DNA from: Paraburkholderia caffeinilytica
GTDB taxonomy: Bacteria; Pseudomonadota; Gammaproteobacteria; Burkholderiales; Burkholderiaceae
Reading direction: 5' to 3'
Length of the DNA stretch: 64,000 nucleotides
NCBI RefSeq assembly: GCF_003368325.1
Contig: NZ_CP031467.1
Location: 3,410,001 to 3,474,000, forward strand
Position 1 is the first letter of the stretch. Each line of letters starts with the position of its first letter. Shown here in pieces: positions 1-64,000 of the stretch. Below the pieces are notes generated by a model. It did no database searches. It saw nothing but the letters and a program-made list of their open reading frames with translations, and had not been told where the DNA came from. Both the position numbers and the translations under genes were made by a program.

Positions 1-261
1 ATTCGCGTGCTGCATCGTCTCGCGGACGGTGGTCATAGTGTCGTCGTCATTGAGCACGATCTCGATGTGATTGCCGAAGCGGACTGGATCATCGATCTCG
101 GCCCGGAGGGCGGTGTGGGTGGCGGCACCATTGTCGCTGCTACGGATCCCGAAGGATTGTCTCGCGTCGCCGCAAGTCACACCGGCGCGGCGCTGCGCCC
201 CGTGCTCGCGCGTACGCGGAACGACGCGACAGTCGTTGCGAGCGAGGGAACGAACGGGTGA
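1..261 (+). CDS. uvrA: UvrA-type excinuclease ABC subunit A, C-terminal end (5' partial)
   Basis: This is the last 86 codons of a gene that begins upstream of the window; the frame is open from base 1. The sequence VVVIEHDLDVIAEADWIIDL followed by GPEGG and GGG is the signature end of the second ABC ATPase domain of UvrA, with the D-loop and switch histidine region (IEHDLDVI), and ASHTG lies close to the usual C-terminus. UvrA is the damage-recognition ATPase of nucleotide excision repair in the cytoplasm. The tail after ASHTG is about 25 residues and of low conservation. Because only the end is visible, a UvrA paralogue (class II) cannot be told from the main repair protein. A perfect hairpin follows the stop codon. 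Confidence 0.9.
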   Translation: MRVLHRLADGGHSVVVIEHDLDVIAEADWIIDLGPEGGVGGGTIVAATDPEGLSRVAASHTGAALRPVLARTRNDATVVASEGTNG

Positions 262-267
262 GACAAA

Positions 268-297
268 GGAGCGGCGCAATCAGATTTGCGCCGCTCC
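268..297 (+). terminator. Hairpin terminator downstream of uvrA-like gene
   Basis: A perfect 12-bp stem (268-279 pairs with 286-297) with a 6-nt loop lies 6 bases after the stop codon. The stem is GC-rich. The following tract has only three T residues, so it is a weaker intrinsic terminator than the one at 9145. Confidence 0.6.
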
Positions 298-1185
298 CGG
301 TTTACCCGCTTGGGCAGGAGAGTCGCATGCGCGGAGCGGCGCGCAAGCCATCCGCGTATGCGTTTTGCCAACCTCTTCAATATCGTCGGGATTATGTAAT
401 TTTTGGAATGATTTTGTAATTGTAAAATCGGCGTAATTGAAATTTGCATTTAGAGTGTCGTAAATACCGCTAAAAAGATTTTCAAACGCTGTTTTCCTTC
501 TGCTATCTTTTCGCCGTCGACGTCGCCCCTTGGCCGACGCTCAACCATCACGTTAGACGGCCTGTCCGCGATCCGCCCCGGTTGCGAGCAATCCCAACGA
601 AAGGCCCACCCAGCGGGCTTTTGCGCCACTTACCATTCGCGATCCGTCGGCAGCTCATGGCGTGCTATGGAAGGCCGCGCGAGCGGCTGCATCCCAATTG
701 GCGAGCCGCGAAAGGCTCGCTCGTCTCTGTTCGACGCACGCTTATTCTTTTAAAGCGACGCGAATACGGCATTAGTTAGAGTGTTCTCTCTAAACTTAGT
801 ATGCTGCCATCAAAAAAAGTTTGACCCCGCATTTTTTGTCCTGCTATTGTTGCCTCCCATGAAATGCAGGTGACAAACGCGCAAAAAGTTCATGAGCCGC
901 AGCGCGCTTCGACCAAATTGTCTTCAGCATGTTCATGCCAGACGGAAATGAGCTTGTCGAATTTAATCTATTAGTAGTTCTACCTAGATTGTAGATCGAC
1001 TGATCTGAAGTGCCGTCGCGACGTCTCACAGCTATACCCGTGACACTGCATCAGGGTTGGGCCCTACGCCATAAATTTTGGACTACAAATCGAAGACTGG
1101 GGCGATTGTCCAAAGTGAACGTTGTTTGCCGTATGTAAGCGCACTGCAGTTACAGAAATGGACGGCTCACGCCGGAGGAGTAAAG
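298..1185. other. Intergenic region upstream of tonB, no gene recognised
   Basis: About 890 bases between the uvrA-like terminator and tonB. Bases 390-520 are clearly more AT-rich than the coding DNA around them. Open frames here (for example 582-779) have no recognisable product, no good ribosome binding site and no family resemblance. An inverted repeat TTAGAG-N6-CTCTAA lies at 776-793 and a promoter-like pair of hexamers at 821-850. I see no convincing Fur box. Confidence 0.6.
810..850 (+). promoter_or_regulatory. Putative promoter of the tonB-exbB-exbD operon
   Basis: TTGACC (821-826) and TATTGT (845-850) are separated by 18 bases. The -35 hexamer lies within a short inverted repeat TCAAA-N5-TTTGA (810-824), which resembles the TTTG...CAAA palindrome in front of the XRE-cupin gene. 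It would leave a leader of about 330 nt before tonB. This is a sequence match only. Confidence 0.35.
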
Positions 1186-1893
1186 GTGGGTACGAAAGTC
1201 GAAGGGCAATTTCCGGCAGCAACGGCCCGTATGGAGAGGCCAGGGCGTCCACGTGAGTTTGGGCGTAAGCAGCAAAACCCAGTGCGCCGCTTCGGCGGCA
1301 TCGCAGTTGTTCTGCTCCTGCATATCGTGCTGATCTATGCACTTATCAATGGCCTTGCCACCAAGGTCGTGCAGGTCATCCAGCATCCAATCGAGACCAA
1401 AATCATCGAGCCGGTGAAGCCGCCTCCGCCGCCGCCGTTGCCCACCGTGCAATTGCCGCCGCCGAAGTTCGCACCGCCGCCGCCGCCGTTCGTGCCGCCG
1501 CCGGAAGTGCAGGTGCAAACGCCGCCGCAGCCGAGCATCACGCACCAGGCCGCACCGGTCGTGTCGGCACCCGCCGTGGCGCCAGCACCGCCGGCGCCTC
1601 CCGCGCCGAGCAAGCCCGTGAGCGCCGAAGTAGGGGTCGTGTGCCCGAACTCGGATCAGATCCGTTCGTCGATTCGCTACCCGAAGGAAGCGCAGGAGAA
1701 CAACGTGACGGGCGACGTGCTGATTGAATTTGTAGTCGACCCGCAAGGCCATATTACGAATGAACGTGTTGCCAAGTCGGCAGACGATTCCTCACTCGAC
1801 CGCGCGGCCTTCAACGCGGTCAAGCAGTTCACGTGCGTTTCCCAAGGCCAGGCTGTCCGTGTGCAAGTTCCGTTCTCGTTTAACCTGAACTGA
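1186..1893 (+). CDS. tonB: TonB energy-transducing protein
   Basis: TonB carries proton-motive energy from the inner-membrane ExbB/ExbD motor to outer-membrane receptors. The 235-residue product has a short basic cytoplasmic tail, one membrane segment (GGIAVVLLLHIVLIYALI, about residues 36-53), a long proline-rich periplasmic spacer (runs of PPPPP) and a C-terminal TonB domain (VTGDVLIEFVVDPQGHI to VPFSFNLN). I chose GTG at 1186 because GGAGG sits 7 bases before it; the frame stays open upstream to a TTG at 1078, but without a binding site and with an implausible N-terminal sequence. Two cysteines bracket the C-terminal domain (CPNSD and TCVSQ) and could form a disulfide. exbB starts 78 bases downstream, so co-transcription is likely. 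Confidence 0.93.
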   Translation: MGTKVEGQFPAATARMERPGRPREFGRKQQNPVRRFGGIAVVLLLHIVLIYALINGLATKVVQVIQHPIETKIIEPVKPPPPPPLPTVQLPPPKFAPPPPPFVPPPEVQVQTPPQPSITHQAAPVVSAPAVAPAPPAPPAPSKPVSAEVGVVCPNSDQIRSSIRYPKEAQENNVTGDVLIEFVVDPQGHITNERVAKSADDSSLDRAAFNAVKQFTCVSQGQAVRVQVPFSFNLN

Positions 1894-1971
1894 AACCCCA
1901 CGGGCCGTTCGGTACCGGTAGCGATTTATCAGTCTTGGTTTAGAAGTTGTACTAATGAACTTGGAGCAGGC

Positions 1972-2883
1972 ATGAAGAAGCGTACTCTCGCCGCATTGGC
2001 GGCAACCATGTTGTTCGCCGTAACCACGGTGGATACCTTTGTGGCACCGCAAATGGCCCACGCGCAAGCGAGCGACGCGACCGCGTCGGCTGCCGCCGCC
2101 ACCACAGCCACCGCTGCACCGCAAACGGCCGCCCCGGCCGCAGACGAAGCGACACCGCCGCCGGCGCCGGCCACGTCTGAAACCGTGAATAACCCGTACG
2201 GTCTCAGCGCGCTCTGGAAGAACGGTGACTTCGTTGCACGCTTCGTGCTGATTCTGCTGGTGCTCATGTCGATGGGCAGCTGGTACATCATGATCACCAA
2301 GTTCTTCGAGCAGTTCCGTGCGAACCGTCGTGCGAAGAGCGCCGACGAACAACTGTGGACTGCGCCGTCGCTGGCCGAAGGCACGAAGCTGCTCGACGAA
2401 GCGTCGCCGTTCCGCTTCATCGCCGAAACGGCCATCGAGGCAGGCGAGCACCACGACGAAGCATTGCTCGAAGCCGTCGACCGCAATACGTGGATCGATA
2501 CGTCGGTCGAGCGTGCGATTACCAACGTGTCGAACCGTTTGCAAGACGGTCTGGCTTTCCTCGGCACGGTCGGCTCGACAGCGCCGTTCGTTGGTCTGTT
2601 CGGTACGGTGTGGGGCATTTATCACGCGCTGACGGCAATCGGTATCGCGGGCCAGGCTTCGATCGACAAGGTCGCGGGTCCGGTGGGCGAGGCGCTGATC
2701 ATGACCGCGATCGGCCTTGCCGTCGCCGTGCCGGCGGTGCTTGGCTACAACTTCCTGGTTCGCCGCAACAAGTCGGTGATGGAGCGTGTTCGTGCGTTCG
2801 GCGCGCAACTGCACACCGTCCTGCTCGCCGGCAGCCGGCGCTCGGCGCGCGCTTCGGCTCGTCAAGCATCGCTGGTCCAATAA
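1972..2883 (+). CDS. exbB: ExbB proton-channel subunit (MotA/TolQ/ExbB family)
   Basis: ExbB forms the multimeric inner-membrane scaffold of the proton-driven Ton motor. The 303-residue protein has an N-terminal signal peptide (MKKRTLAALAATMLFA to AHAQA), an Ala/Thr/Pro-rich periplasmic stretch, and three membrane segments: FVARFVLILLVLMSMGSWYI, then the hallmark TVGSTAPFVGLFGTVWGI, then an Ala/Val-rich helix (ALIMTAIGLAVAVPAVL). A signal-bearing, long ExbB is usual for Burkholderia and some other proteobacteria. The ATG is preceded by GGAGCAGGC. exbD follows after 12 bases, so the pair is translated from one message. Confidence 0.95.
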   Translation: MKKRTLAALAATMLFAVTTVDTFVAPQMAHAQASDATASAAAATTATAAPQTAAPAADEATPPPAPATSETVNNPYGLSALWKNGDFVARFVLILLVLMSMGSWYIMITKFFEQFRANRRAKSADEQLWTAPSLAEGTKLLDEASPFRFIAETAIEAGEHHDEALLEAVDRNTWIDTSVERAITNVSNRLQDGLAFLGTVGSTAPFVGLFGTVWGIYHALTAIGIAGQASIDKVAGPVGEALIMTAIGLAVAVPAVLGYNFLVRRNKSVMERVRAFGAQLHTVLLAGSRRSARASARQASLVQ

Positions 2884-2895
2884 GCGGAGTCCGTC

Positions 2896-3318
2896 ATGGC
2901 TATGAGCGTTGGGCAGGATGATAACGACGAGGTCATCTCCAGTATCAACACCACGCCGCTCGTCGATGTGATGCTGGTTCTGCTGATCATCTTTCTGATC
3001 ACGATTCCGGTGGTGACGCATACGGTGCCGGTGCAATTGCCGAAGGAGACGATCCAGCCGCTGCAGACCACGCCCAAAAGTATTGTCATTGCGGTTAACC
3101 GCGACGGCGATTTCTTCTGGAACGAGAAGCAGGTGGATGCGCCTACGTTGCTGGCACGCCTGAAAACCGTCTCGGCCGTGACGCCGCAACCGGAAGTACA
3201 CGTTCGCGGCGACCAGAGCGCGCGTTATGAATTCATCGGCCGGGTTATTACCGCGTGCGAGCGTGCCGGTATCGCCAAGGTTTCGTTTATTACCGAGCCA
3301 CCCGCGCGTGGTGGCTAG
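2896..3318 (+). CDS. exbD: ExbD motor subunit (first copy)
   Basis: ExbD is the single-span inner-membrane partner of ExbB; its membrane aspartate carries the proton. The 140-residue protein has the family core INTTPLVDVMLVLLIIFLIT, in which the aspartate of PLVDVML is the conserved proton-carrying residue, followed by a periplasmic domain (VPVQLPKETIQP and onward). The ATG lies 12 bases after the exbB stop, with CGGAG upstream. A second exbD follows after a 150-base repeat array. Paired ExbD proteins in one operon are known from Xanthomonas-type Ton systems and often mark systems specialised for large or unusual substrates. Confidence 0.95.
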   Translation: MAMSVGQDDNDEVISSINTTPLVDVMLVLLIIFLITIPVVTHTVPVQLPKETIQPLQTTPKSIVIAVNRDGDFFWNEKQVDAPTLLARLKTVSAVTPQPEVHVRGDQSARYEFIGRVITACERAGIAKVSFITEPPARGG

Positions 3319-3320
3319 CC

Positions 3321-3465
3321 TTGCATGGGATTGGACTAAGTGCTTTGCATGGGACCTGAGTAGGCGCTAAAGCGCCAACTCAGGTCGACAGCTAAAGCGC
3401 TAAGTACGATCGACAGCTTTGCATGGGATCGTACTAAGCGCTAAAGCGCTAAGTACGATCGACAG
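3321..3465 (+). repeat. Array of nested palindromic repeats between the two exbD genes
   Basis: Three units of a roughly 49-base palindromic repeat. The consensus is TTTGCATGGGA, a 9-bp outer stem, an inner AGCGCT/AGCGCY stem with AA loop, the return arm, then GTCGACAG. Stems seen: 3353-3361 with 3378-3386 and 3427-3435 with 3452-3460, both perfect but different in sequence. An outer, older unit (3329-3337 with 3403-3411, imperfect) is interrupted in its loop by a 49-base unit (3344-3392). The last unit ends directly in the ribosome binding site of the second exbD. The same family occurs at 60174-60320. Confidence 0.9.
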
Positions 3466-3474
3466 GAGATGATC

Positions 3475-3906
3475 ATGGGAATGAACGTATCTTCGGGTGG
3501 TGGCAGTTCCGAACCGGATGTGATGGTCGATATCAACACCACGCCGTTGATCGACGTGATGCTGGTGTTGCTGATCATGTTGATCATCACGATTCCGATC
3601 CAGACGCACGCCATCAAGATGAACTTGCCGGTCGGCAATCCGCCGCCGCCGATCACGCAGCCGGAAGTCGTGCAGATCGATATCGACTTCGACGGCACTA
3701 CGACCTGGAACGGCCAGCCGGTGCCGAACCGCGCGGCGCTCGAGTCGAGACTTGCGCAGGTGGCGGCCGAGCCGGTTCAGGCGGAAATCCATCTGCGGCC
3801 TAACAAGCTGGTGCCGTACAAGGATGTCGCGGAGGTGATGGCGTCCGCGCAACGACTGGGCGCGACGAAAATCGGCCTGATCGGCAACGAGCAGTACATG
3901 CAATAG
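3475..3906 (+). CDS. exbD: ExbD motor subunit (second copy)
   Basis: A second ExbD-family protein of 143 residues with the same core, INTTPLIDVMLVLLIMLIIT, including the membrane aspartate, and a periplasmic domain ending in IGLIGNEQYMQ. It differs from the first copy outside the core, so it is not a recent duplicate. Three in-frame ATGs lie at 3469, 3475 and 3481. AGGAG at 3464-3468 is 6 bases before the second, so 3475 is preferred; the first would leave no spacing. The binding site is provided by the end of the palindromic repeat array (GTCGACAGGAG). The TPR gene follows after 9 bases. Confidence 0.93.
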   Translation: MGMNVSSGGGSSEPDVMVDINTTPLIDVMLVLLIMLIITIPIQTHAIKMNLPVGNPPPPITQPEVVQIDIDFDGTTTWNGQPVPNRAALESRLAQVAAEPVQAEIHLRPNKLVPYKDVAEVMASAQRLGATKIGLIGNEQYMQ

Positions 3907-3915
3907 GAAAGTGGA

Positions 3916-5121
3916 ATGCTAACGATCCATCATCGGTTCAAGCGCGCGGTCATTGCGGCCGCTATCGGAGGGCTGTCCGCGCTCGTCGTGCTGCCGCTCA
4001 CGTCTCAAGCCGCCGACACTTTGCGGCCGGATGTGGCAAAGCCGCTGAATGCCGCGCAGGATCTGTATCGCGCGCACAAGTACAAGGACGCGTTGACGAA
4101 GATCGATCAGGCCGACGCGGTGCCGGGCAAAACGCCCTACGAAAGCTACATGATTCAGGAGATGCGCGGCGCTGCTGCGGCGGCGGCCGGTGAATCGGGT
4201 GTGGCCGCCCAGGCCTACGAAACCTTGCTAGGTTCAGGGCGCTTGACCGGTGCAGACGAGCAGCGCACCACCGCGGCGCTCGCAGGCATCTACTTCCAGC
4301 AGAGAAATTATGCGCAGGCCGTGAAGGTTGCGCAGCGCTACCTGAAGTCGGGCGGCGGCGATCCTGACATGCGCACTTTGCTGGTTCAGTCTTATTACCT
4401 GTCAAACGATTGCGGCAGCGTGGTGAGTCTGCTCAAGCCGAGCATCGATGCGCAAGTGCGCGCCGGTCACGCACCGGACGAGTCGCAACTGCAATTGCTC
4501 GGCACGTGCGCGCAACGGGTGAAAGACGACGCAACGTACCGCAGCACGCTCGAAAAGCTGGTTGCCTATCATCCGAAGCAGGCTTACTGGGACGATCTGT
4601 TCAACGCGATTCGCAGCAAGCCCGGCTATTCGTCGGCGCTGGATATCGACACCTTCCGCCTGCGCCGTGCAACCGGCTCGCTCAGTACAGCCGACGATTA
4701 TATGGAGATGACGCAGCTCGCGATCGTGGCCGGCACCACGGCCGAAGGGAAACAGGTCATCGATCAAGGCTTTGCGTCGGGCGTTCTGGGTCACGATGCG
4801 CAGGCAGATCGCGAGAAGCGGTTGCAGGCGCTCGCCGCGAAACGGGCGCAGGCGCCGGCCGATCCTGCGAACCCCGTCGCGCCGGTCGACCTCGGCTTCA
4901 ACCAGGTCTTCGCAGGGCAGGCCAAGCAGGGTCTGACCGCCATGGACGCCGCGATTGCGAAGGGCGGAATCGATCACCCGGATCAGGCGCAACTGCATCT
5001 CGGCGAGGCGTACTACATGGCGGGCGATAAGGCGCGCGCAGTGCAAGCCTTCCGTGCAGTGAAGGGTACCGACGGTTCGGCCGACCTCGCCCGGTTGTGG
5101 GTGCTGGTGGCGTCGAAGTAG
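3916..5121 (+). CDS. Secreted TPR protein of the Ton operon
   Basis: A 401-residue protein with an N-terminal signal sequence (membrane stretch AAAIGGLSALVVLPLTSQAA) followed by repeated helical hairpins. TPR-like units are visible at LNAAQDLYRAHKYKDALTKI, LAGIYFQQRNYAQAVKVA and LHLGEAYYMAGDKARAVQAF near the C-terminus. It is probably periplasmic. TPR proteins accompany TonB/ExbB/ExbD genes in several proteobacteria and are thought to dock Ton complexes with particular receptors; that role is inferred here from position only. It is the last gene of the tonB operon: the ATG lies 9 bases after exbD, with AGGAAAG upstream. Confidence 0.75.
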   Translation: MLTIHHRFKRAVIAAAIGGLSALVVLPLTSQAADTLRPDVAKPLNAAQDLYRAHKYKDALTKIDQADAVPGKTPYESYMIQEMRGAAAAAAGESGVAAQAYETLLGSGRLTGADEQRTTAALAGIYFQQRNYAQAVKVAQRYLKSGGGDPDMRTLLVQSYYLSNDCGSVVSLLKPSIDAQVRAGHAPDESQLQLLGTCAQRVKDDATYRSTLEKLVAYHPKQAYWDDLFNAIRSKPGYSSALDIDTFRLRRATGSLSTADDYMEMTQLAIVAGTTAEGKQVIDQGFASGVLGHDAQADREKRLQALAAKRAQAPADPANPVAPVDLGFNQVFAGQAKQGLTAMDAAIAKGGIDHPDQAQLHLGEAYYMAGDKARAVQAFRAVKGTDGSADLARLWVLVASK

Positions 5122-5376
5122 CGGCATCCCGGTACCGACATGTTTCATTCTGCGAAGTGCCTTCAAGGTATCCGTGCATCGAACCGGGAGGCACATTCTC
5201 GCCGTACGGGGCACGGATCGTCGCGGATACTCGGATGTGGTTGCGTGCGCAACCATCGCCAGGTTCGCGGCAAGAACGAACATGTCATGACGGTCGCCTT
5301 GATTGAGTCACTTACCGCGGCAACTAACCAGGCATTTCGCGCATGTCTTAGGGAGGATGTTGCACTCAATGAAACA
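5122..5376. other. Intergenic region between TPR gene and XRE-cupin gene
   Basis: About 250 bases without a credible gene. Short frames overlap here but have no binding site or recognisable product. AT content rises toward 5370, leading into the regulatory palindrome at 5377. Confidence 0.5.
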
Positions 5377-5397
5377 TAGTTTGGTTTTATCAAACTA
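5377..5397. promoter_or_regulatory. Candidate operator in front of the XRE-cupin gene
   Basis: A perfect 7-bp inverted repeat, TAGTTTG (5377-5383) and CAAACTA (5391-5397), with an AT-rich 7-base spacer. The size and symmetry fit a dimeric helix-turn-helix regulator, most simply the adjacent XRE-cupin protein acting on its own promoter. Confidence 0.5.
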
Positions 5398-5400
5398 ATT

Positions 5401-5429
5401 TTGACTACGGGATTCTGTCTTGCTATGGT
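5401..5429 (+). promoter_or_regulatory. Sigma-70-like promoter at the start of the XRE-cupin gene
   Basis: TTGACT (5401-5406) and TATGGT (5424-5429) are 17 bases apart and directly follow the candidate operator. The -10 hexamer overlaps the first ATG of the gene (5425), so either the start codon is further downstream or the real promoter lies upstream. Confidence 0.35.
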
Positions 5430-6000
5430 TTTGCCACTCGATAACAAGGCACAGGTCGCAGTTTCTATAGGAAGCAAAATCCGCGCGCTTCGCCAACGGC
5501 TCAAGCGCACACTGGATGAAGTGGCAACCACGGCGGGAATCTCCAAGCCTTTTCTGTCGCAGGTGGAACGAGGTCATGCAACGCCTTCGATCACATCGCT
5601 AGTTGGCATTGCTCGAGCTTTAGGTGTGACGGTGCAGTACTTCGTCGATACGCCCACCGAAGACAAATCGGTGCAAAGAGGAAGTGAGCTGAAGTACTTC
5701 GGGTTCGATGGAACCGCGAATCTGTTTGGACGGCTGACGAACCTGTCGGTTGGCAGCAAGCTGGAAGTGATTCTCGTCAGAATGCCGGTGGGGCAAAACC
5801 CGTCGGAAGTCACGACGCATGCAGGGGAAGAGTTCTTGTACGTGATGAGCGGCCAGATATCGCTCACGTTAGAAGGTACAACGTTCGTATTGCAGGCAGG
5901 TGACACCGCGCATTACGAGTCCACTGTGCCTCACGCCTGGTGCAATACCGCCCGCGAAGAAGCGGTGGTCGTCTGGGTGGGCACGCCACGATTGTTTTAG
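5425..6000 (+). CDS. XRE-family regulator with C-terminal cupin sensor
   Basis: A 191-residue transcription factor. An N-terminal XRE helix-turn-helix (IGSKIRALRQRLKRTLDEVA, then SKPFLSQVERGHATPS, about residues 13-66) is joined to a cupin domain (about 105-185; HAGEEFLYVMSGQISLTLEG and GDTAHYESTVPHAWCN). This is the SutR/PuuR-like architecture, in which a small ligand in the cupin barrel controls DNA binding. The frame is open from TTG 5401; ATG 5425 is the first ATG, but no good binding site precedes it, so the start is uncertain. It lies between the tonB operon and the receptor gene and is the natural regulator of this block. A palindrome (5377-5397) upstream could be its operator. Confidence 0.85.
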   Translation: MVLPLDNKAQVAVSIGSKIRALRQRLKRTLDEVATTAGISKPFLSQVERGHATPSITSLVGIARALGVTVQYFVDTPTEDKSVQRGSELKYFGFDGTANLFGRLTNLSVGSKLEVILVRMPVGQNPSEVTTHAGEEFLYVMSGQISLTLEGTTFVLQAGDTAHYESTVPHAWCNTAREEAVVVWVGTPRLF

Positions 6001-6380
6001 ATGCCTTTGCTCGATGCTTTCGTTGAAAGCGGTCATTCTGTATTTGTAAGTATTACTTAAAGTTCGATCGGGAATTGACAGGGATTGGAGTGTATTGCCT
6101 CGATATCCAGAGCCCGAAGTAGTAGAAGTGAAAACAATTAGAAAGCGCTGCGCATTTCGTTTGTAATAAATAAGTAGTCCGATATTGAAGTATCAGAAGT
6201 GTCTCGTCTTCCTGTCTGTATTTGCAATCTGGTGCGCTGTTGACCGGTTTGACGGGCAATGGGAGGCGGGCAGCTTTAACGGAGCGCGGCGCACGATCGC
6301 CGTATATCGAGTGGAGAGGTTCACAAGACCTCTCTTCACACAAACAGCAGTGGCCTTATTGACGAGCGGGAAGGGGAAAA
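6001..6380. other. Intergenic region upstream of the TonB-dependent receptor
   Basis: 380 bases, AT-rich between 6040 and 6190, with no credible gene. GGGAAGGGGAAAA immediately precedes the receptor ATG and is its ribosome binding site. I did not find a second copy of the TTTG-N7-CAAA operator here. Confidence 0.5.
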
Positions 6381-9116
6381 ATGAAACAGAGGGCATTGGC
6401 GTTGGCCATCAAAAGAATAATCTGGGCTGAACTGGCATTGTCGGCCGCAATCGTCGTACCGGCGTTTGCACAGAGCCAGCCGGCCGCCACCGGAACCGCG
6501 GCAGGCGCGACGACGGAGAGCACGCCCGCTGCGGCGCCAGCTCCGGCATCGGGCACCGCCGCGACACCGTCCGCGGACAACAACACCGCGACGCCGAGTG
6601 GCAAGGGCGTTCAGCAATTGAAGAAGTTCGAAGTGACCGGGTCGCTGATCCGTAGCTCCGACAAAGTCGGCTTCAACCAGGTTCAGACGGTTTCGCAGAA
6701 AGAAATTCAGAATAGCGGCGCCACGACTGTCGCAGATTTTCTGCGCGATACCGCCGCCAACTCCGCCAATAGCTGGAGCGAAGGTCAGGCCGGCAACTTT
6801 GCCGCGGGCGCGGCGGGTATCGCCCTGCGCGGCCTCAGCGAAAAGTACACACTGGTGCTGGTGGATGGACAGCGTGCGGCGCCGTTCGCGTTCTTTTCGA
6901 ACAGCGTTGACTCCTTCTTCGACCTGAACACGCTGCCGCTGAACTCGATCGATCGCATCGAAATCGTGAAGACCGGCGCAGTGTCGCAGTACGGCTCGGA
7001 TGCCGTCGCGGGCGTGGTCAATATCATCACGAAACACAACTATCAGGGACTGACGCTCGACGGCAGCTACGGCAGCGCCATCAACGGCGGTGGCGGCGCG
7101 GGCACGACCAAGTTCAGCGCGCTGGGTGGCTTCGGCGACCTCAACTCCGATCGCTTCAACGTGACGGCGGCAGCCAGCTACTACAAGTCGAATGGCATCA
7201 CGCTCGCGGACCGCGACTCGACTCGTAATCAGGACTTCACGAATCAGGCGGGTGGCTTCTCGCTGCTCGGGCCGTCGTACTGGAACCTACCCGGTGGGGG
7301 CGTGCAGGCGCTGAGCAACTGTCCGTTCGGCGGCTCGGTGCGTCCCGCAGCCACCAACTCGCTGACGGCGGGATCGGCCGGCACGGTCTGCGGCTTGAAC
7401 ACCGCCGAAGGCACGTCCATCGCACCGATGATGGAGCGTTTGAACGCGAAGCTTCACGCTGACTTCAAGATCAACGATCAGACCACCGCGTTCGCGGACT
7501 TCCTGGTCAGCAGCAACCACACCACCACGAACGACGGTCTGTGGGGCAACGTTGTCGGCAATCCGCAGGCCCCCGCACTCGTGTGGAACCCGCAGACGAA
7601 GCTGCTTACCCCGTTCAACTTCACGGTGCCGGCGAGCAATCCGTACAACCCGTTCGGCGTCGCCACGCCGCTCACCTATGCTTTCCCGAACACGATCGCG
7701 GAGAAGACGGATTCCGTGTACTGGCGCGCGTCTACGGGCGTCAAGGGGTCGTTCAACCTGCCGAACGGTGAATGGGATTGGGCGTCGTCGATCAGTCATT
7801 CGCAAAGCACGGTTTCGAACACCTATACGAACCAGCTGAACTCCTCCGTACTGAATAACATTTACCAGAACGGCACGCTGAATTTCGCAAATCCGGCGGC
7901 CACGCCGAACGCGTTCAACGGGCTGTACATGGACGCGAACAACCTGGGTATCTCGAAGCTCGATACGGTCGACGCAACGCTTTCGACACCGGAACTCTTC
8001 CATCTGCCGGCAGGTGACGTAGGCCTGGGGTTCGGTGCGCAGTTCACGCACCAGAGCGAAACGATGAATCCGGGTGGGGCGTTCGAAGACGGCCTGGTCA
8101 TCAACCCGAATCTCCAGACGGTGGACGGCCAGCGTAACGTTGCGGCGGTGTACTACCAGGTGGATATTCCGATTGTCCACAACCTGACGTTCAGCCAGTC
8201 GGGCCGTTACGACCACTATAGCGATGTCGGCGGCGCGTTCTCGCCGCGCTTCGCGCTGCGCTATCAACCGGTTCAGGCGCTGACGATGTACACGTCGTAC
8301 AGCCGCGGCTTCCGTGCGCCGACGTTCGTGGAGAACAGCAAGTCGCAAACGATCGGTCTGCAGGTGGACCCGGCCACCGGCCAGAACTACACGTCGATCA
8401 CGGAGGGCAATCCGAACCTGTCGCCGGAACGCACGAAGAACTTCAACATCGGCTTCGAACTGTCGCCGACGCGTACGACCGATGTGGGCCTCGACTGGTA
8501 CAAGATTCGCGTGGATCACGTGATCGGCCAGGGCACGCCTTCGCAGGTTGTCACCGACGCCAACGGCAACCTCCTGTACAAGGTGATCCCGTATTCGAAT
8601 CTGGGCTACCTCGACACAAACGGTTTCGAAGGCACGTTCCGTCAGGCACTGCCGACGAAGACCGCCGGTACGTTCACCCTGTCGGCTGACTGGGCATACG
8701 TGAACAGCTTCAAGATCGGTTTCCCGGGTGCATCGCCTGTGAACGGCGCGGGTAACAACTTCACCATCACGCAGCCGTTCGGCGGCAGCTTCCCGCGCTG
8801 GAGAGGCAACACCACGCTGGACTGGACGTACCACAAGTTTGACGCAGCGCTGACGTGGCAGTTCACGGGGCCGTACGCCCAGAATCTGTTGCCTGAGCCG
8901 AACAAAGTGGGGTCGTACAGCCAGTTCAATCTGATGATGACGTACACGGGCATCAAGAACTGGACGATCTATGGCGGCATCAACAATATCTTCAACCGCA
9001 CGCCGCCGTACGATCCGATCTTCGCGAACGGTACGCTGAATCAGACCGGCTACGACGAGTCGCTGTACTCGTACATCGGCCGTTTCGCCCAGATCGGCGC
9101 AACCTACAAGTTCTAA
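6381..9116 (+). CDS. TonB-dependent outer-membrane receptor
   Basis: A 911-residue receptor. It has a signal peptide (ALSAAIVVPAFAQ), a 45-residue Ala/Thr/Pro-rich linker, a likely TonB box at KKFEVTGSLIR, a plug domain (SGATTVADFLRD, GIALRGLSEKYTLVLVDGQR, IDRIEIVKTGAVSQYGSDAV), and a large beta-barrel closing with SYIGRFAQIGATYKF, whose terminal phenylalanine is the usual BAM signal. The V(T)GS.IR plug opening and the lack of a siderophore-type operon place it among the large Xanthomonas/Alteromonas-like receptors, many of which serve peptides or sugars rather than iron. It sits between the tonB operon and a Yej-type peptide importer, which makes a peptide-like ligand the best inference. A strong terminator follows. 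Confidence 0.92.
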   Translation: MKQRALALAIKRIIWAELALSAAIVVPAFAQSQPAATGTAAGATTESTPAAAPAPASGTAATPSADNNTATPSGKGVQQLKKFEVTGSLIRSSDKVGFNQVQTVSQKEIQNSGATTVADFLRDTAANSANSWSEGQAGNFAAGAAGIALRGLSEKYTLVLVDGQRAAPFAFFSNSVDSFFDLNTLPLNSIDRIEIVKTGAVSQYGSDAVAGVVNIITKHNYQGLTLDGSYGSAINGGGGAGTTKFSALGGFGDLNSDRFNVTAAASYYKSNGITLADRDSTRNQDFTNQAGGFSLLGPSYWNLPGGGVQALSNCPFGGSVRPAATNSLTAGSAGTVCGLNTAEGTSIAPMMERLNAKLHADFKINDQTTAFADFLVSSNHTTTNDGLWGNVVGNPQAPALVWNPQTKLLTPFNFTVPASNPYNPFGVATPLTYAFPNTIAEKTDSVYWRASTGVKGSFNLPNGEWDWASSISHSQSTVSNTYTNQLNSSVLNNIYQNGTLNFANPAATPNAFNGLYMDANNLGISKLDTVDATLSTPELFHLPAGDVGLGFGAQFTHQSETMNPGGAFEDGLVINPNLQTVDGQRNVAAVYYQVDIPIVHNLTFSQSGRYDHYSDVGGAFSPRFALRYQPVQALTMYTSYSRGFRAPTFVENSKSQTIGLQVDPATGQNYTSITEGNPNLSPERTKNFNIGFELSPTRTTDVGLDWYKIRVDHVIGQGTPSQVVTDANGNLLYKVIPYSNLGYLDTNGFEGTFRQALPTKTAGTFTLSADWAYVNSFKIGFPGASPVNGAGNNFTITQPFGGSFPRWRGNTTLDWTYHKFDAALTWQFTGPYAQNLLPEPNKVGSYSQFNLMMTYTGIKNWTIYGGINNIFNRTPPYDPIFANGTLNQTGYDESLYSYIGRFAQIGATYKF

Positions 9117-9144
9117 GGTCCGCTTGATTGGGCTGAAGAGTGCG

Positions 9145-9189
9145 CCGCTCCGGTTCCATATACTGTGGGAACCGGAGCGGTGTTTTTTT
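9145..9189 (+). terminator. Intrinsic terminator after the TonB-dependent receptor
   Basis: A perfect 13-bp GC-rich stem (9145-9157 with 9168-9180), a 10-base loop, and TGTTTTTTT directly after. A textbook intrinsic terminator; it separates receptor transcription from the Yej genes, at least in part. Confidence 0.92.
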
Positions 9190-9381
9190 GGCGAAGCATC
9201 ATAGGGCGGTAGTGCAGGCCGACTGCCGTTGCAATGAACCGGCGTGCGCGGACGATCACGTGAGACGGGCGCATGAGGCGTGTATATGAAGCGTCTCCAT
9301 GAGCGCTGTGCGTGCGGCGTGTCGCACGGCCGCAGGACGAATCGCGCGCGGGTCACGAGCCGGTGCGCACCGTATGGGCTG

Positions 9382-11349
9382 ATGAAAAGAATGATGAATT
9401 CCGGACTGCTGCGCCTGCACGACGCGATGGGATGTTTGCTCGGCGCAGTGCGCCGTGCCGCGAACATCGGGTTTGCCATTGCCGCGGCGCCTGGCGTGTT
9501 GGCGATATGCGGGGCGATCCCGACGGCGGTGGAGGCGAAGCCGTCGATTTCACAGTACGACCAGCCGAAATATCCCGCCGGTTTCACGCACTTCGACTAT
9601 GCGAATCCCGACGCGCCCGCCAACGGCTCGCTCAGTTTCGAAAACTATAACGAGCTGCAGACTTACGATTCGCTGAATCCGTTTCTGGTGCGTGGCGCGC
9701 CCGCGCCCGACGTCCTCAATCTGATGTTCGACACGCTGATGCAGCGCAGCTGGGACGAACTGGCCTCCGAATATCCGCTGATCGCCGACGATGTCGACGT
9801 CGCGCCGGACCTGACGTCGGCGACGTTTCATATCAATCCGGCCGCGCGCTTTTCGAACGGCGACCCGATCACCGCCGCCGACGTCAAGTATTCGTTCGAG
9901 ACGTTGACGAGTCCGCAGGCGTCGCCGCTTTTCAACGCGCAGTTCTCGATTATCAAAAGCGCGACGGTGATCGACAGGAGCACGATCCGCTTCGATTTCA
10001 AGCATTCTGAACGCGATGCGCCGCTGATTGCCGGCGACCTGCCGATCTTCTCGCCGAAATGGGGCATGCAGCCCAACGGCAAACGTCCGCCCTTCGATCA
10101 GATCTCTTCCGCGCCGCCGATCAGCAGCGGCGCCTATCTGATCGAAGGACGCAAAAACGACAAACAGATCACGTATCGCCGCAATCCTGACTATTGGGCG
10201 GCGAACCTTCCGTCGCGACGCGGCATGTTCCGCTTCGAGCGGATTGCCTTCAATCTGTACCGCGACCACTACACGCAGCTCGAAGCCTTCAAGGCGGGCG
10301 ATGCGGACGTCATCGTCGAATACAGCGCGACGCAGTGGGCGCGCAAATATGTCGGCAAGAACTTCGACAACGGGTTGCTGAAGAAGGGCGAATTCGCCGA
10401 CGGTCCCGCGCAGATGCAGGGCATGCTGATGAATCTGCGCAAGCCGATGTTCCAGGACCCACGCGTGCGTCACGCGCTGACGCTGGCGTTCGACTACGAC
10501 TGGATGAACCGGATGATGTTCTACGGTCAATACCGGCGCACCAGCAGCTATTTCGAAGCCAGCCCGTTCGGGGCAACCGGTATGCCGGGCGAGAAGGAGC
10601 TGGCGCTGCTCGAACCGCTGCGCGGCAGCGTGCCACCTGAAGTGTTCGGTCCGATGCTCAAGCAACCCGACACGATTGCGCCGAATTCCTTGCGCGGCAA
10701 TTTGCGCGTCGCTCGCGATCTGCTGGCGCAGGCCGGCTGGCACTATCGCGACGGCGCATTGCGCGACGTCAACGGTACGCCGATGACGATCGAAATCATG
10801 GACGATCAGCCCGGCATGGATCGTCTGATCCTGCCATATATGCAGGCGCTCGAGATGCTCGGGATTCAGGCCCACATGCGCGAAATCGACAGCGCCCTGT
10901 ACGAGAAGCGTCTGGATAATTTCGAGTACGACATGACCACCTTCATCTATCCGCCGGTCACCATTCCGGGCGCCGAACTGACGCGCCGCTTCGGCAGTGC
11001 GGCCGCATCCGAAGTCGGCTCCGAAAACTATCCGGGCATCCGTTCGAAGGCGGTCGACTCGCTGATTCACTCCGCGCTCACCGCCACCAATATCGAGGAT
11101 CTGGAGGCGGCGACCCGCGCGCTGGATCGAGTGCTGATCTATTCGTTTTACCTCGTGCCGGAGTACTACGCACCGGGCGCGCGCATCGGCTACAAGACCA
11201 CCCTCGGCTTTCCAAAGACGGTACCGAATTCGTACCTGTACGAAGACTGGGTCGTCAACTACTGGTACGTGAAGGCGCCAGGCGCACAAGCGACACAGAA
11301 ACCCCAGGCCACGCAATCCGCGGGTTCAACCACGGCCGCGGCCCACTGA
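9382..11349 (+). CDS. yejA: YejA-type periplasmic oligopeptide-binding protein
   Basis: Substrate-binding protein of an ABC peptide importer. The mature start resembles E. coli YejA closely (KYPAGFTHFDYANPDAP, then FDTLMQRSWDELASEYPLIA), and the SBP_bac_5 fold follows (FHINPAARFSNGDPITAADV, VRHALTLAFDYDWMN). YejA proteins deliver peptides, including microcin C in E. coli. I place the start at ATG 9382, giving 655 residues with a signal sequence ending near TAVEA; the frame is open to 9280 and the upstream 34 codons are basic and unlikely. No strong ribosome binding site was seen for either start. It begins the densely packed Yej-Tld gene run; yejB starts 8 bases after its stop. Confidence 0.9.
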   Translation: MKRMMNSGLLRLHDAMGCLLGAVRRAANIGFAIAAAPGVLAICGAIPTAVEAKPSISQYDQPKYPAGFTHFDYANPDAPANGSLSFENYNELQTYDSLNPFLVRGAPAPDVLNLMFDTLMQRSWDELASEYPLIADDVDVAPDLTSATFHINPAARFSNGDPITAADVKYSFETLTSPQASPLFNAQFSIIKSATVIDRSTIRFDFKHSERDAPLIAGDLPIFSPKWGMQPNGKRPPFDQISSAPPISSGAYLIEGRKNDKQITYRRNPDYWAANLPSRRGMFRFERIAFNLYRDHYTQLEAFKAGDADVIVEYSATQWARKYVGKNFDNGLLKKGEFADGPAQMQGMLMNLRKPMFQDPRVRHALTLAFDYDWMNRMMFYGQYRRTSSYFEASPFGATGMPGEKELALLEPLRGSVPPEVFGPMLKQPDTIAPNSLRGNLRVARDLLAQAGWHYRDGALRDVNGTPMTIEIMDDQPGMDRLILPYMQALEMLGIQAHMREIDSALYEKRLDNFEYDMTTFIYPPVTIPGAELTRRFGSAAASEVGSENYPGIRSKAVDSLIHSALTATNIEDLEAATRALDRVLIYSFYLVPEYYAPGARIGYKTTLGFPKTVPNSYLYEDWVVNYWYVKAPGAQATQKPQATQSAGSTTAAAH

Positions 11350-11357
11350 GGAACAGC

Positions 11358-12410
11358 ATGCTTGCCTACATTCTCAGACGATTGCTGTTGATGGTGCCGA
11401 CGCTGCTCGGCGTGGTCACCCTGACCTTTGTCGTCACGCAGTTCGTACCGGGTGGGCCGGTCGAACAGGTGATGACGCAACTCCGCCACGGCGCTGGCCG
11501 TGGCGGAGAGGCGGGGGCGGGCGGCGGAGGCTATCACGGCAGCCAGGGTGTCGATCCGCAGCAGATCGAGCAGATCAAGAAACAGTTCGGCTTCGACAAG
11601 CCGCCGCTCGAGCGATACGTGCTGATGCTCAAGCGCTATGCGACCTTCGATCTCGGCCAGTCCTACTATCAGCATGACAGCGTGTGGGAGGTCATCAAAT
11701 CGAAACTGCCGGTATCGATCACGCTCGGCTTATGGACAGTGCTACTCACGTATCTGATATCGGTGCCGTTGGGCATTGCGAAAGCGGTGCGCAACGGCTC
11801 GCGCTTCGATACGGTGACCAGTGTGCTGGTGCTCGCCGGCTATGCGATTCCTGGCTTCGTGCTGGGCGTGCTGCTGCTGATGCTGTTCGGCGGCGGCACG
11901 TTCTGGCAGGTGTTTCCGATGCGCGGCCTGACCTCGGACAACTTCCACGACCTCAGCACGTTCGGCAAGCTGCTCGATTATTTGTGGCACATCGCGCTGC
12001 CGGTCACCGCTTCGGTGGTCGGCAACTTCGCAATCGTCACGATCCTGACCAAGAACACCTTTCTCGAGGAGATCGGCCGTCAATATGTATTGACGGCTCG
12101 CGCCAAAGGGGCGCCGGAGCGCGACGTACTGTGGAAGCACGTACTGCGCAATGCCGCGATTCCGCTGCTGACCGGTTTGCCGGCGGCTTTCGTCGGCGCC
12201 TTCCTCAACGGCAATCTACTGATTGAAACCCTGTTTTCGCTCGACGGCATGGGTCAACTTTCGTATGACTCGGTGATTCGCCGTGACTATCCGGTCGTGC
12301 TCGGCTCGCTGTTTCTGTTCACGCTGATCGCCCTCATAACCAAACTCATTGCTGACGTCTGCTATGTCCTCGTCGACCCCCGCATCCAATTCAACCGCCT
12401 GGACCGCTGA
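11358..12410 (+). CDS. yejB: YejB-type peptide ABC permease
   Basis: A 350-residue inner-membrane permease. It matches E. coli YejB along its length: MLAYILRRLLLMVPTLLGVV at the start, a Gly-rich insert, then GVDPQQIEQIKKQFGFDKPP, SLPVSITLGLW-like KLPVSITLGLW, and the coupling EAA motif region (TARAKGAPERDVLWKHVLRN), ending CYVLVDPRIQFNR. About six membrane segments. The long periplasmic loop after helix 1 with the Gly-rich insert is typical of YejB and distinguishes it from DppB/OppB. AGGAACAGC precedes the ATG. yejE begins inside its 3' end. Confidence 0.93.
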   Translation: MLAYILRRLLLMVPTLLGVVTLTFVVTQFVPGGPVEQVMTQLRHGAGRGGEAGAGGGGYHGSQGVDPQQIEQIKKQFGFDKPPLERYVLMLKRYATFDLGQSYYQHDSVWEVIKSKLPVSITLGLWTVLLTYLISVPLGIAKAVRNGSRFDTVTSVLVLAGYAIPGFVLGVLLLMLFGGGTFWQVFPMRGLTSDNFHDLSTFGKLLDYLWHIALPVTASVVGNFAIVTILTKNTFLEEIGRQYVLTARAKGAPERDVLWKHVLRNAAIPLLTGLPAAFVGAFLNGNLLIETLFSLDGMGQLSYDSVIRRDYPVVLGSLFLFTLIALITKLIADVCYVLVDPRIQFNRLDR

Positions 12411-13479
12411 TCAGTCCGGTGCGGCGCACGTGGCGTCGCCGTCTCCGTGGCGGCGCACCTGGCTGCGCTTCAGGCGGCAACGGCTCGGTTACTGGAGCCT
12501 CGTGATCTTCGTATCGCTGTTCGCCATCAGCCTGCTAGGCGAGGTGCTGTCCAACGATCGTCCATTGGTTGTCCGTTATGAGGGGCAGTACTACTTCCCC
12601 ATCGTCAAGGACTATTCGGAGAAGATTTTCGGCGGCGATTTTCCGGCGCGGGCGAATTACCTCGATCCGTATATCCGCTCGCGGCTCGAATCGAACGGCA
12701 ACTTTGCGATCTATCCGCCGAATCATTTCCATTACGACACGATCGACTACTTCGCGGCCCATCCGTACCCGGCACCGCCCACCCGAAGCAACTGGCTCGG
12801 CACGGATCAGTACGGCCGCGACGTGCTAGCGCGGCTACTGTACGGTTTCCGGCTTTCGGTGCTGATGGCGCTTGCGCTCACGGTTTCCGGCGTCCTGATC
12901 GGCGTATTGACCGGCGCGGTGCAGGGCTTCTATGGCGGACGCACCGATCTGATCGGCCAGCGTCTGATCGAGATCTGGAGTTCCATGCCGGACCTGTACC
13001 TGCTGATCATCTTCGCCTCGATCTTCGAGCCCACGCTATGGCTGCTGTTTATTCTTCTGTCGATGTTCGGCTGGCTCGTGCTCTCCGACTACGTGCGCGC
13101 CGAATTCCTGCGTAACCGCTCGCTGGATTACGTGAGAGCGGCGCGCACCATGGGCCTCTCGAACTGGCAGATCATGTGGCGCCACGTGCTGCCGAATAGC
13201 CTGACGCCGGTGATCACGTTTCTGCCCTTCCGCATGAGCGCGGCGATTCTGTCGCTGACCAGTCTCGACTTCCTCGGACTGGGCGTGCCGCCGCCCACGC
13301 CGAGCCTCGGCGAACTGCTTCAGGAAGGCAAGAACAACCTCGACGCCTGGTGGATTTCGATCTCGGCTTTCGCCGCCCTGGTGATTACGCTGCTGCTGTT
13401 GACCTTCATGGGCGACGCATTGCGCAATGCGCTCGACACGCGCAAACGCGGTTCGGCGTTCGGCGGAGGTCCGCGATGA
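12364..13479 (+). CDS. yejE: YejE-type peptide ABC permease
   Basis: Partner permease of YejB. The sequence RRQRLGYWSLVIFVSLFAIS, NDRPLVVRYEGQYYFPIVKD, NWLGTDQYGRDVLARLLYG and SLDFLGLGVPPPTPSLGELL follows E. coli YejE, including the extra periplasmic segment (YFP...YSE..FGG) that separates YejE from DppC. It has about six membrane segments. The start chosen is ATG 12364, inside the yejB frame (47-base overlap); a GTG at 12430 is an alternative that would shorten the Ser/Ala-rich leader, since E. coli YejE begins only about 15 residues before the arginine-rich motif. Its stop overlaps the yejF start (ATGA). Confidence 0.92.
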   Translation: MSSSTPASNSTAWTADQSGAAHVASPSPWRRTWLRFRRQRLGYWSLVIFVSLFAISLLGEVLSNDRPLVVRYEGQYYFPIVKDYSEKIFGGDFPARANYLDPYIRSRLESNGNFAIYPPNHFHYDTIDYFAAHPYPAPPTRSNWLGTDQYGRDVLARLLYGFRLSVLMALALTVSGVLIGVLTGAVQGFYGGRTDLIGQRLIEIWSSMPDLYLLIIFASIFEPTLWLLFILLSMFGWLVLSDYVRAEFLRNRSLDYVRAARTMGLSNWQIMWRHVLPNSLTPVITFLPFRMSAAILSLTSLDFLGLGVPPPTPSLGELLQEGKNNLDAWWISISAFAALVITLLLLTFMGDALRNALDTRKRGSAFGGGPR

Positions 13480-15137
13480 GCGAAGCCAAACCGAACCGGC
13501 CGTTGCTCGAGATCGATCGCTTCTCCGTGCGTTTCGGCGACAAGATCGCGGTGCATGAACTGAGTCTCTCGATTGCGCGCGGCGAGCGTGTTGCCCTGGT
13601 CGGCGAATCGGGTTCCGGCAAAAGCGTCACCGCGTTGTCGATTCTGCGTCTTGTGGAGCACGCCGACCTGAGCGGCCGCATGCTGCTCGACGGCGAAGAT
13701 CTGCTGCAGAAAACCGAGCAGCAGATGCGCGGTCTGCGCGGCGCCGACGTGGCGATGGTGTTTCAGGAACCGATGACGGCGCTCAATCCGCTCTTCACGA
13801 TCGGCAAGCAGATCGCCGAAAGTTTGCGCCTGCATGAAGGCTTGCGGCCGAACGCGGCGCGCCAGCGCGGTATCGAGTTGCTCAGGCGCACCGGTATTCC
13901 CGAACCGGAGCGGCGTATCGACAGCTTTCCACATCAGCTGTCCGGCGGCCAGCGGCAGCGCGCGATGATCGCCATGGCGCTCGCGTGCCGGCCACGTCTG
14001 CTGCTTGCCGACGAACCGACCACCGCGCTCGACGTCACCGTGCGTCAGCAGATCGTCGATCTGTTGATCGCATTGCAGGAGCAGGAAGCGGCCGAGCGTG
14101 GCATGGCCGTGCTGCTCATCACGCACGACCTGAATCTGGTGAAGCGTTTCGCGCAGCGTGTCGCGGTGATGGAGAAGGGCGTACTGGTCGAAACCAATAC
14201 GACCGAAGCGCTGTTCTCCAACCCGCAGCATCCCTACACCCAACGCCTGCTGGACAGCGAGCCGCGTCGCGCGGTGGAGCCGGTCGAGCCGGGCGCGCCG
14301 CGTTTGCTCGACGTGCAGGGACTCGCCGTCGACTACCGCACCTCCGCGAAAGGCTGGCGCTCCATGTTCGGGCGCTCCACGTTCCGCGCAGTGCACGACG
14401 TCGACCTGAGCGTGCGGCGCGGTGAAACGCTCGGCATCGTCGGCGAGTCGGGGTCGGGAAAATCGACGCTGGCGGCCACCGTGCTTGGCTTGCAACAACC
14501 CGCCGCCGGCCATATTCATATCGACGGCTTGCCGCTTGACACGCTGAAAACCGCGCGCTCGCGCCGGGCGTTGTATTCGCGTATGCAAGTCGTGTTTCAG
14601 GACCCGTTCGGCTCGTTGTCGCCGCGCATGACGGTGGAGCAGATCGTCGGCGAGGGCCTGACGATGCATCAGCCCGACATGGACGCCAAGGCGCGGCGTG
14701 CACGCGTGGGCAGCCTGCTGGAAGAAGTGGGGATGCCCGCGGACGCCATGCTGCGCTATCCGCATGAGTTTTCCGGCGGCCAGCGCCAGCGTATTGCGAT
14801 TGCGCGAGCCCTCGCGGTCGAGCCGGAATTGCTGGTGCTCGATGAACCGACCAGCGCACTCGATGTATCCATCCAGAAACAGGTGCTGAATCTGCTGACA
14901 AATCTGCAGAAAAAGTACAAGCTAAGCTATTTGTTCATTACGCACGATCTGGCGGTGATGCGAGCCATGGCGCATCGCGTGATCGTGATGAAGTCGGGAC
15001 GCATCGTCGAAGCCGGCGACACACTCGATGTGTTGCATGCGCCGTCGCATCCTTATACCCAGTCGCTGCTCGCGTCGTCGCTGATCGTGTCGCCGGCGGG
15101 CGCAGCGGGGACTCATACGGGAACCACGAATGATTGA
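13476..15137 (+). CDS. yejF: YejF-type double ATPase of the peptide importer
   Basis: A 553-residue fusion of two ABC ATPases that powers YejB/YejE from the cytoplasm. Each half has a Walker A (GESGSGKS, near residues 46 and 322), an ABC signature (LSGGQRQR and FSGGQRQR) and a Walker B ([12 protein letters not shown] and [12 protein letters not shown]) with the following switch histidine (ITHDL twice). The C-terminal oligopeptide-transporter extension after each half (HPYTQ) is present. ATG 13476 has GGAGGT 5 bases upstream and overlaps the yejE stop by four bases. The end overlaps the tldD start by eight bases, linking peptide import to proteolysis. Confidence 0.95.
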
Positions 15138-16566
15138 CGAACGTTGGGCGCAGGCCGCCCGATCGCTTACGAGCCGCGCGGCGTTCTGGTCGCTGCGCAT
15201 TGTCGACGAACAGATCGACGATCACGAGATTCGCAACGACATCGCGCAACCCATGCGAACGGTGCGCGATCGTGGCGCGATGCTGATCGCATGGGCGGGC
15301 GCGGGCGCCGGCTACGCGGCCACCGCGAATCTGAGCGCCGCCGGCCTGCAGCAGGCGCTGGATCTCGCCACGGCCCGCGCGGAAGCGAGCGCGGCATTGT
15401 CGCTGATCGATCATCGCGAGGTGGCGCGCCCCGCGGTGAGCGGCCGCTATGTGTCGCCGAACGCGCAGCTTGCGTTGCCGCGCCGCGCCGAATGGCTGGA
15501 GCGCCTGAGCGTGGAATGCGCGGGCGCGAATCTCGATGCACGCATTGTCGAACGCGTCGCGGCCGTGCAGATCACGCATACCGATCAGCTCTACATCACC
15601 AGCGACGGCGTGCGGATCGATCAGCAGTTCCAGTTCGTGATGCCGCAGTTGAGCGTGGCCGCGCACGCGGACGGCGATACGCAGGTGCGCACCCTCGGCG
15701 GAAACTACGGCACCTTGGGGCAGGGCGGCATGGAAGTGCTCGCACGCTTCGGCTTCGACGGCTCGGGGGCGCGTGTCGCCAATGAAGCGCTGCAATTGCT
15801 GGCCGCGCCGAATTGCCCTTCAGGCAAGCGCGATTTGTTGCTGATGCCCGATCAGATGATGCTGCAGATTCACGAGTCGATCGGCCATCCGCTCGAACTC
15901 GATCGCATTCTCGGCGACGAGCGCAACTTTGCCGGCTGGAGTTTCGTCAAGAAAGACATGTTCGGCTCGTATCGCTACGGTTCGGAACTGCTGAACGTCA
16001 CCTTCGACCCGGAACTGTGCGAGGAAGCCGCCGCGTATGCATTCGACGACGACGGCACCGAAGCGAAAAAGCACTATCTGATCCGCGACGGCGTGCTCGA
16101 ACGTCCGCTCGGCGGCGCGCTTTCGCAGCAACGCGCGCAGATGGCGGGCGTGGCGAATTCGCGCGCGTCGAACTGGAACCGCGCGCCGATCGACCGCATG
16201 GCGAATCTGAACATCGAACCCGGCGAGCAGTCGCTGGAGCAGATGATCGGCAATATCGAACACGGCATTCTGATGCGCACCAACACGTCCTGGTCGATCG
16301 ACGACCATCGCAACAAATTCCAGTTCGGCTGCGAGTTCGGTCAACTGATCGAAAACGGCAAGCTGACCCAGGTCGTCAAACAGCCGAATTACCGCGGCAT
16401 TTCGGCGAATTTCTGGCGCAGCCTGAGCGCGGTGGGGAACGCGGATACGCGCGAGGTGTACGGCACGTCCATGTGCGGCAAGGGCGAACCGGCGCAGATC
16501 ATTCGCGTCGGCCATGCCTCGCCGGCCTGCGTGTTCAGCGGCATCGACGTGTTCGGAGGCGCCTGA
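15130..16566 (+). CDS. tldD: TldD-family zinc metalloprotease subunit
   Basis: TldD is the catalytic half of the TldD/TldE cytosolic protease, which in E. coli trims the microcin B17 leader and degrades CcdA and other unfolded peptides. This 478-residue protein carries HESIGH (residues 248-253), the HExxxH zinc motif, and MCGKGEPAQ near the C-terminus, whose cysteine (449) corresponds to the third zinc ligand known from the E. coli structure. The N-terminal domain (VRDRGAMLIAWAGAGAGYAA) is also typical. The ATG lies within the end of yejF (8-base overlap), so translation is coupled to the importer. Its own stop overlaps the start of the partner subunit (TGATG). Confidence 0.93.
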   Translation: MIDERWAQAARSLTSRAAFWSLRIVDEQIDDHEIRNDIAQPMRTVRDRGAMLIAWAGAGAGYAATANLSAAGLQQALDLATARAEASAALSLIDHREVARPAVSGRYVSPNAQLALPRRAEWLERLSVECAGANLDARIVERVAAVQITHTDQLYITSDGVRIDQQFQFVMPQLSVAAHADGDTQVRTLGGNYGTLGQGGMEVLARFGFDGSGARVANEALQLLAAPNCPSGKRDLLLMPDQMMLQIHESIGHPLELDRILGDERNFAGWSFVKKDMFGSYRYGSELLNVTFDPELCEEAAAYAFDDDGTEAKKHYLIRDGVLERPLGGALSQQRAQMAGVANSRASNWNRAPIDRMANLNIEPGEQSLEQMIGNIEHGILMRTNTSWSIDDHRNKFQFGCEFGQLIENGKLTQVVKQPNYRGISANFWRSLSAVGNADTREVYGTSMCGKGEPAQIIRVGHASPACVFSGIDVFGGA

Positions 16567-17927
16567 TGAGTCAATTCATGTCCGCGCGTTCCGCTTCGTC
16601 GATCGACTGGCAGCAGCATTTCACGTCGTTGGCCGACGCCATCGAACGCTTGCAGCAAGGCGCTGAAACCACGCTGAGTTCATTTGCCGGCGAACAGTCC
16701 GACTTTATCCGTTTCAACTCGGGCAAGGTGCGGCAGATCGGCAGCGTGTCGCAAGGCAAGCTGACTTTGCGCCTGATCGACGGCGCACGCCAGGCTTATT
16801 CGACGCTGACGGTATGCGGCGACCTGAAACAGGATCTGGACGATGTGAGCGCCGCGCTCGCCACCTTGCGTGAAAGCCTGCGCGGAGCGGCGGACGATCC
16901 GCATCTGTTGTTCGACACCTCGCAATGGCAACGCGCCACGCAACGTTCGGGCAAGCTGCCGGCGCCGGGCGGCTTGTTGCGCATCGTCGCCGAATGCGCG
17001 CAAGGACTGGATTTCGTGGGCTTTTACGCGGGCGGCACGATTGTGCGCGGCTTTGCGTCCACGGGCGGCAGCCGCGGCTGGTACGAAGTCGATAACTTCA
17101 ATTTCAGCTGGTCGCTCTACGATCCGAGCGGTCGCGCGATCAAAACCACGTACGCCGGCGACGACTGGAGCGACGCTGTTTTCGCGCGCAAGGTCGAGCA
17201 GGCCGCGGCGCGCCTGTCCGTGCTCGCGCGCACGCCGCGCAGCTTGGCGCCGGGGCGCTATCGCTCATATCTGGCGCCTGAAGCACTCGCCGAATTGCTC
17301 GGCGTGGCGGCATGGAGCGGTTTTTCCGCACGCGCTCAGGCGACGTCGCGCAGCGAGTTGTACAAGCTGCATGTGGGAGAAATCGTAGTCGACCCGCGCG
17401 TCACGATCAGCGAAGATCTGAATCTCGGCATTACACCCGGCTTCAACGACGACGGCTATTTGCGCGAAAGCGTCCCGTTGATTCAGGGTGGCCGCAGCGC
17501 CGAACGCCTGACCAATGCGCGCAGCGCGCGCGAGTACGGGCTGACGCCCAACGGTGCGCTGGCGAGCGAGTCGCCGGCGGCGCTCTCGATGCAAGCGGGC
17601 GACCTGCGGGAAGAGGACGTGCTGGCGAAGCTCGATAGCGGTCTCTACATCGGCAATCTCTGGTACGTGAATTTCTCGGACCGGATGAATTGCCGCCTGA
17701 CCGGCATGACGCGCTTCGCGACCTTCTGGGTCGAAAACGGGCAGATCGTCGCACCGCTCGAAGCCATGCGTTTCGACGACAGCCTATACCGTCTGCTCGG
17801 CAGCGAACTCGAGCAACTCGGCGCGCAAGCGGAGCTGCTATTGAGCGATTCGACATGGGGCGAGCGCGCCACGGGCGGCATGCAATTGCCCGGCATCCTG
17901 ACGAGGTCGTTCGAATTGACGTTATGA
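16566..17927 (+). CDS. pmbA: TldE/PmbA-family protease subunit
   Basis: This 453-residue protein is the non-catalytic partner in TldD/TldE heterodimers, forming the substrate tunnel. It shares the fold of TldD but has no HExxxH motif. Family features seen include SDFIRFNSGKVRQIGSVSQG, DPRVTISEDLNLGITPGFND and MTRFATFWVENGQIVAPLEA. The start is ATG 16566, overlapping the tldD stop; the same frame runs open back to 15813 across tldD, but that part is in the wrong frame for any product. A dedicated tldD-tldE pair beside a peptide importer is unusual, as most proteobacteria encode the housekeeping genes apart. A GNAT gene follows after four bases. Confidence 0.9.
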   Translation: MSQFMSARSASSIDWQQHFTSLADAIERLQQGAETTLSSFAGEQSDFIRFNSGKVRQIGSVSQGKLTLRLIDGARQAYSTLTVCGDLKQDLDDVSAALATLRESLRGAADDPHLLFDTSQWQRATQRSGKLPAPGGLLRIVAECAQGLDFVGFYAGGTIVRGFASTGGSRGWYEVDNFNFSWSLYDPSGRAIKTTYAGDDWSDAVFARKVEQAAARLSVLARTPRSLAPGRYRSYLAPEALAELLGVAAWSGFSARAQATSRSELYKLHVGEIVVDPRVTISEDLNLGITPGFNDDGYLRESVPLIQGGRSAERLTNARSAREYGLTPNGALASESPAALSMQAGDLREEDVLAKLDSGLYIGNLWYVNFSDRMNCRLTGMTRFATFWVENGQIVAPLEAMRFDDSLYRLLGSELEQLGAQAELLLSDSTWGERATGGMQLPGILTRSFELTL

Positions 17928-17931
17928 GCCT

Positions 17932-18513
17932 ATGAATCAAGAAATAAGAACAAAATCCAATTCTGGGAGCTTGCCTGAGGGCCTGACGCTGCGCGCATTG
18001 CGCGTGGCCGATGCGGAACAATTTCATGCCATGCAGCAGTTGCCGGTCGTGATGAACGGCAATCCTCATGCGCCGTTTCGAACGCTGGCCAGCACGCGCG
18101 AATACCTCGAAAAACTCGCAGCGCCCGAGATCCTGATCGCGGCAATGGTCGGCGACACGCTGGTCGGTGAAGCAGAGCTCACGCCTTTCAAGGGCCGCCG
18201 CGCGCATGCCGCGTCGCTCGGTATTGGCGTACACGACGCATGGCATCGGCGCGGCATCGGCAACGCGCTGATGACCGAGCTGCTCGATCTGGCCGATAAC
18301 TGGCTCGGTCTGCGTCGCCTCGAGTTGCATGTCTTCGCCGATAACCATGCGGCCCTTGCGCTCTATCGCAAGTTCGGCTTCGAGATCGAAGCGCATCAGC
18401 GTGGCGCCGTGTTGCGCCGTGGCGTGCTGATCGACTGCTATTTCATGGCGCGCCTGCGTGAGGCGGCGCCGTGGATGTCGACACCGTCAGCCGCCAACAC
18501 CGCAGCGGAATGA
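17932..18513 (+). CDS. GNAT N-acetyltransferase (first of two)
   Basis: A 193-residue acetyl-CoA-dependent acetyltransferase. The GNAT core is clear: the acetyl-CoA loop HRRGIGNALM, the following LLDLADNWLGLRRLELHVFA, and ALALYRKFGFEIE. The overall sequence resembles YhhY-type amino-acid N-acetyltransferases. It starts four bases after the tldE stop and ends four bases before the second GNAT, so it belongs to the same transcript. Its substrate cannot be read from sequence; the position suggests an amino group released by the TldD/TldE pair, in the way RimL acetylates processed microcin C. The C-terminal 20 residues (EAAPWMSTPSAANTAAE) are an unconserved tail. Confidence 0.88.
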   Translation: MNQEIRTKSNSGSLPEGLTLRALRVADAEQFHAMQQLPVVMNGNPHAPFRTLASTREYLEKLAAPEILIAAMVGDTLVGEAELTPFKGRRAHAASLGIGVHDAWHRRGIGNALMTELLDLADNWLGLRRLELHVFADNHAALALYRKFGFEIEAHQRGAVLRRGVLIDCYFMARLREAAPWMSTPSAANTAAE

Positions 18514-18517
18514 GACT

Positions 18518-19066
18518 ATGAAAGAAGAAACGTTACCAGGCGAGGCCGCACTCGACGATCGCATTACGGTTCGAGCGCTCGAATCGTCCGACATGGACGC
18601 GTTCGCCGACATCATGAGCCTGCCGGGCGCGCGGCGCGGCACGCTATCGGTCGGCTATCGCAGCCCTGAACAGCTGAAGGCGTGGTACGAGCGGCGCCTC
18701 GAAAGCGGCGTAAACATATGCGCGACCATCGGCGGGCGCGTGGTCGGCCACGCCGGGTTGGACGTTCACCGGCCCAGCCGCGCGCATTGCGCACATTTAG
18801 GATTGGCCGTGCACGACGCGTATCATGGGCGCGGTGTCGGCTCGGCGCTTCTGCAGGGGTTGATCGACTGCGCGGATGCGTCGCTCGGTTTGCGCCGCAT
18901 CGACCTCACCGTGTTTGTCGACAACGCGCCGGCGATCGCGCTGTACCGCAAGTTCGGCTTTGTCGAAGAAGGCCGATCGCGCGGTTTCGCGATGCGCGAC
19001 GGCGTACTGGCCGACGTGCTGCATATGGCCCGCCTTGTCGACGCACCGCGTCTCCAGACAATCTGA
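18518..19066 (+). CDS. GNAT N-acetyltransferase (second of two, YhhY-like)
   Basis: A 182-residue GNAT protein, paralogous to its upstream neighbour but diverged. Motifs: HGRGVGSALLQGLIDCAD (acetyl-CoA binding) and RIDLTVFVDNAPAIALYRKF, which is nearly the E. coli YhhY sequence at this site. YhhY acetylates free amino acids. I chose ATG 18518 because it follows the previous stop by four bases and starts a normal-length protein; the frame is open upstream inside the first GNAT gene. Two adjacent but different acetyltransferases suggest two related products to be modified, or broadened specificity. Confidence 0.87.
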   Translation: MKEETLPGEAALDDRITVRALESSDMDAFADIMSLPGARRGTLSVGYRSPEQLKAWYERRLESGVNICATIGGRVVGHAGLDVHRPSRAHCAHLGLAVHDAYHGRGVGSALLQGLIDCADASLGLRRIDLTVFVDNAPAIALYRKFGFVEEGRSRGFAMRDGVLADVLHMARLVDAPRLQTI

Positions 19067-19079
19067 ACGGATTTCCTGC

Positions 19080-22000
19080 GTGCCATTTTTCTTCATCGAC
19101 CGCCCGGTCTTCGCATGGATTGTCGCGCTCGCCATTGTCGTGGCGGGCGCGCTTGCCATACCGCAACTGCCGGTCGCGCAGTATCCGCGTCTTGCGCCGC
19201 CGCGCATCGTGATCAGCGCCGTCTATCCGGGAGCTGCCACCGAAGTAGTCGATGCCAATGTCGGCAGCATCATCGAGGAGAGTCTCGATGGCGCCGACAA
19301 TATGCTGTACTACGAAACGACCAGCGACAACCTCGGCAATCTCGAGATCGACGCGACCTTTGCGCCGGGGACCAATCCGGATCTCGCGATGGTCGACATC
19401 CAGAACCGTCTCAAGCAGGTCGAGTCGCGCTTGCCGCAACAGGTCGTGCAGCAGGGCATCAGCGTATTCAAGGCGGCCAATACGTTTCTGATGCTGGTCG
19501 CGCTGACTTCCACGGACGGCTCGCGCGATTCCGTGCAATTGAGCGACTACCTGAGCCGCTACGTGTTGCGCGAACTGAAGCGCGCACCGGGCGTGGGCGC
19601 GGCGGAGTTGTGGGACTCCGACGAAGCGTTGCGCATCTGGCTCGATCCGATGAAGCTGCGCGAGTACGGCCTTGGCGCCGCTGAAGTAAACGCCGCCATC
19701 GCCGCGCAGAACGCCACGGTAACGGCCGGCACGCTGGGCGACGCGCCGTTCGTTCCGGGGCAGCAATTGACGGCCTCGGTGAACGTGAAGGGGCAACTGA
19801 TCTCGCCCGCCGAATTCGGACAGATCGTGCTGAAGGCGTTGCCCGACGGCTCGGCGGTGCGCCTGCGCGACGTCGCGCGGGTCGAGCTTGGGCGTGACAA
19901 TTACTCGTTCTATTCGCGTCTGAACGGCAAGGCTGCGGCAACCGTCGGCATTCAACTTGGGCCGCGCGGCAATGCGCTCGAAACGTCGAATGCGATTCGC
20001 ACGCGACTCGCCGAGTTATCGAAAAGCTTGCCGTCCGGTGTCGCCGTCGAAATCCCATTCGACAACGCGCATTTCGTGCAGATTGCGATTCGTGAAGTGC
20101 TCGTCACGCTGGCGGAAGCGGTGGTGCTGGTGTTCTTCGTGATGTGGCTGTTCCTGCGCGATCTGCGCTACACGCTCGTGCCCACGGTGGTGATTCCGGT
20201 CACGTTGATGGGCGCGTTTCTCGCGATGTATGCCTGCGGCCTGTCGATCAACGTGTTCACGATGTTTGGCCTCGTGCTGGCCATCGGTATTCTCGTCGAC
20301 GATGCGATCGTGGTGGTGGAGAGCGTGCATCGCGTGATGGAAGAAGAAGGCCTGCCGCCGCGTGAGGCGACCCGTAAGGCGATGACACAGATCGGCGGCG
20401 CGATCGTCGGCGTGACTGCGGTGCTGACGGCCGTGTTCGTGCCGATGGCGTTCTTCCCGGGCGGTGTCGGCGGGATTTACCGGCAATTCGCGGTGTCGAT
20501 GATTGCGTCGATGCTGGTGTCGTCGTTCATGGCCTTGTCGTTGACGCCCGCGCTGTGCGCGAATCTGCTGAAAGCGCACAAGCACCCGGTGAGCCAGCGC
20601 GACGCCCGCCGTGGCCTGCCAGGCTTCGCGGCGCGGGCGGCGAGCCGGTTCACGTCCGGTTTCGACCGGGCCGCGAGCGGCTATCGCGGGCTGACCGCGC
20701 GGACCCTGCGCCGTATCGGGCCGATGCTGGCAATCTATGCCGTGCTGGTCGGCCTGTGCGCCGCGCTCTACTGGCAAATGCCCGGTGGCTTTTTGCCCAG
20801 CGAGGACGAAGGCCAGTTGCAGGTGATGGTGCAACTGCCGGCCGGTGCGACGCAGGCGCGTACGCTCGCGGTGGTCCAGCGGATGGAAAAGATCCTGCAT
20901 GCCGAGCCCGCGGTCGCACACGTCACCAGTGTGATCGGCTGGAGTTTCAGCGGCAGCGGTCAGAACGTGGCGATGGGTTTTGTCGAACTGAAAGACTGGG
21001 GCACACGCGACACCGACGCAATGACGTTGCGCGACCGCCTCAACGAGAAGTTCGACAAGATCCTCGACGGTAACGTGGAGGCGCAATTGCCGCCTTCCGT
21101 GCCGGGACTCGGGCACTCGGACGGCTTCGTGTTCCGGCTCGAAGATCGCGGCGGAGTCGGACTGGACGCGCTGAAGGCGGCGCGCGAGCGGCTGTTCGCG
21201 CAAGCCAAGACGAACCCCGCGCTGGCTTCGGTGCGTTCGGAGGATCTGCCGGATGCGCCGCGCGTCGAACTCGTCATCGATCGTGCGAAAGCGTACGCGC
21301 TTGGCGTGCCGTTCGACCGCATTGCCGATGTGCTGGGCAGCACCTTTGGATCCTTGTATATCGACGACTTTCCTGCCGGTGGCCGGATGCGCCGCGTGAT
21401 GATCTCCGCCGACGCCACCACGCGGATGACCGACGACGATCTGATGGCGCTCGCCGTGCCGAACTCGACGGGCGGCATGGTGCCGCTATCCGCGATTGCG
21501 GAACGCCACTGGAGCATCGGCCCGGTGATGCTGACGCGCTACAACGGCTATCCGTCGCTCGACGTGAGCGGCCACGCTGCGCCTGGCTACAGCTCGGGCG
21601 CGGCGATGGCGGAGATGGAGCGGCTCGCCGCTTCGTTGCCGGTCGGAATCTCGTATGACTGGGTCGACGCGGCGCGCGAAGAAACCGCCGCGGCACGGCT
21701 TACGCCGTTGCTGATCGGTTTGTCGCTGCTGGCCGTGTTCATGGCGCTGGCGGCCTTGTACGAAAGCTGGACGATCCCGCTTGCCGTGCTGATGGTCGTG
21801 CCGCTCGGCGTGATCGGCGCAATCGCCGCGATGCTGCTGCGGGGCATGCCAAACGACGTCTACTTCAAGGTCGGCATGATTACCGTCATCGGCCTCGCGG
21901 CGAAAAACGCGATTCTGATCGTGCAGTTCGCACGCGACCTGTATCGCCAGGGCCTGCCGTTGACGCGCGCCGTGAGCGACGCGGCCGCCGCGCGTTTCCG

Positions 22001-22280
22001 TCCGATCGTGATGACCTCGGCGGCGTTCCTGCTGGGCGTCGTGCCGTTGGTGGTGTCGAGTGGCGCGGGCGCGGAGAGCCGTCGCTCGATCGGCACCGGT
22101 GTGTTCGGCGGGGTGCTGGCGGCCACGCTGTTCGGCCTCGTGTTCGCGCCAGTCGCGTTTCATGCGGTCGCCTCGCTAACGTACAGCAGGCGGCGGCTCG
22201 CCGCGCTGCGGCGCAAGCGTGACGAGCGGCGCGCGCAGCGGGAGACGAGCGAAGGCGGCCGGTTGACGAATGGCCGATGA
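19080..22280 (+). CDS. RND inner-membrane efflux pump (HAE1 type), without adaptor or channel
   Basis: A 1066-residue proton-driven RND transporter. It begins VPFFFIDRPVFAWIVALAIV, the standard N-terminal membrane helix, has two large periplasmic domains and twelve membrane segments, and keeps the transmembrane-4 aspartate pair (GILVDDAIVVVE) needed for proton coupling. HAE1-type pumps export hydrophobic or amphiphilic compounds. The start is GTG 19080, 13 bases after the second GNAT; the frame is open upstream but only inside that gene. No membrane-fusion protein or outer-membrane channel gene is next to it, so it must borrow partners encoded elsewhere. A basic, Arg-rich tail (RRRLAALRRKRDERRAQRET) ends the protein. 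Confidence 0.92.
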   Translation: MPFFFIDRPVFAWIVALAIVVAGALAIPQLPVAQYPRLAPPRIVISAVYPGAATEVVDANVGSIIEESLDGADNMLYYETTSDNLGNLEIDATFAPGTNPDLAMVDIQNRLKQVESRLPQQVVQQGISVFKAANTFLMLVALTSTDGSRDSVQLSDYLSRYVLRELKRAPGVGAAELWDSDEALRIWLDPMKLREYGLGAAEVNAAIAAQNATVTAGTLGDAPFVPGQQLTASVNVKGQLISPAEFGQIVLKALPDGSAVRLRDVARVELGRDNYSFYSRLNGKAAATVGIQLGPRGNALETSNAIRTRLAELSKSLPSGVAVEIPFDNAHFVQIAIREVLVTLAEAVVLVFFVMWLFLRDLRYTLVPTVVIPVTLMGAFLAMYACGLSINVFTMFGLVLAIGILVDDAIVVVESVHRVMEEEGLPPREATRKAMTQIGGAIVGVTAVLTAVFVPMAFFPGGVGGIYRQFAVSMIASMLVSSFMALSLTPALCANLLKAHKHPVSQRDARRGLPGFAARAASRFTSGFDRAASGYRGLTARTLRRIGPMLAIYAVLVGLCAALYWQMPGGFLPSEDEGQLQVMVQLPAGATQARTLAVVQRMEKILHAEPAVAHVTSVIGWSFSGSGQNVAMGFVELKDWGTRDTDAMTLRDRLNEKFDKILDGNVEAQLPPSVPGLGHSDGFVFRLEDRGGVGLDALKAARERLFAQAKTNPALASVRSEDLPDAPRVELVIDRAKAYALGVPFDRIADVLGSTFGSLYIDDFPAGGRMRRVMISADATTRMTDDDLMALAVPNSTGGMVPLSAIAERHWSIGPVMLTRYNGYPSLDVSGHAAPGYSSGAAMAEMERLAASLPVGISYDWVDAAREETAAARLTPLLIGLSLLAVFMALAALYESWTIPLAVLMVVPLGVIGAIAAMLLRGMPNDVYFKVGMITVIGLAAKNAILIVQFARDLYRQGLPLTRAVSDAAAARFRPIVMTSAAFLLGVVPLVVSSGAGAESRRSIGTGVFGGVLAATLFGLVFAPVAFHAVASLTYSRRRLAALRRKRDERRAQRETSEGGRLTNGR

Positions 22281-22338
22281 GGCGACGGCGCCCCGTCGCC
22301 CCGTCGCGCGTGAATCCGGCCGCGGGGTGAGTTGAGCG

Positions 22339-22366
22339 CGGTAACACGTTACGTAACGTGTTACCG
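22339..22366. repeat. 28-bp perfect palindrome between convergent genes
   Basis: Bases 22339-22366 are a perfect palindrome centred on TTACGTAA, with outer ends CGGTAACACG and CGTGTTACCG. It lies 58 bases after the RND stop and 127 bases beyond the end of the convergent gene at 22493. With no loop and no T-tract it is a better protein-binding site or cruciform than an intrinsic terminator. Confidence 0.85.
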
Positions 22367-22492
22367 GTTTCGTACTTCGAAATGTCGGTCATTCAGCAAA
22401 GTTGCCTGTTTCGAGGCGAATTCAGCGAGTTTAGCGAGGTTGCGAGCCAGAAGGTCGATCGCGCATGTTGTCCCGCCAGGTGCCGAGCTTGC

Positions 22493-22867
22493 TCAGTTGA
22501 GCATGCCGTGTACTTCAAGCGAAGCTTCCAGTTGCTGCGTCAACGCATGATGCAGCCTGGCGAGGCTCTCGGTGGGGAGCGCGAAGCCGGCCCAGCCCAG
22601 ACCCGAGTGCCGCAGGAACAGCACGGCGCCGCCGTGCAGCGGATGCTTTTCTGTGTGCCAGCACGGATCGATCTCAATCACGTACTGATGCGTGCGCAGC
22701 GGTTTTTTCGGCACTTCCGGACGCATCGTGGCGCGCAGCGCGCTGAGGTGTTCGATCACGGCATCCAGATCGGGCGCGTCGAGCAATACCGCACGGTCCT
22801 CGATGGCGATGCGAACCGCGTTCTGTCCGTATTCGTTGACTCTCTCGATGTTCATGGGGCGTGACAT
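22493..22867 (-). CDS. Small protein of unknown function
   Basis: A 124-residue soluble protein that I do not recognise. It starts MSRPMNIERVNEYGQNAVRI; the AAGGAG 7 bases before the ATG at 22867 supports this start over the upstream ATG at 22891. It has no signal peptide or membrane segment. A central stretch (HQYVIEIDPCWHTEKHPLHG) is rich in histidine with one cysteine, and the C-terminal half is predicted helical (SLARLHHALTQQLEASLEVH). Codon usage matches the neighbours, so it is probably a real gene. It is convergent with the RND pump and has about 760 bases of free DNA upstream. Confidence 0.65.
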   Translation of the reverse strand: MSRPMNIERVNEYGQNAVRIAIEDRAVLLDAPDLDAVIEHLSALRATMRPEVPKKPLRTHQYVIEIDPCWHTEKHPLHGGAVLFLRHSGLGWAGFALPTESLARLHHALTQQLEASLEVHGMLN

Positions 22868-23630
22868 GTCGCTGCTCCTTGGTGCTCTCACGGCACGTAA
22901 ATTATGGCGCCACCTCTCTTAACCAGGTCTTAAAGAGCACGATCCACGGATGAAACCTGGTTTAAGGAAACCGCCTGGCACGATTTGCGCAGCAGCGCAG
23001 AATTGTCTGATGTTTTTCGGCATGGGACCGACGGCCGGCGCATTTGATCATATGTAAAAGAAGCCGGATGTTTCAATATAGAAACATTTTTAATCGGTTG
23101 AGAATCCGGCCGAGAAACGCTTAATTGGCACTATTTCAGTGAACGTGCTGTTCGTCACACTGCCGCCGTCGATAAATTCCAGATTTGCGAATAAAAGACT
23201 GATTGACTGTTCATTGTTTGCGAGGTTTCGAGTTCATGTTTGAAACATTTTTGTATGCGATTGTGGCGAGTGGCCGCGGCGAATCCGGTGATTCGCGATA
23301 AGCGGACCCGCTGATGTGGCACGCCTGAGCGCGAGTCTGCACAAGGTTTTCCGGCCCTCGGGGCGGCTGGCTATCGGGAATGGTCCAGCGCTAATCCGGG
23401 TCATATGCCGGCATTCATATGAAACATGGGATAGCAATTTTCCTCATACGTTGAATTTCTCAATATGGATTTGTTTTCAAATTTACTATAGCGCGGCATT
23501 CGGCTAACATCACGCATAATCCGTTAAGTGGCGTTGCCGGCGCTCTTCATCCGCCGTAATTCAATTCGTCTATATCAACCGGCCGACGGGACAGCGGGGT
23601 CCACAATGTACGACAGTTTGGGGAAAGATC
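22868..23630. other. Long intergenic region between two divergent genes
   Basis: 763 bases, AT-rich at 23060-23240 and 23410-23530, no recognisable gene. Near-inverted repeats CTTAACCAGGT (about 22919) and ACCTGGTTTAAG (about 22957) lie where the promoter of the leftward gene is expected. The motif GAAACATTTTT recurs at about 23083 and 23243. A regulatory role is likely, given its size, but nothing specific can be assigned. Confidence 0.5.
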
Positions 23631-24626
23631 ATGCCGCACCTTCATCTGGATACTGCGAGGATTACCTGGTTACATACGCCGACGCTAAACGTGCGTAGTG
23701 CAGCGCGGCGAATTGGCGTGTTGCTGTTCGACGGCTTCTGGCTGCTCGGGCCCGGCACAGTGGTCGAGATGTTCCAGACCGCCAACGAACTTTCCGGTTC
23801 GCGGGGCGGCGAAGATCCGCCTTACGAAGTGCAGTTTCTGTCGATGGATGGCGGCAGCGTTGCGAGTTCTTCGTCGGTGCGGATCTGGACTGACCGTATC
23901 GACACGCGTTATGGCAGCGGTTTCGACGTGTTGTTCATCGCAGGCGGCTACGGCGCGCATGAGGCCGCCCTCGACGAACGGGTGCTGGGCTGGTTGCGAT
24001 CGGTGCAAGCGCGAACTCGTGCGATCGAGACGATCGGCGAAGGCCGTCTCGTGCTGGAAGCCGCAGGTCCCGTGGAGCACGGGGGGCTGCAGGTGAATCG
24101 CTATCTCGGCGCCGCCGCGACCGATGCCGCGCGCAGTGCCGCCAACGATCGTAACGACTGCGCGCGCAGCGCGCTGATGTTCATCAAGCGCGATCTCGGC
24201 GCGGAGCTCGCGCGCAGCGTCGCCGATCGGGTGATGCCGGGCATGGCAGCTACCTGGGTGCCGCTGCCGGCTGAAGGCGGCACACTCAGCGTCGCCGAGA
24301 AAATCCGTGCCGCCGCGCGCTGGATGGAGGCGAATTGCGATCGTCCGGTGTCGGTTGCCGACGCCGCGCAAGTCGCGGCGATGAGCGAGCGCAATTTTCT
24401 GCGGCGCTTCAAGCATGAAATGCAGGTGACGCCTTCCGACTATCTGCTACAGGTGCGGTTGCGTATCGCCTGCAACTTCCTGACCGAAACCGAACTACCG
24501 GTCGACAAGATCGCGCGCCGCAGCGGCACCGGCAACGGCGATCGTCTCGCGAAGATATTCCGCAAGCGTATGGCGCTGTCGCCCACCGAATATCGCGCGC
24601 GCAGCCGGGTGGCGACCGAGGCCTAA
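23631..24626 (+). CDS. GlxA-like AraC-family transcriptional regulator
   Basis: A 331-residue regulator with an N-terminal DJ-1/PfpI-like domain (RRIGVLLFDGFWLLGPGTVV to VLFIAGGYGAHEAALDERVL, residues about 25-195) and a C-terminal AraC/XylS DNA-binding domain (SVADAAQVAAMSERNFLRRF and LPVDKIARRSGTGNGDRLAK). The segment that normally contains the VCTGAF-type cysteine loop reads IETIGEGRLVLEAAG, so the DJ-1-like domain is not catalytic and probably serves as a sensor. GGGGAAAG lies 6 bases before the ATG. The long upstream region hints at complex control. The next gene is an RmlC-like epimerase 162 bases on; a regulatory link is possible but unproven. Confidence 0.88.
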   Translation: MPHLHLDTARITWLHTPTLNVRSAARRIGVLLFDGFWLLGPGTVVEMFQTANELSGSRGGEDPPYEVQFLSMDGGSVASSSSVRIWTDRIDTRYGSGFDVLFIAGGYGAHEAALDERVLGWLRSVQARTRAIETIGEGRLVLEAAGPVEHGGLQVNRYLGAAATDAARSAANDRNDCARSALMFIKRDLGAELARSVADRVMPGMAATWVPLPAEGGTLSVAEKIRAAARWMEANCDRPVSVADAAQVAAMSERNFLRRFKHEMQVTPSDYLLQVRLRIACNFLTETELPVDKIARRSGTGNGDRLAKIFRKRMALSPTEYRARSRVATEA

Positions 24627-24788
24627 GCTTGGGCAGGCGCCGTGCAGACGGTGCGACTCACGTGCAACTCAGCGCGCAACTCAGAGCGGAAAGGCGCGTG
24701 CGCGGCGGCGTGTGCAACAGTATGCACAGCGGCGCATGCGTCGGCAGCCGTGCTTTCTGCTGGCAGGCTTCTTACGAGCACAGTGGCC

Positions 24789-25340
24789 ATGGGCAACAAG
24801 GTAGTGGCGACGGCATTGCCGGAGGTGAAACTCATCGAGCCCGAGGTGTTTTGCGACGAATTTGGCTTCTGCTTCGAGAGCTTCAGCGCGGATGAGTTTA
24901 CCGACGACGTCTCGCACGGTTTCAATTTTGTGCAGGACCGTCATTTACGGGCAGTGCGTGGCGTGTTGCGCGGCTTGCACTATCAGGTGCAGCGGCCGCA
25001 AGGCCGGCTCGTGCGCGTGGTGGTGGGGGAAGTGTTCGACGTCGCCGTGGACGTGCGGCTCAATTCGCCGAACTTCGGCAAGTGGAGCGGCGCCTGCCTG
25101 AGCGCGGCCAATCATCGGCAGGTGTGGGTGCCGCCGGGTTTCGCGCACGGTTTCGTCGTGCTGTCCGACGTCGCCGAATGCCTGTGGAAGACCACCGAAT
25201 ACTGGTTCCCCGAACTCGAGCGCTGCATCTTGTGGAGCGATCCTGACATCGGCATCGAGTGGCCGATCGACATCGAGCCGATCCTGGGCGCGAAGGACGC
25301 AGCGGGCCGCCGTCTTTACGAAGCGGAAAATTTCGCCTGA
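24789..25340 (+). CDS. rfbC: RmlC-like dTDP-4-dehydrorhamnose 3,5-epimerase
   Basis: A 183-residue cupin-fold sugar-nucleotide epimerase, the length of typical RmlC. Motifs: VKLIEPEVFCDEFGFCFESF, VLRGLHYQVQRPQGRLVRVV (with the catalytic histidine of GLHYQ), VPPGFAHGFVVLSD and CILWSDPDIGIEWP. Two family positions differ: the lysine usual in PQ.KLVRV is arginine, and one of the aromatic residues after TEY is tryptophan. The ATG at 24789 gives the standard N-terminus; the frame runs upstream to 24642 without homology. No rmlA, rmlB or rmlD is nearby, so it may supply a modified deoxysugar for a separate glycan pathway. A hairpin overlaps its stop codon. Confidence 0.88.
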   Translation: MGNKVVATALPEVKLIEPEVFCDEFGFCFESFSADEFTDDVSHGFNFVQDRHLRAVRGVLRGLHYQVQRPQGRLVRVVVGEVFDVAVDVRLNSPNFGKWSGACLSAANHRQVWVPPGFAHGFVVLSDVAECLWKTTEYWFPELERCILWSDPDIGIEWPIDIEPILGAKDAAGRRLYEAENFA

Positions 25341-25370
25341 ACGCCGCATATGCAGCGGTTCGGCGTTCAG
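25337..25370. terminator. Shared hairpin at two convergent stop codons
   Basis: A 10-bp perfect inverted repeat, CTGAACGCCG (25337-25346) and CGGCGTTCAG (25361-25370). The stop codon of rfbC (25338-25340) and of the convergent EamA gene (25367-25369 read on the other strand) occupy equivalent positions in the two arms. No T-tract follows on either side, so termination would depend on the stem alone. Confidence 0.55.
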
Positions 25371-26257
25371 CGGGTCGCCACCACGGCGCCCACGCTCGCG
25401 GCAACCACCAGCAGTGTGCCGGCGATCTGCGGGACGCTCATCGGTTGATGCAGCACCACGAAACCGGCCAGCGCGCCGATCGCGGGCTCGACACTCATCA
25501 GGATCCCGAACGATGCGGCGGGCATGTGCCGCAACGCCACCATTTCCAGTGCGTAGGGTAACAACGGGACCAGCAACGCGAGGCCCGCGGTTGCGGCGAT
25601 CTGTCCCGCGGCGATGTGCATGCCGCTTTGCGCGAAGCCGAACGGCGTGGCAACCAGCGCCGCTGCAATCAACGATACCGACAATCCTTCGAGGCCGGCG
25701 AACACCGTGCCGATCTTTTTCATCAGCACGATATAGCTGCCCCAGCCGAGCGCGGCCCCGAGCGCGAGCAACACGCCGAGCGGTTCGCCGATCCAGCCCG
25801 CGCGATCGCGCGAAAGCAGCAGCACGCCGGCAATCGCCAGCGCCGGCCACAGTAAGGCTCGCCCGCGACGCACCGCGAAAGTCGCCACGGCGAGCGGCCC
25901 GAGAAAATCGATCGCGACGGCGAGCCCCAATGGAATCCGCTGAAGCGCCGCGAAAAAGCACAGCGTCATGCCGGCCATCGCCGCCCCCAGTGCGCCGGCT
26001 GCGAGCCAATGCGAGCGCGAGTAGGCGAAGAGGCGCGGGCGCACCAGCAACGCGAGCACCGCGGCCGCCCAGCAAAGACGCAACCAGGTGGTGCTGAGCG
26101 ACCCGTACTCGGCCATTGTCGGCGCCGAGAGCGCGGCGCCGAACTGCACGCTCGACATCGACAGCACGCACAGGAGCGCTGCGCCGGCCGCTGCACTGGC
26201 GGCCTTCGCGGGCGTTGGCACGGGAGTCAGCGCCGGTTTGATGGTGGTGTCCTGCAT
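25367..26257 (-). CDS. EamA-family inner-membrane exporter (RhtA-like)
   Basis: A 296-residue drug/metabolite transporter with ten membrane segments in two EamA halves (for example LCVLSMSSVQFGAALSAP, WLAAGALGAAMAGMTLCFFA, LGVLLALGAALGWGSYIVLM). It resembles RhtA, the E. coli threonine/homoserine exporter, most closely. GAGG precedes the ATG at 26257. The substrate is likely an amino acid or small metabolite, by family only. A LysR gene is transcribed divergently from an 81-base spacer, so it is the likely regulator. Confidence 0.85.
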   Translation of the reverse strand: MQDTTIKPALTPVPTPAKAASAAAGAALLCVLSMSSVQFGAALSAPTMAEYGSLSTTWLRLCWAAAVLALLVRPRLFAYSRSHWLAAGALGAAMAGMTLCFFAALQRIPLGLAVAIDFLGPLAVATFAVRRGRALLWPALAIAGVLLLSRDRAGWIGEPLGVLLALGAALGWGSYIVLMKKIGTVFAGLEGLSVSLIAAALVATPFGFAQSGMHIAAGQIAATAGLALLVPLLPYALEMVALRHMPAASFGILMSVEPAIGALAGFVVLHQPMSVPQIAGTLLVVAASVGAVVATR

Positions 26258-26297
26258 CGTGGCCTCGTTGCCGCTCTTCGGGTGGGTTGGACGCTAT

Positions 26298-26325
26298 CTT
26301 ATCGGTGCGAGCGGTATTAAGATAA
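26298..26325. promoter_or_regulatory. Candidate operator between EamA exporter and LysR gene
   Basis: CTTATC (26298-26303) and GATAAG (26320-26325) form an inverted repeat in the 81-base divergent spacer. Further TATC/GATA matches flank it. The position suits a LysR-type regulator controlling both genes. Confidence 0.4.
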
Positions 26326-26338
26326 GTTGATATTTCTT

Positions 26339-27262
26339 ATGGCAACTTCAAGAAACGTGATGACCCGAGATCTCGACAGCAGTCTCCTGCGCGCGTTCGT
26401 CACTGTTGCGGAGACCGGCGCCGTGGGCGTGGCGGCGGCGCGCCTCGCGCGCACCCAGGCGGCGGTGAGCATGCAATTGCGCCGGCTCGAAGAGGAGTTG
26501 GGGCAGCGTTTGCTCGACCGCTCGCCGCGTGGCGTGCAGCTCACCGAAGCGGGACATCTGCTGCTGCCGTTCGCGCATACGATCCTCGGCGCGGGTGCCG
26601 ATGCGCGGCGGGCGTTGAGCGCCGGGCAAGTGTCCGGCACGGTGCGCCTCGGCATGCTGGAAGACATCGCGGTCGGTCGCTTGCCGCGCGCGCTGCGGCG
26701 CTTTTCGATTGCTTATCCGCAGGTTGCGCTGGAGATCGTTGTCGATACCAGTCCCGCGTTGTCGAACCGGCTTGCGGACGGCAGCCTCGACGTGGTGGTG
26801 GGGGACCCGGCCTTGGTCGATTCGGCGCCGCTGCTGACCTGGACACAGCCGCTCTTCTGGGTCGGCGCCCGCGGGTTTAGCCGCGACGACGACGCGGCGT
26901 TGCCAGTGGTTGCATTCGGCGGCGCGTGCCTGTGGCAGCAACAGGTGTTGACCGCGCTGCGGCGCGCGGGCATTGCGTGGCGTATTGTGTGCACCAGCAC
27001 CAGTTTGCCGGCGGTGCAGTCGGCCGTGGAAGCGGGACTCGGCGTATCGGTCCTGCTCGATGGCAATATCCGCCCGGAGTCGATGCGCGTGCTCGGTCAG
27101 GCCGATGGATTGCCCGATGCGCCAACCGCCGATTTTGGGCTTTTCATGCGGCCGGTGTCCGGTGCGCAGGCGGCCGCCGTGCAGACATTGCAGACGTTCC
27201 TCTGCGAGGAATTGCATCTTGGCTTGCGGGAGAACGAGCCGCTCGTGGTGCCGACGGCCTAG
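26339..27262 (+). CDS. LysR-family transcriptional regulator
   Basis: A 307-residue LysR protein. The N-terminal winged helix-turn-helix is clear (LLRAFVTVAETGAVGVAAAR, AAVSMQLRRLEEELGQRLLD), followed by an effector-binding domain beginning VRLGMLEDIAVGRLPRALRR. ATG 26339 and ATG 26360 (MTRDLDSSLLR) are both possible; the second gives a more typical N-terminus and neither has a strong binding site. It probably controls the divergent EamA exporter and itself. A short poorly conserved C-terminal tail (LRENENEPLVVPTA-like) is present. Confidence 0.87.
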   Translation: MATSRNVMTRDLDSSLLRAFVTVAETGAVGVAAARLARTQAAVSMQLRRLEEELGQRLLDRSPRGVQLTEAGHLLLPFAHTILGAGADARRALSAGQVSGTVRLGMLEDIAVGRLPRALRRFSIAYPQVALEIVVDTSPALSNRLADGSLDVVVGDPALVDSAPLLTWTQPLFWVGARGFSRDDDAALPVVAFGGACLWQQQVLTALRRAGIAWRIVCTSTSLPAVQSAVEAGLGVSVLLDGNIRPESMRVLGQADGLPDAPTADFGLFMRPVSGAQAAAVQTLQTFLCEELHLGLRENEPLVVPTA

Positions 27263-27431
27263 CGTGTGGATCACCCGCCCGCACGTCAGCAGGCACTTCG
27301 GCACGCACATTTCATGGGTAACCCCCGGTGCGGGAAGCAACTATTGCAATGCCGCGCGGCAAGTATTGCAACGAGCTTCGAGTCCGCGCGCCGGGGGCGA
27401 GCGTTGCCTTGCTGGCCTGGTCGAAATGGCG

Positions 27432-27593
27432 TCAGCGCCGCACCACGCCCATCAGCAAGGTGACGAGGAAGATCACCAGGAAGATGAAGAACAGGACCTT
27501 GGCGATTTCCGCTGCGCCCGCGGCAATGCCGCCGAAGCCGAATACCGCCGCGATGATCGCGATGATGAAGAAGATTGCAGCGTATCGAAGCAT
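27432..27593 (-). CDS. DUF1328 small membrane protein (YtjA-like)
   Basis: A 53-residue inner-membrane peptide, [20 protein letters not shown], then [20 protein letters not shown] and [11 protein letters not shown]. This is the complete DUF1328 domain with two membrane helices, a family widespread in proteobacteria and of unknown function. GGGAGG lies 5 bases before the ATG at 27593. The gene stands alone between the LysR gene and a long intergenic region; 170 bases on its 3' side hold nothing recognisable. Confidence 0.88.
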
Positions 27594-28216
27594 AGGGCCT
27601 CCCGCCGATAGATTGCTGGATCGAAGTTGATAATGGCTACTCGTTGCGGGCACTGCGTGCTTTGACGGGTTTTTGCCGGTGAGCGATATTCAGCAATCGA
27701 TGTGCCCAGAGCCGGGCGAATCCGCCGATAACGTTTGCGCAGTCTCAATTGGCAGACAATTTCACTCGAGAGCGTGAAGCGAATGGAGCCGGGAAATTGT
27801 TAATTATGATTTAACGTTTTAGGATTTTGAAAATGATTGACATGAATTTTGTATTTTCATAAACATTCGGAAAACGTTTGCGCCGGTTTAATCATCCTGC
27901 TTCACCAGTGAAAATCCCGTTTCACCTCGGCGGGCCCCTGCCTGGCGCGCGGCGCATAGGAAAAATCCATTGTGAGATGGACGGAAATACGCGCTAGAAT
28001 GCGCATCGATTCACCATCAATGTGCCGCTCGTTCAAACGACGCTCGTGTGAGTCCAGTCGGCAGTTATTGCATCCGATCGATTTGTTCCCGGCGTATTGG
28101 GGATTGCCGATGATTATCGGCGACGGGCAAGTCGGACCGGTAAATAGGAGGCGATATAAACGCGTGCTCCGCATTGCCTGCCGCCAATAAAACATTCAAA
28201 AAAAGACCGAGAACAT
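27594..28216. other. Intergenic region upstream of wecB, AT-rich
   Basis: 623 bases without a credible gene. Bases 27790-27900 are markedly AT-rich, with the promoter-like site at 27837. The remainder up to wecB has moderate GC and short frames with no family resemblance. A leader of about 340 nt before wecB would follow from that promoter. Confidence 0.5.
27837..27865 (+). promoter_or_regulatory. Promoter-like site upstream of the wecB-nfr locus
   Basis: A consensus -35 TTGACA (27837-27842) in an AT-rich tract, followed after 17 bases by TAAACA (27860-27865), a weak -10. It is the best sigma-70-like site in the 620 bases before wecB. Confidence 0.4.
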
Positions 28217-29413
28217 ATGCCAACGAGGGTTCTGTCGATTTTCGGCACGCGGCCGGAAGCCATCAAAATGGCGCCGCTGGTCAAACAACTGGAAGCTGAC
28301 GCCGGCATCGAGTCGGTGGTCTGCGTGACAGGACAGCATCAGCAGATGCTCGATCAGGTACTCGATCTGTTCCAGATCGAGCCGCACCACGATCTCGCGC
28401 TGATGACCGGCAACCAGACGCTCAATGGTCTGGCTTCGCGCCTCATCGCGTCGCTCGACGACGTGCTCGCAACCGTTCAGCCGGATCGCGTGCTGGTGCA
28501 CGGCGATACGACCACGGCAGCCGCGGCGGCGCTGGCCTCGTTTCATCGGCGGATTCCAATCGGTCACGTCGAGGCGGGGCTGCGTACCGGCAACCTGATG
28601 CAACCGTGGCCTGAGGAAATGAACCGCCGCGTGGTCGACGTAATGAGCGATCTGATGTTCGCGCCCACCGCGAGTTCGAAGGCGAACCTCGCGCACGAAG
28701 CGCTGCACGGCAGGATCGTCGTGACCGGCAATACGGTGATCGACGCGCTGAACCTCACCACCGCGCGCATCGGCAACGACGCGGCCCTGCGCGCCGAACT
28801 CGATGCGCGTCTGCCGTTCCTCGACGGTGTGTTGCCGGTGTTGCTCGTCACCGGCCATCGCCGTGAGAGCTTCGGTGCGGGCTTCGCGAACATCTGCGCG
28901 GCGCTCGCGGACCTGGCCAGAACCAACCGGGTCCAGATCGTCTATCCGGTGCATTTGAATCCGAACGTGCGCGGCCCGGTGCAGGAAGCTCTCGGCAGCG
29001 CGCGCAACGTGCATCTGATCGATCCGCTCGATTACCTGGGCTTCGTGCGTCTGATGCAGCGCGCGTCGATCATTCTCACCGACTCGGGCGGCGTGCAGGA
29101 AGAAGCGCCCGCGCTCGGCAAGCCGGTGCTGGTGATGCGCGATGTGACCGAGCGTCCGGAAGCGGTGGCGGCCGGCACGGTGCGCCTCGTCGGCACGGAG
29201 CGCGCCGCGATCGTGCGCGCGGTGACGGGCTTACTCGACGACGCGGGCGGGCGCGACGATTTCGCGCATCGCGTCAATCCGTACGGCGACGGCCATGCGT
29301 CGCAACGGATCGTCGCGGCGCTTACGGGGCGTCCGTTCGACGAGTTCGCGAGCGGCGGCATCGGTGCAACGGGTCAGGCTCCACGGACGCAACGCGTAGA
29401 AGTTGTCCTGTAG
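28217..29413 (+). CDS. wecB: UDP-N-acetylglucosamine 2-epimerase, non-hydrolysing
   Basis: A 398-residue cytosolic enzyme that interconverts UDP-GlcNAc and UDP-ManNAc. Family active-site motifs are all present: SIFGTRPEAIKMAPLVK, VHGDTTTAAAAALAS, HVEAGLRTG, PWPEEMNRR, VTGHRRES and TDSGGVQEEAP. In E. coli WecB feeds enterobacterial common antigen and is also NfrC, one of the factors needed for phage N4 adsorption. Here no wecA/wecC or other ECA gene is adjacent; the neighbours are nfrB and nfrA relatives, so it likely supplies UDP-ManNAc to that pathway. The C-terminal 30 residues are variable. The ribosome binding site is weak (GAGAAC). Confidence 0.93.
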   Translation: MPTRVLSIFGTRPEAIKMAPLVKQLEADAGIESVVCVTGQHQQMLDQVLDLFQIEPHHDLALMTGNQTLNGLASRLIASLDDVLATVQPDRVLVHGDTTTAAAAALASFHRRIPIGHVEAGLRTGNLMQPWPEEMNRRVVDVMSDLMFAPTASSKANLAHEALHGRIVVTGNTVIDALNLTTARIGNDAALRAELDARLPFLDGVLPVLLVTGHRRESFGAGFANICAALADLARTNRVQIVYPVHLNPNVRGPVQEALGSARNVHLIDPLDYLGFVRLMQRASIILTDSGGVQEEAPALGKPVLVMRDVTERPEAVAAGTVRLVGTERAAIVRAVTGLLDDAGGRDDFAHRVNPYGDGHASQRIVAALTGRPFDEFASGGIGATGQAPRTQRVEVVL

Positions 29414-29744
29414 CGCGGCGCAGGCCGCTGGTCTGCCGCATGGCCAATGCGCGTTGAAGTGGCTGCATTTCGTGGTGGTAGTGCCGCGGTGCGTGGCTAT
29501 CGGAGATCAAGACCTGAGCATGTCGGGCAGACGCGGACAGTACCGCGAACGCTCACCGGCCGCCTCGGATAGCGACTAGGCTTTGCCAATGGCAATCCCC
29601 TGGCAATCCCCTGGCAATCCCCTGGCAAAGCCACCGGCAGAACCACCGGCACCGTCGCCCGCCATAGCGGGATCGCAGTTCCACACAATCCATGTAGCGC
29701 GAATCAGCTTCACGGTTTGCGCGCTAATGACGAGATAAGACAAC
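29414..29744. other. Intergenic region between wecB and the BcsB-like gene
   Basis: 331 bases, no gene recognised. It contains three perfect tandem copies of the 11-mer TGGCAATCCCC (29590-29622) plus a partial fourth. Whether the downstream genes have their own promoter here could not be decided. Confidence 0.5.
29590..29630 (+). repeat. Tandem 11-bp repeat, three copies plus a partial one
   Basis: TGGCAATCCCC is repeated at 29590, 29601 and 29612, and a truncated copy (TGGCAAAG) starts at 29623. The unit is about one helical turn. It lies 115-155 bases before the BcsB-like gene. Confidence 0.9.
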
Positions 29745-31949
29745 GTGACCTCCGATACGCTAATGCGCCGCCTGGCCCGCCCCTGCCTGATCGCTCTTGC
29801 CGCGCTGCTGTTGCTCGCCACGAGGGCCCATGCTCAACAGCCGGCCGACGTCGCCGGCAGCTTTGCACAACTCGGCAGCGGCCGTCTCGCGACGCGCACC
29901 GTGACGCTGGCCGACCTGGGCATGCGCGATCCGGTCGTGCTGCATGCGCCGGACGGCCGTGAGGAACTCTATCTGCCGGTGCCGGCCGGCGTGCCATTGA
30001 GCGATGCGGCTTTGCAGATCGACGGCAACTATCTGCGCGGCAACGGCGGCCGCACGACCATGCTGGTGTCGCTCGACGGCGCACCGGTGCTCTCGCGCAG
30101 CCCGACGCAGGACCAGGGCGATGCATCGGCGAGTCTGGGCGTGGACGGCGCGGCGCGGCCGGCCGGTTTTGTGCGCGTGGGCCTCGACTGGTCGTCTGTG
30201 CTCAGCGATAACGTCTGCGCCGATCAAACCGCGATCGGCAACGTCTGGCGCATCGCGCCGACATCGCGCCTGACCTATCGCTACGATCCGGACGCGATCG
30301 TCGATCTGCGCAGCGTGTGGAGCGCCTTGCCGCAAAAGCCGGTCGTGATGCTCGGCGCGAGCACGCTCGCGGCACCGGCGTTCGATGCGGGCTGGCGCGT
30401 CGAGGCGCTGCTGCAGCGCGAAGGCCGCAATCCGTCGACGCGGACGTGGCCGGCGGCGGGCGACACGGTCGATCTGGGCGATATCGATGTGCCGGCGCCG
30501 CTGCGCGCGATTCCCGCTTTTGCGGCGCTGGCCGCGGGCGGTTTGCACAAGCTGGCCAATCCGGCGGAAGCGGGCGCCTTGATCGCACTCACGCCGCGTT
30601 CGGCGTTCGCGCCGGACGTGATCGTCGCCGACGACACGGTGCGCAACTCGCTGAAGACCGCGCTCGATGCGTTGCGCGAACAGGTCGTCAGCACCGCGCC
30701 GGGCGCAAGCGATGCGTTCGACGCATGGCGTGCCCGCGCCGTCGAGCCGATCGCGAGGCCGCTCGCCTCGGGCGAAGTGCGCCTTGCTCACCTCGGCGGC
30801 CAGACCGCAATCGTGGTCGGCGATAAGGACGGCGTGGCGGCCCTTGCGCGCACGTGGCGCCCGATCGACGTGACGAACCGTCTCGTGGTCCATCAGATCG
30901 ACACCGCACCGAACACGCGCGGCGACGAAATCGCCCTGTCGCTGCTGGGCGGCCAACCGCGCACGCTCGACGTGCAGGGCCGCGCCACCTGGGACGCGAG
31001 TTTCGATCTGGGTGCGGCATCCGGCAACGGCAAGTTGCCGGGCACCGTGGTGCTCGACGTGGCTGCGTCGCCGACGCCGAACAACACCGCGCAAACCGCC
31101 TCGATCTATTTCAACGACGTGCTGATCGGCTCGCAACTGCTGACCGCCAACGGCAAGCCGCAGCGCATCAGCGCGCGCGTGCCGCATTACGTGCTCGCCC
31201 CGAACAACCTGCTGCGCGTGGTATTCCAGCGTCAGCCGGACGGCGGCTGCCAGGCGCGCGGCCAGGGTCATCCGATTGCGGTGCTGCCGAGCAGTCATCT
31301 GACGCTCGCGGATGCGAAGGTCGGCGACGACTTCACCGGCATGGTGGCGCGGTTCGCGTCCGAAGCGAACGTGATCGTGCCGGCCTCGTATCTGAACGAC
31401 GCCACGCAGGTGCTGCCGCGCGTCGCGCGACTGGCGAACGCGAGCGGCATCGCGCCGACCCGTGCGAGCTTCGGCGTCGCGCGTGACGGCGAGGCGGTGA
31501 GCCCGAAGGGCGCCTTCCTCGCGGCCGACGTCGCGCTCGCCGATGAGAAGAGCCTCGCCCATCTGTCGAAAGACCGTCTGTCGCTCACCGATGCATCCGG
31601 CAAGGTGTTGGCGGATATATCGGGGTTGAACCGCGTCGGCGTGATCGAAGCGGTCAAGTCGGGCAGCGTGTCGGGCATTGTGTATCGCACGGTGGGCGAC
31701 ACGGCGGCGATCCTGCCGGCGTCGTTGCAACTGTCGCGCGGCGACGTCGCGATCGTCGACGCCAGCGGCACGCTGCGCCAGTTCGATTCGCGACATCCGG
31801 GCGAAGTGGTCGACACGGACGACGTGCAGGGTCCGTGGTTCATGCAGAGCTGGGTGCGCTGGAGCATCCCGGCCGGCCTCGTCGGTTTGCTGATCGTGTT
31901 GCTGCTGCTCGCCAACGTGGCGCGCCGCAGGAATCGGGACAAGCCGTGA
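29745..31949 (+). CDS. BcsB-like periplasmic glycan-synthase subunit
   Basis: A 734-residue protein with a signal peptide (CLIALAALLLLATRAHA), two large beta-rich periplasmic halves and a single C-terminal membrane anchor (WSIPAGLVGLLIVLLLLANV followed by ARRRNR). This is the layout of BcsB, the periplasmic partner of cellulose synthase, and TASIYFNDVLIGSQLLTANG resembles that family. It overlaps the glycosyltransferase gene nfrB by the GTGA junction, so it probably acts as its periplasmic companion, guiding a nascent polysaccharide. GTG 29745 is the chosen start; ATG 29763 would also keep the signal sequence. E. coli nfr loci have no obvious equivalent. Confidence 0.75.
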   Translation: MTSDTLMRRLARPCLIALAALLLLATRAHAQQPADVAGSFAQLGSGRLATRTVTLADLGMRDPVVLHAPDGREELYLPVPAGVPLSDAALQIDGNYLRGNGGRTTMLVSLDGAPVLSRSPTQDQGDASASLGVDGAARPAGFVRVGLDWSSVLSDNVCADQTAIGNVWRIAPTSRLTYRYDPDAIVDLRSVWSALPQKPVVMLGASTLAAPAFDAGWRVEALLQREGRNPSTRTWPAAGDTVDLGDIDVPAPLRAIPAFAALAAGGLHKLANPAEAGALIALTPRSAFAPDVIVADDTVRNSLKTALDALREQVVSTAPGASDAFDAWRARAVEPIARPLASGEVRLAHLGGQTAIVVGDKDGVAALARTWRPIDVTNRLVVHQIDTAPNTRGDEIALSLLGGQPRTLDVQGRATWDASFDLGAASGNGKLPGTVVLDVAASPTPNNTAQTASIYFNDVLIGSQLLTANGKPQRISARVPHYVLAPNNLLRVVFQRQPDGGCQARGQGHPIAVLPSSHLTLADAKVGDDFTGMVARFASEANVIVPASYLNDATQVLPRVARLANASGIAPTRASFGVARDGEAVSPKGAFLAADVALADEKSLAHLSKDRLSLTDASGKVLADISGLNRVGVIEAVKSGSVSGIVYRTVGDTAAILPASLQLSRGDVAIVDASGTLRQFDSRHPGEVVDTDDVQGPWFMQSWVRWSIPAGLVGLLIVLLLLANVARRRNRDKP

Positions 31950-34159
31950 GCTTCGCGTCGATCAAATGGTATGTGGGCTACGCGGTCGCCCACTACTACC
32001 ACGGGCTCGAATACGTCGCGGCGCTGGTGGCGTTCGTCATCCTGCTGTCCAGCCTCGACGATCTGTTCATCGACCTCTGGTACTGGACCCGCACGCTCTA
32101 TCGCCGCTTCACCGTGCAGCGCGCCTACAAGCCGCTCACCAGCACGCAACTGTATCAGCGAGCCGAACAGCCGCTCGCGATCATGGTGCCGGCGTGGCAC
32201 GAGTACGACGTGGTCGCGGCGATGATCGAGGACATGGTGCGGGTGCTGGATTACCGCAACTATGTGGTGTTTGTCGGCACTTATCAGAACGACCCGCAGA
32301 CCATTGCCGAAGTCGAACGGATGCGCCGCCGTTATAAGCAGCTGCGTCGCGTGGAAGTGCCGCACGACGGTCCGACCTGCAAGGCCGACTGTCTGAACTG
32401 GGTGATCCAGGCGATTTTCAGGCACGAGCAGGAAGCCGGCATCGAGTTCGCGGGCGTCGTGCTGCACGATAGCGAAGACGTGCTGCATCCGGTCGAGCTG
32501 CGCTTCTTCAACTACCTGTTGCCGCGCAAGGACATGATCCAGTTGCCGGTGGCCTCGCTCGAGCGCAACTGGTTCGAACTCGTGGCCGGCACCTACATGG
32601 ACGAGTTCGCCGAATGGCACGCGAAGGATCTGGTGGTGCGCGAGAGCCTGGTGGGTTCGGTGCCGTCCGCGGGGGTGGGCACGTGCTTCTCGCGGCGCGC
32701 GCTGCTCGCGTTGATCGCCGAGACCGATAGCCAGCCGTTCAACACCGAAAGTCTGACCGAGGACTACGACGTGGGTGCGCGCCTGGGCAAGATGGGCATG
32801 CAGTCGATTTTTGCGCGCTTTCCTGTGCAATTCGCGACGCGCCGCAAGTCGTGGTTCGGCCTCGGCCGCGAGCGCGACATCACCGTGACGATGCCGCTCT
32901 GCGTGCGCGAATTTTTCCCCGATACGTTTCGCACCGCTTACCGGCAGCGTGCGCGCTGGACACTCGGCATCGGCTTGCAAGGGTGGAAGCAGACCGGCTG
33001 GAGCGGTTCGTTCGCCAATCGCTATCTGCTGTTCCGGGACCGCAAAGGCATCGTTACCGCGTTCGTCGGCATCATCGCGTATGGGCTCGTAATCCAGTTT
33101 CTGCTTTTTGCCGGCGCCGATCTGCTCGGCTGGATGCCGGAGTTGATTGCATCGCCATTCGCCGATTCGCCGTGGCTGCAAGCGCTGCTGTGGGCCAACG
33201 GCTGCGCGTTGCTGTTGCGCGTGGTGCAGCGAATCTATTTCGTGACCCTTTTGTACGGTTGGGAGCACGGCGTGCTGTCGGTGCCGCGCATGGTGGTGGG
33301 CAACTTCATCAACTTCATGGCTGTCTCGCGTGCGTGGAAGATGTTCCTCATGCACCTCGTGACCGGCAAGCGGCTCGCATGGGACAAGACCATGCATGAC
33401 TTCCCGTCCGCCGACGGCTTTAACAATCGCCGTCAGCGTCTGGGGGAGCTGCTGCTGTCGTGGCAAGCCATCGATCCGGACAAGCTCGAACAGGCGCTCG
33501 GCGAAAGCCATGCGCGTGAGGCGCCGCTCGGGCGCGTGCTGATGGCCAAGGGCTGGCTCGACGAGGAAACCCTCGCGGAAGCGATTGCCTTCCAGTCCGA
33601 CTTGCCGCGTGGCCGCGTGGCGCTCGAACGCATCAAGGACGACGCAGCGCGCCTGCCACTCGACGCGATCGTGCGCCACCGCGTGCTGCCGCAGGCCGAC
33701 GCCGCGGGTGGCCGCACGATTCTGCTGACCGCGAGTCCGCTCGCCGAACCGATGCTCGCGGAACTGAGCGCGCTGGTCGGGGGACCGGTCGCGCAGGAGA
33801 TCGTTCGTGAGGGCGAGATCGCCGCGGGACTGCGCGTGTTGCGCGGCGTCGGGGTCGCGGCGCCGGCGGCCGAGGGCGAGCAGGCGGGCACGGTGGAAGG
33901 TGCGTCGGCGGGCGCGTCGTCGGCCGGCGGCGCCGAGCCTGTGCCGGTACGCAGCGTGCCGCTGATCGGCGATCTGCTGATCGAGTATGGCCACGTGCGC
34001 CGCGAGGCTTTCGAAGCGGCGATGCAGGATTACCGCCCGGACCGCCATGGCCGGATCGGCGACTACATGGTGGCGCGCGGCGTGATCTCGCGTGCCGCAC
34101 TCGAGAACGTAATCCAGCAACAGCGCCGTCTTCAGGGCGCTCTGGCGGCATCCGAATGA
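31946..34159 (+). CDS. nfrB: NfrB-like inner-membrane glycosyltransferase with c-di-GMP-type modules
   Basis: A 737-residue family 2 glycosyltransferase in the inner membrane. Catalytic motifs: LHDSEDVLHP (metal-binding), TEDYDVG and QRARWTLGIG (QxxRW). Membrane segments flank the catalytic domain (YVAALVAFVILLSSLDDLFI and several after residue 370). The C-terminus carries two tandem GSPII_E-N/MshEN-like modules, residues about 498-550 (RLGELLL, PLGRVLMAKGWL, AIAFQ) and 672-727 (PLIGDLLIEYG, RIGDYMVARGVI, VIQQQ). E. coli NfrB has one such region and is activated by c-di-GMP. The start is GTG 31946, overlapping the upstream stop; nfrA starts within its last codon. Confidence 0.92.
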   Translation: MSFASIKWYVGYAVAHYYHGLEYVAALVAFVILLSSLDDLFIDLWYWTRTLYRRFTVQRAYKPLTSTQLYQRAEQPLAIMVPAWHEYDVVAAMIEDMVRVLDYRNYVVFVGTYQNDPQTIAEVERMRRRYKQLRRVEVPHDGPTCKADCLNWVIQAIFRHEQEAGIEFAGVVLHDSEDVLHPVELRFFNYLLPRKDMIQLPVASLERNWFELVAGTYMDEFAEWHAKDLVVRESLVGSVPSAGVGTCFSRRALLALIAETDSQPFNTESLTEDYDVGARLGKMGMQSIFARFPVQFATRRKSWFGLGRERDITVTMPLCVREFFPDTFRTAYRQRARWTLGIGLQGWKQTGWSGSFANRYLLFRDRKGIVTAFVGIIAYGLVIQFLLFAGADLLGWMPELIASPFADSPWLQALLWANGCALLLRVVQRIYFVTLLYGWEHGVLSVPRMVVGNFINFMAVSRAWKMFLMHLVTGKRLAWDKTMHDFPSADGFNNRRQRLGELLLSWQAIDPDKLEQALGESHAREAPLGRVLMAKGWLDEETLAEAIAFQSDLPRGRVALERIKDDAARLPLDAIVRHRVLPQADAAGGRTILLTASPLAEPMLAELSALVGGPVAQEIVREGEIAAGLRVLRGVGVAAPAAEGEQAGTVEGASAGASSAGGAEPVPVRSVPLIGDLLIEYGHVRREAFEAAMQDYRPDRHGRIGDYMVARGVISRAALENVIQQQRRLQGALAASE

Positions 34160-37008
34160 GCGATTCTTTTTTTACCCGGCGTGCGTGGATGGTGCACGCT
34201 TCTTTGGCGGCTTCGGCTTCAACGGCCGTTTCCGCTTCAGGGGGCGCTACGACCACGGCTTCCGCTTACCCGTGCGCTGCAACTACGACTTCGATTACGG
34301 CTTCCGCTTACCGGTGCGCTGCAACTACGGCTTCGATTGCGGCTTCCGCTTACCGGTGTACTGCAACTACGACTTCGATTACGGCGGCCGCTTCCGGGTG
34401 CGACGCAACCAGGACTTCGACTACGGTGTCTGCATTGACGCTGCGTACCATCGCGGCCATGGTGGCCGGCGCGTTGTGCTTGAGCAGCGCAGCGGCGTAT
34501 GCGCAGAGCACGGCGGCCGCACCTCAGCCGGTCCCATCCGAACACAATGCGTTGCCGTTGAGCGGCGCCGCCTATCGGGTGGCGCAGGAAGCGTACGCCG
34601 CCTATGGACGCGGCGACTACACCGGTGCGATCACGCGGGTGCGCGAGGCGATTCGCCAACGCCCCGATGTCGTGTCGTTGCGGGTGCTGCTCGCCAACGC
34701 ACTCGCCGCGCTTCGCCGTTATAGCGAAGCAAGCCGCTCGCTCGGCGACGCGATCGCGCAGATCGGCCGCGATCCGGCGCTGGTCTCGCGTCGCAAGCAG
34801 ATCGACGCGCTGAACGTGTCGACCCGCGCGGTCGCACGCGCCGGCCGCCAGCAGCCGGGCAACCCGGACGCGCTGACCGGCGCGGCCTTGAAGGTCGCAC
34901 AGCAGGCCTACAAGGCATATGCGGCGCAGGATTTTTCGGCCACCGTCAGGTATGCGAACGAAGCGATCTCGCTGCGTCCCGACCTGCTGCGCCTGCGCTT
35001 GTTGCTGATCGACGCGGCGAGCGCGGCGGGTCAGGACACCGAGGCGTGGAACGCCGATCTCGATGCCATCCAACGTTTCGGCGACAACGACGAACTGCGC
35101 GTGAGACGCAGCTTCATCGGCGGCCGTCTGGCGCCGAAGTCGTCCGGCGAGTCGTTTGCGGCGCGCAGGAAGGGCGACTACGTAGAGGCCGTTGCGCTCG
35201 CGCGTGAGGCAGTCGCCTATGCGCCGGATCGGGCCGGCTACCGCATCCAGCTGATCGATGCGCTGTTCGCCGCCAACGATCTGGCGGGCGTGCAAGCGGC
35301 GGCAAGCGCCGCTATCGCCGCCGACGATACGGACATCATGCCGCTCACGCTGCGTGGCTACACGCGGGCCGCGCAGGGCAACAGCACCGACGCCGAGGCG
35401 GACTTCGCCAAAGCGCTGCATGCCAATGACATAACCCAGCGCAACCAGCGCGTGGCGCGCGTGATCATCGCCGACGTGTGGATCGCCGAAGGACAGCCGC
35501 AGCGCGCGCTCGATCTGCTCGCGCCGCTGAAGACGAATCGCGACGACACCGATCCGCCCATTGCGCTGCGCCGGTATCAGGCGCGGCAATTGTTGGCGCA
35601 TGGGGCGGTGGAGTCGAACGCTGCGAACGCAACCAACGCAACCAACGCAACCAACGCAACCAACGCAACCAACGCGACCAACGCGACCAACGCGACCAAC
35701 GCCGCAGTCGCCCCAATGTCTTCGCTGGATCCTGCCCGGCGCCCGGTGATCGACTGCGTAGTGGATCAGTTCGGCGCAAGCTGCGATGTCTATGCAGCCG
35801 ATCCGGGTTTCACCGCGGCGCGTGCCACGGCGAGCGCCGCCGCCGCGAACGACAAAGCCGGCGCGCTCGGCTATGCACGCGAAGCGGTCAGGGCAGCCCC
35901 GGACGATCCACAGCATCGCCTGGAACTGATCAATGCGCTGAGCACGGCCGGTGATGCCGCCGCCGCGACACGCGAAGCGCAAAAGATGGTCGATGCCGGC
36001 ATGCTCGACGCAATGCCCGACATGACGGCTGCCTATATCGCGCAACGCGCCGGCAGCAACAAGCTTGCATACCAACGCTTCAGCACGGCCGACAAGGCCG
36101 GCACCCTGCCGGCCGGCGCCGCTGCCGACGCAGGCTATGCAGCAGTCCACGCGCACCGCAATCGCGAAGCCGCGCAGTACTTCGAGCGCGCGATCGACGC
36201 GAGCACCAGGCCGACCGACGACACGCCGCCGGCGACACCGGCGCAACTGAACGAAATGCGCAGCGCGCACGCCGAGGCAACCCGCGACTGGGGCTTCGAC
36301 GCGTCGCTGAACTATCGCGGCGCGGGCATGCAGCCGGGCTACGCGTCGTCGCCGACGCCTGGGACGTCGAACAACTGGCAGGCCGGCGTGGAGGCCTACT
36401 GGCGTCCATTCGGCAGCCTCGGCGAGCGGATGTTCGAGCTCTACGCACGCGGCTATGAGAGTTTCGGCGTGAAGAACGGCGGCGCGAGCGGCATCGATAC
36501 CTTGCAGGCCACTGTCGGTGCGCGCGCCAAGCCGCTCTCGCAGATCGATGCGATCGTCGCCTTCGAACGGATCATTCCGATCGGCTCGCAGGCCAGGCCC
36601 GACTGGCTCGCGCGGCTCGCGTACTCGGGCGGCTATGGTATCGAGCGCCGGGTGGACGTGCCGTCATGGTGGACCGCGCAGATCTACGCCGAAACGGGTG
36701 CCTATCTGAACGCGGGATCGGTCTACGCGACCAGCAATCTCGAACTGGGCCGCACCTTCCGCATGGACCGTTACAGTCCGAAGTGGACCGTGTTCCCGTA
36801 TGCGGTGATCGGCGCGGACTACGACTCGAGCGTCGACCACAGCATTCCGCTCGGTGCGGGCGTCGGGATCTCGACGCGTTACTGGTTCCGCGACAGCAAA
36901 TACGACGCGCCGCGCTCGTATGTCGATCTGTCGGTGCAGTACCGCCTGAAGATCACCGGCGACGACCGTGCGCGCGGCGTGTTCTTTGGCGCGATCTACT
37001 CGTATTGA
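34156..37008 (+). CDS. nfrA: NfrA-like TPR and outer-membrane protein
   Basis: A 950-residue protein, close to the 990 of E. coli NfrA, the phage N4 adsorption receptor. It has a run of TPR hairpins (YRVAQEAYAAYGRGDYTGAI, KVAQQAYKAYAAQDFSATVR, EAVALAREAVAYAPDRAGY) and a C-terminal barrel-like domain ending DDRARGVFFGAIYSY. It likely exports or anchors the glycan made by NfrB. The ATG overlaps the nfrB stop. The first ~90 codons are odd: a Thr/Ala/Ser-rich stretch made of four 42-bp DNA repeats (34257-34424) precedes what looks like the real signal peptide (LTLRTIAAMVAGALCLSSAAAYAQ), so GTG 34425 is a possible true start. A block of eight Asn-Ala-Thr repeats occurs near residue 491. Confidence 0.88.
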   Translation: MSDSFFTRRAWMVHASLAASASTAVSASGGATTTASAYPCAATTTSITASAYRCAATTASIAASAYRCTATTTSITAAASGCDATRTSTTVSALTLRTIAAMVAGALCLSSAAAYAQSTAAAPQPVPSEHNALPLSGAAYRVAQEAYAAYGRGDYTGAITRVREAIRQRPDVVSLRVLLANALAALRRYSEASRSLGDAIAQIGRDPALVSRRKQIDALNVSTRAVARAGRQQPGNPDALTGAALKVAQQAYKAYAAQDFSATVRYANEAISLRPDLLRLRLLLIDAASAAGQDTEAWNADLDAIQRFGDNDELRVRRSFIGGRLAPKSSGESFAARRKGDYVEAVALAREAVAYAPDRAGYRIQLIDALFAANDLAGVQAAASAAIAADDTDIMPLTLRGYTRAAQGNSTDAEADFAKALHANDITQRNQRVARVIIADVWIAEGQPQRALDLLAPLKTNRDDTDPPIALRRYQARQLLAHGAVESNAANATNATNATNATNATNATNATNATNAAVAPMSSLDPARRPVIDCVVDQFGASCDVYAADPGFTAARATASAAAANDKAGALGYAREAVRAAPDDPQHRLELINALSTAGDAAAATREAQKMVDAGMLDAMPDMTAAYIAQRAGSNKLAYQRFSTADKAGTLPAGAAADAGYAAVHAHRNREAAQYFERAIDASTRPTDDTPPATPAQLNEMRSAHAEATRDWGFDASLNYRGAGMQPGYASSPTPGTSNNWQAGVEAYWRPFGSLGERMFELYARGYESFGVKNGGASGIDTLQATVGARAKPLSQIDAIVAFERIIPIGSQARPDWLARLAYSGGYGIERRVDVPSWWTAQIYAETGAYLNAGSVYATSNLELGRTFRMDRYSPKWTVFPYAVIGADYDSSVDHSIPLGAGVGISTRYWFRDSKYDAPRSYVDLSVQYRLKITGDDRARGVFFGAIYSY
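34257..34424 (+). repeat. Four tandem 42-bp repeats at the 5' end of nfrA
   Basis: Units start at 34257, 34299, 34341 and 34383. The first three differ at only a few positions; the fourth is more diverged. Each begins GGCTTCCGCTTACC or a variant and contains TGCAACTACG. The length is a multiple of three, so copy number can change without a frameshift. Confidence 0.9.
35626..35697 (+). repeat. Eight tandem 9-bp repeats encoding Asn-Ala-Thr
   Basis: AACGCAACC is repeated five times and AACGCGACC three times, in the reading frame of nfrA (Asn-Ala-Thr). It separates two blocks of TPR-like sequence and probably forms a flexible linker. Confidence 0.95.
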
Positions 37009-37078
37009 CTCCGGATGGATCGCGTGCAACTTGCTCAGGATTATCGTGACGTTCATCTCAAAGCACAGCGCCGGCACA

Positions 37079-37978
37079 ATGCGTAATTCGTACGAGGTTC
37101 AGACCCGGGGGGGCGAGCCGGCTTCGCCACGCCGTCGCGCGTTGCTCGCGGCGAGCGCGTGCGCGGCGCTCGTGTACGGCTGCTCGGCGCCAGGTTCGGG
37201 CGACGCCGGCGCGTTGGCGCAGGGCGTGGTCTGGCAGCCCGACGACGATCATGTCGACCCGCACGGCGACTGGAACCGCCTCGGCGTGACGGATCTGCTG
37301 GTGCAATGGACGGCGGTGGACGGCACGTCGTTTCTGCCCGGCACCGACATGCAAACGGCTCGACGTCTGCCGGACTGGACGCGGATTGCCGGCGAACCGT
37401 GGGCGCGCACTGTGATCGTCGGTCTCGCCGGACGTTTCGACGAACCCACGGCGCGTGCGCAGGCGGCGCGACTGGTCGAGCAATCGAAGCAACTGGCGGC
37501 CGTGCGTCCCGCGGTTCGCATCGATGGCTATTATTTTCCGGTTGAAGTCGATCCGACCTGGAAGGATGCCGCCGCGCTCGCGCCTTTGCTCGACACGCTG
37601 CCGCGACCGCTGTGGATCAGCGTCTACGACAACTCGAATATCGGCGGCGCCGCGCTGGCCGCGTGGCTGGACGGCTGGCTGCCGCACGATGTCGGCGTAT
37701 TTCTGCAGGATGGCTGCGGTGTCTATGCGCGTGGCCCGGCGGCCGCGCGCGAGTATGCGGATGCACTGGCGGCGCGGCTCGGCAAGGACCGCGTGCGGAT
37801 CATTGCCGAGGCATTCCGTCCCGCCCAGGGCGGCGCGTTCCGCGCGGCGACCGCTGCTGAACTGTTGCCGCAATTGCGCGCGTATCGCGGCTATAGGACC
37901 TATCTGTTCGACGGGCCGCACTATGTATCGGCGCAACTCGTGCAGGATCTGCTCGGCATGCAGCAGGTGCAGAAGTAG
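37079..37978 (+). CDS. ybcH: YbcH-like periplasmic lipoprotein of the nfr locus
   Basis: A 299-residue protein whose N-terminus has a twin-arginine-like RRR and a hydrophobic stretch ending LVYGCSAP, a likely lipobox with modified cysteine. The body (GVVWQP near the start, LLVQWTAVDG, IDGYYFPVEVDPTW, PLWISVYDNSN, GVFLQDGCGVYARG) resembles E. coli YbcH, the gene beside nfrA/nfrB there, and has the look of a TIM-barrel glycoside-hydrolase-like domain with acidic residues at strand ends. A role in trimming or processing the glycan is inferred from position. ATG 37079 lies 70 bases after nfrA; the frame is open further upstream into nfrA but without a plausible start. Confidence 0.78.
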   Translation: MRNSYEVQTRGGEPASPRRRALLAASACAALVYGCSAPGSGDAGALAQGVVWQPDDDHVDPHGDWNRLGVTDLLVQWTAVDGTSFLPGTDMQTARRLPDWTRIAGEPWARTVIVGLAGRFDEPTARAQAARLVEQSKQLAAVRPAVRIDGYYFPVEVDPTWKDAAALAPLLDTLPRPLWISVYDNSNIGGAALAAWLDGWLPHDVGVFLQDGCGVYARGPAAAREYADALAARLGKDRVRIIAEAFRPAQGGAFRAATAAELLPQLRAYRGYRTYLFDGPHYVSAQLVQDLLGMQQVQK

Positions 37979-37993
37979 GGCGCTCGCCGGCGA

Positions 37994-38632
37994 TCAGCGC
38001 AACTGCGTCACCGCCAGCAGCAACACCATGCTGCCGATCGCGCCGTCCAGCACGCGCCACGCCGTCGCGCGGCGAAACAGCGGCGCCAGCGCGCGGGCGC
38101 CATAACCCAGACCGATGAACCAGACGCCGCTCACCGCCATCGCGCCGAGCGCGAACGCCACTCGTGCGCCGTCCGGTTCGCGTGCGCCGGCCGTGCCGAT
38201 CAGCAGGAAGGTGTCGAGATACACGTGCGGATTGAGCCACGTGAAGGCCAACGTCATCAGGACGATCGGCATCGCACGTTGCACGGGTGCTGTCGCGCTC
38301 GTGCCTGGCGCTGTGCCGCCCGCATTGGCGTCCAGTACCGCATGACCCGGTCGCATCGCGCGGCGCAGCGCGTTGATGCCGAACCACGCCAGATAGGCGA
38401 GCCCCACATACAGCATCGCGTGGACGAACACCGGATAGCGTTCCACGAGAACCGACGCGCCACCGACGCCCGCGCCGATCAGGATGAAGTCCGACAGTGC
38501 ACACAGCGCGACGATCTTGCCGACGTGCGAGCGCATGATGCCCTGCCGAAGCACAAAGGCATTCTGCGCGCCGATCGTCACGATCAGCGACGCGCACAGG
38601 GCGGCACCGTGGGAAAAAGACAGCCAATTCAT
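37994..38632 (-). CDS. argO: ArgO/LysE-family amino-acid exporter
   Basis: A 212-residue inner-membrane exporter with about six membrane segments. The N-terminal LysE motif (GAALCASLIVTIGAQNAFVLRQG) is conserved, and TWLNPHVYLDTFLLIG is diagnostic. ArgO exports arginine (and the toxic analogue canavanine) under control of ArgP. The divergent gene across a 97-base spacer is argP, which strongly supports the name. A short hydrophilic loop (LDANAGGTAPGTSATAPVQR) sits between the two halves. The start ATG at 38632 has GGA 9 bases upstream. Confidence 0.93.
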   Translation of the reverse strand: MNWLSFSHGAALCASLIVTIGAQNAFVLRQGIMRSHVGKIVALCALSDFILIGAGVGGASVLVERYPVFVHAMLYVGLAYLAWFGINALRRAMRPGHAVLDANAGGTAPGTSATAPVQRAMPIVLMTLAFTWLNPHVYLDTFLLIGTAGAREPDGARVAFALGAMAVSGVWFIGLGYGARALAPLFRRATAWRVLDGAIGSMVLLLAVTQLR

Positions 38633-38729
38633 AATCGATCCAGTAGACGGGGAAAGCGAACGAGGCTAGTCTGCAGTTTTGTTGCTCGTAAGAGAAGCTA
38701 ATTTACTTAATGCCGATTAAGGAACGCTA

Positions 38730-39623
38730 ATGCTCGACTATGCGTTGCTCGACGCGCTGGCCGCCGTGGTGCGGCACGGCTCGTTCGACCGTGCAGCCAG
38801 CGAACTGAATGTGACGCCCTCAGCCGTCTCCCAGCGGGTCAAGCTGCTGGAGGAACGGGTGGGCAGCGTGCTCGTGAAGCGCGGTCAGCCATGTGTCGCA
38901 ACCACCTCGGGCGCGCTGTTGTGCCGTCATACCGAGCGCGTGCAATTGCTGGAAGCGGAACTGACCGGCCGGCTGCCGGCGCTGCCCGGCGCGCTGGTCG
39001 AACCGTGGCCGGCACTGCGTGTGGCCGTCAACGACGACAGCGTGGGCACCTGGTTCATCGACGCGGTGGCGCAGTTCTGCGTGGACCGGGAAATGCTGCT
39101 TGATCTCGTGATCGACGATCAGGACCACACGGCGCAGCGGATTCGCGACGGCAGCGTGCAAGGCGCGGTCACCACGCAAGCGGAGCCGGTGCAGGGCTGC
39201 CGCTCGACCCGCCTCGGGCGGATGCGTTATCTGGCGGTATGCACGCCGGCGTTCCGCGAGCGCCATTTTGCCGACGGCGTCACGCGCGAGTCATTGCGGC
39301 GCGCGCCGTGCGTCGATTTCAACCCGAAGGATCAATTGCAGAAACGCTTCATGCGCCGCATCACGCGGGCGGAACTGGATCCGCCGTTGCACTGGATTCC
39401 ACACGTCGCCGGTTTTTTGCGCGCCTGCGTGACGGGAATGGGCTGGGGCATGTGTCCCGAACGGATGATCGCGCCGCATCTGGCCAGCGGTGAGCTGGTC
39501 GACATGGCGCCCGGCAAGCATATCGACGTGGATCTTTACTGGCAGAGCTGGCGCCTGTCGATAGGCTGGCTCGACGATTTCGGCGCGATGCTGCGCAAGC
39601 GGGCAGCGGAGTTTCTCGATTGA
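38730..39623 (+). CDS. argP: ArgP-family LysR regulator
   Basis: A 297-residue LysR-type activator. The DNA-binding domain reads LLDALAAVVRHGSFDRAASE and TPSAVSQRVKLLEERVGSVL, and VVRHGSFDRAA...VTPSAVSQR is the ArgP/IciA signature. The effector domain shows the usual FMRRITRAELDPPLHWIPHV stretch. ArgP senses arginine and lysine and activates argO. It is divergent to argO across a 97-base AT-rich spacer (38633-38729), which must contain both promoters and the ArgP site. Length and context match the family well. Confidence 0.93.
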   Translation: MLDYALLDALAAVVRHGSFDRAASELNVTPSAVSQRVKLLEERVGSVLVKRGQPCVATTSGALLCRHTERVQLLEAELTGRLPALPGALVEPWPALRVAVNDDSVGTWFIDAVAQFCVDREMLLDLVIDDQDHTAQRIRDGSVQGAVTTQAEPVQGCRSTRLGRMRYLAVCTPAFRERHFADGVTRESLRRAPCVDFNPKDQLQKRFMRRITRAELDPPLHWIPHVAGFLRACVTGMGWGMCPERMIAPHLASGELVDMAPGKHIDVDLYWQSWRLSIGWLDDFGAMLRKRAAEFLD

Positions 39624-39672
39624 CGGCCGCGCGGACGGCGTTTCTGCAGGACGCCACCCGCGCTCGCCAATT

Positions 39673-41073
39673 TCAGTGCAGCCGGATCACCGGATGCACG
39701 CGCCGGCGCAACCAGTGGCTCGCCGAATCGAGCGCCATGCGTGCGAAACCGGTCAACGTCATCACGTGACGGCGATAGATCAGCTTGTAGACGGCGGTCG
39801 CCAGCCAGCCGTCGACGAACACCGGCTGCGTCAGCAGGCTGTTGCTCAGGCTGCCGATCGTGCCTTCGCGGCCGAAGCCGACTAACGTGCCGGCATCGCG
39901 ATAGACGAACTCCGGCAAGGGCTCACCTTCGATCCTGCACTTCAGCGCACGCGCCAGAAACAGCGCCTGTTGATGCGCGACTTGTGCGCGCGGCGCAAGA
40001 AATGCGTCCGCGTTTTCAGAAGAGGGGCAGGCCGCGCAGTCGCCGAGTCCGAATATGTTCGCGTCGTTCGTGCATTGCAGTGTGCGGTTCACCTGCATCT
40101 GTGCATTGCGATTCACCGCGATACCGTCCAGCGTGCGCAACACCGGCGGCCCGGCGATGCCGGCGGTCCAGATCGCGATGTCGCTGGCGAGCGGCGCGCC
40201 TGCGTTGGTCAGCACGGCATCGGCGCGCACTTCGGTGACGCGCGTGGCGTTCAACACGTCGACACCGAGACTGCCGAGCATCTTGTGCGCCCGCGCCGAG
40301 ATCGTTTCGGACAATGCGGGCAGCACGCGCTCGCCGCTTTCGATCAGACGGATGCGGAAATCACGCACGGGGTCGAGTGAAAACTGGCTATAGCGGTTCA
40401 GCAGGCGCACCGTATCGCGCAACGCAGCGGCGAGTTCAACGCCCGTCGCTCCAGCGCCGATGATGTTGATCGATACCGGCGTGTCGGCTTGCGCGGTTCG
40501 CGCGCGGCGCGCATGGTTCGCCCGCAGACAGGCGTCGAGCAGCTTGCGGCGAAATGCTTCCGCATGCGCAACCGATTCGAGCGGCAACGCGTGTTCGGCG
40601 GCGCCGGGCACGCCGAAATATTGCGTGACGCTACCCATGGCCAGCACCAGCGTATCGAATGCAAGCTGCCGTGACGGCAGAATTTCGCGGCCGTCAGCAT
40701 CGTGGAGCGCATTCAGTGTGATGTGCCGGTTCGTACGATCGAGCGCGGCGAGTTCACCCTGTTCGAATTCGAAACCATGCCGTTGCGCCTGCACCGCATA
40801 TTGCAGTTGGTGTGTGGCCGGATCGAGCTGGCCCGACGCGGCTTCATGCAGCAAGGGCTTCCAGAAATGCGTTGGCCAGCGATCCACCAGCACGATCTGT
40901 GCGAGCCCGGCGCGTCCCAGCGTTTCCGACAACCGCGTGGCGAGCCCAAGGCCGCCGACTCCGCCGCCGACGATCACGACGCGATGCGCCGCCGCTTGCG
41001 CTGCTTGTGTCTTTTGCTGCCGTTGCTGCCTGCGTTGCGCGGTAGAGGTTCCCTGCTGATCGATCGCTGCCAT
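39673..41073 (-). CDS. ndh: Type II NADH dehydrogenase-like flavoprotein
   Basis: A 466-residue FAD enzyme. A glutamine-rich leader of about 30 residues (QRRQQRQQKTQAAQ) precedes the FAD-binding site VVIVGGGVGGLGLATRLSET. WKPLLHEAASGQLDP and the second dinucleotide site NIIGAGATGVELAAALRDTV (NADH) follow, then FGLGDCAACPS for the flavin. NDH-2 enzymes pass electrons from NADH to quinone at the inner membrane without pumping protons. The C-terminal region (WLATAVYKLIYRRHVMTLTG) would be the amphipathic membrane anchor. AGGAGG lies 9 bases before the ATG at 41073. It is convergent with argP. Confidence 0.9.
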   Translation of the reverse strand: MAAIDQQGTSTAQRRQQRQQKTQAAQAAAHRVVIVGGGVGGLGLATRLSETLGRAGLAQIVLVDRWPTHFWKPLLHEAASGQLDPATHQLQYAVQAQRHGFEFEQGELAALDRTNRHITLNALHDADGREILPSRQLAFDTLVLAMGSVTQYFGVPGAAEHALPLESVAHAEAFRRKLLDACLRANHARRARTAQADTPVSINIIGAGATGVELAAALRDTVRLLNRYSQFSLDPVRDFRIRLIESGERVLPALSETISARAHKMLGSLGVDVLNATRVTEVRADAVLTNAGAPLASDIAIWTAGIAGPPVLRTLDGIAVNRNAQMQVNRTLQCTNDANIFGLGDCAACPSSENADAFLAPRAQVAHQQALFLARALKCRIEGEPLPEFVYRDAGTLVGFGREGTIGSLSNSLLTQPVFVDGWLATAVYKLIYRRHVMTLTGFARMALDSASHWLRRRVHPVIRLH

Positions 41074-41219
41074 GATCCGTATCCTCCTGAAGTTATTCGT
41101 GCTGAGCCGGTGAAGGCATTTCGGGGCTATGTCCGATATTCACCGGCCCCATCTGTCAGGGCCAGTATAGAATCGGCAGAAACCGCAGCACAATTTAATG
41201 TTTATGCACGATATATAGG

Positions 41220-41237
41220 TTTTAACTTATGTTAAAA
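41220..41237. promoter_or_regulatory. Palindrome over the start codon of a LysR gene
   Basis: TTTTAAC (41220-41226) and GTTAAAA (41231-41237) form a perfect 7-4-7 inverted repeat with the ATG (41229-41231) at its centre. It contains a T-N11-A core usual for LysR sites, so autoregulation at the start codon is likely. An AT-rich ATATATA stretch at 41211 may be the -10. Confidence 0.6.
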
Positions 41238-42200
41238 GCTGCCACGTTTCGTCAATTGAAAGCCTTGCATACGGTCGCGAAGCTCGGCAGCGTGTCGCGC
41301 GCCGCCGAGGAATTGAAGCTCACGCAGCCGGCAGTGTCGCTTCAGGTGCGTCTGCTCGAGGAGGCCGCGGGCGCGCCGCTGTTGCAGCGGGTGGGCCGTG
41401 GCGTGCAGTTGACCGCGGCGGGTGAAATCCTCGCGCGCTATGCGCTGGAAATCCTCGATCTATGGAACGGCGCGGCGGACGATCTCGCCGCCTTGCAAGG
41501 CGAGCAGGGCGGCACGCTGCGCATTGGCGCGATCACGACCGCCGAATATCTGATTCCGCCGTTCCTGGTGCGTTTCACCGAATCGCGCCCGCAAGTGAAG
41601 GTGCAGTTCAAGGTCGGCAATCGCGCCGACATCATCCGCATGCTCGCCACGCACGAGATCGATCTCGCGGTGATGGGCAGCGCGCCGCGCGAATTGCGCA
41701 CGGTGGCCACGGCGTTCGCCAGGCATCCGATGGCGTTCGTCGCCTCGCCCGCCCATGCGCTGATGAAGAAAAAGCGCCTGTCGCTGGACGATCTGCAAAC
41801 CGCGAATCTGTTCGTGCGGGAGCGAGGCTCGGGCACGCGCTCGACTGTCGAGAATCTGTTTCGACTCGCCGGCCACAAGCTGCATATCGGTTCCGAACTC
41901 TCGAGCAACGAGGCAATCAAGCAACTGGTCGAGGCGGGTCTGGGCATCGCGTTTCTGTCGCTGCATGCGTGCTCGCTGGAATTTCAGGCGGGCTTGCTGG
42001 CGTTGCTGCCCTTGCCCGCGAATCCGATCGAGCGCGACTGGTACGTGATGCATGTATCCGACAAACGTCTGCCGCATGTCGCCGGCCTGTTCCGCGATTT
42101 TCTGATCGAGCACGGCATGTCCGGCGCGGTACCGGTGCCGCTGCCGACTGTCGCCGCGGCGAAGCGGCGCCGTCAGGCGCGTGAGGCAAGCCCGGTTTGA
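41229..42200 (+). CDS. LysR-family regulator (CbbR-like)
   Basis: A 323-residue LysR protein. The N-terminus (LKALHTVAKLGSVSRAAEEL, TQPAVSLQVRLLEEAAGAPL) and GGTLRIGAITTAEYLIPPFL are typical of the CbbR/CysB-like branch. The C-terminal 25 residues (VPLPTVAAAKRRRQAREASP) are an unconserved basic tail. No ribosome binding site is visible, and a palindrome overlaps the ATG. It stands before an NCS1 permease, an FAD oxidoreductase and an aldehyde dehydrogenase, and probably controls that catabolic set; there is no Calvin-cycle gene here, so CbbR itself is not meant. Confidence 0.88.
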   Translation: MLKAATFRQLKALHTVAKLGSVSRAAEELKLTQPAVSLQVRLLEEAAGAPLLQRVGRGVQLTAAGEILARYALEILDLWNGAADDLAALQGEQGGTLRIGAITTAEYLIPPFLVRFTESRPQVKVQFKVGNRADIIRMLATHEIDLAVMGSAPRELRTVATAFARHPMAFVASPAHALMKKKRLSLDDLQTANLFVRERGSGTRSTVENLFRLAGHKLHIGSELSSNEAIKQLVEAGLGIAFLSLHACSLEFQAGLLALLPLPANPIERDWYVMHVSDKRLPHVAGLFRDFLIEHGMSGAVPVPLPTVAAAKRRRQAREASPV

Positions 42201-42342
42201 AGGGTGGATTCTCGCTATTTGCTTCGACGTTTGCGCGAGAGCGGACCCGAATGAGGTCCCCGCGCGGCCTTTGGTTGCATCCGTAGAGCCTTGTGCGGCG
42301 GTCATTTGCGCTTACATCGCCCGCGATCGAAGTAAAGGTTGG

Positions 42343-42363
42343 GCGGGCGATATTTTTGCCCGC
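42343..42363 (+). terminator. Weak hairpin after the LysR gene
   Basis: GCGGGC (42343-42348) pairs with GCCCGC (42358-42363) around an AT-rich 9-base loop. Short, without a T-tract; it may end the LysR transcript. The 266-base gap it lies in (42202-42467) has no other recognisable feature. Confidence 0.3.
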
Positions 42364-42467
42364 GCCGATTGTCTTTACAGTGACGTCCAGACATCTGAGA
42401 AAAGTGGACGCCGCATCTTCGTGGCGAGCCATCGTGAACGACCTGGCCGTCACAGGAGCTGGAGACA

Positions 42468-44072
42468 ATGAGCAGTAGCAGCATCACCCAAGTCGAAACA
42501 TTCGGTTTTGAACGCATTCCGGACCGTTCGCGTTATGCGCGGCCGATCGATCTGTTCCGCTTGCTGTTTGGCGGTTGCAATACCTTTTCCACCTCCGTGC
42601 TCGGCAGTTTTCCGGTGCTGCTCGGTCTGTCGTTCAAGGCGGGCGTCTATTCGATCGTGCTCGGCGTGGTGATCGGTTCCTGCATCCTCGCGCCGATGGG
42701 CCTGTTCGGTCCGCGCAACGGCACGAGCGATCCGGTTTCGTCGGGCGCGCATTTCGGTATCCATGGCCGGATCGTCGGCTCCTTTCTGGCGGTGTTGACC
42801 GCCGTCGCGTTCTTCTCGCTGGCGGTGTGGAGTTCGGGCGACGCGCTCGTGGGCGGCGCGAATCATCTGCTCGGCCTGCCGGTCAACTGGATGACGCTGA
42901 GCTTCGCGTACGGTCTTTTTGCGGTGCTGGTGCTGACCGTGTGCGTCTACGGTTTCCGCTTCATGCTGTGGGTCAACAAGATCGCCGTGTGGGCGGCAAG
43001 TCTCTTGTTCGTGGTCGGCATCGTGGCGTTCGCCGGGCCGTTCAATAGCGCGTACGCTGGCAAGGTGGCATTCGGCTCGGTGGGTTTCTGGCCGGCGTTC
43101 GTGAGCGCCGTGCTGGTCGCGATGAGCAATCCGGTGTCGTTTGCCTGCACGCTCGGCGACTGGGCTCGCTATATTCCGCAGAACACGCCGAAGAAGCGCA
43201 CGATCCTCGCGGTGATGCTCGCGCAACTGGCCACCTTCGTGCCGTTCTTCTTTGGTCTCGCCACCGCGACGATCATCGCCAGCAAGGCGCCGGATTTCAT
43301 CGCATCGAATAACTATGTGGGCGGGCTGCTGGCGATCTCGCCGAACTGGTTCTTTCTGCCGGTGTGTCTGATCGCGATCATCGGCGGGATGTCGACGGGC
43401 ACCACCGCGCTGTACGGCACCGGGCTCGACATGTCGAGCATGTTCCCGAAGTTTCTGAATCGCGTGCGCGCCACGCTGCTGATCGGCAGCCTCGCCATCG
43501 GCTTCATCTTTCTTGGCCGCTTCGCGTTCAATCTGGTCGAAAGCGTGTCGACGTTCTCGGTGCTGATCAACGTCTGCAGTTGCCCGTGGATGGTGATCAT
43601 GATCATCGGCTTCGTGACGCGGCGCGGTTTCTATCTGTCCGACGATCTGCAGGTGTTCAATCGCGGCGGCCGTGGCGGCCACTACTGGTTCACGCACGGC
43701 TGGAACTGGCGTGCGATGGGCGCGTGGATTCCGAGCGCGGTGGTCGGCCTGTGCTTCGTCAATCTGCCGGATCAGTTCGTCGGCCCGCTCGGGCAGCTCG
43801 CCGGCGGTCTCGACATCAGCATGCCGGTTTCGCTGACGCTGGCCTGCGCGTTGTATATCGCGTTGCTGCAGTGCTTTCCCGAACCGGATGGCGTGTATGG
43901 ACCGCTTGGCCGCCGTTGGTTGCGTAGCGGGGCGCAGCGCAATGTGACCGTGCATCCGGTAGTGCCGGCGACCAAGCTTAAGGCTGGCGGGCCGCACATG
44001 AGGACGCAAACGCAGCAGCGCGCCGTGCGGCGCGAACGCGAAGACGTGCTGGACACGCAGGACGCGGGTTGA
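42468..44072 (+). CDS. NCS1-family permease (purine/cytosine permease type)
   Basis: A 534-residue inner-membrane transporter with about twelve helices. Features of the family: FGFERIPDRSRYARPIDLFR at the N-terminus, GPRNGTSDPVSSGAHFGIHG (helix 3 region) and NPVSFACTLGDWARYIPQNT. NCS1 transporters carry nucleobases, hydantoins, thiamine precursors and related small N-heterocycles with sodium or protons. The first helices lie near FRLLFGGCNTFSTSVLGSF. GGAG precedes the ATG by 7 bases. The C-terminal 40 residues are hydrophilic and unconserved. With the FAD oxidoreductase 165 bases on, it likely imports the compound that enzyme oxidises; which compound is not certain. Confidence 0.87.
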   Translation: MSSSSITQVETFGFERIPDRSRYARPIDLFRLLFGGCNTFSTSVLGSFPVLLGLSFKAGVYSIVLGVVIGSCILAPMGLFGPRNGTSDPVSSGAHFGIHGRIVGSFLAVLTAVAFFSLAVWSSGDALVGGANHLLGLPVNWMTLSFAYGLFAVLVLTVCVYGFRFMLWVNKIAVWAASLLFVVGIVAFAGPFNSAYAGKVAFGSVGFWPAFVSAVLVAMSNPVSFACTLGDWARYIPQNTPKKRTILAVMLAQLATFVPFFFGLATATIIASKAPDFIASNNYVGGLLAISPNWFFLPVCLIAIIGGMSTGTTALYGTGLDMSSMFPKFLNRVRATLLIGSLAIGFIFLGRFAFNLVESVSTFSVLINVCSCPWMVIMIIGFVTRRGFYLSDDLQVFNRGGRGGHYWFTHGWNWRAMGAWIPSAVVGLCFVNLPDQFVGPLGQLAGGLDISMPVSLTLACALYIALLQCFPEPDGVYGPLGRRWLRSGAQRNVTVHPVVPATKLKAGGPHMRTQTQQRAVRREREDVLDTQDAG

Positions 44073-44237
44073 GCCGTATTGACCAGGGCGCTCAGGGCAG
44101 GTGCGGTTGGACTTCGCGGAGGCGGCGTCGAGGTGGCATGACAAGCTGTATCGCGGCGACACTGAGGCCGCACCGAGGCAGCAATCATGCAGGCAAGCAG
44201 TCAATGCAATGGTATTCAAGTTGAGTAGGCAAACAAG

Positions 44238-45629
44238 ATGAGCGAGTCAGTAAAGCGCGCGTTTGAAGGTGTAAAGCTGTTTCCGTTCTGGCTGGACAAT
44301 CCGCGTGCACCGGCAGTCGAACGGGAATTGATCGGTCCGACCTCAGCGGATCTGGTGATCGTTGGCGGTGGGTTTACCGGATTGTGGGCCGCGATTCAGG
44401 CAAAAGAAGCGGACCCGTCGCTCGACGTCGTGCTGGTCGAGGCGGGGAAGGTGGCTTACGGCGCGTCGGGCCGTCCGGGCGGAATCATTTCCACCTCGGT
44501 GATGCATGGCCTGCCGAATGCGACGCGGGTCTTTCCACAAGATCTCGACGTGCTGGAAAAGCTGGGCCAGGAGAATCTCGACGGTTTCAAGGAGTCGTTG
44601 ACGCGTTACGGCATTGAAGCGGACGTCGAATGGAACGGCGAGATGACGGTTGCGGTCGATCCGGGGCATCTCGATCATCTGAAAGGCGACTACGAGCTGC
44701 ACGTGGCGCATGGGCACGATGTCGTTCTGCTCGACAGCAAGGGCGCGCGCGAACAACTCGATTCACCGCTGTTCGCAGGCGCGATGTGGTCGCGCAATCG
44801 CAGCGGCACGATTCATCCGGCGAAGCTCGCGTGGGGCCTGAAGGCCGCCGCGTTGAAGCTCGGCGTGCGTTTGCATGAACACTCGCCGATCACGCGCCTC
44901 GAAGATCTCGGCGCGACGATGATCGTGCATACGCAGGCGGGCCGTATCGACACGCCACGCGTGCTGCTCGGCACGGGCACCGCGGATGTGGGCGTGACCG
45001 ATATCAGGCGGCGCGTGATGCAGGTGCGCGATCACATCATCGCGACCGCGCCTTTGAGCGACGAGCAGATGGCGCGCATCGGCTGGAACAATCGCCAGGG
45101 CATCTACGATACGCGTACGCAGCTCAACTATTTCCGTCTCACCAGAGACAACCGGATCATCTTCGGCGGCCGTGTGAGCTATCACTTCGGCGGCGATCCG
45201 AATCCGGCTGCGGATCGTGACGAGCGCACCTACTACAAGCTCGCTGAAGCGTTCTACCGCACGTTCCCGCAACTCGACGACGTGCGCTTCACGCATGCAT
45301 GGGGTGGCCCGATCGACTACTGCTCACGCGGCGCCGTGTTCGCGCGCCGCTATCACGGCGGCAAGAGCGTGTTTGTCGCGGGCTATACGGGTTTCGGCGT
45401 GGCGGGCAGCCGCTTCGGTGCGAAGATGGGTCTCGACATGCTGTGGAATCGCGAGACGCTGATTACGTCGCTGGATATTTCGCGCAAGGGGCCGTCGTAC
45501 ATTCCGCCGGAACCGCTGCGCTGGATCGCCGCGAAGATTACCTTCAACGCGTTCGACGGCGCCGACGATCGCGGCGGCTGGCGGCGTCTCTGGATCAATT
45601 CGATCAAGGCGCTGGGCTTTCCGATGTAG
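44238..45629 (+). CDS. FAD-dependent amine oxidoreductase (PuuB-like)
   Basis: A 463-residue DAO-family flavoenzyme. The FAD site is DLVIVGGGFTGLWAAIQAKE, preceded by a PFWLDNPRAP leader usual in gamma-glutamylputrescine oxidase relatives; GASGRPGGIISTSVMHGLPN and FVAGYTGFGVAGSRFGAKMG are further family sites. It would oxidise an amine to an aldehyde or imine with release of ammonia and hydrogen peroxide. The aldehyde dehydrogenase gene at 46360 could take the next step, and the permease upstream could bring in substrate. The polyamine assignment is inferred from family only; other secondary amines are possible. Confidence 0.85.
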   Translation: MSESVKRAFEGVKLFPFWLDNPRAPAVERELIGPTSADLVIVGGGFTGLWAAIQAKEADPSLDVVLVEAGKVAYGASGRPGGIISTSVMHGLPNATRVFPQDLDVLEKLGQENLDGFKESLTRYGIEADVEWNGEMTVAVDPGHLDHLKGDYELHVAHGHDVVLLDSKGAREQLDSPLFAGAMWSRNRSGTIHPAKLAWGLKAAALKLGVRLHEHSPITRLEDLGATMIVHTQAGRIDTPRVLLGTGTADVGVTDIRRRVMQVRDHIIATAPLSDEQMARIGWNNRQGIYDTRTQLNYFRLTRDNRIIFGGRVSYHFGGDPNPAADRDERTYYKLAEAFYRTFPQLDDVRFTHAWGGPIDYCSRGAVFARRYHGGKSVFVAGYTGFGVAGSRFGAKMGLDMLWNRETLITSLDISRKGPSYIPPEPLRWIAAKITFNAFDGADDRGGWRRLWINSIKALGFPM

Positions 45630-45700
45630 TCGCCGTTGTCGCTGCTGCCGTAGTGATCGATGTGCCTGGCGGTTTTTATTGGTTGCCGCCAGAATAAAAA

Positions 45701-45747
45701 AACCGCACCTTAGGGGGTACCGCACCTTAAGGTGCGGGGGTGCGGTT
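45701..45747. terminator. Bidirectional hairpin between FAD oxidoreductase and cupin genes
   Basis: An outer stem AACCGCACC (45701-45709) with GGTGCGGTT (45739-45747) encloses a second, perfect 18-bp palindrome (45720-45737). On the - strand it is followed by seven T residues, making a strong terminator for the cupin gene. It also separates it from the convergent oxidoreductase gene. Confidence 0.85.
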
Positions 45748-45779
45748 CTTGTTGAAGCAACGGTGCGATGCAGTATGAA

Positions 45780-46151
45780 TCAACCGCAGTACACGATGCT
45801 GTACTTCTTGGTCGCGACCGGCATATGCCACGTGCCCGAGAAGCCCTTGTGCAGGATGAAGGCGTCGCCGGCGGCATAGCGTTCGCTGCGGCCGTCGTCG
45901 CTGGTGATGACGACTTCGCCTTCGATCAGCACGCAGACTTCGTGGATCGGCAGGTCGGCCAGCTTCAGCGTGCCCGCATCGCATTGCCACACGCCTGCGG
46001 AGAGCATATTGGTCGCGTCGGAGAAGGCGTTGAGGGCGTGCGGTGCCTTGGCGCCTTCGAGAATGACGTCGGCGGGATCGTGCAGGGCGGGGTTCAGGCC
46101 GGAAGCGCCGGGGCCTTTGGCGTCGATGCGGGTGAAAGTGATGGTGCTCAT
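45780..46151 (-). CDS. Cupin-domain protein
   Basis: A 123-residue single cupin domain (DUF861/Cupin_3 type): SAGVWQCDAGTLKLADLPIH, EVCVLIEGEVVITSDDGRSE and GDAFILHKGFSGTWHMPVAT. Such small cupins often act as isomerases or small-ligand binding proteins in amine and ureide catabolism. AGGAG lies 5 bases before the ATG at 46151; the frame extends upstream to 46262 with no homology. It faces the aldehyde dehydrogenase gene across about 200 bases and ends at a strong terminator. Its role in the pathway is unclear. Confidence 0.85.
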   Translation of the reverse strand: MSTITFTRIDAKGPGASGLNPALHDPADVILEGAKAPHALNAFSDATNMLSAGVWQCDAGTLKLADLPIHEVCVLIEGEVVITSDDGRSERYAAGDAFILHKGFSGTWHMPVATKKYSIVYCG

Positions 46152-46359
46152 GTGTCTCTCCTGGTTAGTGCGATTCGAAGCCGAGGGTTTCGATGACGGC
46201 ATCGAAGCAGAACCGGAGTCTGAGCCAAAGCTGCGTAACGATGAATTTCGATTTGAAGACATTCAGATTGAGCGGCGTCGATGTAAAGCATTCGATACCG
46301 CTCTCGGCCGTTGTGTCGGCCCGACGTCTGACCCAACCATTCATGTAAAGGACAAGCCC

Positions 46360-47814
46360 ATGCAACACGCCAAACAGTTTTATATCGACGGCCAGTGGGT
46401 CGACCCGGTCGGCCCGGTCAACCCGCAAGACGCGGCCAAGGCCGCCACGCTCGACGTGATCGATCCGTCGACGGCCACCGCGTTCGCGCAGATTTCGCTC
46501 GGCAGCGCGGCCGATGTCGACCGTGCCGTGACGGCGGCGAAGCGTGCCTTTCCTGCCTACAGCGAGACCACGATCGCGCAGCGAATCGATCTGCTGCAGG
46601 CGATCCTCGACGTCTACCGCAAGCGTTACGACGACATGGTGCATGCGATCAGCCGGGAGATGGGCGCGCCGCTGCAATATGCGAACGATGCGCAGGCGTG
46701 GACCGGCGTCGCGCATCTGGAGACGATGATCCGCACGCTCGACACGTTCGAGTTCGAGTACGTGAAGAGCAGCATTGTGATCCGCAAGGAAGCGGTTGGC
46801 GTGTGCGGGCTGATTACGCCGTGGAACTGGCCGGCCTTGCAGATCGCCACCAAGGTCGTGCCCGCGCTCGCGGCCGGCTGCACGATGGTGCTCAAGCCTT
46901 CGGAACTGGCGCCGCTCTCGGGCATCGTCTTCGCCGAGATCCTCGACGAAGCGGGCGTGCCGCCCGGCGTGTTCAACCTCGTCAACGGCGAAGGCGCAAC
47001 GGTGGGCGAGGCGATGTCGCGTCATCCGGACATCGACATGATGTCGTTCACCGGTTCGACGCGTGCGGGCGTGCAGGTCGCCAAGGCCGCGGCGGATACG
47101 GTCAAGCGCGTGCATCAGGAACTGGGCGGCAAATCGGCCAACCTGATTCTCGAAGATGCCGATCTGAAACACGCTGTGATGCGCGGTGTCCGTGCGTGTT
47201 TCGACAACAGCGGCCAGTCGTGCGATGCGCCCACGCGCATGTTCGTGCCGCGCGCACGCCTTGCCGAGGCCTTGGCGTACGCGAAGGAAGCGGCTGAAGT
47301 GCTGGTCGTCGGTCCCGCGGACGCGAAGGGCATCGATCTCGGACCGGTCATCAGCGAGCAGCAGTTCGACAAGATCCAGCGGCTGATCGGCGTGGGCGTC
47401 GAAGAGGGCGCCACGCTGGTGGCAGGCGGCCCAGGCCGTCCCGAGGGATTGAAGGACGGCTACTTCGTGCGCCCGACAGTGTTCGGCAACGTCACGCCGA
47501 ACATGACGATCGCGCGTGAAGAGATTTTCGGACCGGTGCTGTCGATCCTCGGCTACGACTCCGAAGACGAAGCGATCGCGATGGCCAACGACAGCCTCTA
47601 CGGCCTCGCGGGCTATGTGCAATCCGCTTCGATCGAGCACGCGCACGCCGTGGCGAAGCGCCTGCGCACCGGCACGATCTATCTGAACTATGCGGACTAC
47701 AGCCCCGATGCGCCGTTCGGCGGCTTCAAGCAATCGGGCAATGGCCGCGAGTATGGCGAATTCGGCCTCGAGGATTTTCTGGAGATCAAGGGCGTGGTGG
47801 GTTACGCGAGTTGA
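46360..47814 (+). CDS. NAD(P)-dependent aldehyde dehydrogenase
   Basis: A 484-residue ALDH. Catalytic cysteine 288 lies in SGQSCDAP, glutamate 254 in QELGGKS, and MSFTGSTRAGVQVAKA and GLITPWNWPALQIATKVVPA form the cofactor site. It oxidises an aldehyde to a carboxylate. With the FAD oxidoreductase upstream it could complete an amine to acid conversion. The start is ATG 46360, giving a standard N-terminus (KQFYIDGQWVDPVG); the frame is open far upstream into the cupin region but without homology. The C-terminal FGGFKQSGNGREYGEFGLED is conserved. No strong binding site was seen (GACAAGCCC). Confidence 0.93.
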   Translation: MQHAKQFYIDGQWVDPVGPVNPQDAAKAATLDVIDPSTATAFAQISLGSAADVDRAVTAAKRAFPAYSETTIAQRIDLLQAILDVYRKRYDDMVHAISREMGAPLQYANDAQAWTGVAHLETMIRTLDTFEFEYVKSSIVIRKEAVGVCGLITPWNWPALQIATKVVPALAAGCTMVLKPSELAPLSGIVFAEILDEAGVPPGVFNLVNGEGATVGEAMSRHPDIDMMSFTGSTRAGVQVAKAAADTVKRVHQELGGKSANLILEDADLKHAVMRGVRACFDNSGQSCDAPTRMFVPRARLAEALAYAKEAAEVLVVGPADAKGIDLGPVISEQQFDKIQRLIGVGVEEGATLVAGGPGRPEGLKDGYFVRPTVFGNVTPNMTIAREEIFGPVLSILGYDSEDEAIAMANDSLYGLAGYVQSASIEHAHAVAKRLRTGTIYLNYADYSPDAPFGGFKQSGNGREYGEFGLEDFLEIKGVVGYAS

Positions 47815-47944
47815 GTCTGCGTGACGGCCGGCCGGTGATGTGACTCAATGGCGTGCTTCAGTGGCGTGCTTCATTGACGTACCTTGCGCCGCGCCGGCAG
47901 TTGTCCGATGGCCATTCCAATCTGCGAGCGCCGTTTGCGGGCGT

Positions 47945-47950
47945 CTATAA
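47945..47950 (+). promoter_or_regulatory. Consensus -10 hexamer before the small lipoprotein gene
   Basis: TATAAT lies 34 bases before the GTG start at 47985, which would give a short leader. No good -35 is at 16-18 bases upstream, so activity may need an activator. Confidence 0.4.
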
Positions 47951-47984
47951 TCTTTGCCGGAATTCGCCATCGGATCTTGAACCT

Positions 47985-48443
47985 GTGAAAACGACTATCG
48001 CCATTGTGCTTGCCGCGCTTGCCCTGAGCGCCTGTGCGTCTGCTGAAAAAGAGGAGGCGCAGGCGCGCGACTTCACCCGCTCCGAGAACCTGCTCGATGC
48101 CGCGCAGCGTAACGCCGCTGTCGGATGCGCGGATCAGACGCAGTGCGACAAAGCCTGGTCGCTCACCAAGGACTACGTGGCGGCGCATTCCTACACGTCG
48201 ATCGTTCGCGCGGACGCGGTAGCGATCGAGACCGACGTACCGGGCCGCTCGGGGCATGCGGTCTATTCGGCCACACGCGTGGCCAAGGGCGGCGGGGCGA
48301 CGATCACGCTGTATGCGCAGTGCCGCGGCATGTATGGCCCGGATCGCGCGGAGGGCTCCGACTACGACGATTGCGTGAAGCAGATCGGTCCGACGCAAAA
48401 CGGCTTCGTGCCGTTTCTGAACCAGCATCTGTCCAGCCAGTAA
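47985..48443 (+). CDS. Small periplasmic lipoprotein of unknown function
   Basis: A 152-residue protein with a lipoprotein signal (VKTTIAIVLAALALSAC; cysteine 17 as the lipid-modified residue). The mature part has a heptad-like start (EKEEAQARDFTRSENLLDAA), then four cysteines (VGCADQTQCD, YAQCRG, DDCVKQ) that could form two disulfides. I do not recognise a family beyond Burkholderia-type hypothetical lipoproteins. The GTG start is favoured by the lipobox position; the frame is open upstream to 47853. A TATAAT hexamer lies 34 bases before the start. Confidence 0.72.
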   Translation: MKTTIAIVLAALALSACASAEKEEAQARDFTRSENLLDAAQRNAAVGCADQTQCDKAWSLTKDYVAAHSYTSIVRADAVAIETDVPGRSGHAVYSATRVAKGGGATITLYAQCRGMYGPDRAEGSDYDDCVKQIGPTQNGFVPFLNQHLSSQ

Positions 48444-48602
48444 CGAGCCTGTCTTCAGGTCGCGAGGCGACGTGGCAACATCCGTTCGAATGCATCGACA
48501 CTACACAGCACGTACGGATTCTTGTGGGCGAGGGCGGGAGCGCCGCTAACGGAACGGATCGAGCGACGCACTGCCGCCCGCATGCGCCACTCGCTCACGT
48601 CG

Positions 48603-49553
48603 CTACAGCAACAGTTCGATCGAATGAAACAGGCGGCGCAGTTCGGGGTCTTGCGAGCGCGCGCCTTCGTCGACGACTTCACGCAAACACGCCAGAAAGC
48701 ACGTGGCCGCCGGACTCGTCGGCGCGCCGCGGCGTGACGTGATGCTGACGATGGTTTCATCCACCGTCTCGCGCAAGGGCAGCGCCCACAGATTCTCCTT
48801 TGCGATACTCACCTCGACGAGCGGCCACGGAAAAATGCTGAGCATGTCCGTCCGCGCGAGCAGGCCGAGCACGACCGCGAGCGAATGCGCGAGATGGATC
48901 GTGTGCGGCACCCTCATGCCGCGCTTGCGGAACAGGTTGTCCGAGATCGACTCGCGGCTCGCCGGGTCCCAGTTCAACACCCACTCGGCGTCTTCCAGCT
49001 CGAGCAGCGTGCGGCAACCCGCCTTGGGATGATCGCGGCGCGCGACCACCGCCGAATGCGTCGAAAACAGCGGTACGTTGTGAAACTCCGATTGCGGGGA
49101 AGCAGGCGGGGGGCGGCCAATCGAGAAATCGAGGCTGCCGTCGCGCAAGCGCGGTTGCACGACCGCCAACAGACCTTCGAAGAATTCCAATTGGACTTCC
49201 GGCATGCGCTGCCGGAACCGCTGCACCGTGGGCGGCAGAAAAGTCAGCGCCACCCACGGCGTGACACCGATCGACAGTTTGCCGGCCGCCGCGCCGCGCA
49301 TCGCCTCGATCTCCGCTTCCGCGCGCTGCAACTGGCCAAGCACCAGCCGAGCATGCACGACCAGCGCGCGGCCGAACTCCGTGAACGCGACGCCGCTCGC
49401 GCCCCGCACCAGTAGCGGCGCGTGCAGATCGGCCTCCAGTTCGCGCATCGCCTTGGTCACGGCGGCCGGCGAAAGGTCGAGTGAACGGGCGGCGGCCCGG
49501 ATACTGCCGGTATCCGCGATGGCCGCTAAGGTGCTGAGTTGATGCAGTTTCAT
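48603..49553 (-). CDS. LysR-family regulator of the M20 amidohydrolase locus
   Basis: A 316-residue LysR protein. Start at ATG 49553 (MKLHQLSTLAAIADTGSIRA) fits the family; a longer frame reaches 49598. DNA-binding region: AAARSLDLSPAAVTKAMREL; effector domain: LSIGVTPWVALTFLPPTVQR. It resembles AbgR/TsaR-type regulators, which control aminobenzoyl-glutamate or aromatic acid genes. The divergent M20 amidohydrolase gene starts 119 bases away, so it is the likely target. The region 48444-48602 after its stop has no recognisable feature. Confidence 0.87.
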   Translation of the reverse strand: MKLHQLSTLAAIADTGSIRAAARSLDLSPAAVTKAMRELEADLHAPLLVRGASGVAFTEFGRALVVHARLVLGQLQRAEAEIEAMRGAAAGKLSIGVTPWVALTFLPPTVQRFRQRMPEVQLEFFEGLLAVVQPRLRDGSLDFSIGRPPPASPQSEFHNVPLFSTHSAVVARRDHPKAGCRTLLELEDAEWVLNWDPASRESISDNLFRKRGMRVPHTIHLAHSLAVVLGLLARTDMLSIFPWPLVEVSIAKENLWALPLRETVDETIVSITSRRGAPTSPAATCFLACLREVVDEGARSQDPELRRLFHSIELLL

Positions 49554-49671
49554 CTGGAAAACCCGTAGATACGTGGCAACCATTGGTTGCCGCCGCAACG
49601 ATTCTACGCCTGCCGCTGGAAAATCGGCGTGGTTATGCTGGGTTCACGCTTTCATAGACGGAGACGACATC

Positions 49672-50844
49672 GTGAACACCATGGCCATCCCGGCGGGCAT
49701 CGCCGAACTCGAAGACGAAATGATCGCGCTGCGCCGCCGTATCCACGCGCAGCCCGAACTGGCTTACGAAGAGTTCGCCACCGGCGACCTGGTCGCCGAG
49801 CGCTTGCAGGAGTGGGGCTACACCGTGCATCGCGGGCTGGGTCAGACCGGCGTTGTAGGGCAACTGAAAGTGGGCGGCGGCACACGCAAACTCGGCCTGC
49901 GCGCCGACATGGACGCACTGCCGATCCACGAGACGACCGGCCTGCCTTATGCGAGCACGGTGCCCGGCAAGATGCACGCATGCGGCCACGACGGCCACAC
50001 GGCAATGCTGCTGGCGGCCGCCAAGCATCTGGCGCAGGAGAAAGCGTTCGACGGCACGTTGAACCTGATTTTCCAGCCGGCTGAAGAAGGTCAGGCCGGC
50101 GCGAAGAAAATGCTCGAAGACGGCCTGTTCGACAAGTTTCCGTGCGACGCGGTCTTTGCGATGCATAACATGCCGGGTTTTCCGACGGGTAAGTTCGGCT
50201 TCCTGCCGGGCTCGTTCATGGCGTCGTCCGATACGGTGATCATCAAGGTGACCGGCCGCGGCGGTCATGGCGCGGTGCCGCACAAGGCGGTCGATCCCGT
50301 GGTGGTGTGCGCGCAGATCGTGCTGGCCCTGCAGTCGATCGTGTCGCGCAACATTGCGCCGCTCGACATGGCGATCATCACCGTCGGCGCGATTCACGCC
50401 GGCGAAGCGCCGAACGTGATTCCTGAAACCGCGGAGATGCGCCTGTCCGTGCGCGCGCTGAAGCCCGAGGTTCGCAACTATTTGCAGGAGCGCATTACGG
50501 CGGTCGCGTGCGGGCAGGCGGCGGTGTTCGGCGCGCGGGCGCATGTGGACTATCAACGGCGTTATCCGGTGCTCGTCAACGATGCGCAGATGACCAGTCT
50601 CGCACGGCAGGTCGCGCTCGACTGGCTCGGCGAAGACGGTTTGATCGCCGACATGCAACCGTTGACCGGCAGTGAAGACTTCGCGTTCCTGCTGGAGCGT
50701 TGCCCGGGCAGCTACCTGATCATCGGCAATGGCGACGGCGAGGGCGGTTGCATGGTCCACAACCCGGGCTACGACTTCAACGACGACTGCCTCGCGACAG
50801 GCGCGGCCTACTGGGTGCGGCTCGCGCAGACGTTCCTCGTCTGA
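49672..50844 (+). CDS. M20-family amidohydrolase (hippurate hydrolase-like)
   Basis: A 390-residue metalloenzyme of the M20D/AbgA-like group, which cleaves N-acyl amino acids such as hippurate or N-acetyl amino acids. Two-zinc site residues are visible in RADMDALPIHE, ACGHDGHTAML, PAEEGQAGAKKM and AMHNMPG, and SEDFAFLLERCPGSYLIIGN closes the site; GRGGHGAVPHKAVDPVV is the dimerisation-domain motif. GTG 49672 has GGAG at a suitable distance; ATG 49681 is the alternative. It may supply carboxylates or amino acids imported by the MHS symporter downstream. Confidence 0.92.
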   Translation: MNTMAIPAGIAELEDEMIALRRRIHAQPELAYEEFATGDLVAERLQEWGYTVHRGLGQTGVVGQLKVGGGTRKLGLRADMDALPIHETTGLPYASTVPGKMHACGHDGHTAMLLAAAKHLAQEKAFDGTLNLIFQPAEEGQAGAKKMLEDGLFDKFPCDAVFAMHNMPGFPTGKFGFLPGSFMASSDTVIIKVTGRGGHGAVPHKAVDPVVVCAQIVLALQSIVSRNIAPLDMAIITVGAIHAGEAPNVIPETAEMRLSVRALKPEVRNYLQERITAVACGQAAVFGARAHVDYQRRYPVLVNDAQMTSLARQVALDWLGEDGLIADMQPLTGSEDFAFLLERCPGSYLIIGNGDGEGGCMVHNPGYDFNDDCLATGAAYWVRLAQTFLV

Positions 50845-51009
50845 AGCAGGTGGCATCGGCTTGAACCGGGGCCGTGCCACGCTTCGAGGGGCACGAGGGC
50901 CAGCGGGGCATCAAGGCTGCGCTGGAGCCCGTCAGACCGCCCATTGCTATCGGGCGCACAGGGCCGCGAGCCGCAGAGCCGCAGACCGCGCATCGGCAGG
51001 AAGGACACC

Positions 51010-52377
51010 ATGGAGACACAGATGGACTATTCCGCTACACCGCAACCAGCAGGCACCGACGCGCTGAATCTCGCTGACGCGTCGGCCCTGCAGCCCGCCA
51101 AACGCACAGGCCACGCCAAAGCGATTGCGGCGATCACCCTTGGCAACGGCCTCGAGTTTTTCGATTTCACGATCTACAGTTTCTTCGCGACGATCATCGG
51201 CAAGCTGTATTTCCCGGTGGAAGGGCAGCTTGCGCAACTGATGCTGGCGGTCGGCACCTTCGGCGTGGGTTTCATCATGCGACCGGTGGGCGGCATTGTG
51301 CTCGGCGCGTATGCCGATCGCGCCGGACGCAAGGCCGCGATGAGTCTGACGCTGTGGTTGATGACGCTCGGCTCGGCGATCATCGCGTTCGCGCCGACCT
51401 ACGCGGCGATCGGCATCGCCGCGCCGTTACTGGTGATCCTTGCGCGATTGATTCAGGGCTTCGCGCTGGGCGGCGAGGTCGGCGCGTCGACCTCCTTGCT
51501 GCTTGAATATGGCAGCGACAAGACGCGTGGATTCTATGGAAGCTGGCAATTCGTGAGTCAGGGGTTGAACACCGTATGTGGCTCGCTGCTGGGTGTTGCG
51601 CTGGCAGCGGCGTTGTCCACTGCCGCGCTGGAGAGCTGGGGCTGGCGTGTGCCGTTTGTGATCGGCATGGCGATGGGGCCGATTGGTATTTACATCCGGC
51701 GGCATCTGGACGAAACGTTGCCGGGCGTCGAGGACGGTACCGTTTCGGCGGCGCAGGCACCTGATGCACAGCCGGTTCGCAAGTTGTTTCGCGAGCATTC
51801 GCGTGTGATTACGACGGGTGTGTTGACGACCATTGGCGGCACCGCGGCGAACTACATCGTGCTGTTTTATCTGTCCACCTACGCAATTCGGATTTTGCAT
51901 TTGCCGATGTCGTCGGCGCTGTGGGCCGCGTGGACTGCCGCGGTGGTGACGGTGATCTGCTCGCCGTTTGCGGGCGCGTTATCCGATCGCGTGGGACGTA
52001 AGCGTGTTTTGTGGATCTCTCGTGTGTTGCTGATTGTTGCCGTGTATCCGGCTTTCATGATTATCAATGCAACGCCCACGGTGCTTGTTTTGTTGTCTGT
52101 CGTCGCTGTGCTGGCTGTCTTTGTCGCGTTTACCGCGGTGCCTAATATCGTCATGTTGCCCGAGATGTTTCCGCGCGAGATTCGCGCTACCGGGATGTCG
52201 ATTGTTTATTGTTTAGGGGTCTCTATTTTTGGTGGGTTTGCGCAGTTTTTTGCTACCTGGCTGATTCAGATTTCGGGGAGTAATTTGGCGCCGGCGTGGT
52301 ATTTGATTGGATGTGGGGTGGTGTCGTTGTTGCCGTTGCCGTTTATGCGGGAGACTGCTGGGAAGAGTATTGATTAA
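51010..52377 (+). CDS. MHS-family MFS symporter
   Basis: A 455-residue proton-linked metabolite symporter with twelve membrane helices. Motifs: GNGLEFFDFTIYSFFATIIG, GVGFIMRPVGGIVLGAYADR and RKAAMSLTLWLMTLGSAIIA. Relatives carry citrate, shikimate, proline or dicarboxylates. It follows the M20 amidohydrolase by 165 bases and may be co-transcribed. AAGGA lies 6 bases before ATG 51010. From about 51990 to the stop, codon usage turns notably T-rich in third positions (GTT, TTG, TTT), unlike the start of the gene, and the stop is followed by a repeat element; the reading frame is intact. Confidence 0.9.
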   Translation: METQMDYSATPQPAGTDALNLADASALQPAKRTGHAKAIAAITLGNGLEFFDFTIYSFFATIIGKLYFPVEGQLAQLMLAVGTFGVGFIMRPVGGIVLGAYADRAGRKAAMSLTLWLMTLGSAIIAFAPTYAAIGIAAPLLVILARLIQGFALGGEVGASTSLLLEYGSDKTRGFYGSWQFVSQGLNTVCGSLLGVALAAALSTAALESWGWRVPFVIGMAMGPIGIYIRRHLDETLPGVEDGTVSAAQAPDAQPVRKLFREHSRVITTGVLTTIGGTAANYIVLFYLSTYAIRILHLPMSSALWAAWTAAVVTVICSPFAGALSDRVGRKRVLWISRVLLIVAVYPAFMIINATPTVLVLLSVVAVLAVFVAFTAVPNIVMLPEMFPREIRATGMSIVYCLGVSIFGGFAQFFATWLIQISGSNLAPAWYLIGCGVVSLLPLPFMRETAGKSID

Positions 52378-52478
52378 GGTTGGGTTTTTTGCCTGCTCGG
52401 CGCCTGTTTCTGTGTGTTTACGGTGTTGGGCTTTCTTTGAATTGTTTGCCTGTTTTGTGCTTCTTGTCAGTCTGCCTG
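52378..52478. other. AT-leaning spacer between MFS gene and repeat element
   Basis: About 100 bases of T-rich sequence with no gene. It contains imperfect copies of words from the repeat element edge (GCTTTCTTTGAATTG, CTGCCTGC), as if the element once extended further. Confidence 0.5.
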
Positions 52479-53115
52479 CGGTGTTGCCTTTCCTTGAATT
52501 GCTAGTGGTCTATTAGCGTTCGCCCCTGTGCGGGGCAGGCACCTACTTTCTTTGCCGCCGCAAAGAAAGTAGGCAAAGAAAGCGGCTCACACCGATCTTG
52601 CTAAGTGGGCACCGTGGTTTGCAACGGGTAGTGGTGCATCTGGAATCTGTGTTCGTGCCCCTGCATAGGCTAGTGACAAGGGCGTCATACTTCCGGCGGC
52701 GCTGCGCGCGCCGAAGCGTACTTCCGAAAACCGATCGCTGCGTTTTAGGGCTCACGCCTCCTTCGGCGCAGTGGCCTGGCATTTCGCCTCTATCGCTTTG
52801 GCGCGTCGCCGAGGCGAAGCCGATGGCTCCCACCGAACTCAAACGAAGCCACTGGTTTCCCATGCAGACCCGTCCGCGACGCACGCAGTGCGGAGTGGGA
52901 GCTGATGAGTCCTTTGTCACTGGCGCGTGAAGGTGCGAGGGCACGGATTCCAGATGCACCACTACCGTGTGCGAGCTGCGGTGCCCACTTAGCATTGGCG
53001 GTGTGAGCCGCTTTCTTTGCCTACTTTCTTTGCGGCGGCAAAGAAAGTAGGTGCCTGCCCCGCACAGGGGCGAACGCTAATGGACCACTAGCAATTCAAG
53101 GAAAGGCCAACACCG
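52479..53115. mobile_element. 637-bp element with long inverted repeats (MITE-like palindromic element)
   Basis: Left arm 52479-52651 and right arm 52942-53115 are inverted copies, differing at a minority of positions, around a centre of about 290 bases that itself keeps some symmetry. Each arm carries a perfect 14-bp hairpin (CCTACTTTCTTTGC stem; 52542-52573 and 53020-53051) and GCCCCTGTGCGGGGC. No transposase or credible gene is inside; frames at 52543 and 52598 follow the repeat symmetry. It lies between two convergent MFS genes. Repeats with this GCAAAGAAAGTAGG core are common in Paraburkholderia genomes as I recall them; no transposition evidence or target duplication was seen. Confidence 0.8.
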
Positions 53116-53216
53116 TAAGCACACAGAAACAAGCACCGCGCAGGCAAACAGCTCAAAGAAAGCCCACTGCCGCAGGCAAACAAACAACAAGCGCCGCAAA
53201 GGCAAAACCCCAAAGC
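53116..53216. other. Spacer between repeat element and MFS gene
   Basis: About 100 bases of A-rich sequence that mirrors the T-rich spacer on the other side of the element (GGCAAACA words against TGTTTGCC). No gene seen. Confidence 0.45.
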
Positions 53217-54470
53217 TCACCTGACAGCCGACTTCCCATCAGCCAAAGGCGCAGCCTCATCCGCATCCCCTGCATCCCGCGTCTCGGGCATCGCGGCCCA
53301 CACCAGCAAAACAGCGAGCGCGCCCGCAGCGGCAAGCCCAAAGAAACTCACGGCATTGCCAAAATGATCCGCCACGAACCCGGCAGCCGTCGTGCTCAAA
53401 GTAGCCCCAATCCCGGCCGCCAACCCAAATAACCCAATACAAAGGTTATATCGCCCCTTCCCGCCGGCGACATCGGCGGCAATCAACGGCAGCATCACGC
53501 CGAACACGGCGGCGCTCAGGCCGTCCAGCACCTGCACCGGCACCAGCAAATAAGGGCTGCTGATCCCGGCAAACAACAACGCCCGTATCGGCAGCGCCGA
53601 AAAACCAAGCAGCAAAATCGGCCTGCGTCCCCACCGCTCGGCAGAGCGCCCAACCCATGGCGACATCATCGCGACGATCGCCTGCGGCACGATGATGCAC
53701 GCGGCAATCACGAGCTGCACGTTGTCGCCCATGCCGGCCGTCACTTCGCCAGCGGCGAGATTCAGCATCGCCGCATTCGACAGGTGGAACAGCACGATAC
53801 ACGCAGCAAACAGCAGCATCCGCTTGTCACGCAACAACTCGCGCAAACTCTCGCGCCGTTCGATCTGTTCCGGTGTCGGCCCGGCTTTCGGGAGTTCGAC
53901 GGTGTCGGTGCGCTGAATCATCGTCAGTGCAAACAGCGCGGGGATGGCCAGCGCGGCAGTCAGCCAGAACACCGCGCGGGGCGAATAGTATTCGCCGAAC
54001 AGCCCCATCAGCCCGGCCGCGACGGCGCTGCCGATCGACGCCCAGCGCGCATTGCGCCCCAGCCGGTCGCCCAGATTCGCGCGTCCCACGAGGGCAAACG
54101 AAATCGCGGCCAACGCCGGCGTCAGCATGCAGCTGGCAAAGCCGTGAAACACCTCGGCGGCTATCACCGGCAGCACGGTCGGGCTCGCGGCCAGCAGCAC
54201 CGCACTGAAGATGATCGCGAAGATCGCCCATGCGGCCGCGCCTTTCTTGTTGCGCAGCGCATCCACGGCCGCGCCGCCCGGCACCTGGCTCACCATCGCA
54301 CTGATCGTGCCGACGGACAGCGCCATGCCGATCTCGCCCTGGGTCCACTTGTGCGAGGCGAGGTACGACGCAATGAACGGCCCGAAACCCGTCTGCACGT
54401 TGGCGACGAAAAAATTCAGCCAGTCGAGTGCCCGCAGGCTGCGTGCGGTGACTAAAGTGCGGCCTGTCAT
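53217..54470 (-). CDS. MFS transporter of unknown substrate
   Basis: A 417-residue major facilitator with twelve membrane helices (WLNFFVANVQTGFGPFIASY, GALAVLLVWAAMPETRDAGD at the end). MALSVGTISAMVSQVPGGAA and GRNARWASIGSAVAAGLMGL are typical of a drug/metabolite exporter-like branch. The ATG at 54470 overlaps the stop of the PRC-barrel gene (ATGA), so the two are translationally coupled. The C-terminal 20 residues are hydrophilic. The substrate cannot be predicted; coupling to a PRC-barrel lipoprotein is unusual for this family. Confidence 0.85.
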   Translation of the reverse strand: MTGRTLVTARSLRALDWLNFFVANVQTGFGPFIASYLASHKWTQGEIGMALSVGTISAMVSQVPGGAAVDALRNKKGAAAWAIFAIIFSAVLLAASPTVLPVIAAEVFHGFASCMLTPALAAISFALVGRANLGDRLGRNARWASIGSAVAAGLMGLFGEYYSPRAVFWLTAALAIPALFALTMIQRTDTVELPKAGPTPEQIERRESLRELLRDKRMLLFAACIVLFHLSNAAMLNLAAGEVTAGMGDNVQLVIAACIIVPQAIVAMMSPWVGRSAERWGRRPILLLGFSALPIRALLFAGISSPYLLVPVQVLDGLSAAVFGVMLPLIAADVAGGKGRYNLCIGLFGLAAGIGATLSTTAAGFVADHFGNAVSFFGLAAAGALAVLLVWAAMPETRDAGDADEAAPLADGKSAVR

Positions 54471-55438
54471 CGGGCCGCCCGTGCGTTGGACGCCGCTGTG
54501 ACGGTAGCCGGCGCGGCGGAAGCCGCAGCGGCGGCAGGAACCGGTGCAGGTGCGGGAGCGGGCGGCGGCGCCGGCGACACCGCGCGGATCGGCTTGTCGC
54601 TGGCGTACGGCGGCGTCGCGTTGATCTGCGCATCGCTCAGATCGATCAGCGGATGCAGCGCCTTGTCTTTCGCGACGAAACGCAGCGCCGACCAGTTGGC
54701 GGCGATCGTGCGCCGCTCGGTGCTGACCATGCCGTTGACGTCGAGCACAACCGCCTGCGGCTGCGCGTTGGCGTCGATCAGCACGTCGATCACGCGGCCG
54801 ACCTTGGCGCCGTTCGAACGCTCGACATCGGCGTCGATCAGCGGCAATTGCACAGCGGTGGATTTCGCCGCGGGCGTCGGCGCGGCCGTCGCGTTGAGCG
54901 TGATCGGCGCGGTCTTGGCGGTCGGCGTGAAGCGGAACGCGTTCCACGGGAAATTGACCTTGCGGTCGCCGACGCCGAGGAAACCCTGCAGATTGACGAC
55001 CATTTCGCGCGGCTTGCCGCTCGCATCGGCAATCAGATCGACCGCGCGGCCCACCACTTTGCCGTCGGACTTCTGCACTTCGCTATCGAGCAGGGCGCGC
55101 GCCTCGCTGCGCTCGATCGTGCGCAACACGATCAGCGGCGGGGGGGCGGGCGGCGGCGGCGCGGGCGTGACGACCGGCGGCGGAGGTTCGACCTTGCGCG
55201 GCTTGACGACCGGTTTCTTTGGCTTCTTCGGCTGTTCGGGCTCGGCCGCCTCAGTCTCGGCGGGTTCCGGCGCGGAGGCGGCTACGGGCGCGCTCGCGGG
55301 TTCGACCGGCATCACCGTGGCATCGACAATCGGCGCCTGCTGCGGGCCCCACAGCAGGCTGCAACCGGACAGCGCGAACAGCGCGAACACAGCAAGAATC
55401 AGAAGACGCCAGGCAGGACGCGAAAAACCGCCGCTCAT
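54467..55438 (-). CDS. Lipoprotein with two PRC-barrel domains
   Basis: A 323-residue envelope protein. N-terminal lipobox: PAWRLLILAVFALFALSGCS, with cysteine after LSG. A long proline/lysine/glutamate-rich linker follows (PKKPKKPVVKPRKVEPPPP). Then two PRC-barrel-like domains, about residues 118-205 (SDGKVVGRAVDLIADASGKP) and 206-285 (SNGAKVGRVIDVLIDANAQP), and an Ala/Pro-rich tail. PRC-barrels bind proteins or RNA and help assembly at membranes. ATG 55438 has GGAG 9 bases upstream; ATG 55453 is also possible. The gene overlaps the MFS gene downstream. Confidence 0.8.
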   Translation of the reverse strand: MSGGFSRPAWRLLILAVFALFALSGCSLLWGPQQAPIVDATVMPVEPASAPVAASAPEPAETEAAEPEQPKKPKKPVVKPRKVEPPPPVVTPAPPPPAPPPLIVLRTIERSEARALLDSEVQKSDGKVVGRAVDLIADASGKPREMVVNLQGFLGVGDRKVNFPWNAFRFTPTAKTAPITLNATAAPTPAAKSTAVQLPLIDADVERSNGAKVGRVIDVLIDANAQPQAVVLDVNGMVSTERRTIAANWSALRFVAKDKALHPLIDLSDAQINATPPYASDKPIRAVSPAPPPAPAPAPVPAAAAASAAPATVTAASNARAAR

Positions 55439-55453
55439 CAAGAAGGACTCCAT

Positions 55454-55954
55454 GGACCGGTGCGGACGGGCGCTGTGGACCGCCGCCGTTAAGACACTCA
55501 GTTGCGTCAGGTAAGGGCCAGAGTGTAACCCGCGGCGCGGGGGCGGCCCGCTTTTGCAGGCTTTCCGACAGGTGTCGCCGGCGCACGATTCATGCCGCGT
55601 TGCGCGCTTCCGGCCGCGATCCACGCCCGTTTTTGCGCGCCGAACCCCTCAATACCCTTTCACACCTTCATGACAAACCGTAGGTGTAAACACGTGGAGG
55701 ACCTGTGCGGTTTGCCGTCCCTTAAACGATATAAGCATCGCGACATGTCGAGCATGCCATCCATGCGATGGGAGATATATTTGTGTTGCCCTACATTTCG
55801 AGACAGCAAAAGAAGAACGGAAGGCGGGTTGTCCGGACGCATTGCAAGCCGACGTTCAAACCTTGCCACACCACATTAGATCAACGCAACGAGACGAACC
55901 TGATGGCGGCCGGAATAGGGCCGTTTCAGCACGCTGATAAAGGAGGCACTCATC
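55454..55954. other. Intergenic leader region upstream of the purine permease
   Basis: About 500 bases with no gene. It contains the structured element at 55674-55714 and, directly before the ATG, AAAGGAGG as a strong ribosome binding site. The middle (55720-55900) is more AT-rich than neighbouring genes. Confidence 0.5.
55674..55714 (+). ncRNA. Structured leader element, possible purine-sensing riboswitch
   Basis: A perfect 7-bp outer stem, CAAACCG (55674-55680) with CGGTTTG (55708-55714), encloses a 27-base core with AGGT/ACCT (55682-55685 and 55701-55704) and GTAAACACGTGGAGG between. The layout, and its position before an AzgA-like purine permease in a betaproteobacterium, recall the NMT1 (xanthine) riboswitch class, but the identity is from memory of its general form. 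It lies 240 bases before the start codon, further than usual for that class. Confidence 0.35.
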
Positions 55955-57337
55955 ATGATGGAACCCCACGCCCAACCGATTTCTGAAGTCGGCGCCGAAT
56001 CATTCGACGGAAAGGGCTTTCTCGACCGCTACTTCGAAATATCTTCACGCGGCAGTTCGCAGCGTACGGAAATTGTCGCGGGCATCACGACCTTCCTCGC
56101 GATGGTCTATTCCGTATTCGTCGTGCCGGGCATGTTCGGCAGAGCGGGCTTCGACACCAGCGCGGTGTTCGTTGCCGTGTGCCTGACCACTGCGTTCGGC
56201 TCGCTGCTGATGGGCGTGTGGGCGCGTCTGCCGATCGCGATCGGCTGCGCGATCTCGCTGACGGCATTCACCGCCTTCGGCCTCGTGCTCGGTAAAGGTC
56301 TGCATCCGAACGTCGCGCTCGGCGCGGTGTTCCTGATGGGGGTCGTCTTCACCGCGATCTCGGTGACGGGCGTGCGTTCGTGGATCCTGCGCAATCTGCC
56401 GACCGGCATCGCGCACGGTACGGGCATCGGCATCGGCCTGTTCCTGCTGCTGATCGCCGCGAACGACGTGGGTCTGGTCGTCAAGAATCCGGGCGCCGGC
56501 CTGCCGGTGTCGCTCGGCAATATCACGGCGTTGCCGGCGATCATGTCGGTGGCGGGGCTGGCTGCGATCTTCGGTCTGGTGCGCCGTCGCGTGCCGGGTT
56601 CGATCCTGATCGTGATCATCGCGATCTCGGCGATTTCGCTCGCGATCGATCCGGCGGTGGCCTATCACGGCGTGTTCGCTCTGCCGTCTTTGAGCGCACC
56701 GGGTCACGCTTCGCTGATCGGCGCGATGGACATCAAGGGCGCGTTGTCGATGGCGGTTCTGCCCAGCGTGCTGGCACTCGTGATGACGGCCGTGTTCGAC
56801 GCAACCGGCACGATTCGCGCAGTCGCCGGACAAGCCGGTCAGCTCGACGCAAACGGCCGCATCATCAACGGCGGCCGCGCGTTGACGGCGGATTCGCTGA
56901 GCTCGATTTTCTCGGGCCTGCTCGGTGGCGCACCGGCGGCTGCGTATATCGAATCGACGGTCGGCGTTGCCGCCGGTGCGAAGACGGGGATGGCCGCAGC
57001 GGTCGTCGGCCTGCTGTTCCTGGTGGTGATGTTCTTCTCGCCATTGGCCAGCCTGGTGCCCTCGTATGCAACGGCACCGGCGCTGATGTACGTCGGTCTG
57101 CTGATGCTCTCGAACGTGAGCAAGCTGCACATGGACGACATGGTCGACGCAATGTCGGGCCTAATGTGCGCCGTGTTCATCGTGCTGACCGCGAACATCG
57201 TGACGGGCATCATGCTCGGCTTCGCGACGCTGGTGATCGGCCGAGTGGTGAGCGGCGAGTATCGCAAGCTGAACGTGGGCACGGTTGTCATCGCTGTCGT
57301 GCTGGTCGGCTTCTATCTCGGCGGTTGGGCGATCTGA
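55955..57337 (+). CDS. AzgA-like purine (hypoxanthine/guanine/adenine) permease
   Basis: A 460-residue NCS2-family transporter. Motifs: [20 protein letters not shown] and [18 protein letters not shown] at the N-terminus, [40 protein letters not shown] (substrate region) and [20 protein letters not shown]. Fourteen membrane segments are likely. It imports purine bases with protons. AAAGGAGG lies 9 bases before ATG 55955; a second ATG directly follows. It stands alone, with a structured leader 240 bases upstream that may control it. Confidence 0.92.
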
Positions 57338-57546
57338 TCCTCCCGCATTGCGTTTTGCGCGACGTGTTGTGACGCGAGAGTGGGGCGGTTTTTCTCTGCC
57401 GCTTCGCTCGACTGTGTAGTCGGTTGTTCTCCACCTTGACGCGGCGTGTTGCAGGGTTCGATCTGCGATGCGCCGCGTATCTTTTTTCAGTGTCCCTTTC
57501 GCGTCGTCCTCTGCCTGCGCGCTTCGAGAAAAGCGCGCACCTGTCC

Positions 57547-57574
57547 TTGACATCCTCATGCGTGTTTCTATACT
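57547..57574 (+). promoter_or_regulatory. Sigma-70 promoter of the arsR-SRPBCC operon
   Basis: Consensus TTGACA (57547-57552) and near-consensus TATACT (57569-57574) with 16-base spacing. The expected start of transcription falls at about 57581, one base before the ATG at 57582, so the message should be leaderless. Confidence 0.7.
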
Positions 57575-57591
57575 TAACCTCATGGTTAAGT
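57572..57591. promoter_or_regulatory. Operator overlapping -10 and start codon of arsR
   Basis: ACTTAACC (57572-57579) and GGTTAAGT (57584-57591) form a perfect 8-4-8 inverted repeat. It covers the end of the -10 hexamer, the expected transcription start and the ATG. It is the likely site for autorepression by the ArsR-type protein encoded there. Confidence 0.7.
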
Positions 57592-58007
57592 TTAATGAAA
57601 TGCTGCTCGATCGCACCTTCGCCGCGCTGTCCGATCCCACGCGGCGTGCGTTGCTCGCGCGTCTGTCCAAACTGAACGATCTGTCGGTCAGCGAGCTCGC
57701 CGAGCCGTTTGCGATGTCGTTGCCCGCGGTGATGAAGCACCTCGACGTGTTGTCCGAGGCCGGTCTCATCACGCGCAGCAAAACCGGCCGCACGGTGGCG
57801 TGCCGCCTGTCCGCCGGACCGATGGAGGAAGCCATGGAGTGGCTCACCCGCTATCAGCGCTTCTGGTCCGAATCACTCGATCGTCTTGCCGCTTTCGTCG
57901 AAGAGGAACCCCCATGTCCGCCAAACCCTGCCTTACCCTCCAGCGCCGATTCAACGCCGCGCCCGCCAAAGTCTTTCGCGCCTGGACGGAAGCGGCGCAA
58001 TTCGTGA
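57582..58007 (+). CDS. ArsR-family transcriptional repressor
   Basis: A 141-residue winged helix-turn-helix protein: FAALSDPTRRALLARLSKLN, LSVSELAEPFAMSLPAVMKH and LDVLSEAGLITRSKTGRTVA. It lacks an obvious metal-binding cysteine set, as usual for ArsR proteins paired with SRPBCC genes. The start ATG 57582 has no ribosome binding site, fitting a leaderless message. After FVEEEPP the frame continues 30 codons across the start of the SRPBCC gene, producing a basic Pro/Ser tail; the homologous part ends near codon 111. It overlaps the next gene by 94 bases. Confidence 0.9.
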   Translation: MVKFNEMLLDRTFAALSDPTRRALLARLSKLNDLSVSELAEPFAMSLPAVMKHLDVLSEAGLITRSKTGRTVACRLSAGPMEEAMEWLTRYQRFWSESLDRLAAFVEEEPPCPPNPALPSSADSTPRPPKSFAPGRKRRNS

Positions 58008-58342
58008 AATGGATGCATCCGACCGGCGCCGAGGTGATCCGCGCGGAAGTGGACGCGCGCGTCGACGGGCGCTTCGCCGTCGGGTTTCGCAAGCCGGACG
58101 GCCAGCAGCTCGAAATCTACGGTCAGTATCGGGACGTGGTGCCCGACGCCAAACTGGTGTTCACCTGGACATGGCGTTCGAACCCGGAGCAGGAATCGCT
58201 CGTCACGGTGCTGTTGCGCGCGGACGGTAACGGCACGTTGCTGACGCTCACCCATGAACAGTTCATCGACGAAGAAATGCGTGACCTGCATCAGTCCGGC
58301 TGGGGCCACGGCCTCGATGCGCTGGAACGCTACCTCGCCTGA
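57914..58342 (+). CDS. SRPBCC/AHSA1-domain protein
   Basis: A 142-residue START-like domain: PCLTLQRRFNAAPAKVFRAW, FVKWMHPTGAEV, ADGNGTLLTLTHEQFIDEEM and SGWGHGLDALERYL. AHSA1-like proteins bind small hydrophobic ligands; this ArsR-SRPBCC gene pair is common and poorly characterised. The ATG lies inside the end of the arsR frame, with GAGGAACCCC upstream, so translation is coupled. DUF899 follows after 51 bases with its own strong binding site. Confidence 0.9.
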   Translation: MSAKPCLTLQRRFNAAPAKVFRAWTEAAQFVKWMHPTGAEVIRAEVDARVDGRFAVGFRKPDGQQLEIYGQYRDVVPDAKLVFTWTWRSNPEQESLVTVLLRADGNGTLLTLTHEQFIDEEMRDLHQSGWGHGLDALERYLA

Positions 58343-58393
58343 ATTCCCTGATTTTGCTCTATCGAACCTGTAGACGCAGAGAAGGAGGTACAC

Positions 58394-59128
58394 ATGGACC
58401 CGCAACACCGTATCGGCACCCGGGAAGAATGGCTGGCCGCCAGCAAGGCGCTATTGATCGAAGAGAAAGCGTACACACGCGCCGGCGATGAACTCGCCCG
58501 CAAACGCCGGGCGCTGCCCTGGGTGAAGGTCGACAAGACCTATGTATTCGACACGCCGCAGGGCCGCAAGACACTCCCGGATCTGTTCGACGGCCGTAGC
58601 CAGTTGATCGTCTATCACTTCATGCTGGGCCCGGATTGGGAAGAAGGCTGTTTCGGCTGCTCGTTCGTCTCGGATCATATGGACGGCATCCTGACGCATC
58701 TTGAACATCACGACGTATCGTATGTGGCGGTCTCGCGTGGGCCACTCGCGAAGATCGAGGCGTTCAGGAAACGGATGGGCTGGAAGTTTCCGTGGGTGTC
58801 GTCGAATGAGAGCGACTTCAATTTCGACTATCACGTGTCGTTCACGCCGGAGGAGATCGCCAGCAAGAAGGCGTTCTACAACTTCACCGAGCAGGATGTC
58901 GGCATCGACGAGCTACCTGGCCACAGCGTGTTCTACAAGGACGAAGCGGGCGACGTCTATCACACGTACTCCACCTACGGCCGCGGCGGCGAGCAGTTTC
59001 TCGGCGCGTATGCGCATTTCGACGTCACGCCGAAAGGCCGCGACGAGAAGAAGAATATGGGCGAGTGGCTCAAGCATCACGATCGCTACGAAGAGAAGGC
59101 GAGCGGTTGCGCCGCGTGCGGCTCGTGA
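58394..59128 (+). CDS. DUF899 thioredoxin-like protein
   Basis: A 244-residue cytosolic protein of the DUF899 family. The thioredoxin-like CxxC lies at residues 86-89 (EEGCFGCSF). Other family motifs: LPWVKVDKTYVFDTPQG, FPWVSSNESDFNFDYHVSF and VYHTYSTYGRGGEQFLGAY. The tail KASGCAACGS adds another CxxC at the very C-terminus. DUF899 is thought to be a peroxiredoxin-like or thiol oxidoreductase group, with no settled role. GAAGGAGG is 6 bases before the ATG. It is often found beside ArsR-SRPBCC genes and likely shares their control. Confidence 0.9.
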   Translation: MDPQHRIGTREEWLAASKALLIEEKAYTRAGDELARKRRALPWVKVDKTYVFDTPQGRKTLPDLFDGRSQLIVYHFMLGPDWEEGCFGCSFVSDHMDGILTHLEHHDVSYVAVSRGPLAKIEAFRKRMGWKFPWVSSNESDFNFDYHVSFTPEEIASKKAFYNFTEQDVGIDELPGHSVFYKDEAGDVYHTYSTYGRGGEQFLGAYAHFDVTPKGRDEKKNMGEWLKHHDRYEEKASGCAACGS

Positions 59129-59189
59129 CGGCGAAGTGCGTGGTGTCCGTGCGCGTCAGTAGCGGGTGCTCGCGGAAAACAGCGGGACG

Positions 59190-60035
59190 TCATGCCCCTT
59201 TGCGTCCCGCTTCATAAAACAGCGCGAACAATTCCGATTGCGAGTTGACGTTGAGTTTCGTATAGATGTGCTTCTTGTGCGCGCGCACCGTCTCGAACGA
59301 GATGGTCAGTTTCTCCGCGATGGCGCGCGTCGAAAATCCGCTCAAGGTCAGCATCGCCACTTCGACTTCGCGTGCGGTGAGTGGCGAGCGGCCGCTCACC
59401 GACGACACCTGCTCGAAACGCGCGGCATACGCAGGCGTGTCCGCCGGGGCGTCCGTGTCCGTCGCTGTTCGCATCGCTGTTTCGCTCGAGGCCGTTTGCG
59501 GCGCGTCGAATGCCTCATAGGGCAAGCGCTGCCGCAGCAGCGCGATGACCCATGGCGCACAGAGCGCGAGCACCGCCAGATCGCGCTCGCCATAGCGCTG
59601 CGTCGCGCCCAGCGAGAACGCCAGCGTATGTCTCGCGTCGATCATGTAGTTGAAGTGCACTTCATCGCCGACGATGTTTTTCCTGAAGTACCGCTGGTAG
59701 TAGTCGGTCATCGAGAAGTTGTCGGGCGCGACGTCCGCCAACGTGACGAAGCCCGATGCGGGCTTCCCGGTCGCGGCGATGTAAAACGGGTCGAGTTGAT
59801 ACAGCGCGGCGAGATAGTCCTGGAACATCGCATCCACGGTTCCGTCCGGTGTGGGCGATTCGGCGCAGACGAGCGGTGCAACGCCAGGTGCGAAGCGCAG
59901 GGCGACCCAGTTGTCGAACACGACATAGCGTTCGAGCGCACGCGTGAGGCGAGTCCAGAATTGCGCGCTGTCGAGTGCTTCGATAACCGAGCCGATCTCG
60001 CGATGAAAGGCCAGATCGTGCCATTCCAGTTCCAT
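59190..60035 (-). CDS. LuxR-family transcriptional regulator
   Basis: A 281-residue regulator with a C-terminal GerE/LuxR helix-turn-helix: PLTAREVEVAMLTLSGFSTR, AIAEKLTISFETVRAHKKHI and YTKLNVNSQSELFALF (residues about 212-275). The N-terminal 190 residues have no recognised receiver or autoinducer domain; they look like a small GAF- or PAS-like sensor (VVFDNWVALRFAPG, YYQRYFRKNIVGDEVHFNYM). GGAG lies 5 bases before the ATG at 60035. It is divergent to the amidase gene, whose spacer holds the repeat array, and may regulate amidase and permease. Confidence 0.85.
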   Translation of the reverse strand: MELEWHDLAFHREIGSVIEALDSAQFWTRLTRALERYVVFDNWVALRFAPGVAPLVCAESPTPDGTVDAMFQDYLAALYQLDPFYIAATGKPASGFVTLADVAPDNFSMTDYYQRYFRKNIVGDEVHFNYMIDARHTLAFSLGATQRYGERDLAVLALCAPWVIALLRQRLPYEAFDAPQTASSETAMRTATDTDAPADTPAYAARFEQVSSVSGRSPLTAREVEVAMLTLSGFSTRAIAEKLTISFETVRAHKKHIYTKLNVNSQSELFALFYEAGRKGA

Positions 60036-60173
60036 GCGTGCTCCGTTGAGGGTAACCCAGCCGGGTGATTACGGACAAAAATATGTCTGGTAATAATAGG
60101 CCCAACCTGAAACGCGGGCGCCTGATGACAGGCGCTATTTAACGCGAAGCAGACCGGCAAGGACAGCAATCAA
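60036..60173. other. Promoter region of the LuxR gene
   Basis: Short AT-rich stretch (TATGTCTGGTAATAATAGG around 60080) between the LuxR start and the repeat array. No clear operator seen. Confidence 0.4.
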
Positions 60174-60320
60174 TTTGCATGGGACCAGAGTAAGCGCTAA
60201 AGCGCCAACTCTGGTCGACCGCTAGTGCATGGGACCAGAGTAAGGGCTTTGCATGGGACTAGAGTAAGCGCTAAAGCGCCAACTCTAGTCGACAGCTAAA
60301 GCACTAACTCTGGTCGACAG
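60174..60320 (+). repeat. Second array of nested palindromic repeats, before the amidase gene
   Basis: Same family as 3321-3465. Stems: 60183-60191 with 60208-60216, 60257-60265 with 60282-60290, and 60233-60241 with 60307-60315. The last pair brackets a complete 49-base unit (60248-60296) inserted in its loop. All outer stems are perfect although their sequences differ. The array ends GTCGACAG followed by GAG, the binding site of the amidase gene. Confidence 0.9.
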
Positions 60321-60328
60321 GAGACAAG

Positions 60329-61165
60329 ATGCTTCAACTCGAACTGGCACAGATCCCAATCGTGGACGGCGCGGTGGGCGTGGGTGGTAGAAACGTGCAG
60401 CGCGTGCTGCAAACCATCGATCAACGCGCGGCCGGAACCGATCTGATCGTGTTTCCGGAGACCACGCTGTCGGGCTTTCCGACACGGGACACCATCGGCG
60501 AGGTGGCCGAAACGATCGACGGGCCGTCGCTTACCGCCGTACGCAATGCGGCGCGCGAAGCACGCGTCGCGGTGGCGGTGGGTTTCGCCGAGCGTGACGG
60601 CAACCGCTTTTTCAATACCACGGTGCTGGTCGACGAACGTGGCGAGATCGCGCTGCGCTATCGCAAGACCCATCTGTGGGCGTCGGACGTCGGTGTATTC
60701 GAACCCGGCGACCGTTATGAAGTGTGCAGCTTCAAAGGTCTGACCGTTGGCCTCCTGATCTGCTACGACATTGAATTCCCCGAAACGGCGCGTGCGGTTG
60801 CCTCGCTCGGCGCCGATCTGCTGATCGTGACGAACGGCAATATGGAGCCGTTCGGGCCGGTGCATCGCCGCGCGATCGTGGCGCGTGCGATGGAGAATCA
60901 GATGTTCGCGGCGCTCGTGAATCGCATCGGGTCGGGTGACGACAATCTCACGTTCCCTGGTGAATCGGCGCTGATCGATCCATTCGGCAACGTGGTGCAC
61001 GATGCGGGCCACGAAGAGCGAGTCCTGCGCGCCACGCTCGATCCGGCGCTGCTCGAAGGCGCGCGCGAACACTATCGTTATCTGCATGACGCGCGCATTG
61101 CGCTCGACCTCGCGACGCTGGACGGCGAGCACGGGCAGCGAGCGCGTGTGATCCGCACGCGTTAA
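60329..61165 (+). CDS. Carbon-nitrogen hydrolase (nitrilase superfamily amidase)
   Basis: A 278-residue cytosolic amidase. The catalytic triad is complete: Glu44 (VFPETTLS), Lys113 (RYRKTHLW) and Cys145 (LICYDIEFPE). ANMEP-type NGNMEPFGPVHRRA and ARAMENQMFAALVNRIG place it near the R-amidase/omega-amidase branch. It probably frees ammonia from an amide that the permease downstream brings in. AGGAGAC, 5 bases before the ATG, is formed by the end of the repeat array. The permease starts 178 bases after its stop. Confidence 0.9.
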   Translation: MLQLELAQIPIVDGAVGVGGRNVQRVLQTIDQRAAGTDLIVFPETTLSGFPTRDTIGEVAETIDGPSLTAVRNAAREARVAVAVGFAERDGNRFFNTTVLVDERGEIALRYRKTHLWASDVGVFEPGDRYEVCSFKGLTVGLLICYDIEFPETARAVASLGADLLIVTNGNMEPFGPVHRRAIVARAMENQMFAALVNRIGSGDDNLTFPGESALIDPFGNVVHDAGHEERVLRATLDPALLEGAREHYRYLHDARIALDLATLDGEHGQRARVIRTR

Positions 61166-61343
61166 GGTGCGCGCGGGTGCCAGCGCGCATAAGCGCGCCT
61201 ACGCACCGGCGCGCATTCCGTCAGGCAAAGAATCATCGGCGCGACATCCGCGCATCCAGCAAGACTGATCGACACAACCCGGCCGGGGCGCGTTCAACGC
61301 CGCCCCCCGGTGGGGCTCGCCCATTCGCAAGAGGAGACACCGC

Positions 61344-62711
61344 ATGACCCCAACATCCCCCACTGAGCGCGCCGGCGCATCCGCCGCGCCCCAAAGCGCG
61401 CATCTGAAGCGCACACTCGGCCTGCCTTCGGTCTTGCTGTTCGGCCTCGCCTATATGGCGCCGCTGATCGTCTACGGAACCTACGGTGTGCTGGCGAGCG
61501 CCAGTAACGACACTGCCGCGCTCGCGTATCTGATCGCCCTGGTCGCGATCGTGTTTACCGCGTTGAGTTACGGCAAGCTCGCACGGCTTTTCCCAGTGGC
61601 AGGGTCGGCGTATACGTACACGCGCAGAAGCTTCAATCCGCATCTTGGCTTCATGATCGGCTGGGCTACCTTGCTCGATTACTTTTTCCTGCCGATGGTG
61701 ATCTGGCTAATCGGCGCGGCGTATCTCAGCGCCGCGTTTCCGCACATTCCGAGCTGGATCTGGATCGTCGCGTTCATCGTGTTGACGAGCGTGCTGAATA
61801 TTCTCGGCATCGAACTCGCGAACCGCTTCAACATCGTGCTGATGGTCGTGCAACTCGCGATCGTCGCGTTGTTCGTCGCGCTGTGCTGCCACTATGTGAC
61901 CGCGGCGGTCGGCCCAGGCGGTCTGATTTCGGCTGAGCCGTTCTTCAAGCCGCATGTGCCGCTCTCGGCAACGATGGCAGGCGCCGCGATTGCCGCCTAT
62001 TCGTATCTCGGCTTCGACGCGGTGTCGACGTTGACTGAAGAAACCATCGCACCCGAAAAGACCATACCGCGCGCGATCGTGCTGATCGCGCTGATCGGCG
62101 GCGCGATCTTCGTGATCGCCGCGTACACGGTGCAACTCGCGCATCCGGGTGCGGTGTTCAAGGATCCGGACTCGGCCGCCTTCGAAGTCGCGCGCAAAGT
62201 AGGCGGCGACATCTTCGTGACGGTGTTTCTGGCCGGCCTGATTCTCGCGCAGTTCGCCTCGGGCATCTCGGCGCAGGCAAGCGTGGGGCGTTTGCTGTAT
62301 GCGATGGGACGCGACGAAGTCCTGCCTAAGCGCATCTTCGGTTTCGTGCATCCGAGGTTCAAGACGCCGGCGCTGAACATCGCGATCGCGGGCGCAATCG
62401 GTCTGGTCGCGTTGAAGCTCGACGTGGCGACCTCGACCTCGTTCATCAACTTCGGCGCGTTTCTCGCGTTCACCGCCGTCAATCTGTGCGTGATCCGCCA
62501 GTTTTTCAACGCGAAGGGCAGTGCAAATGCGATGGGCGTGATCGGCGGCCTGCTGTTTCCGCTGGCCGGTGCGATTGCGGATATCTGGCTGCTGGTGAGC
62601 CTGGAGAAAACCGCACTGGTGCTCGGCGCGGTGTGGTTCGTGCTGGGGTTGTGCTATCTCGGCTGGATCACGCGTGGTTTCCGCCAGGCGCCGCCGGAAG
62701 TCGCGGTCTGA
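61344..62711 (+). CDS. APC-family amino acid/polyamine permease
   Basis: A 455-residue inner-membrane transporter with twelve helices. Motifs: LPSVLLFGLAYMAPLIVYGT, FPVAGSAYTYTRRSFNPHLG and AYSYLGFDAVSTLTEETIAP (the APC helix 6-loop signature). Its nearest well-known relatives are PuuP-type polyamine and amino acid importers. AGAGGAGACACCGC precedes the ATG. Together with the amidase upstream and the PuuB-like oxidoreductase and aldehyde dehydrogenase 15 kb away, it suggests amine use, though substrates are unknown. Confidence 0.9.
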   Translation: MTPTSPTERAGASAAPQSAHLKRTLGLPSVLLFGLAYMAPLIVYGTYGVLASASNDTAALAYLIALVAIVFTALSYGKLARLFPVAGSAYTYTRRSFNPHLGFMIGWATLLDYFFLPMVIWLIGAAYLSAAFPHIPSWIWIVAFIVLTSVLNILGIELANRFNIVLMVVQLAIVALFVALCCHYVTAAVGPGGLISAEPFFKPHVPLSATMAGAAIAAYSYLGFDAVSTLTEETIAPEKTIPRAIVLIALIGGAIFVIAAYTVQLAHPGAVFKDPDSAAFEVARKVGGDIFVTVFLAGLILAQFASGISAQASVGRLLYAMGRDEVLPKRIFGFVHPRFKTPALNIAIAGAIGLVALKLDVATSTSFINFGAFLAFTAVNLCVIRQFFNAKGSANAMGVIGGLLFPLAGAIADIWLLVSLEKTALVLGAVWFVLGLCYLGWITRGFRQAPPEVAV

Positions 62712-62825
62712 TGCAGGCGCTCGCGCTTGTACTCGTGGTCGTGCTCCTGGTCGTTCGTTAGCGGCAAGGCGAGACGAGGCGCGAGCGAGTGAGCACCGAT
62801 GGCGCTGCCTCGGGCAGCGTCGAAC

Positions 62826-63008
62826 TCACAATGCCATGTCGAAAGCGGGCTTGAGGAACAGTTCGATCGCCATCACGATGAGGCCCATCGCGGCCGCCGA
62901 CAGCGTCAACGTGCCGTATTCGTCGTAGCGTGAATCGTACAGGCACGCCACGACGAAAATAATCGCTAGCAGGTTGGTTAGCCAGTCGAAGTTCAGCGCC
63001 AAGTTCAT
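62826..63008 (-). CDS. Small membrane protein of unknown function
   Basis: A 60-residue protein with two predicted membrane helices (LTNLLAIIFVVACLYD and LSAAAMGLIVMAIELFLKPA) separated by a short polar loop, SRYDEYGTL. The ribosome binding site is weak (GGATTTGATCG). Composition is that of a genuine membrane peptide and codon usage matches the region. I do not recognise a family. Confidence 0.6.
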   Translation of the reverse strand: MNLALNFDWLTNLLAIIFVVACLYDSRYDEYGTLTLSAAAMGLIVMAIELFLKPAFDMAL

Positions 63009-63516
63009 CGATCAAATCCGGGCTCACGCGCGACCTGTATCGTCGAATCGCGCCATTACGTGAGTCGGATTCTAGCGAGTCGAGCTTACGGATTCGCAAC
63101 GACCGCGCTTACACAAATTACGCGGCTCAGCCGCGCGGCAAAGCATCGGCAAGCCGGCGTTGTGACGGCGTACTGCCCGGCTGGCCAGGCTGGGATCAAA
63201 CGGCGTACTGCTCCAGTGTGGCGTAACGAACCGAACTCGCACGGGGTGCCAGGCAAACTGATTCCATGAAGCAGATGCAGCAAAGTCGCATTCGAATAAA
63301 GCGATTCGGGTCGATATGCCCGCCGGCGATTGGTTGGCCGTCCTGGCTAATTTAGCCGATTGATTAAAAGTCAGTTATATTACTGTCGTAGAGTATCCGC
63401 GTAATGCAGATAATTAATATGGAAAATTGCAGGGTGGTTGGAGTTCGCATAATGCGGTCGCATCAATCTTTTACGATTTATACTTCGCGCAATGCGTTGT
63501 TTGAAACAGGAGATTT

Positions 63517-63552
63517 ATGAAGTCGTGGCTGAGTAATTTTGACGGCGTGTGA
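63517..63552 (+). CDS. Possible 11-residue leader peptide
   Basis: ATG 63517 to TGA 63552 encodes MKSWLSNFDGV. AGGAG lies 4 bases upstream, a better ribosome binding site than most genes here have. It sits in the long AT-rich region and could be a leader peptide for the next gene. Short frames with chance binding sites are common, so this is tentative. Confidence 0.3.
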   Translation: MKSWLSNFDGV

Positions 63553-63851
63553 CGTAAAAAGATACGTTTTTCAGCTTATCAAAAAGTCGTGGTTCGACCC
63601 CCTTCGGGAGCCGCGTTTGATCTTGTAAAGGTATGACAGGTAAGGGTTTGGAGCCGATTCGCGGGACGCTGCGCCATTCGGGTTAGCTCGCCTGCATCAA
63701 TTGCATATTCCAGAATAGAAACGTTTTTTATTTTTACAGCTTTACGTTAAGAAAAACGTATAAAAGATTGAATTGAAATGCTTGTGCAAACGCACATTGT
63801 CTCTATGCCTGAGTGATGCGGCTTTTGGGTGTTGCATCCAAGAAACAAAAT

Positions 63852-64000
63852 ATGCAGGTAAAAACCCCAAGAAAAAACTTCAGTACCGCCTGGATGGTGA
63901 ATTCTCCTTTTATTTCAATGTGTTACGCGCATGGCATCGCGTATGCATCTTGGGGCGGCGGATTGGTCCGGTTGGCCCAGCCGCCTCTACCTTCTATCAG
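63852..64000 (+). CDS. Possible gene start, 3' partial
   Basis: From ATG 63852 the frame is open for 49 codons to the window end (MQVKTPRKNFSTAWMVNSPF, and on). The upstream CCAAGAAACAAAAT is a poor binding site. No family could be recognised, and a chance open frame of this length is possible. Confidence 0.25.
   Translation, partial: MQVKTPRKNFSTAWMVNSPFISMCYAHGIAYASWGGGLVRLAQPPLPSI

Follow-up and report, generated by a model that had tools for sequence, protein, structure and literature searches.

Gene content and packing of the locus

The window that was analysed in this study, a 64,000-nucleotide stretch of the Paraburkholderia caffeinilytica genome, contains sixteen genes at positions 1186..22280 (Table 1), and the one-strand order that the preliminary description had given for them was confirmed, all sixteen being intact and encoded on the forward strand. 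Its claim of tight packing from yejA onwards agrees with the junction lengths, which from yejA to the RND permease are, in order, +8, -47, -4, -8, -1, +4, +4 and +13 bases, i.e., overlaps or gaps of 4-13 bases, and the reading frames overlap from yejB through tldE. Ahead of yejA, the genes do not form a single tight operon, as gaps of about 300, 380 and 265 bp lie 5' of the regulator, the receptor and yejA, respectively.

Table 1. Genes and other features of the locus, with positions in the window.
Feature	Position	Strand	Remarks
tonB	1186..1893	+	GTG start; Pfam TonB_C 61.6 bits, cut-off 24.6
exbB	1972..2883	+	Pfam MotA_ExbB 111.9 bits
exbD, first copy	2896..3318	+	Pfam ExbD 102.5 bits
exbD, second copy	3469..3906	+	Pfam ExbD 90.2 bits
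TPR protein	3916..5121	+	TPR_16 41.6 bits; adjoins exbD2 in relatives
XRE-cupin transcriptional regulator	5425..6000	+	HTH_3 and Cupin_2 above cut-off; ATG start, longer ORF from 5401
Receptor leader RNA, two hairpins	6286..6335 (6286-6303, 6313-6335)	+	covariation in relatives
TonB-dependent receptor	6381..9116	+	Plug and barrel domains above cut-off
Terminator-like inverted repeat and T run	9145..9189	+	3' of receptor; by eye
yejA, solute-binding protein	9382..11349	+	SBP_bac_5; start by eye, 9280 in ORF list
yejB permease	11358..12410	+	BPD_transp_1 118.3 bits
yejE permease	12364..13479	+	BPD_transp_1 113.9 bits; OppC_N
yejF, fused double ATPase	13476..15137	+	two ABC_tran stretches, 220.7 bits
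tldD-like metalloprotease	15130..16566	+	PmbA_TldD_3rd 103.5 bits; HESIGH and CGKGEP intact
tldE-like partner	16566..17927	+	PmbA_TldD_3rd 95 bits; without HExxxH
GNAT acetyltransferase 1	17932..18513	+	Acetyltransf_1 66.6 bits
GNAT acetyltransferase 2	18518..19066	+	Acetyltransf_1 72.2 bits
RND (HAE-1) permease	19080..22280	+	GTG start; ACR_tran 1076 bits

The repeat 3' of the receptor has inverted arms of 13 bp and then a T7 run, and its arms are kept in 15 relatives with the same receptor type; it is not listed by the terminator scan, whose loop limit of 3-8 it exceeds. Its position between the receptor and yejA suggests that the two may be expressed apart. The promoter and terminator scans yielded no more sites than shuffled sequences. 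A GTTTG-N7-CAAAC palindrome 5' of the regulator was rejected as an operator, as it was found in six of 56 relatives, in none of 80 receptor upstream regions and equally often in shuffles. Short mechanical ORFs are present in 9117-9381.

The importer genes follow the order A-B-E-F as in YejABEF, and two ABC_tran stretches are joined in one YejF of 555 aa. The solved YejA structures 7z8e, 8fss and 7atr match YejA at E values of 1e-98 to 1e-104 (332-354 bits), the family-5 binding protein 4ony is among the best structure matches, and MbnE (5icq) reaches 2.4e-96 (327 bits). The order, the YejA-type protein and the fused YejF are common to the known systems of E. coli and S. meliloti and to NppA1A2BCD of P. 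aeruginosa, whereas the copy described here is a paralogue that is tied to a receptor; its YejA is 50% identical to the other, freestanding YejA of the genome.

The tldD/tldE pair is the third one in this genome, the canonical TldD and PmbA being located elsewhere. TldD aligns with the E. coli TldD structure 5nj5, and the cysteine of its CGKGEP stretch presumably lies in the ligand region. The presence of HExxxH and CGKG in TldD and the absence of HExxxH from TldE are shared with E. coli TldD/TldE; among the relatives, the motif region was found in 89 of 89 TldD proteins and HExxxH in 0 of 89 TldE proteins. The two genes are adjacent here. However, they are additional to the canonical ones and far below the NCBIfam cut-offs (79.1 versus 513 bits for TldD, 19.1 versus 438 for PmbA). 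The pair thus forms a separate subfamily that is not an equivalog of E. coli TldD/PmbA.

The analogy with RimL that had been drawn for the acetyltransferases was not upheld by the family scores. In NCBIfam, PRK10140 (YhhY) was the best match for both GNAT 1 (100.6 bits, under the cut-off of 236) and GNAT 2 (115 bits, also under the cut-off), while RimL (PRK10151) scored 21.8 bits against a cut-off of 184 for GNAT 2 and was not listed for GNAT 1. The two proteins are 42% identical; a rough GNAT motif count (36/65 and 48/65), whose pattern was probably too strict, was set aside. The immunity acetyltransferases MccE2 and RimL, of which MccE2 acetylates processed microcin C (PMC9239234, in excerpt), belong to the same superfamily and are placed after a peptide-processing step, but the GNATs of the locus are nearest to YhhY, under its cut-off, in a comparison that covers RimL. 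The RND permease was assigned to HAE-1 (NF000282, 1324.9 bits, cut-off 1250), and no membrane-fusion or outer-membrane pump partner was found among the 20 proteins scanned from 1186 to 26257.

The receptor cassette and its RNA leader

The predicted receptor model (mean pLDDT 70.2, with low confidence in the first 100 residues) has a fold of the Cir/BtuB/FepA type, and the siderophore receptors Cir, PirA, PfeA and FptA are among its best structural matches. The attempt to derive a ligand from the fold was abandoned, as siderophore, B12 and colicin receptors match alike. In the relatives, eight receptor types and 18 changes between them were found on the backbone tree; the signal peptide is conserved, and the mature part varies within a cassette of about 6470-9470 that includes the start of yejA. 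The receptor is an exchangeable cassette on constant machinery, which is a new observation of this analysis; neither this exchange nor the RNA leader figures in the preliminary description. The nearest paralogue in the same genome is 34% identical over only part of the length, which ruled out a same-genome donor and indicates that the exchange runs between strains. The diversity of the receptors could result from escape from phages or bacteriocins. At a TldD identity of at least 95%, yejA (93 versus 89) and GNAT 1 (87 versus 79) tracked the receptor type; at 90-95%, such co-variation was absent or slight and the bins were inconsistent, and it was not accepted.

Most receptors sit behind a covarying two-hairpin leader, in which six of 15 base pairs show changes on both sides among the relatives. 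Within the leader alignment, 96.9% of the cells are paired as compared with 46-57% when the partners are slid. The copy in the window is the only strong match to the leader model in the genome. In a separate search with the model, most short matches rest on the ribosome-binding site and the signal-peptide codons, so that only the five of at least 49 bits were counted. Rfam gave no family at the gathering score in positions 1-24000, the leader included.

Inheritance of the locus in relatives

A sample of 144 genomes of the genus contained 90 tldD copies, and 71 loci with both yejB and tldD were fetched. The tldD gene and the cluster-type yejA occurred together in 76 of the 144 genomes, one without the other in 13 and 6, and neither in 49 (Fisher p about 1e-19, with kinship ignored). 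Moreover, 71 of the 90 tldD copies are preceded at a distance of 3.7-5.1 kb by a yejA of the same orientation, which shows that the linkage is not due to chance; for these copies, the possibility that the genes are scattered in relatives, which the preliminary description had named as its own refutation, can be dismissed.

The receptor was present in 70/71 linked loci and in 10/10 yejABEF clusters without tldD, so that receptor and yejABEF are unbroken in 80 of 81 loci, the exception (L138) beginning at a contig end; in seven of the 80, the receptor lies on the opposite strand. The second exbD was found in 52/71 linked loci, for each of which about 20 kb was fetched, and the tonB-exbB-exbD-exbD-TPR set is placed between the receptor and yejA in L122, L150, L186, L188 and L226. 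Seven of the 71 have a different ExbD (27-29% identical) there, beside which L015 carries a gene that by eye looks like exbB. The XRE-cupin regulator was detected in 53/71.

The tldDE pair without an importer was observed in 18 loci of the genus and in 25 of 26 loci of a class-wide sample, in which four stretches were shorter than 9 kb. GNAT matches occurred in 65/71 loci with importer and tldDE (as two separate ORFs in 63), in 0/18 tldDE-only loci and in 0/11 loci around yejA alone; in five loci from other genera, tldDE and RND are present and a GNAT match is lacking. Both GNATs and RND are missing from L116, L128, L130 and L133, and RND from L141 and L143. At L116, the downstream neighbours in the window (AraC, RmlC and EamA) come right after tldE, which marks GNAT-GNAT-RND as a removable block. 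Among the 58 named loci with a TldD identity of at most 66% (L032-L089), a receptor stands beside tldDE in five (L032, L033, L034, L037 and L041), and six (L033, L037, L039, L041, L054 and L061) have a peptide importer of the ABC type that belongs to a different subfamily, such pairing with other peptide importers being found in Oxalobacteraceae and other Betaproteobacteria. In Pseudomonas, an MFS exporter match accompanied tldDE in 31 of 34 loci over the stretch examined, with no yejB, yejE or receptor matches, and two of the remaining three are cut by contig ends. As a control, the 20 kb fetched for each of the second YejABEF, the canonical TldD and PmbA of the same genome yielded no match to a receptor, to ExbB/ExbD, to a GNAT or to RND.

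The locus is modular: receptor and yejABEF are near-inseparable, tldDE also occurs alone and the GNATs are an addition. The view of the full set as one system can hence be kept for a co-inherited uptake and cleavage locus, but not for inseparable parts, given ten loci with receptor and yejABEF without tldDE and 18 with tldDE without the importer. Sequence and inheritance show that an exchangeable TonB-dependent receptor, in most cases close to an ExbBD motor of its own, is tied to YejABEF, and that this unit is usually joined to the third TldD/TldE and RND and, in most Paraburkholderia loci, also to the GNATs.

Interpretation of the locus

We consider it probable that the locus is dedicated to importing an exogenous peptide, cleaving it and disposing of a product. 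Through the receptor, a peptide whose size bars it from porins would reach the periplasm, where YejA would bind it and YejBEF would carry it inward; TldDE would cut it, and the RND pump would dispose of a residue that the cell can neither use nor tolerate, after N-acetylation by the GNATs where these are present. The XRE-cupin regulator and the receptor leader may control the locus. Microcin C (PMC9239234, in excerpt) and phazolicin (PMC10128002, in excerpt) both enter through YejABEF. The co-inheritance supports the proposed uptake and cleavage, but nothing was found that marks the cargo as a RiPP, siderophore or antibiotic.

That receptor and yejABEF form one system, downstream of which tldDE, GNATs and RND merely sit as a separate cytoplasmic quality-control or efflux module, seems rather unlikely to us. 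The occurrence of each half alone, the MFS-associated Pseudomonas pairs without importer or receptor, the missing block at L116 and the terminator-like repeat fit such an assembly; it is opposed by the frame overlaps from yejB to tldE, the confinement of the GNAT family to loci with both halves and the pairing of tldDE with other peptide importers in Betaproteobacteria. We judge unlikely a metallophore route, in which a peptide siderophore or another metal-peptide complex enters through receptor and YejABEF, TldDE opens the ligand and thereby releases the metal, and the pump recycles the ligand. Receptor exchange resembles siderophore-receptor polymorphism, many siderophore receptors rank among the structures that match the receptor best, and MbnE, which is close to YejA, is a related protein that binds copper-methanobactin (PMC10128002, in excerpt). 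However, MbnE scores slightly below the YejA structures, and the 20 scanned proteins include neither a reductase nor a sigma/anti-sigma pair nor an N-terminal signalling domain. Matches to a 19-bp Fur consensus are at background level: the best reach 10, 10, 10 and 9 of 19 upstream of tonB, regulator, receptor and yejA and 11 further upstream in 1-700, while 349 window positions reach 10. It is very improbable that TldDE matures the cell's own peptide, which the pump exports and the receptor re-takes or senses. Exporters do recur next to tldDE, and a title cited in PMC9239234 names TldDE as the activator of Yersinia microcin C in producing cells; against this, no modification enzyme was found among the scanned proteins, and the intergenic regions 5122-5360, 6001-6270 and 9190-9330 are poorly conserved.

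Within the import-and-cleavage reading, an exchanged receptor body on a constant importer and protease suggests that the captured peptides probably belong to one class but differ between strains. More tentatively, a fixed YejABEF-TldDE-RND chassis with a conserved signal peptide and a mostly conserved mRNA leader may receive receptor cassettes that are traded by recombination, each strain dismantling a different member of a peptide family made by its neighbours. If so, the receptor would be the missing outer-membrane partner for the YejABEF uptake of peptides that exceed porins. According to the excerpted text of a 2024 YejA structure paper (PMC10924461), large YejA ligands either arise in the periplasm or cross the outer membrane by an unknown system, and the near-constant inheritance of the receptor beside YejABEF makes this passage testable.

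In SppR-SppABCD of P. aeruginosa, a receptor and an ABC importer of the peptide type reportedly go together. A title cited in PMC12728205 calls the system a putative xenosiderophore transporter, and the excerpt there mentions no TldDE, GNATs or RND. Among the literature matches listed, no title or abstract beginning described an equivalent locus. The exchange of receptors on a constant chassis provides matched strain pairs, e.g., L096/L097, for ligand comparison. Additionally, a poorly understood TldDE subfamily would be linked to imported peptides, and not to the maturation of own peptides. Four genes likened to the peptidases that process microcin B17 are reported to be upregulated when a bacterium faces a fungus (PMC5209427, in excerpt).

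Architecture and co-inheritance of the locus

In the 8.32 Mb Paraburkholderia genome that carries the window, the sixteen genes that the preliminary description had placed on one strand, i.e., tonB-exbB-exbD-exbD-TPR, an XRE-cupin regulator, the TonB receptor, yejABEF, tldD, tldE, two GNAT acetyltransferase genes and the RND permease gene, were all found to be intact and on the same strand. The tight packing described from yejA onwards was also borne out, with junctions of +8, -47, -4, -8, -1, +4, +4 and +13 bases up to the RND permease, and three real gaps were present upstream of yejA. On its 3' side, the receptor gene is followed by a 13-bp inverted repeat and T7 that together resemble a terminator; the arms of the repeat are kept in 15 relatives that share the window's receptor type. 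The nearest named locus is that of P. elongata (97% in TldD). The TldD catalytic motifs are intact in all 89 relatives, and the yejA product is related to solved YejA structures. The locus belongs to a known kind, i.e., a TonB receptor combined with a peptide importer; its unexpected features are the exchange of the receptor and a predicted RNA leader.

Coordinates of the locus and of features in the compared loci
Feature	Sequence	Position	Strand
Locus under study	window	1186..22280	+
Leader, two hairpins	window	6286-6335	
First GNAT gene	window	17932..18513	+
Second GNAT gene	window	18518..19066	+
Motor with a different ExbD	L015	2335-3403	
Importer loss, yejF remnant	L027 (Burkholderia paludis)	9599-10000	
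Tandem receptors	L030 (Burkholderia singularis)	2-4138	
Second motor set near another receptor	L232 (G000:C2, window's genome)	3796000-3815900	

A survey of 144 genomes of the genus found 89 with tldD of this subfamily and 82 with the cluster-type yejA; the two genes co-occurred in 76 genomes, only tldD in 13, only yejA in six and neither in 49 (Fisher p ~1e-19, uncorrected for kinship). Among 60 genomes drawn from the family, four had this tldD, which indicates that the locus is an accessory trait. Of the 90 tldD copies, 71 are preceded on their own strand by yejA, at a distance of 3.7-5.1 kb. Neighbourhoods of up to 20 kb were fetched for the other 89 tldD copies, and likewise for 11 copies of yejA that have no tldD close by. 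Protein matching detected yejB in 71 of these 89 loci, a count that departs from the former 71 at two points, the window and L138, the yejA of which is on another contig. With the counts for edge genes being lower bounds, since stretches and contigs end, the 71 yejB-bearing loci comprised 70 with the receptor, 65 with a GNAT match (as two separate ORFs in 63 of them and as a single one in L097 and L178), 65 with the RND, 53 with the regulator and 52 with ExbD2. At the 18 tldD copies without yejB, none of the receptor, GNAT, RND, regulator or ExbD2 was matched; on a quick TldD tree, 13 of these copies fell in one clade, and three and two were placed among the linked ones. One of the 11 yejA copies without tldD was a lone binding protein (L189). 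The other ten loci had the receptor and yejABEF; these GNATs were found in none of them and the RND in two (L186 and L188), both of which have GNAT-like genes of another kind, assigned by eye, further along. For the second yejABEF and the canonical TldD and PmbA of the window's genome, the 20 kb fetched contained nothing matching a receptor, ExbB/ExbD, a GNAT or an RND. The earlier observation of the gene cluster as a whole is confirmed.

Modules and their rearrangement

The receptor and yejABEF were together in 80 of 81 loci of the genus, the exception (L138) being cut by the contig end, and the receptor was on the opposite strand in seven of these 80. The motor (tonB-exbB-exbD-exbD) varies in position among the loci: upstream of the regulator, between the receptor and yejA (L122, L150, L186, L188 and L226) or, in L018, past the RND and on the opposite strand. 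In seven of the 71 linked loci, including L015 and L116, it was replaced between the receptor and yejA by a different ExbD (27-29% identical), which in L015 adjoins an ExbB-like gene (by eye). A second exbB-exbD-exbD and TonB gene set lies near another receptor in the window's genome, and therefore this type of motor also occurs outside the locus; an NRPS-like gene (by eye) is close to this second set.

Five yejABEF loci outside the genus (Burkholderia L026 and L030; L226, L227 and L228) had tldE followed by the RND and lacked a GNAT match, and in L101 and L135 only the GNATs were missing, which indicates that the GNAT pair is an addition. Both the GNATs and the RND were missing from L116, L128, L130 and L133, and the RND from L141 and L143. 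In L227, the receptor match was weak and partial. Burkholderia paludis has lost the importer and kept tldDE-RND behind the yejF remnant. In L191 and L193, receptor-yejABEF without tldDE adjoins two genes assigned by eye, one for a regulator of the AraC type and one creatinase-like, which suggests another use of the import unit.

In a class-wide draw, 27 of 369 genomes, window included, had this TldD at E <=1e-90; among the other 26 loci, a peptide ABC importer lay beside TldD only in L225, and the receptor was matched in none, four of the stretches being shorter than 9 kb. In 58 named loci with a TldD identity <=66% (L032-L089), a receptor was next to tldDE in five (L032, L033, L034, L037 and L041) and a peptide importer of another subfamily was present in six (L033, L037, L039, L041, L054 and L061), with L039 and L054 also having an RND and its fusion protein. 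Within the stretches covered, an MFS exporter was matched near tldDE in 31 of the 34 Pseudomonas loci (L038, L044, L048-L089); it lies 3' of tldE where listed and is DHA2-like by eye. Taken together, these neighbourhoods show this TldDE subfamily frequently on its own, frequently next to exporters and, in repeated cases, next to importers.

Exchange of the receptor

Receptors were compared across 71 loci (the 70 and the window), of which 162 pairs had a TldD identity >=95%. In these pairs, receptor identity was >=85% in 111, 65-85% in six and <65% in 45, and the lowest identities of the other proteins were 78 for YejA, 95 for YejB, 95 for YejE, 89 for YejF, 89 for TldE, 91 for the RND, 67 and 60 for the GNATs, 86 for the regulator, 88 for ExbB and 82 for TPR. 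Average-linkage clustering at 30% distance gave eight receptor types (31, 23, 8, 4, 2, 1, 1 and 1 members), which required 18 changes on the YejB/YejF/TldD/TldE tree (minimum possible 7; shuffled mean 33.9). Between the window and L097, which has another type, DNA identity was 80-97% to ~6470, 41-73% at 6669-9669 and >=89% beyond. The profile was alike for L104, of L097's type, and for L098, where identity also fell at 5069-5469, ahead of the regulator. A drop like that at 6669-9669 was absent between L104 and L097, and L096, of the window's type, had 78-91% across the receptor and 65-70% in the gap before yejA. These profiles place one cassette edge where the signal-peptide codons end and the other close to the yejA start. 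The comparisons show that receptor bodies recombine between strains.

The 40 other-type loci had identities to the window of 0.67 in the plug, 0.59 in the barrel strands and 0.46 in the remainder of the barrel, compared to 0.90, 0.85 and 0.77 within the window's type. Within the window's genome, the receptor has no paralogue closer than one of 34% identity, and this figure holds for only a part of that paralogue's length. Ligand diversity would be the simplest reason for the exchange, and escape from phages or bacteriocins is a possible driver as well. The tandem receptors of Burkholderia singularis, which are 57% and 78% identical to the window's, the first being cut by the stretch end, are possibly a snapshot of cassette exchange.

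The proposed route and the predicted leader RNA

The preliminary description had interpreted the cluster as importing a modified peptide, cleaving it and then using or detoxifying it. This was partly supported: the gene content and linkage stand, and the order of action, the ligand class and the disposal role of the GNATs and RND are what we infer. In other systems, YejABEF takes up peptide antibiotics (PMC9239234, PMC10128002) and a processed peptide antibiotic is inactivated by a GNAT (PMC9239234). Here, the GNATs and RND would serve in disposal. Both GNATs match YhhY below that family's cut-off. N-acetylation of a released amino acid would suit such YhhY-like enzymes, YhhY being an amino-acid acetyltransferase.

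Of 80 receptor ORFs and the window's, only those with a (M/V)KQR start and sufficient sequence were kept. They yielded 62 distinct leaders of 140 bases, 44 of which, from seven of the eight receptor types, were aligned. The alignment folds into two hairpins. Changes on both sides occurred in six of 15 pairs (shuffles average 3.1, reaching 6 in 1/500) and in 23 cells (5.1 in shuffles); paired cells amounted to 96.9% vs 46-57% with slid partners, a control biased towards a structure that comes from the alignment itself. This covariation is good support, if not final proof, for the predicted two-hairpin leader upstream of the receptor gene. No Rfam family matched it. The leader model had no match in L027, L226, L005, L195, L034, L037 and L041, and found one clear site in the window's genome, the next being at E 0.02. 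It matched at E <=1 in 19 of 26 stretches outside its training set; many of these are short matches that depend on the ribosome-binding site and the codons of the signal peptide, and five reach >=49 bits (L185, L178, which has the eighth receptor type, L190, L228 and L026).
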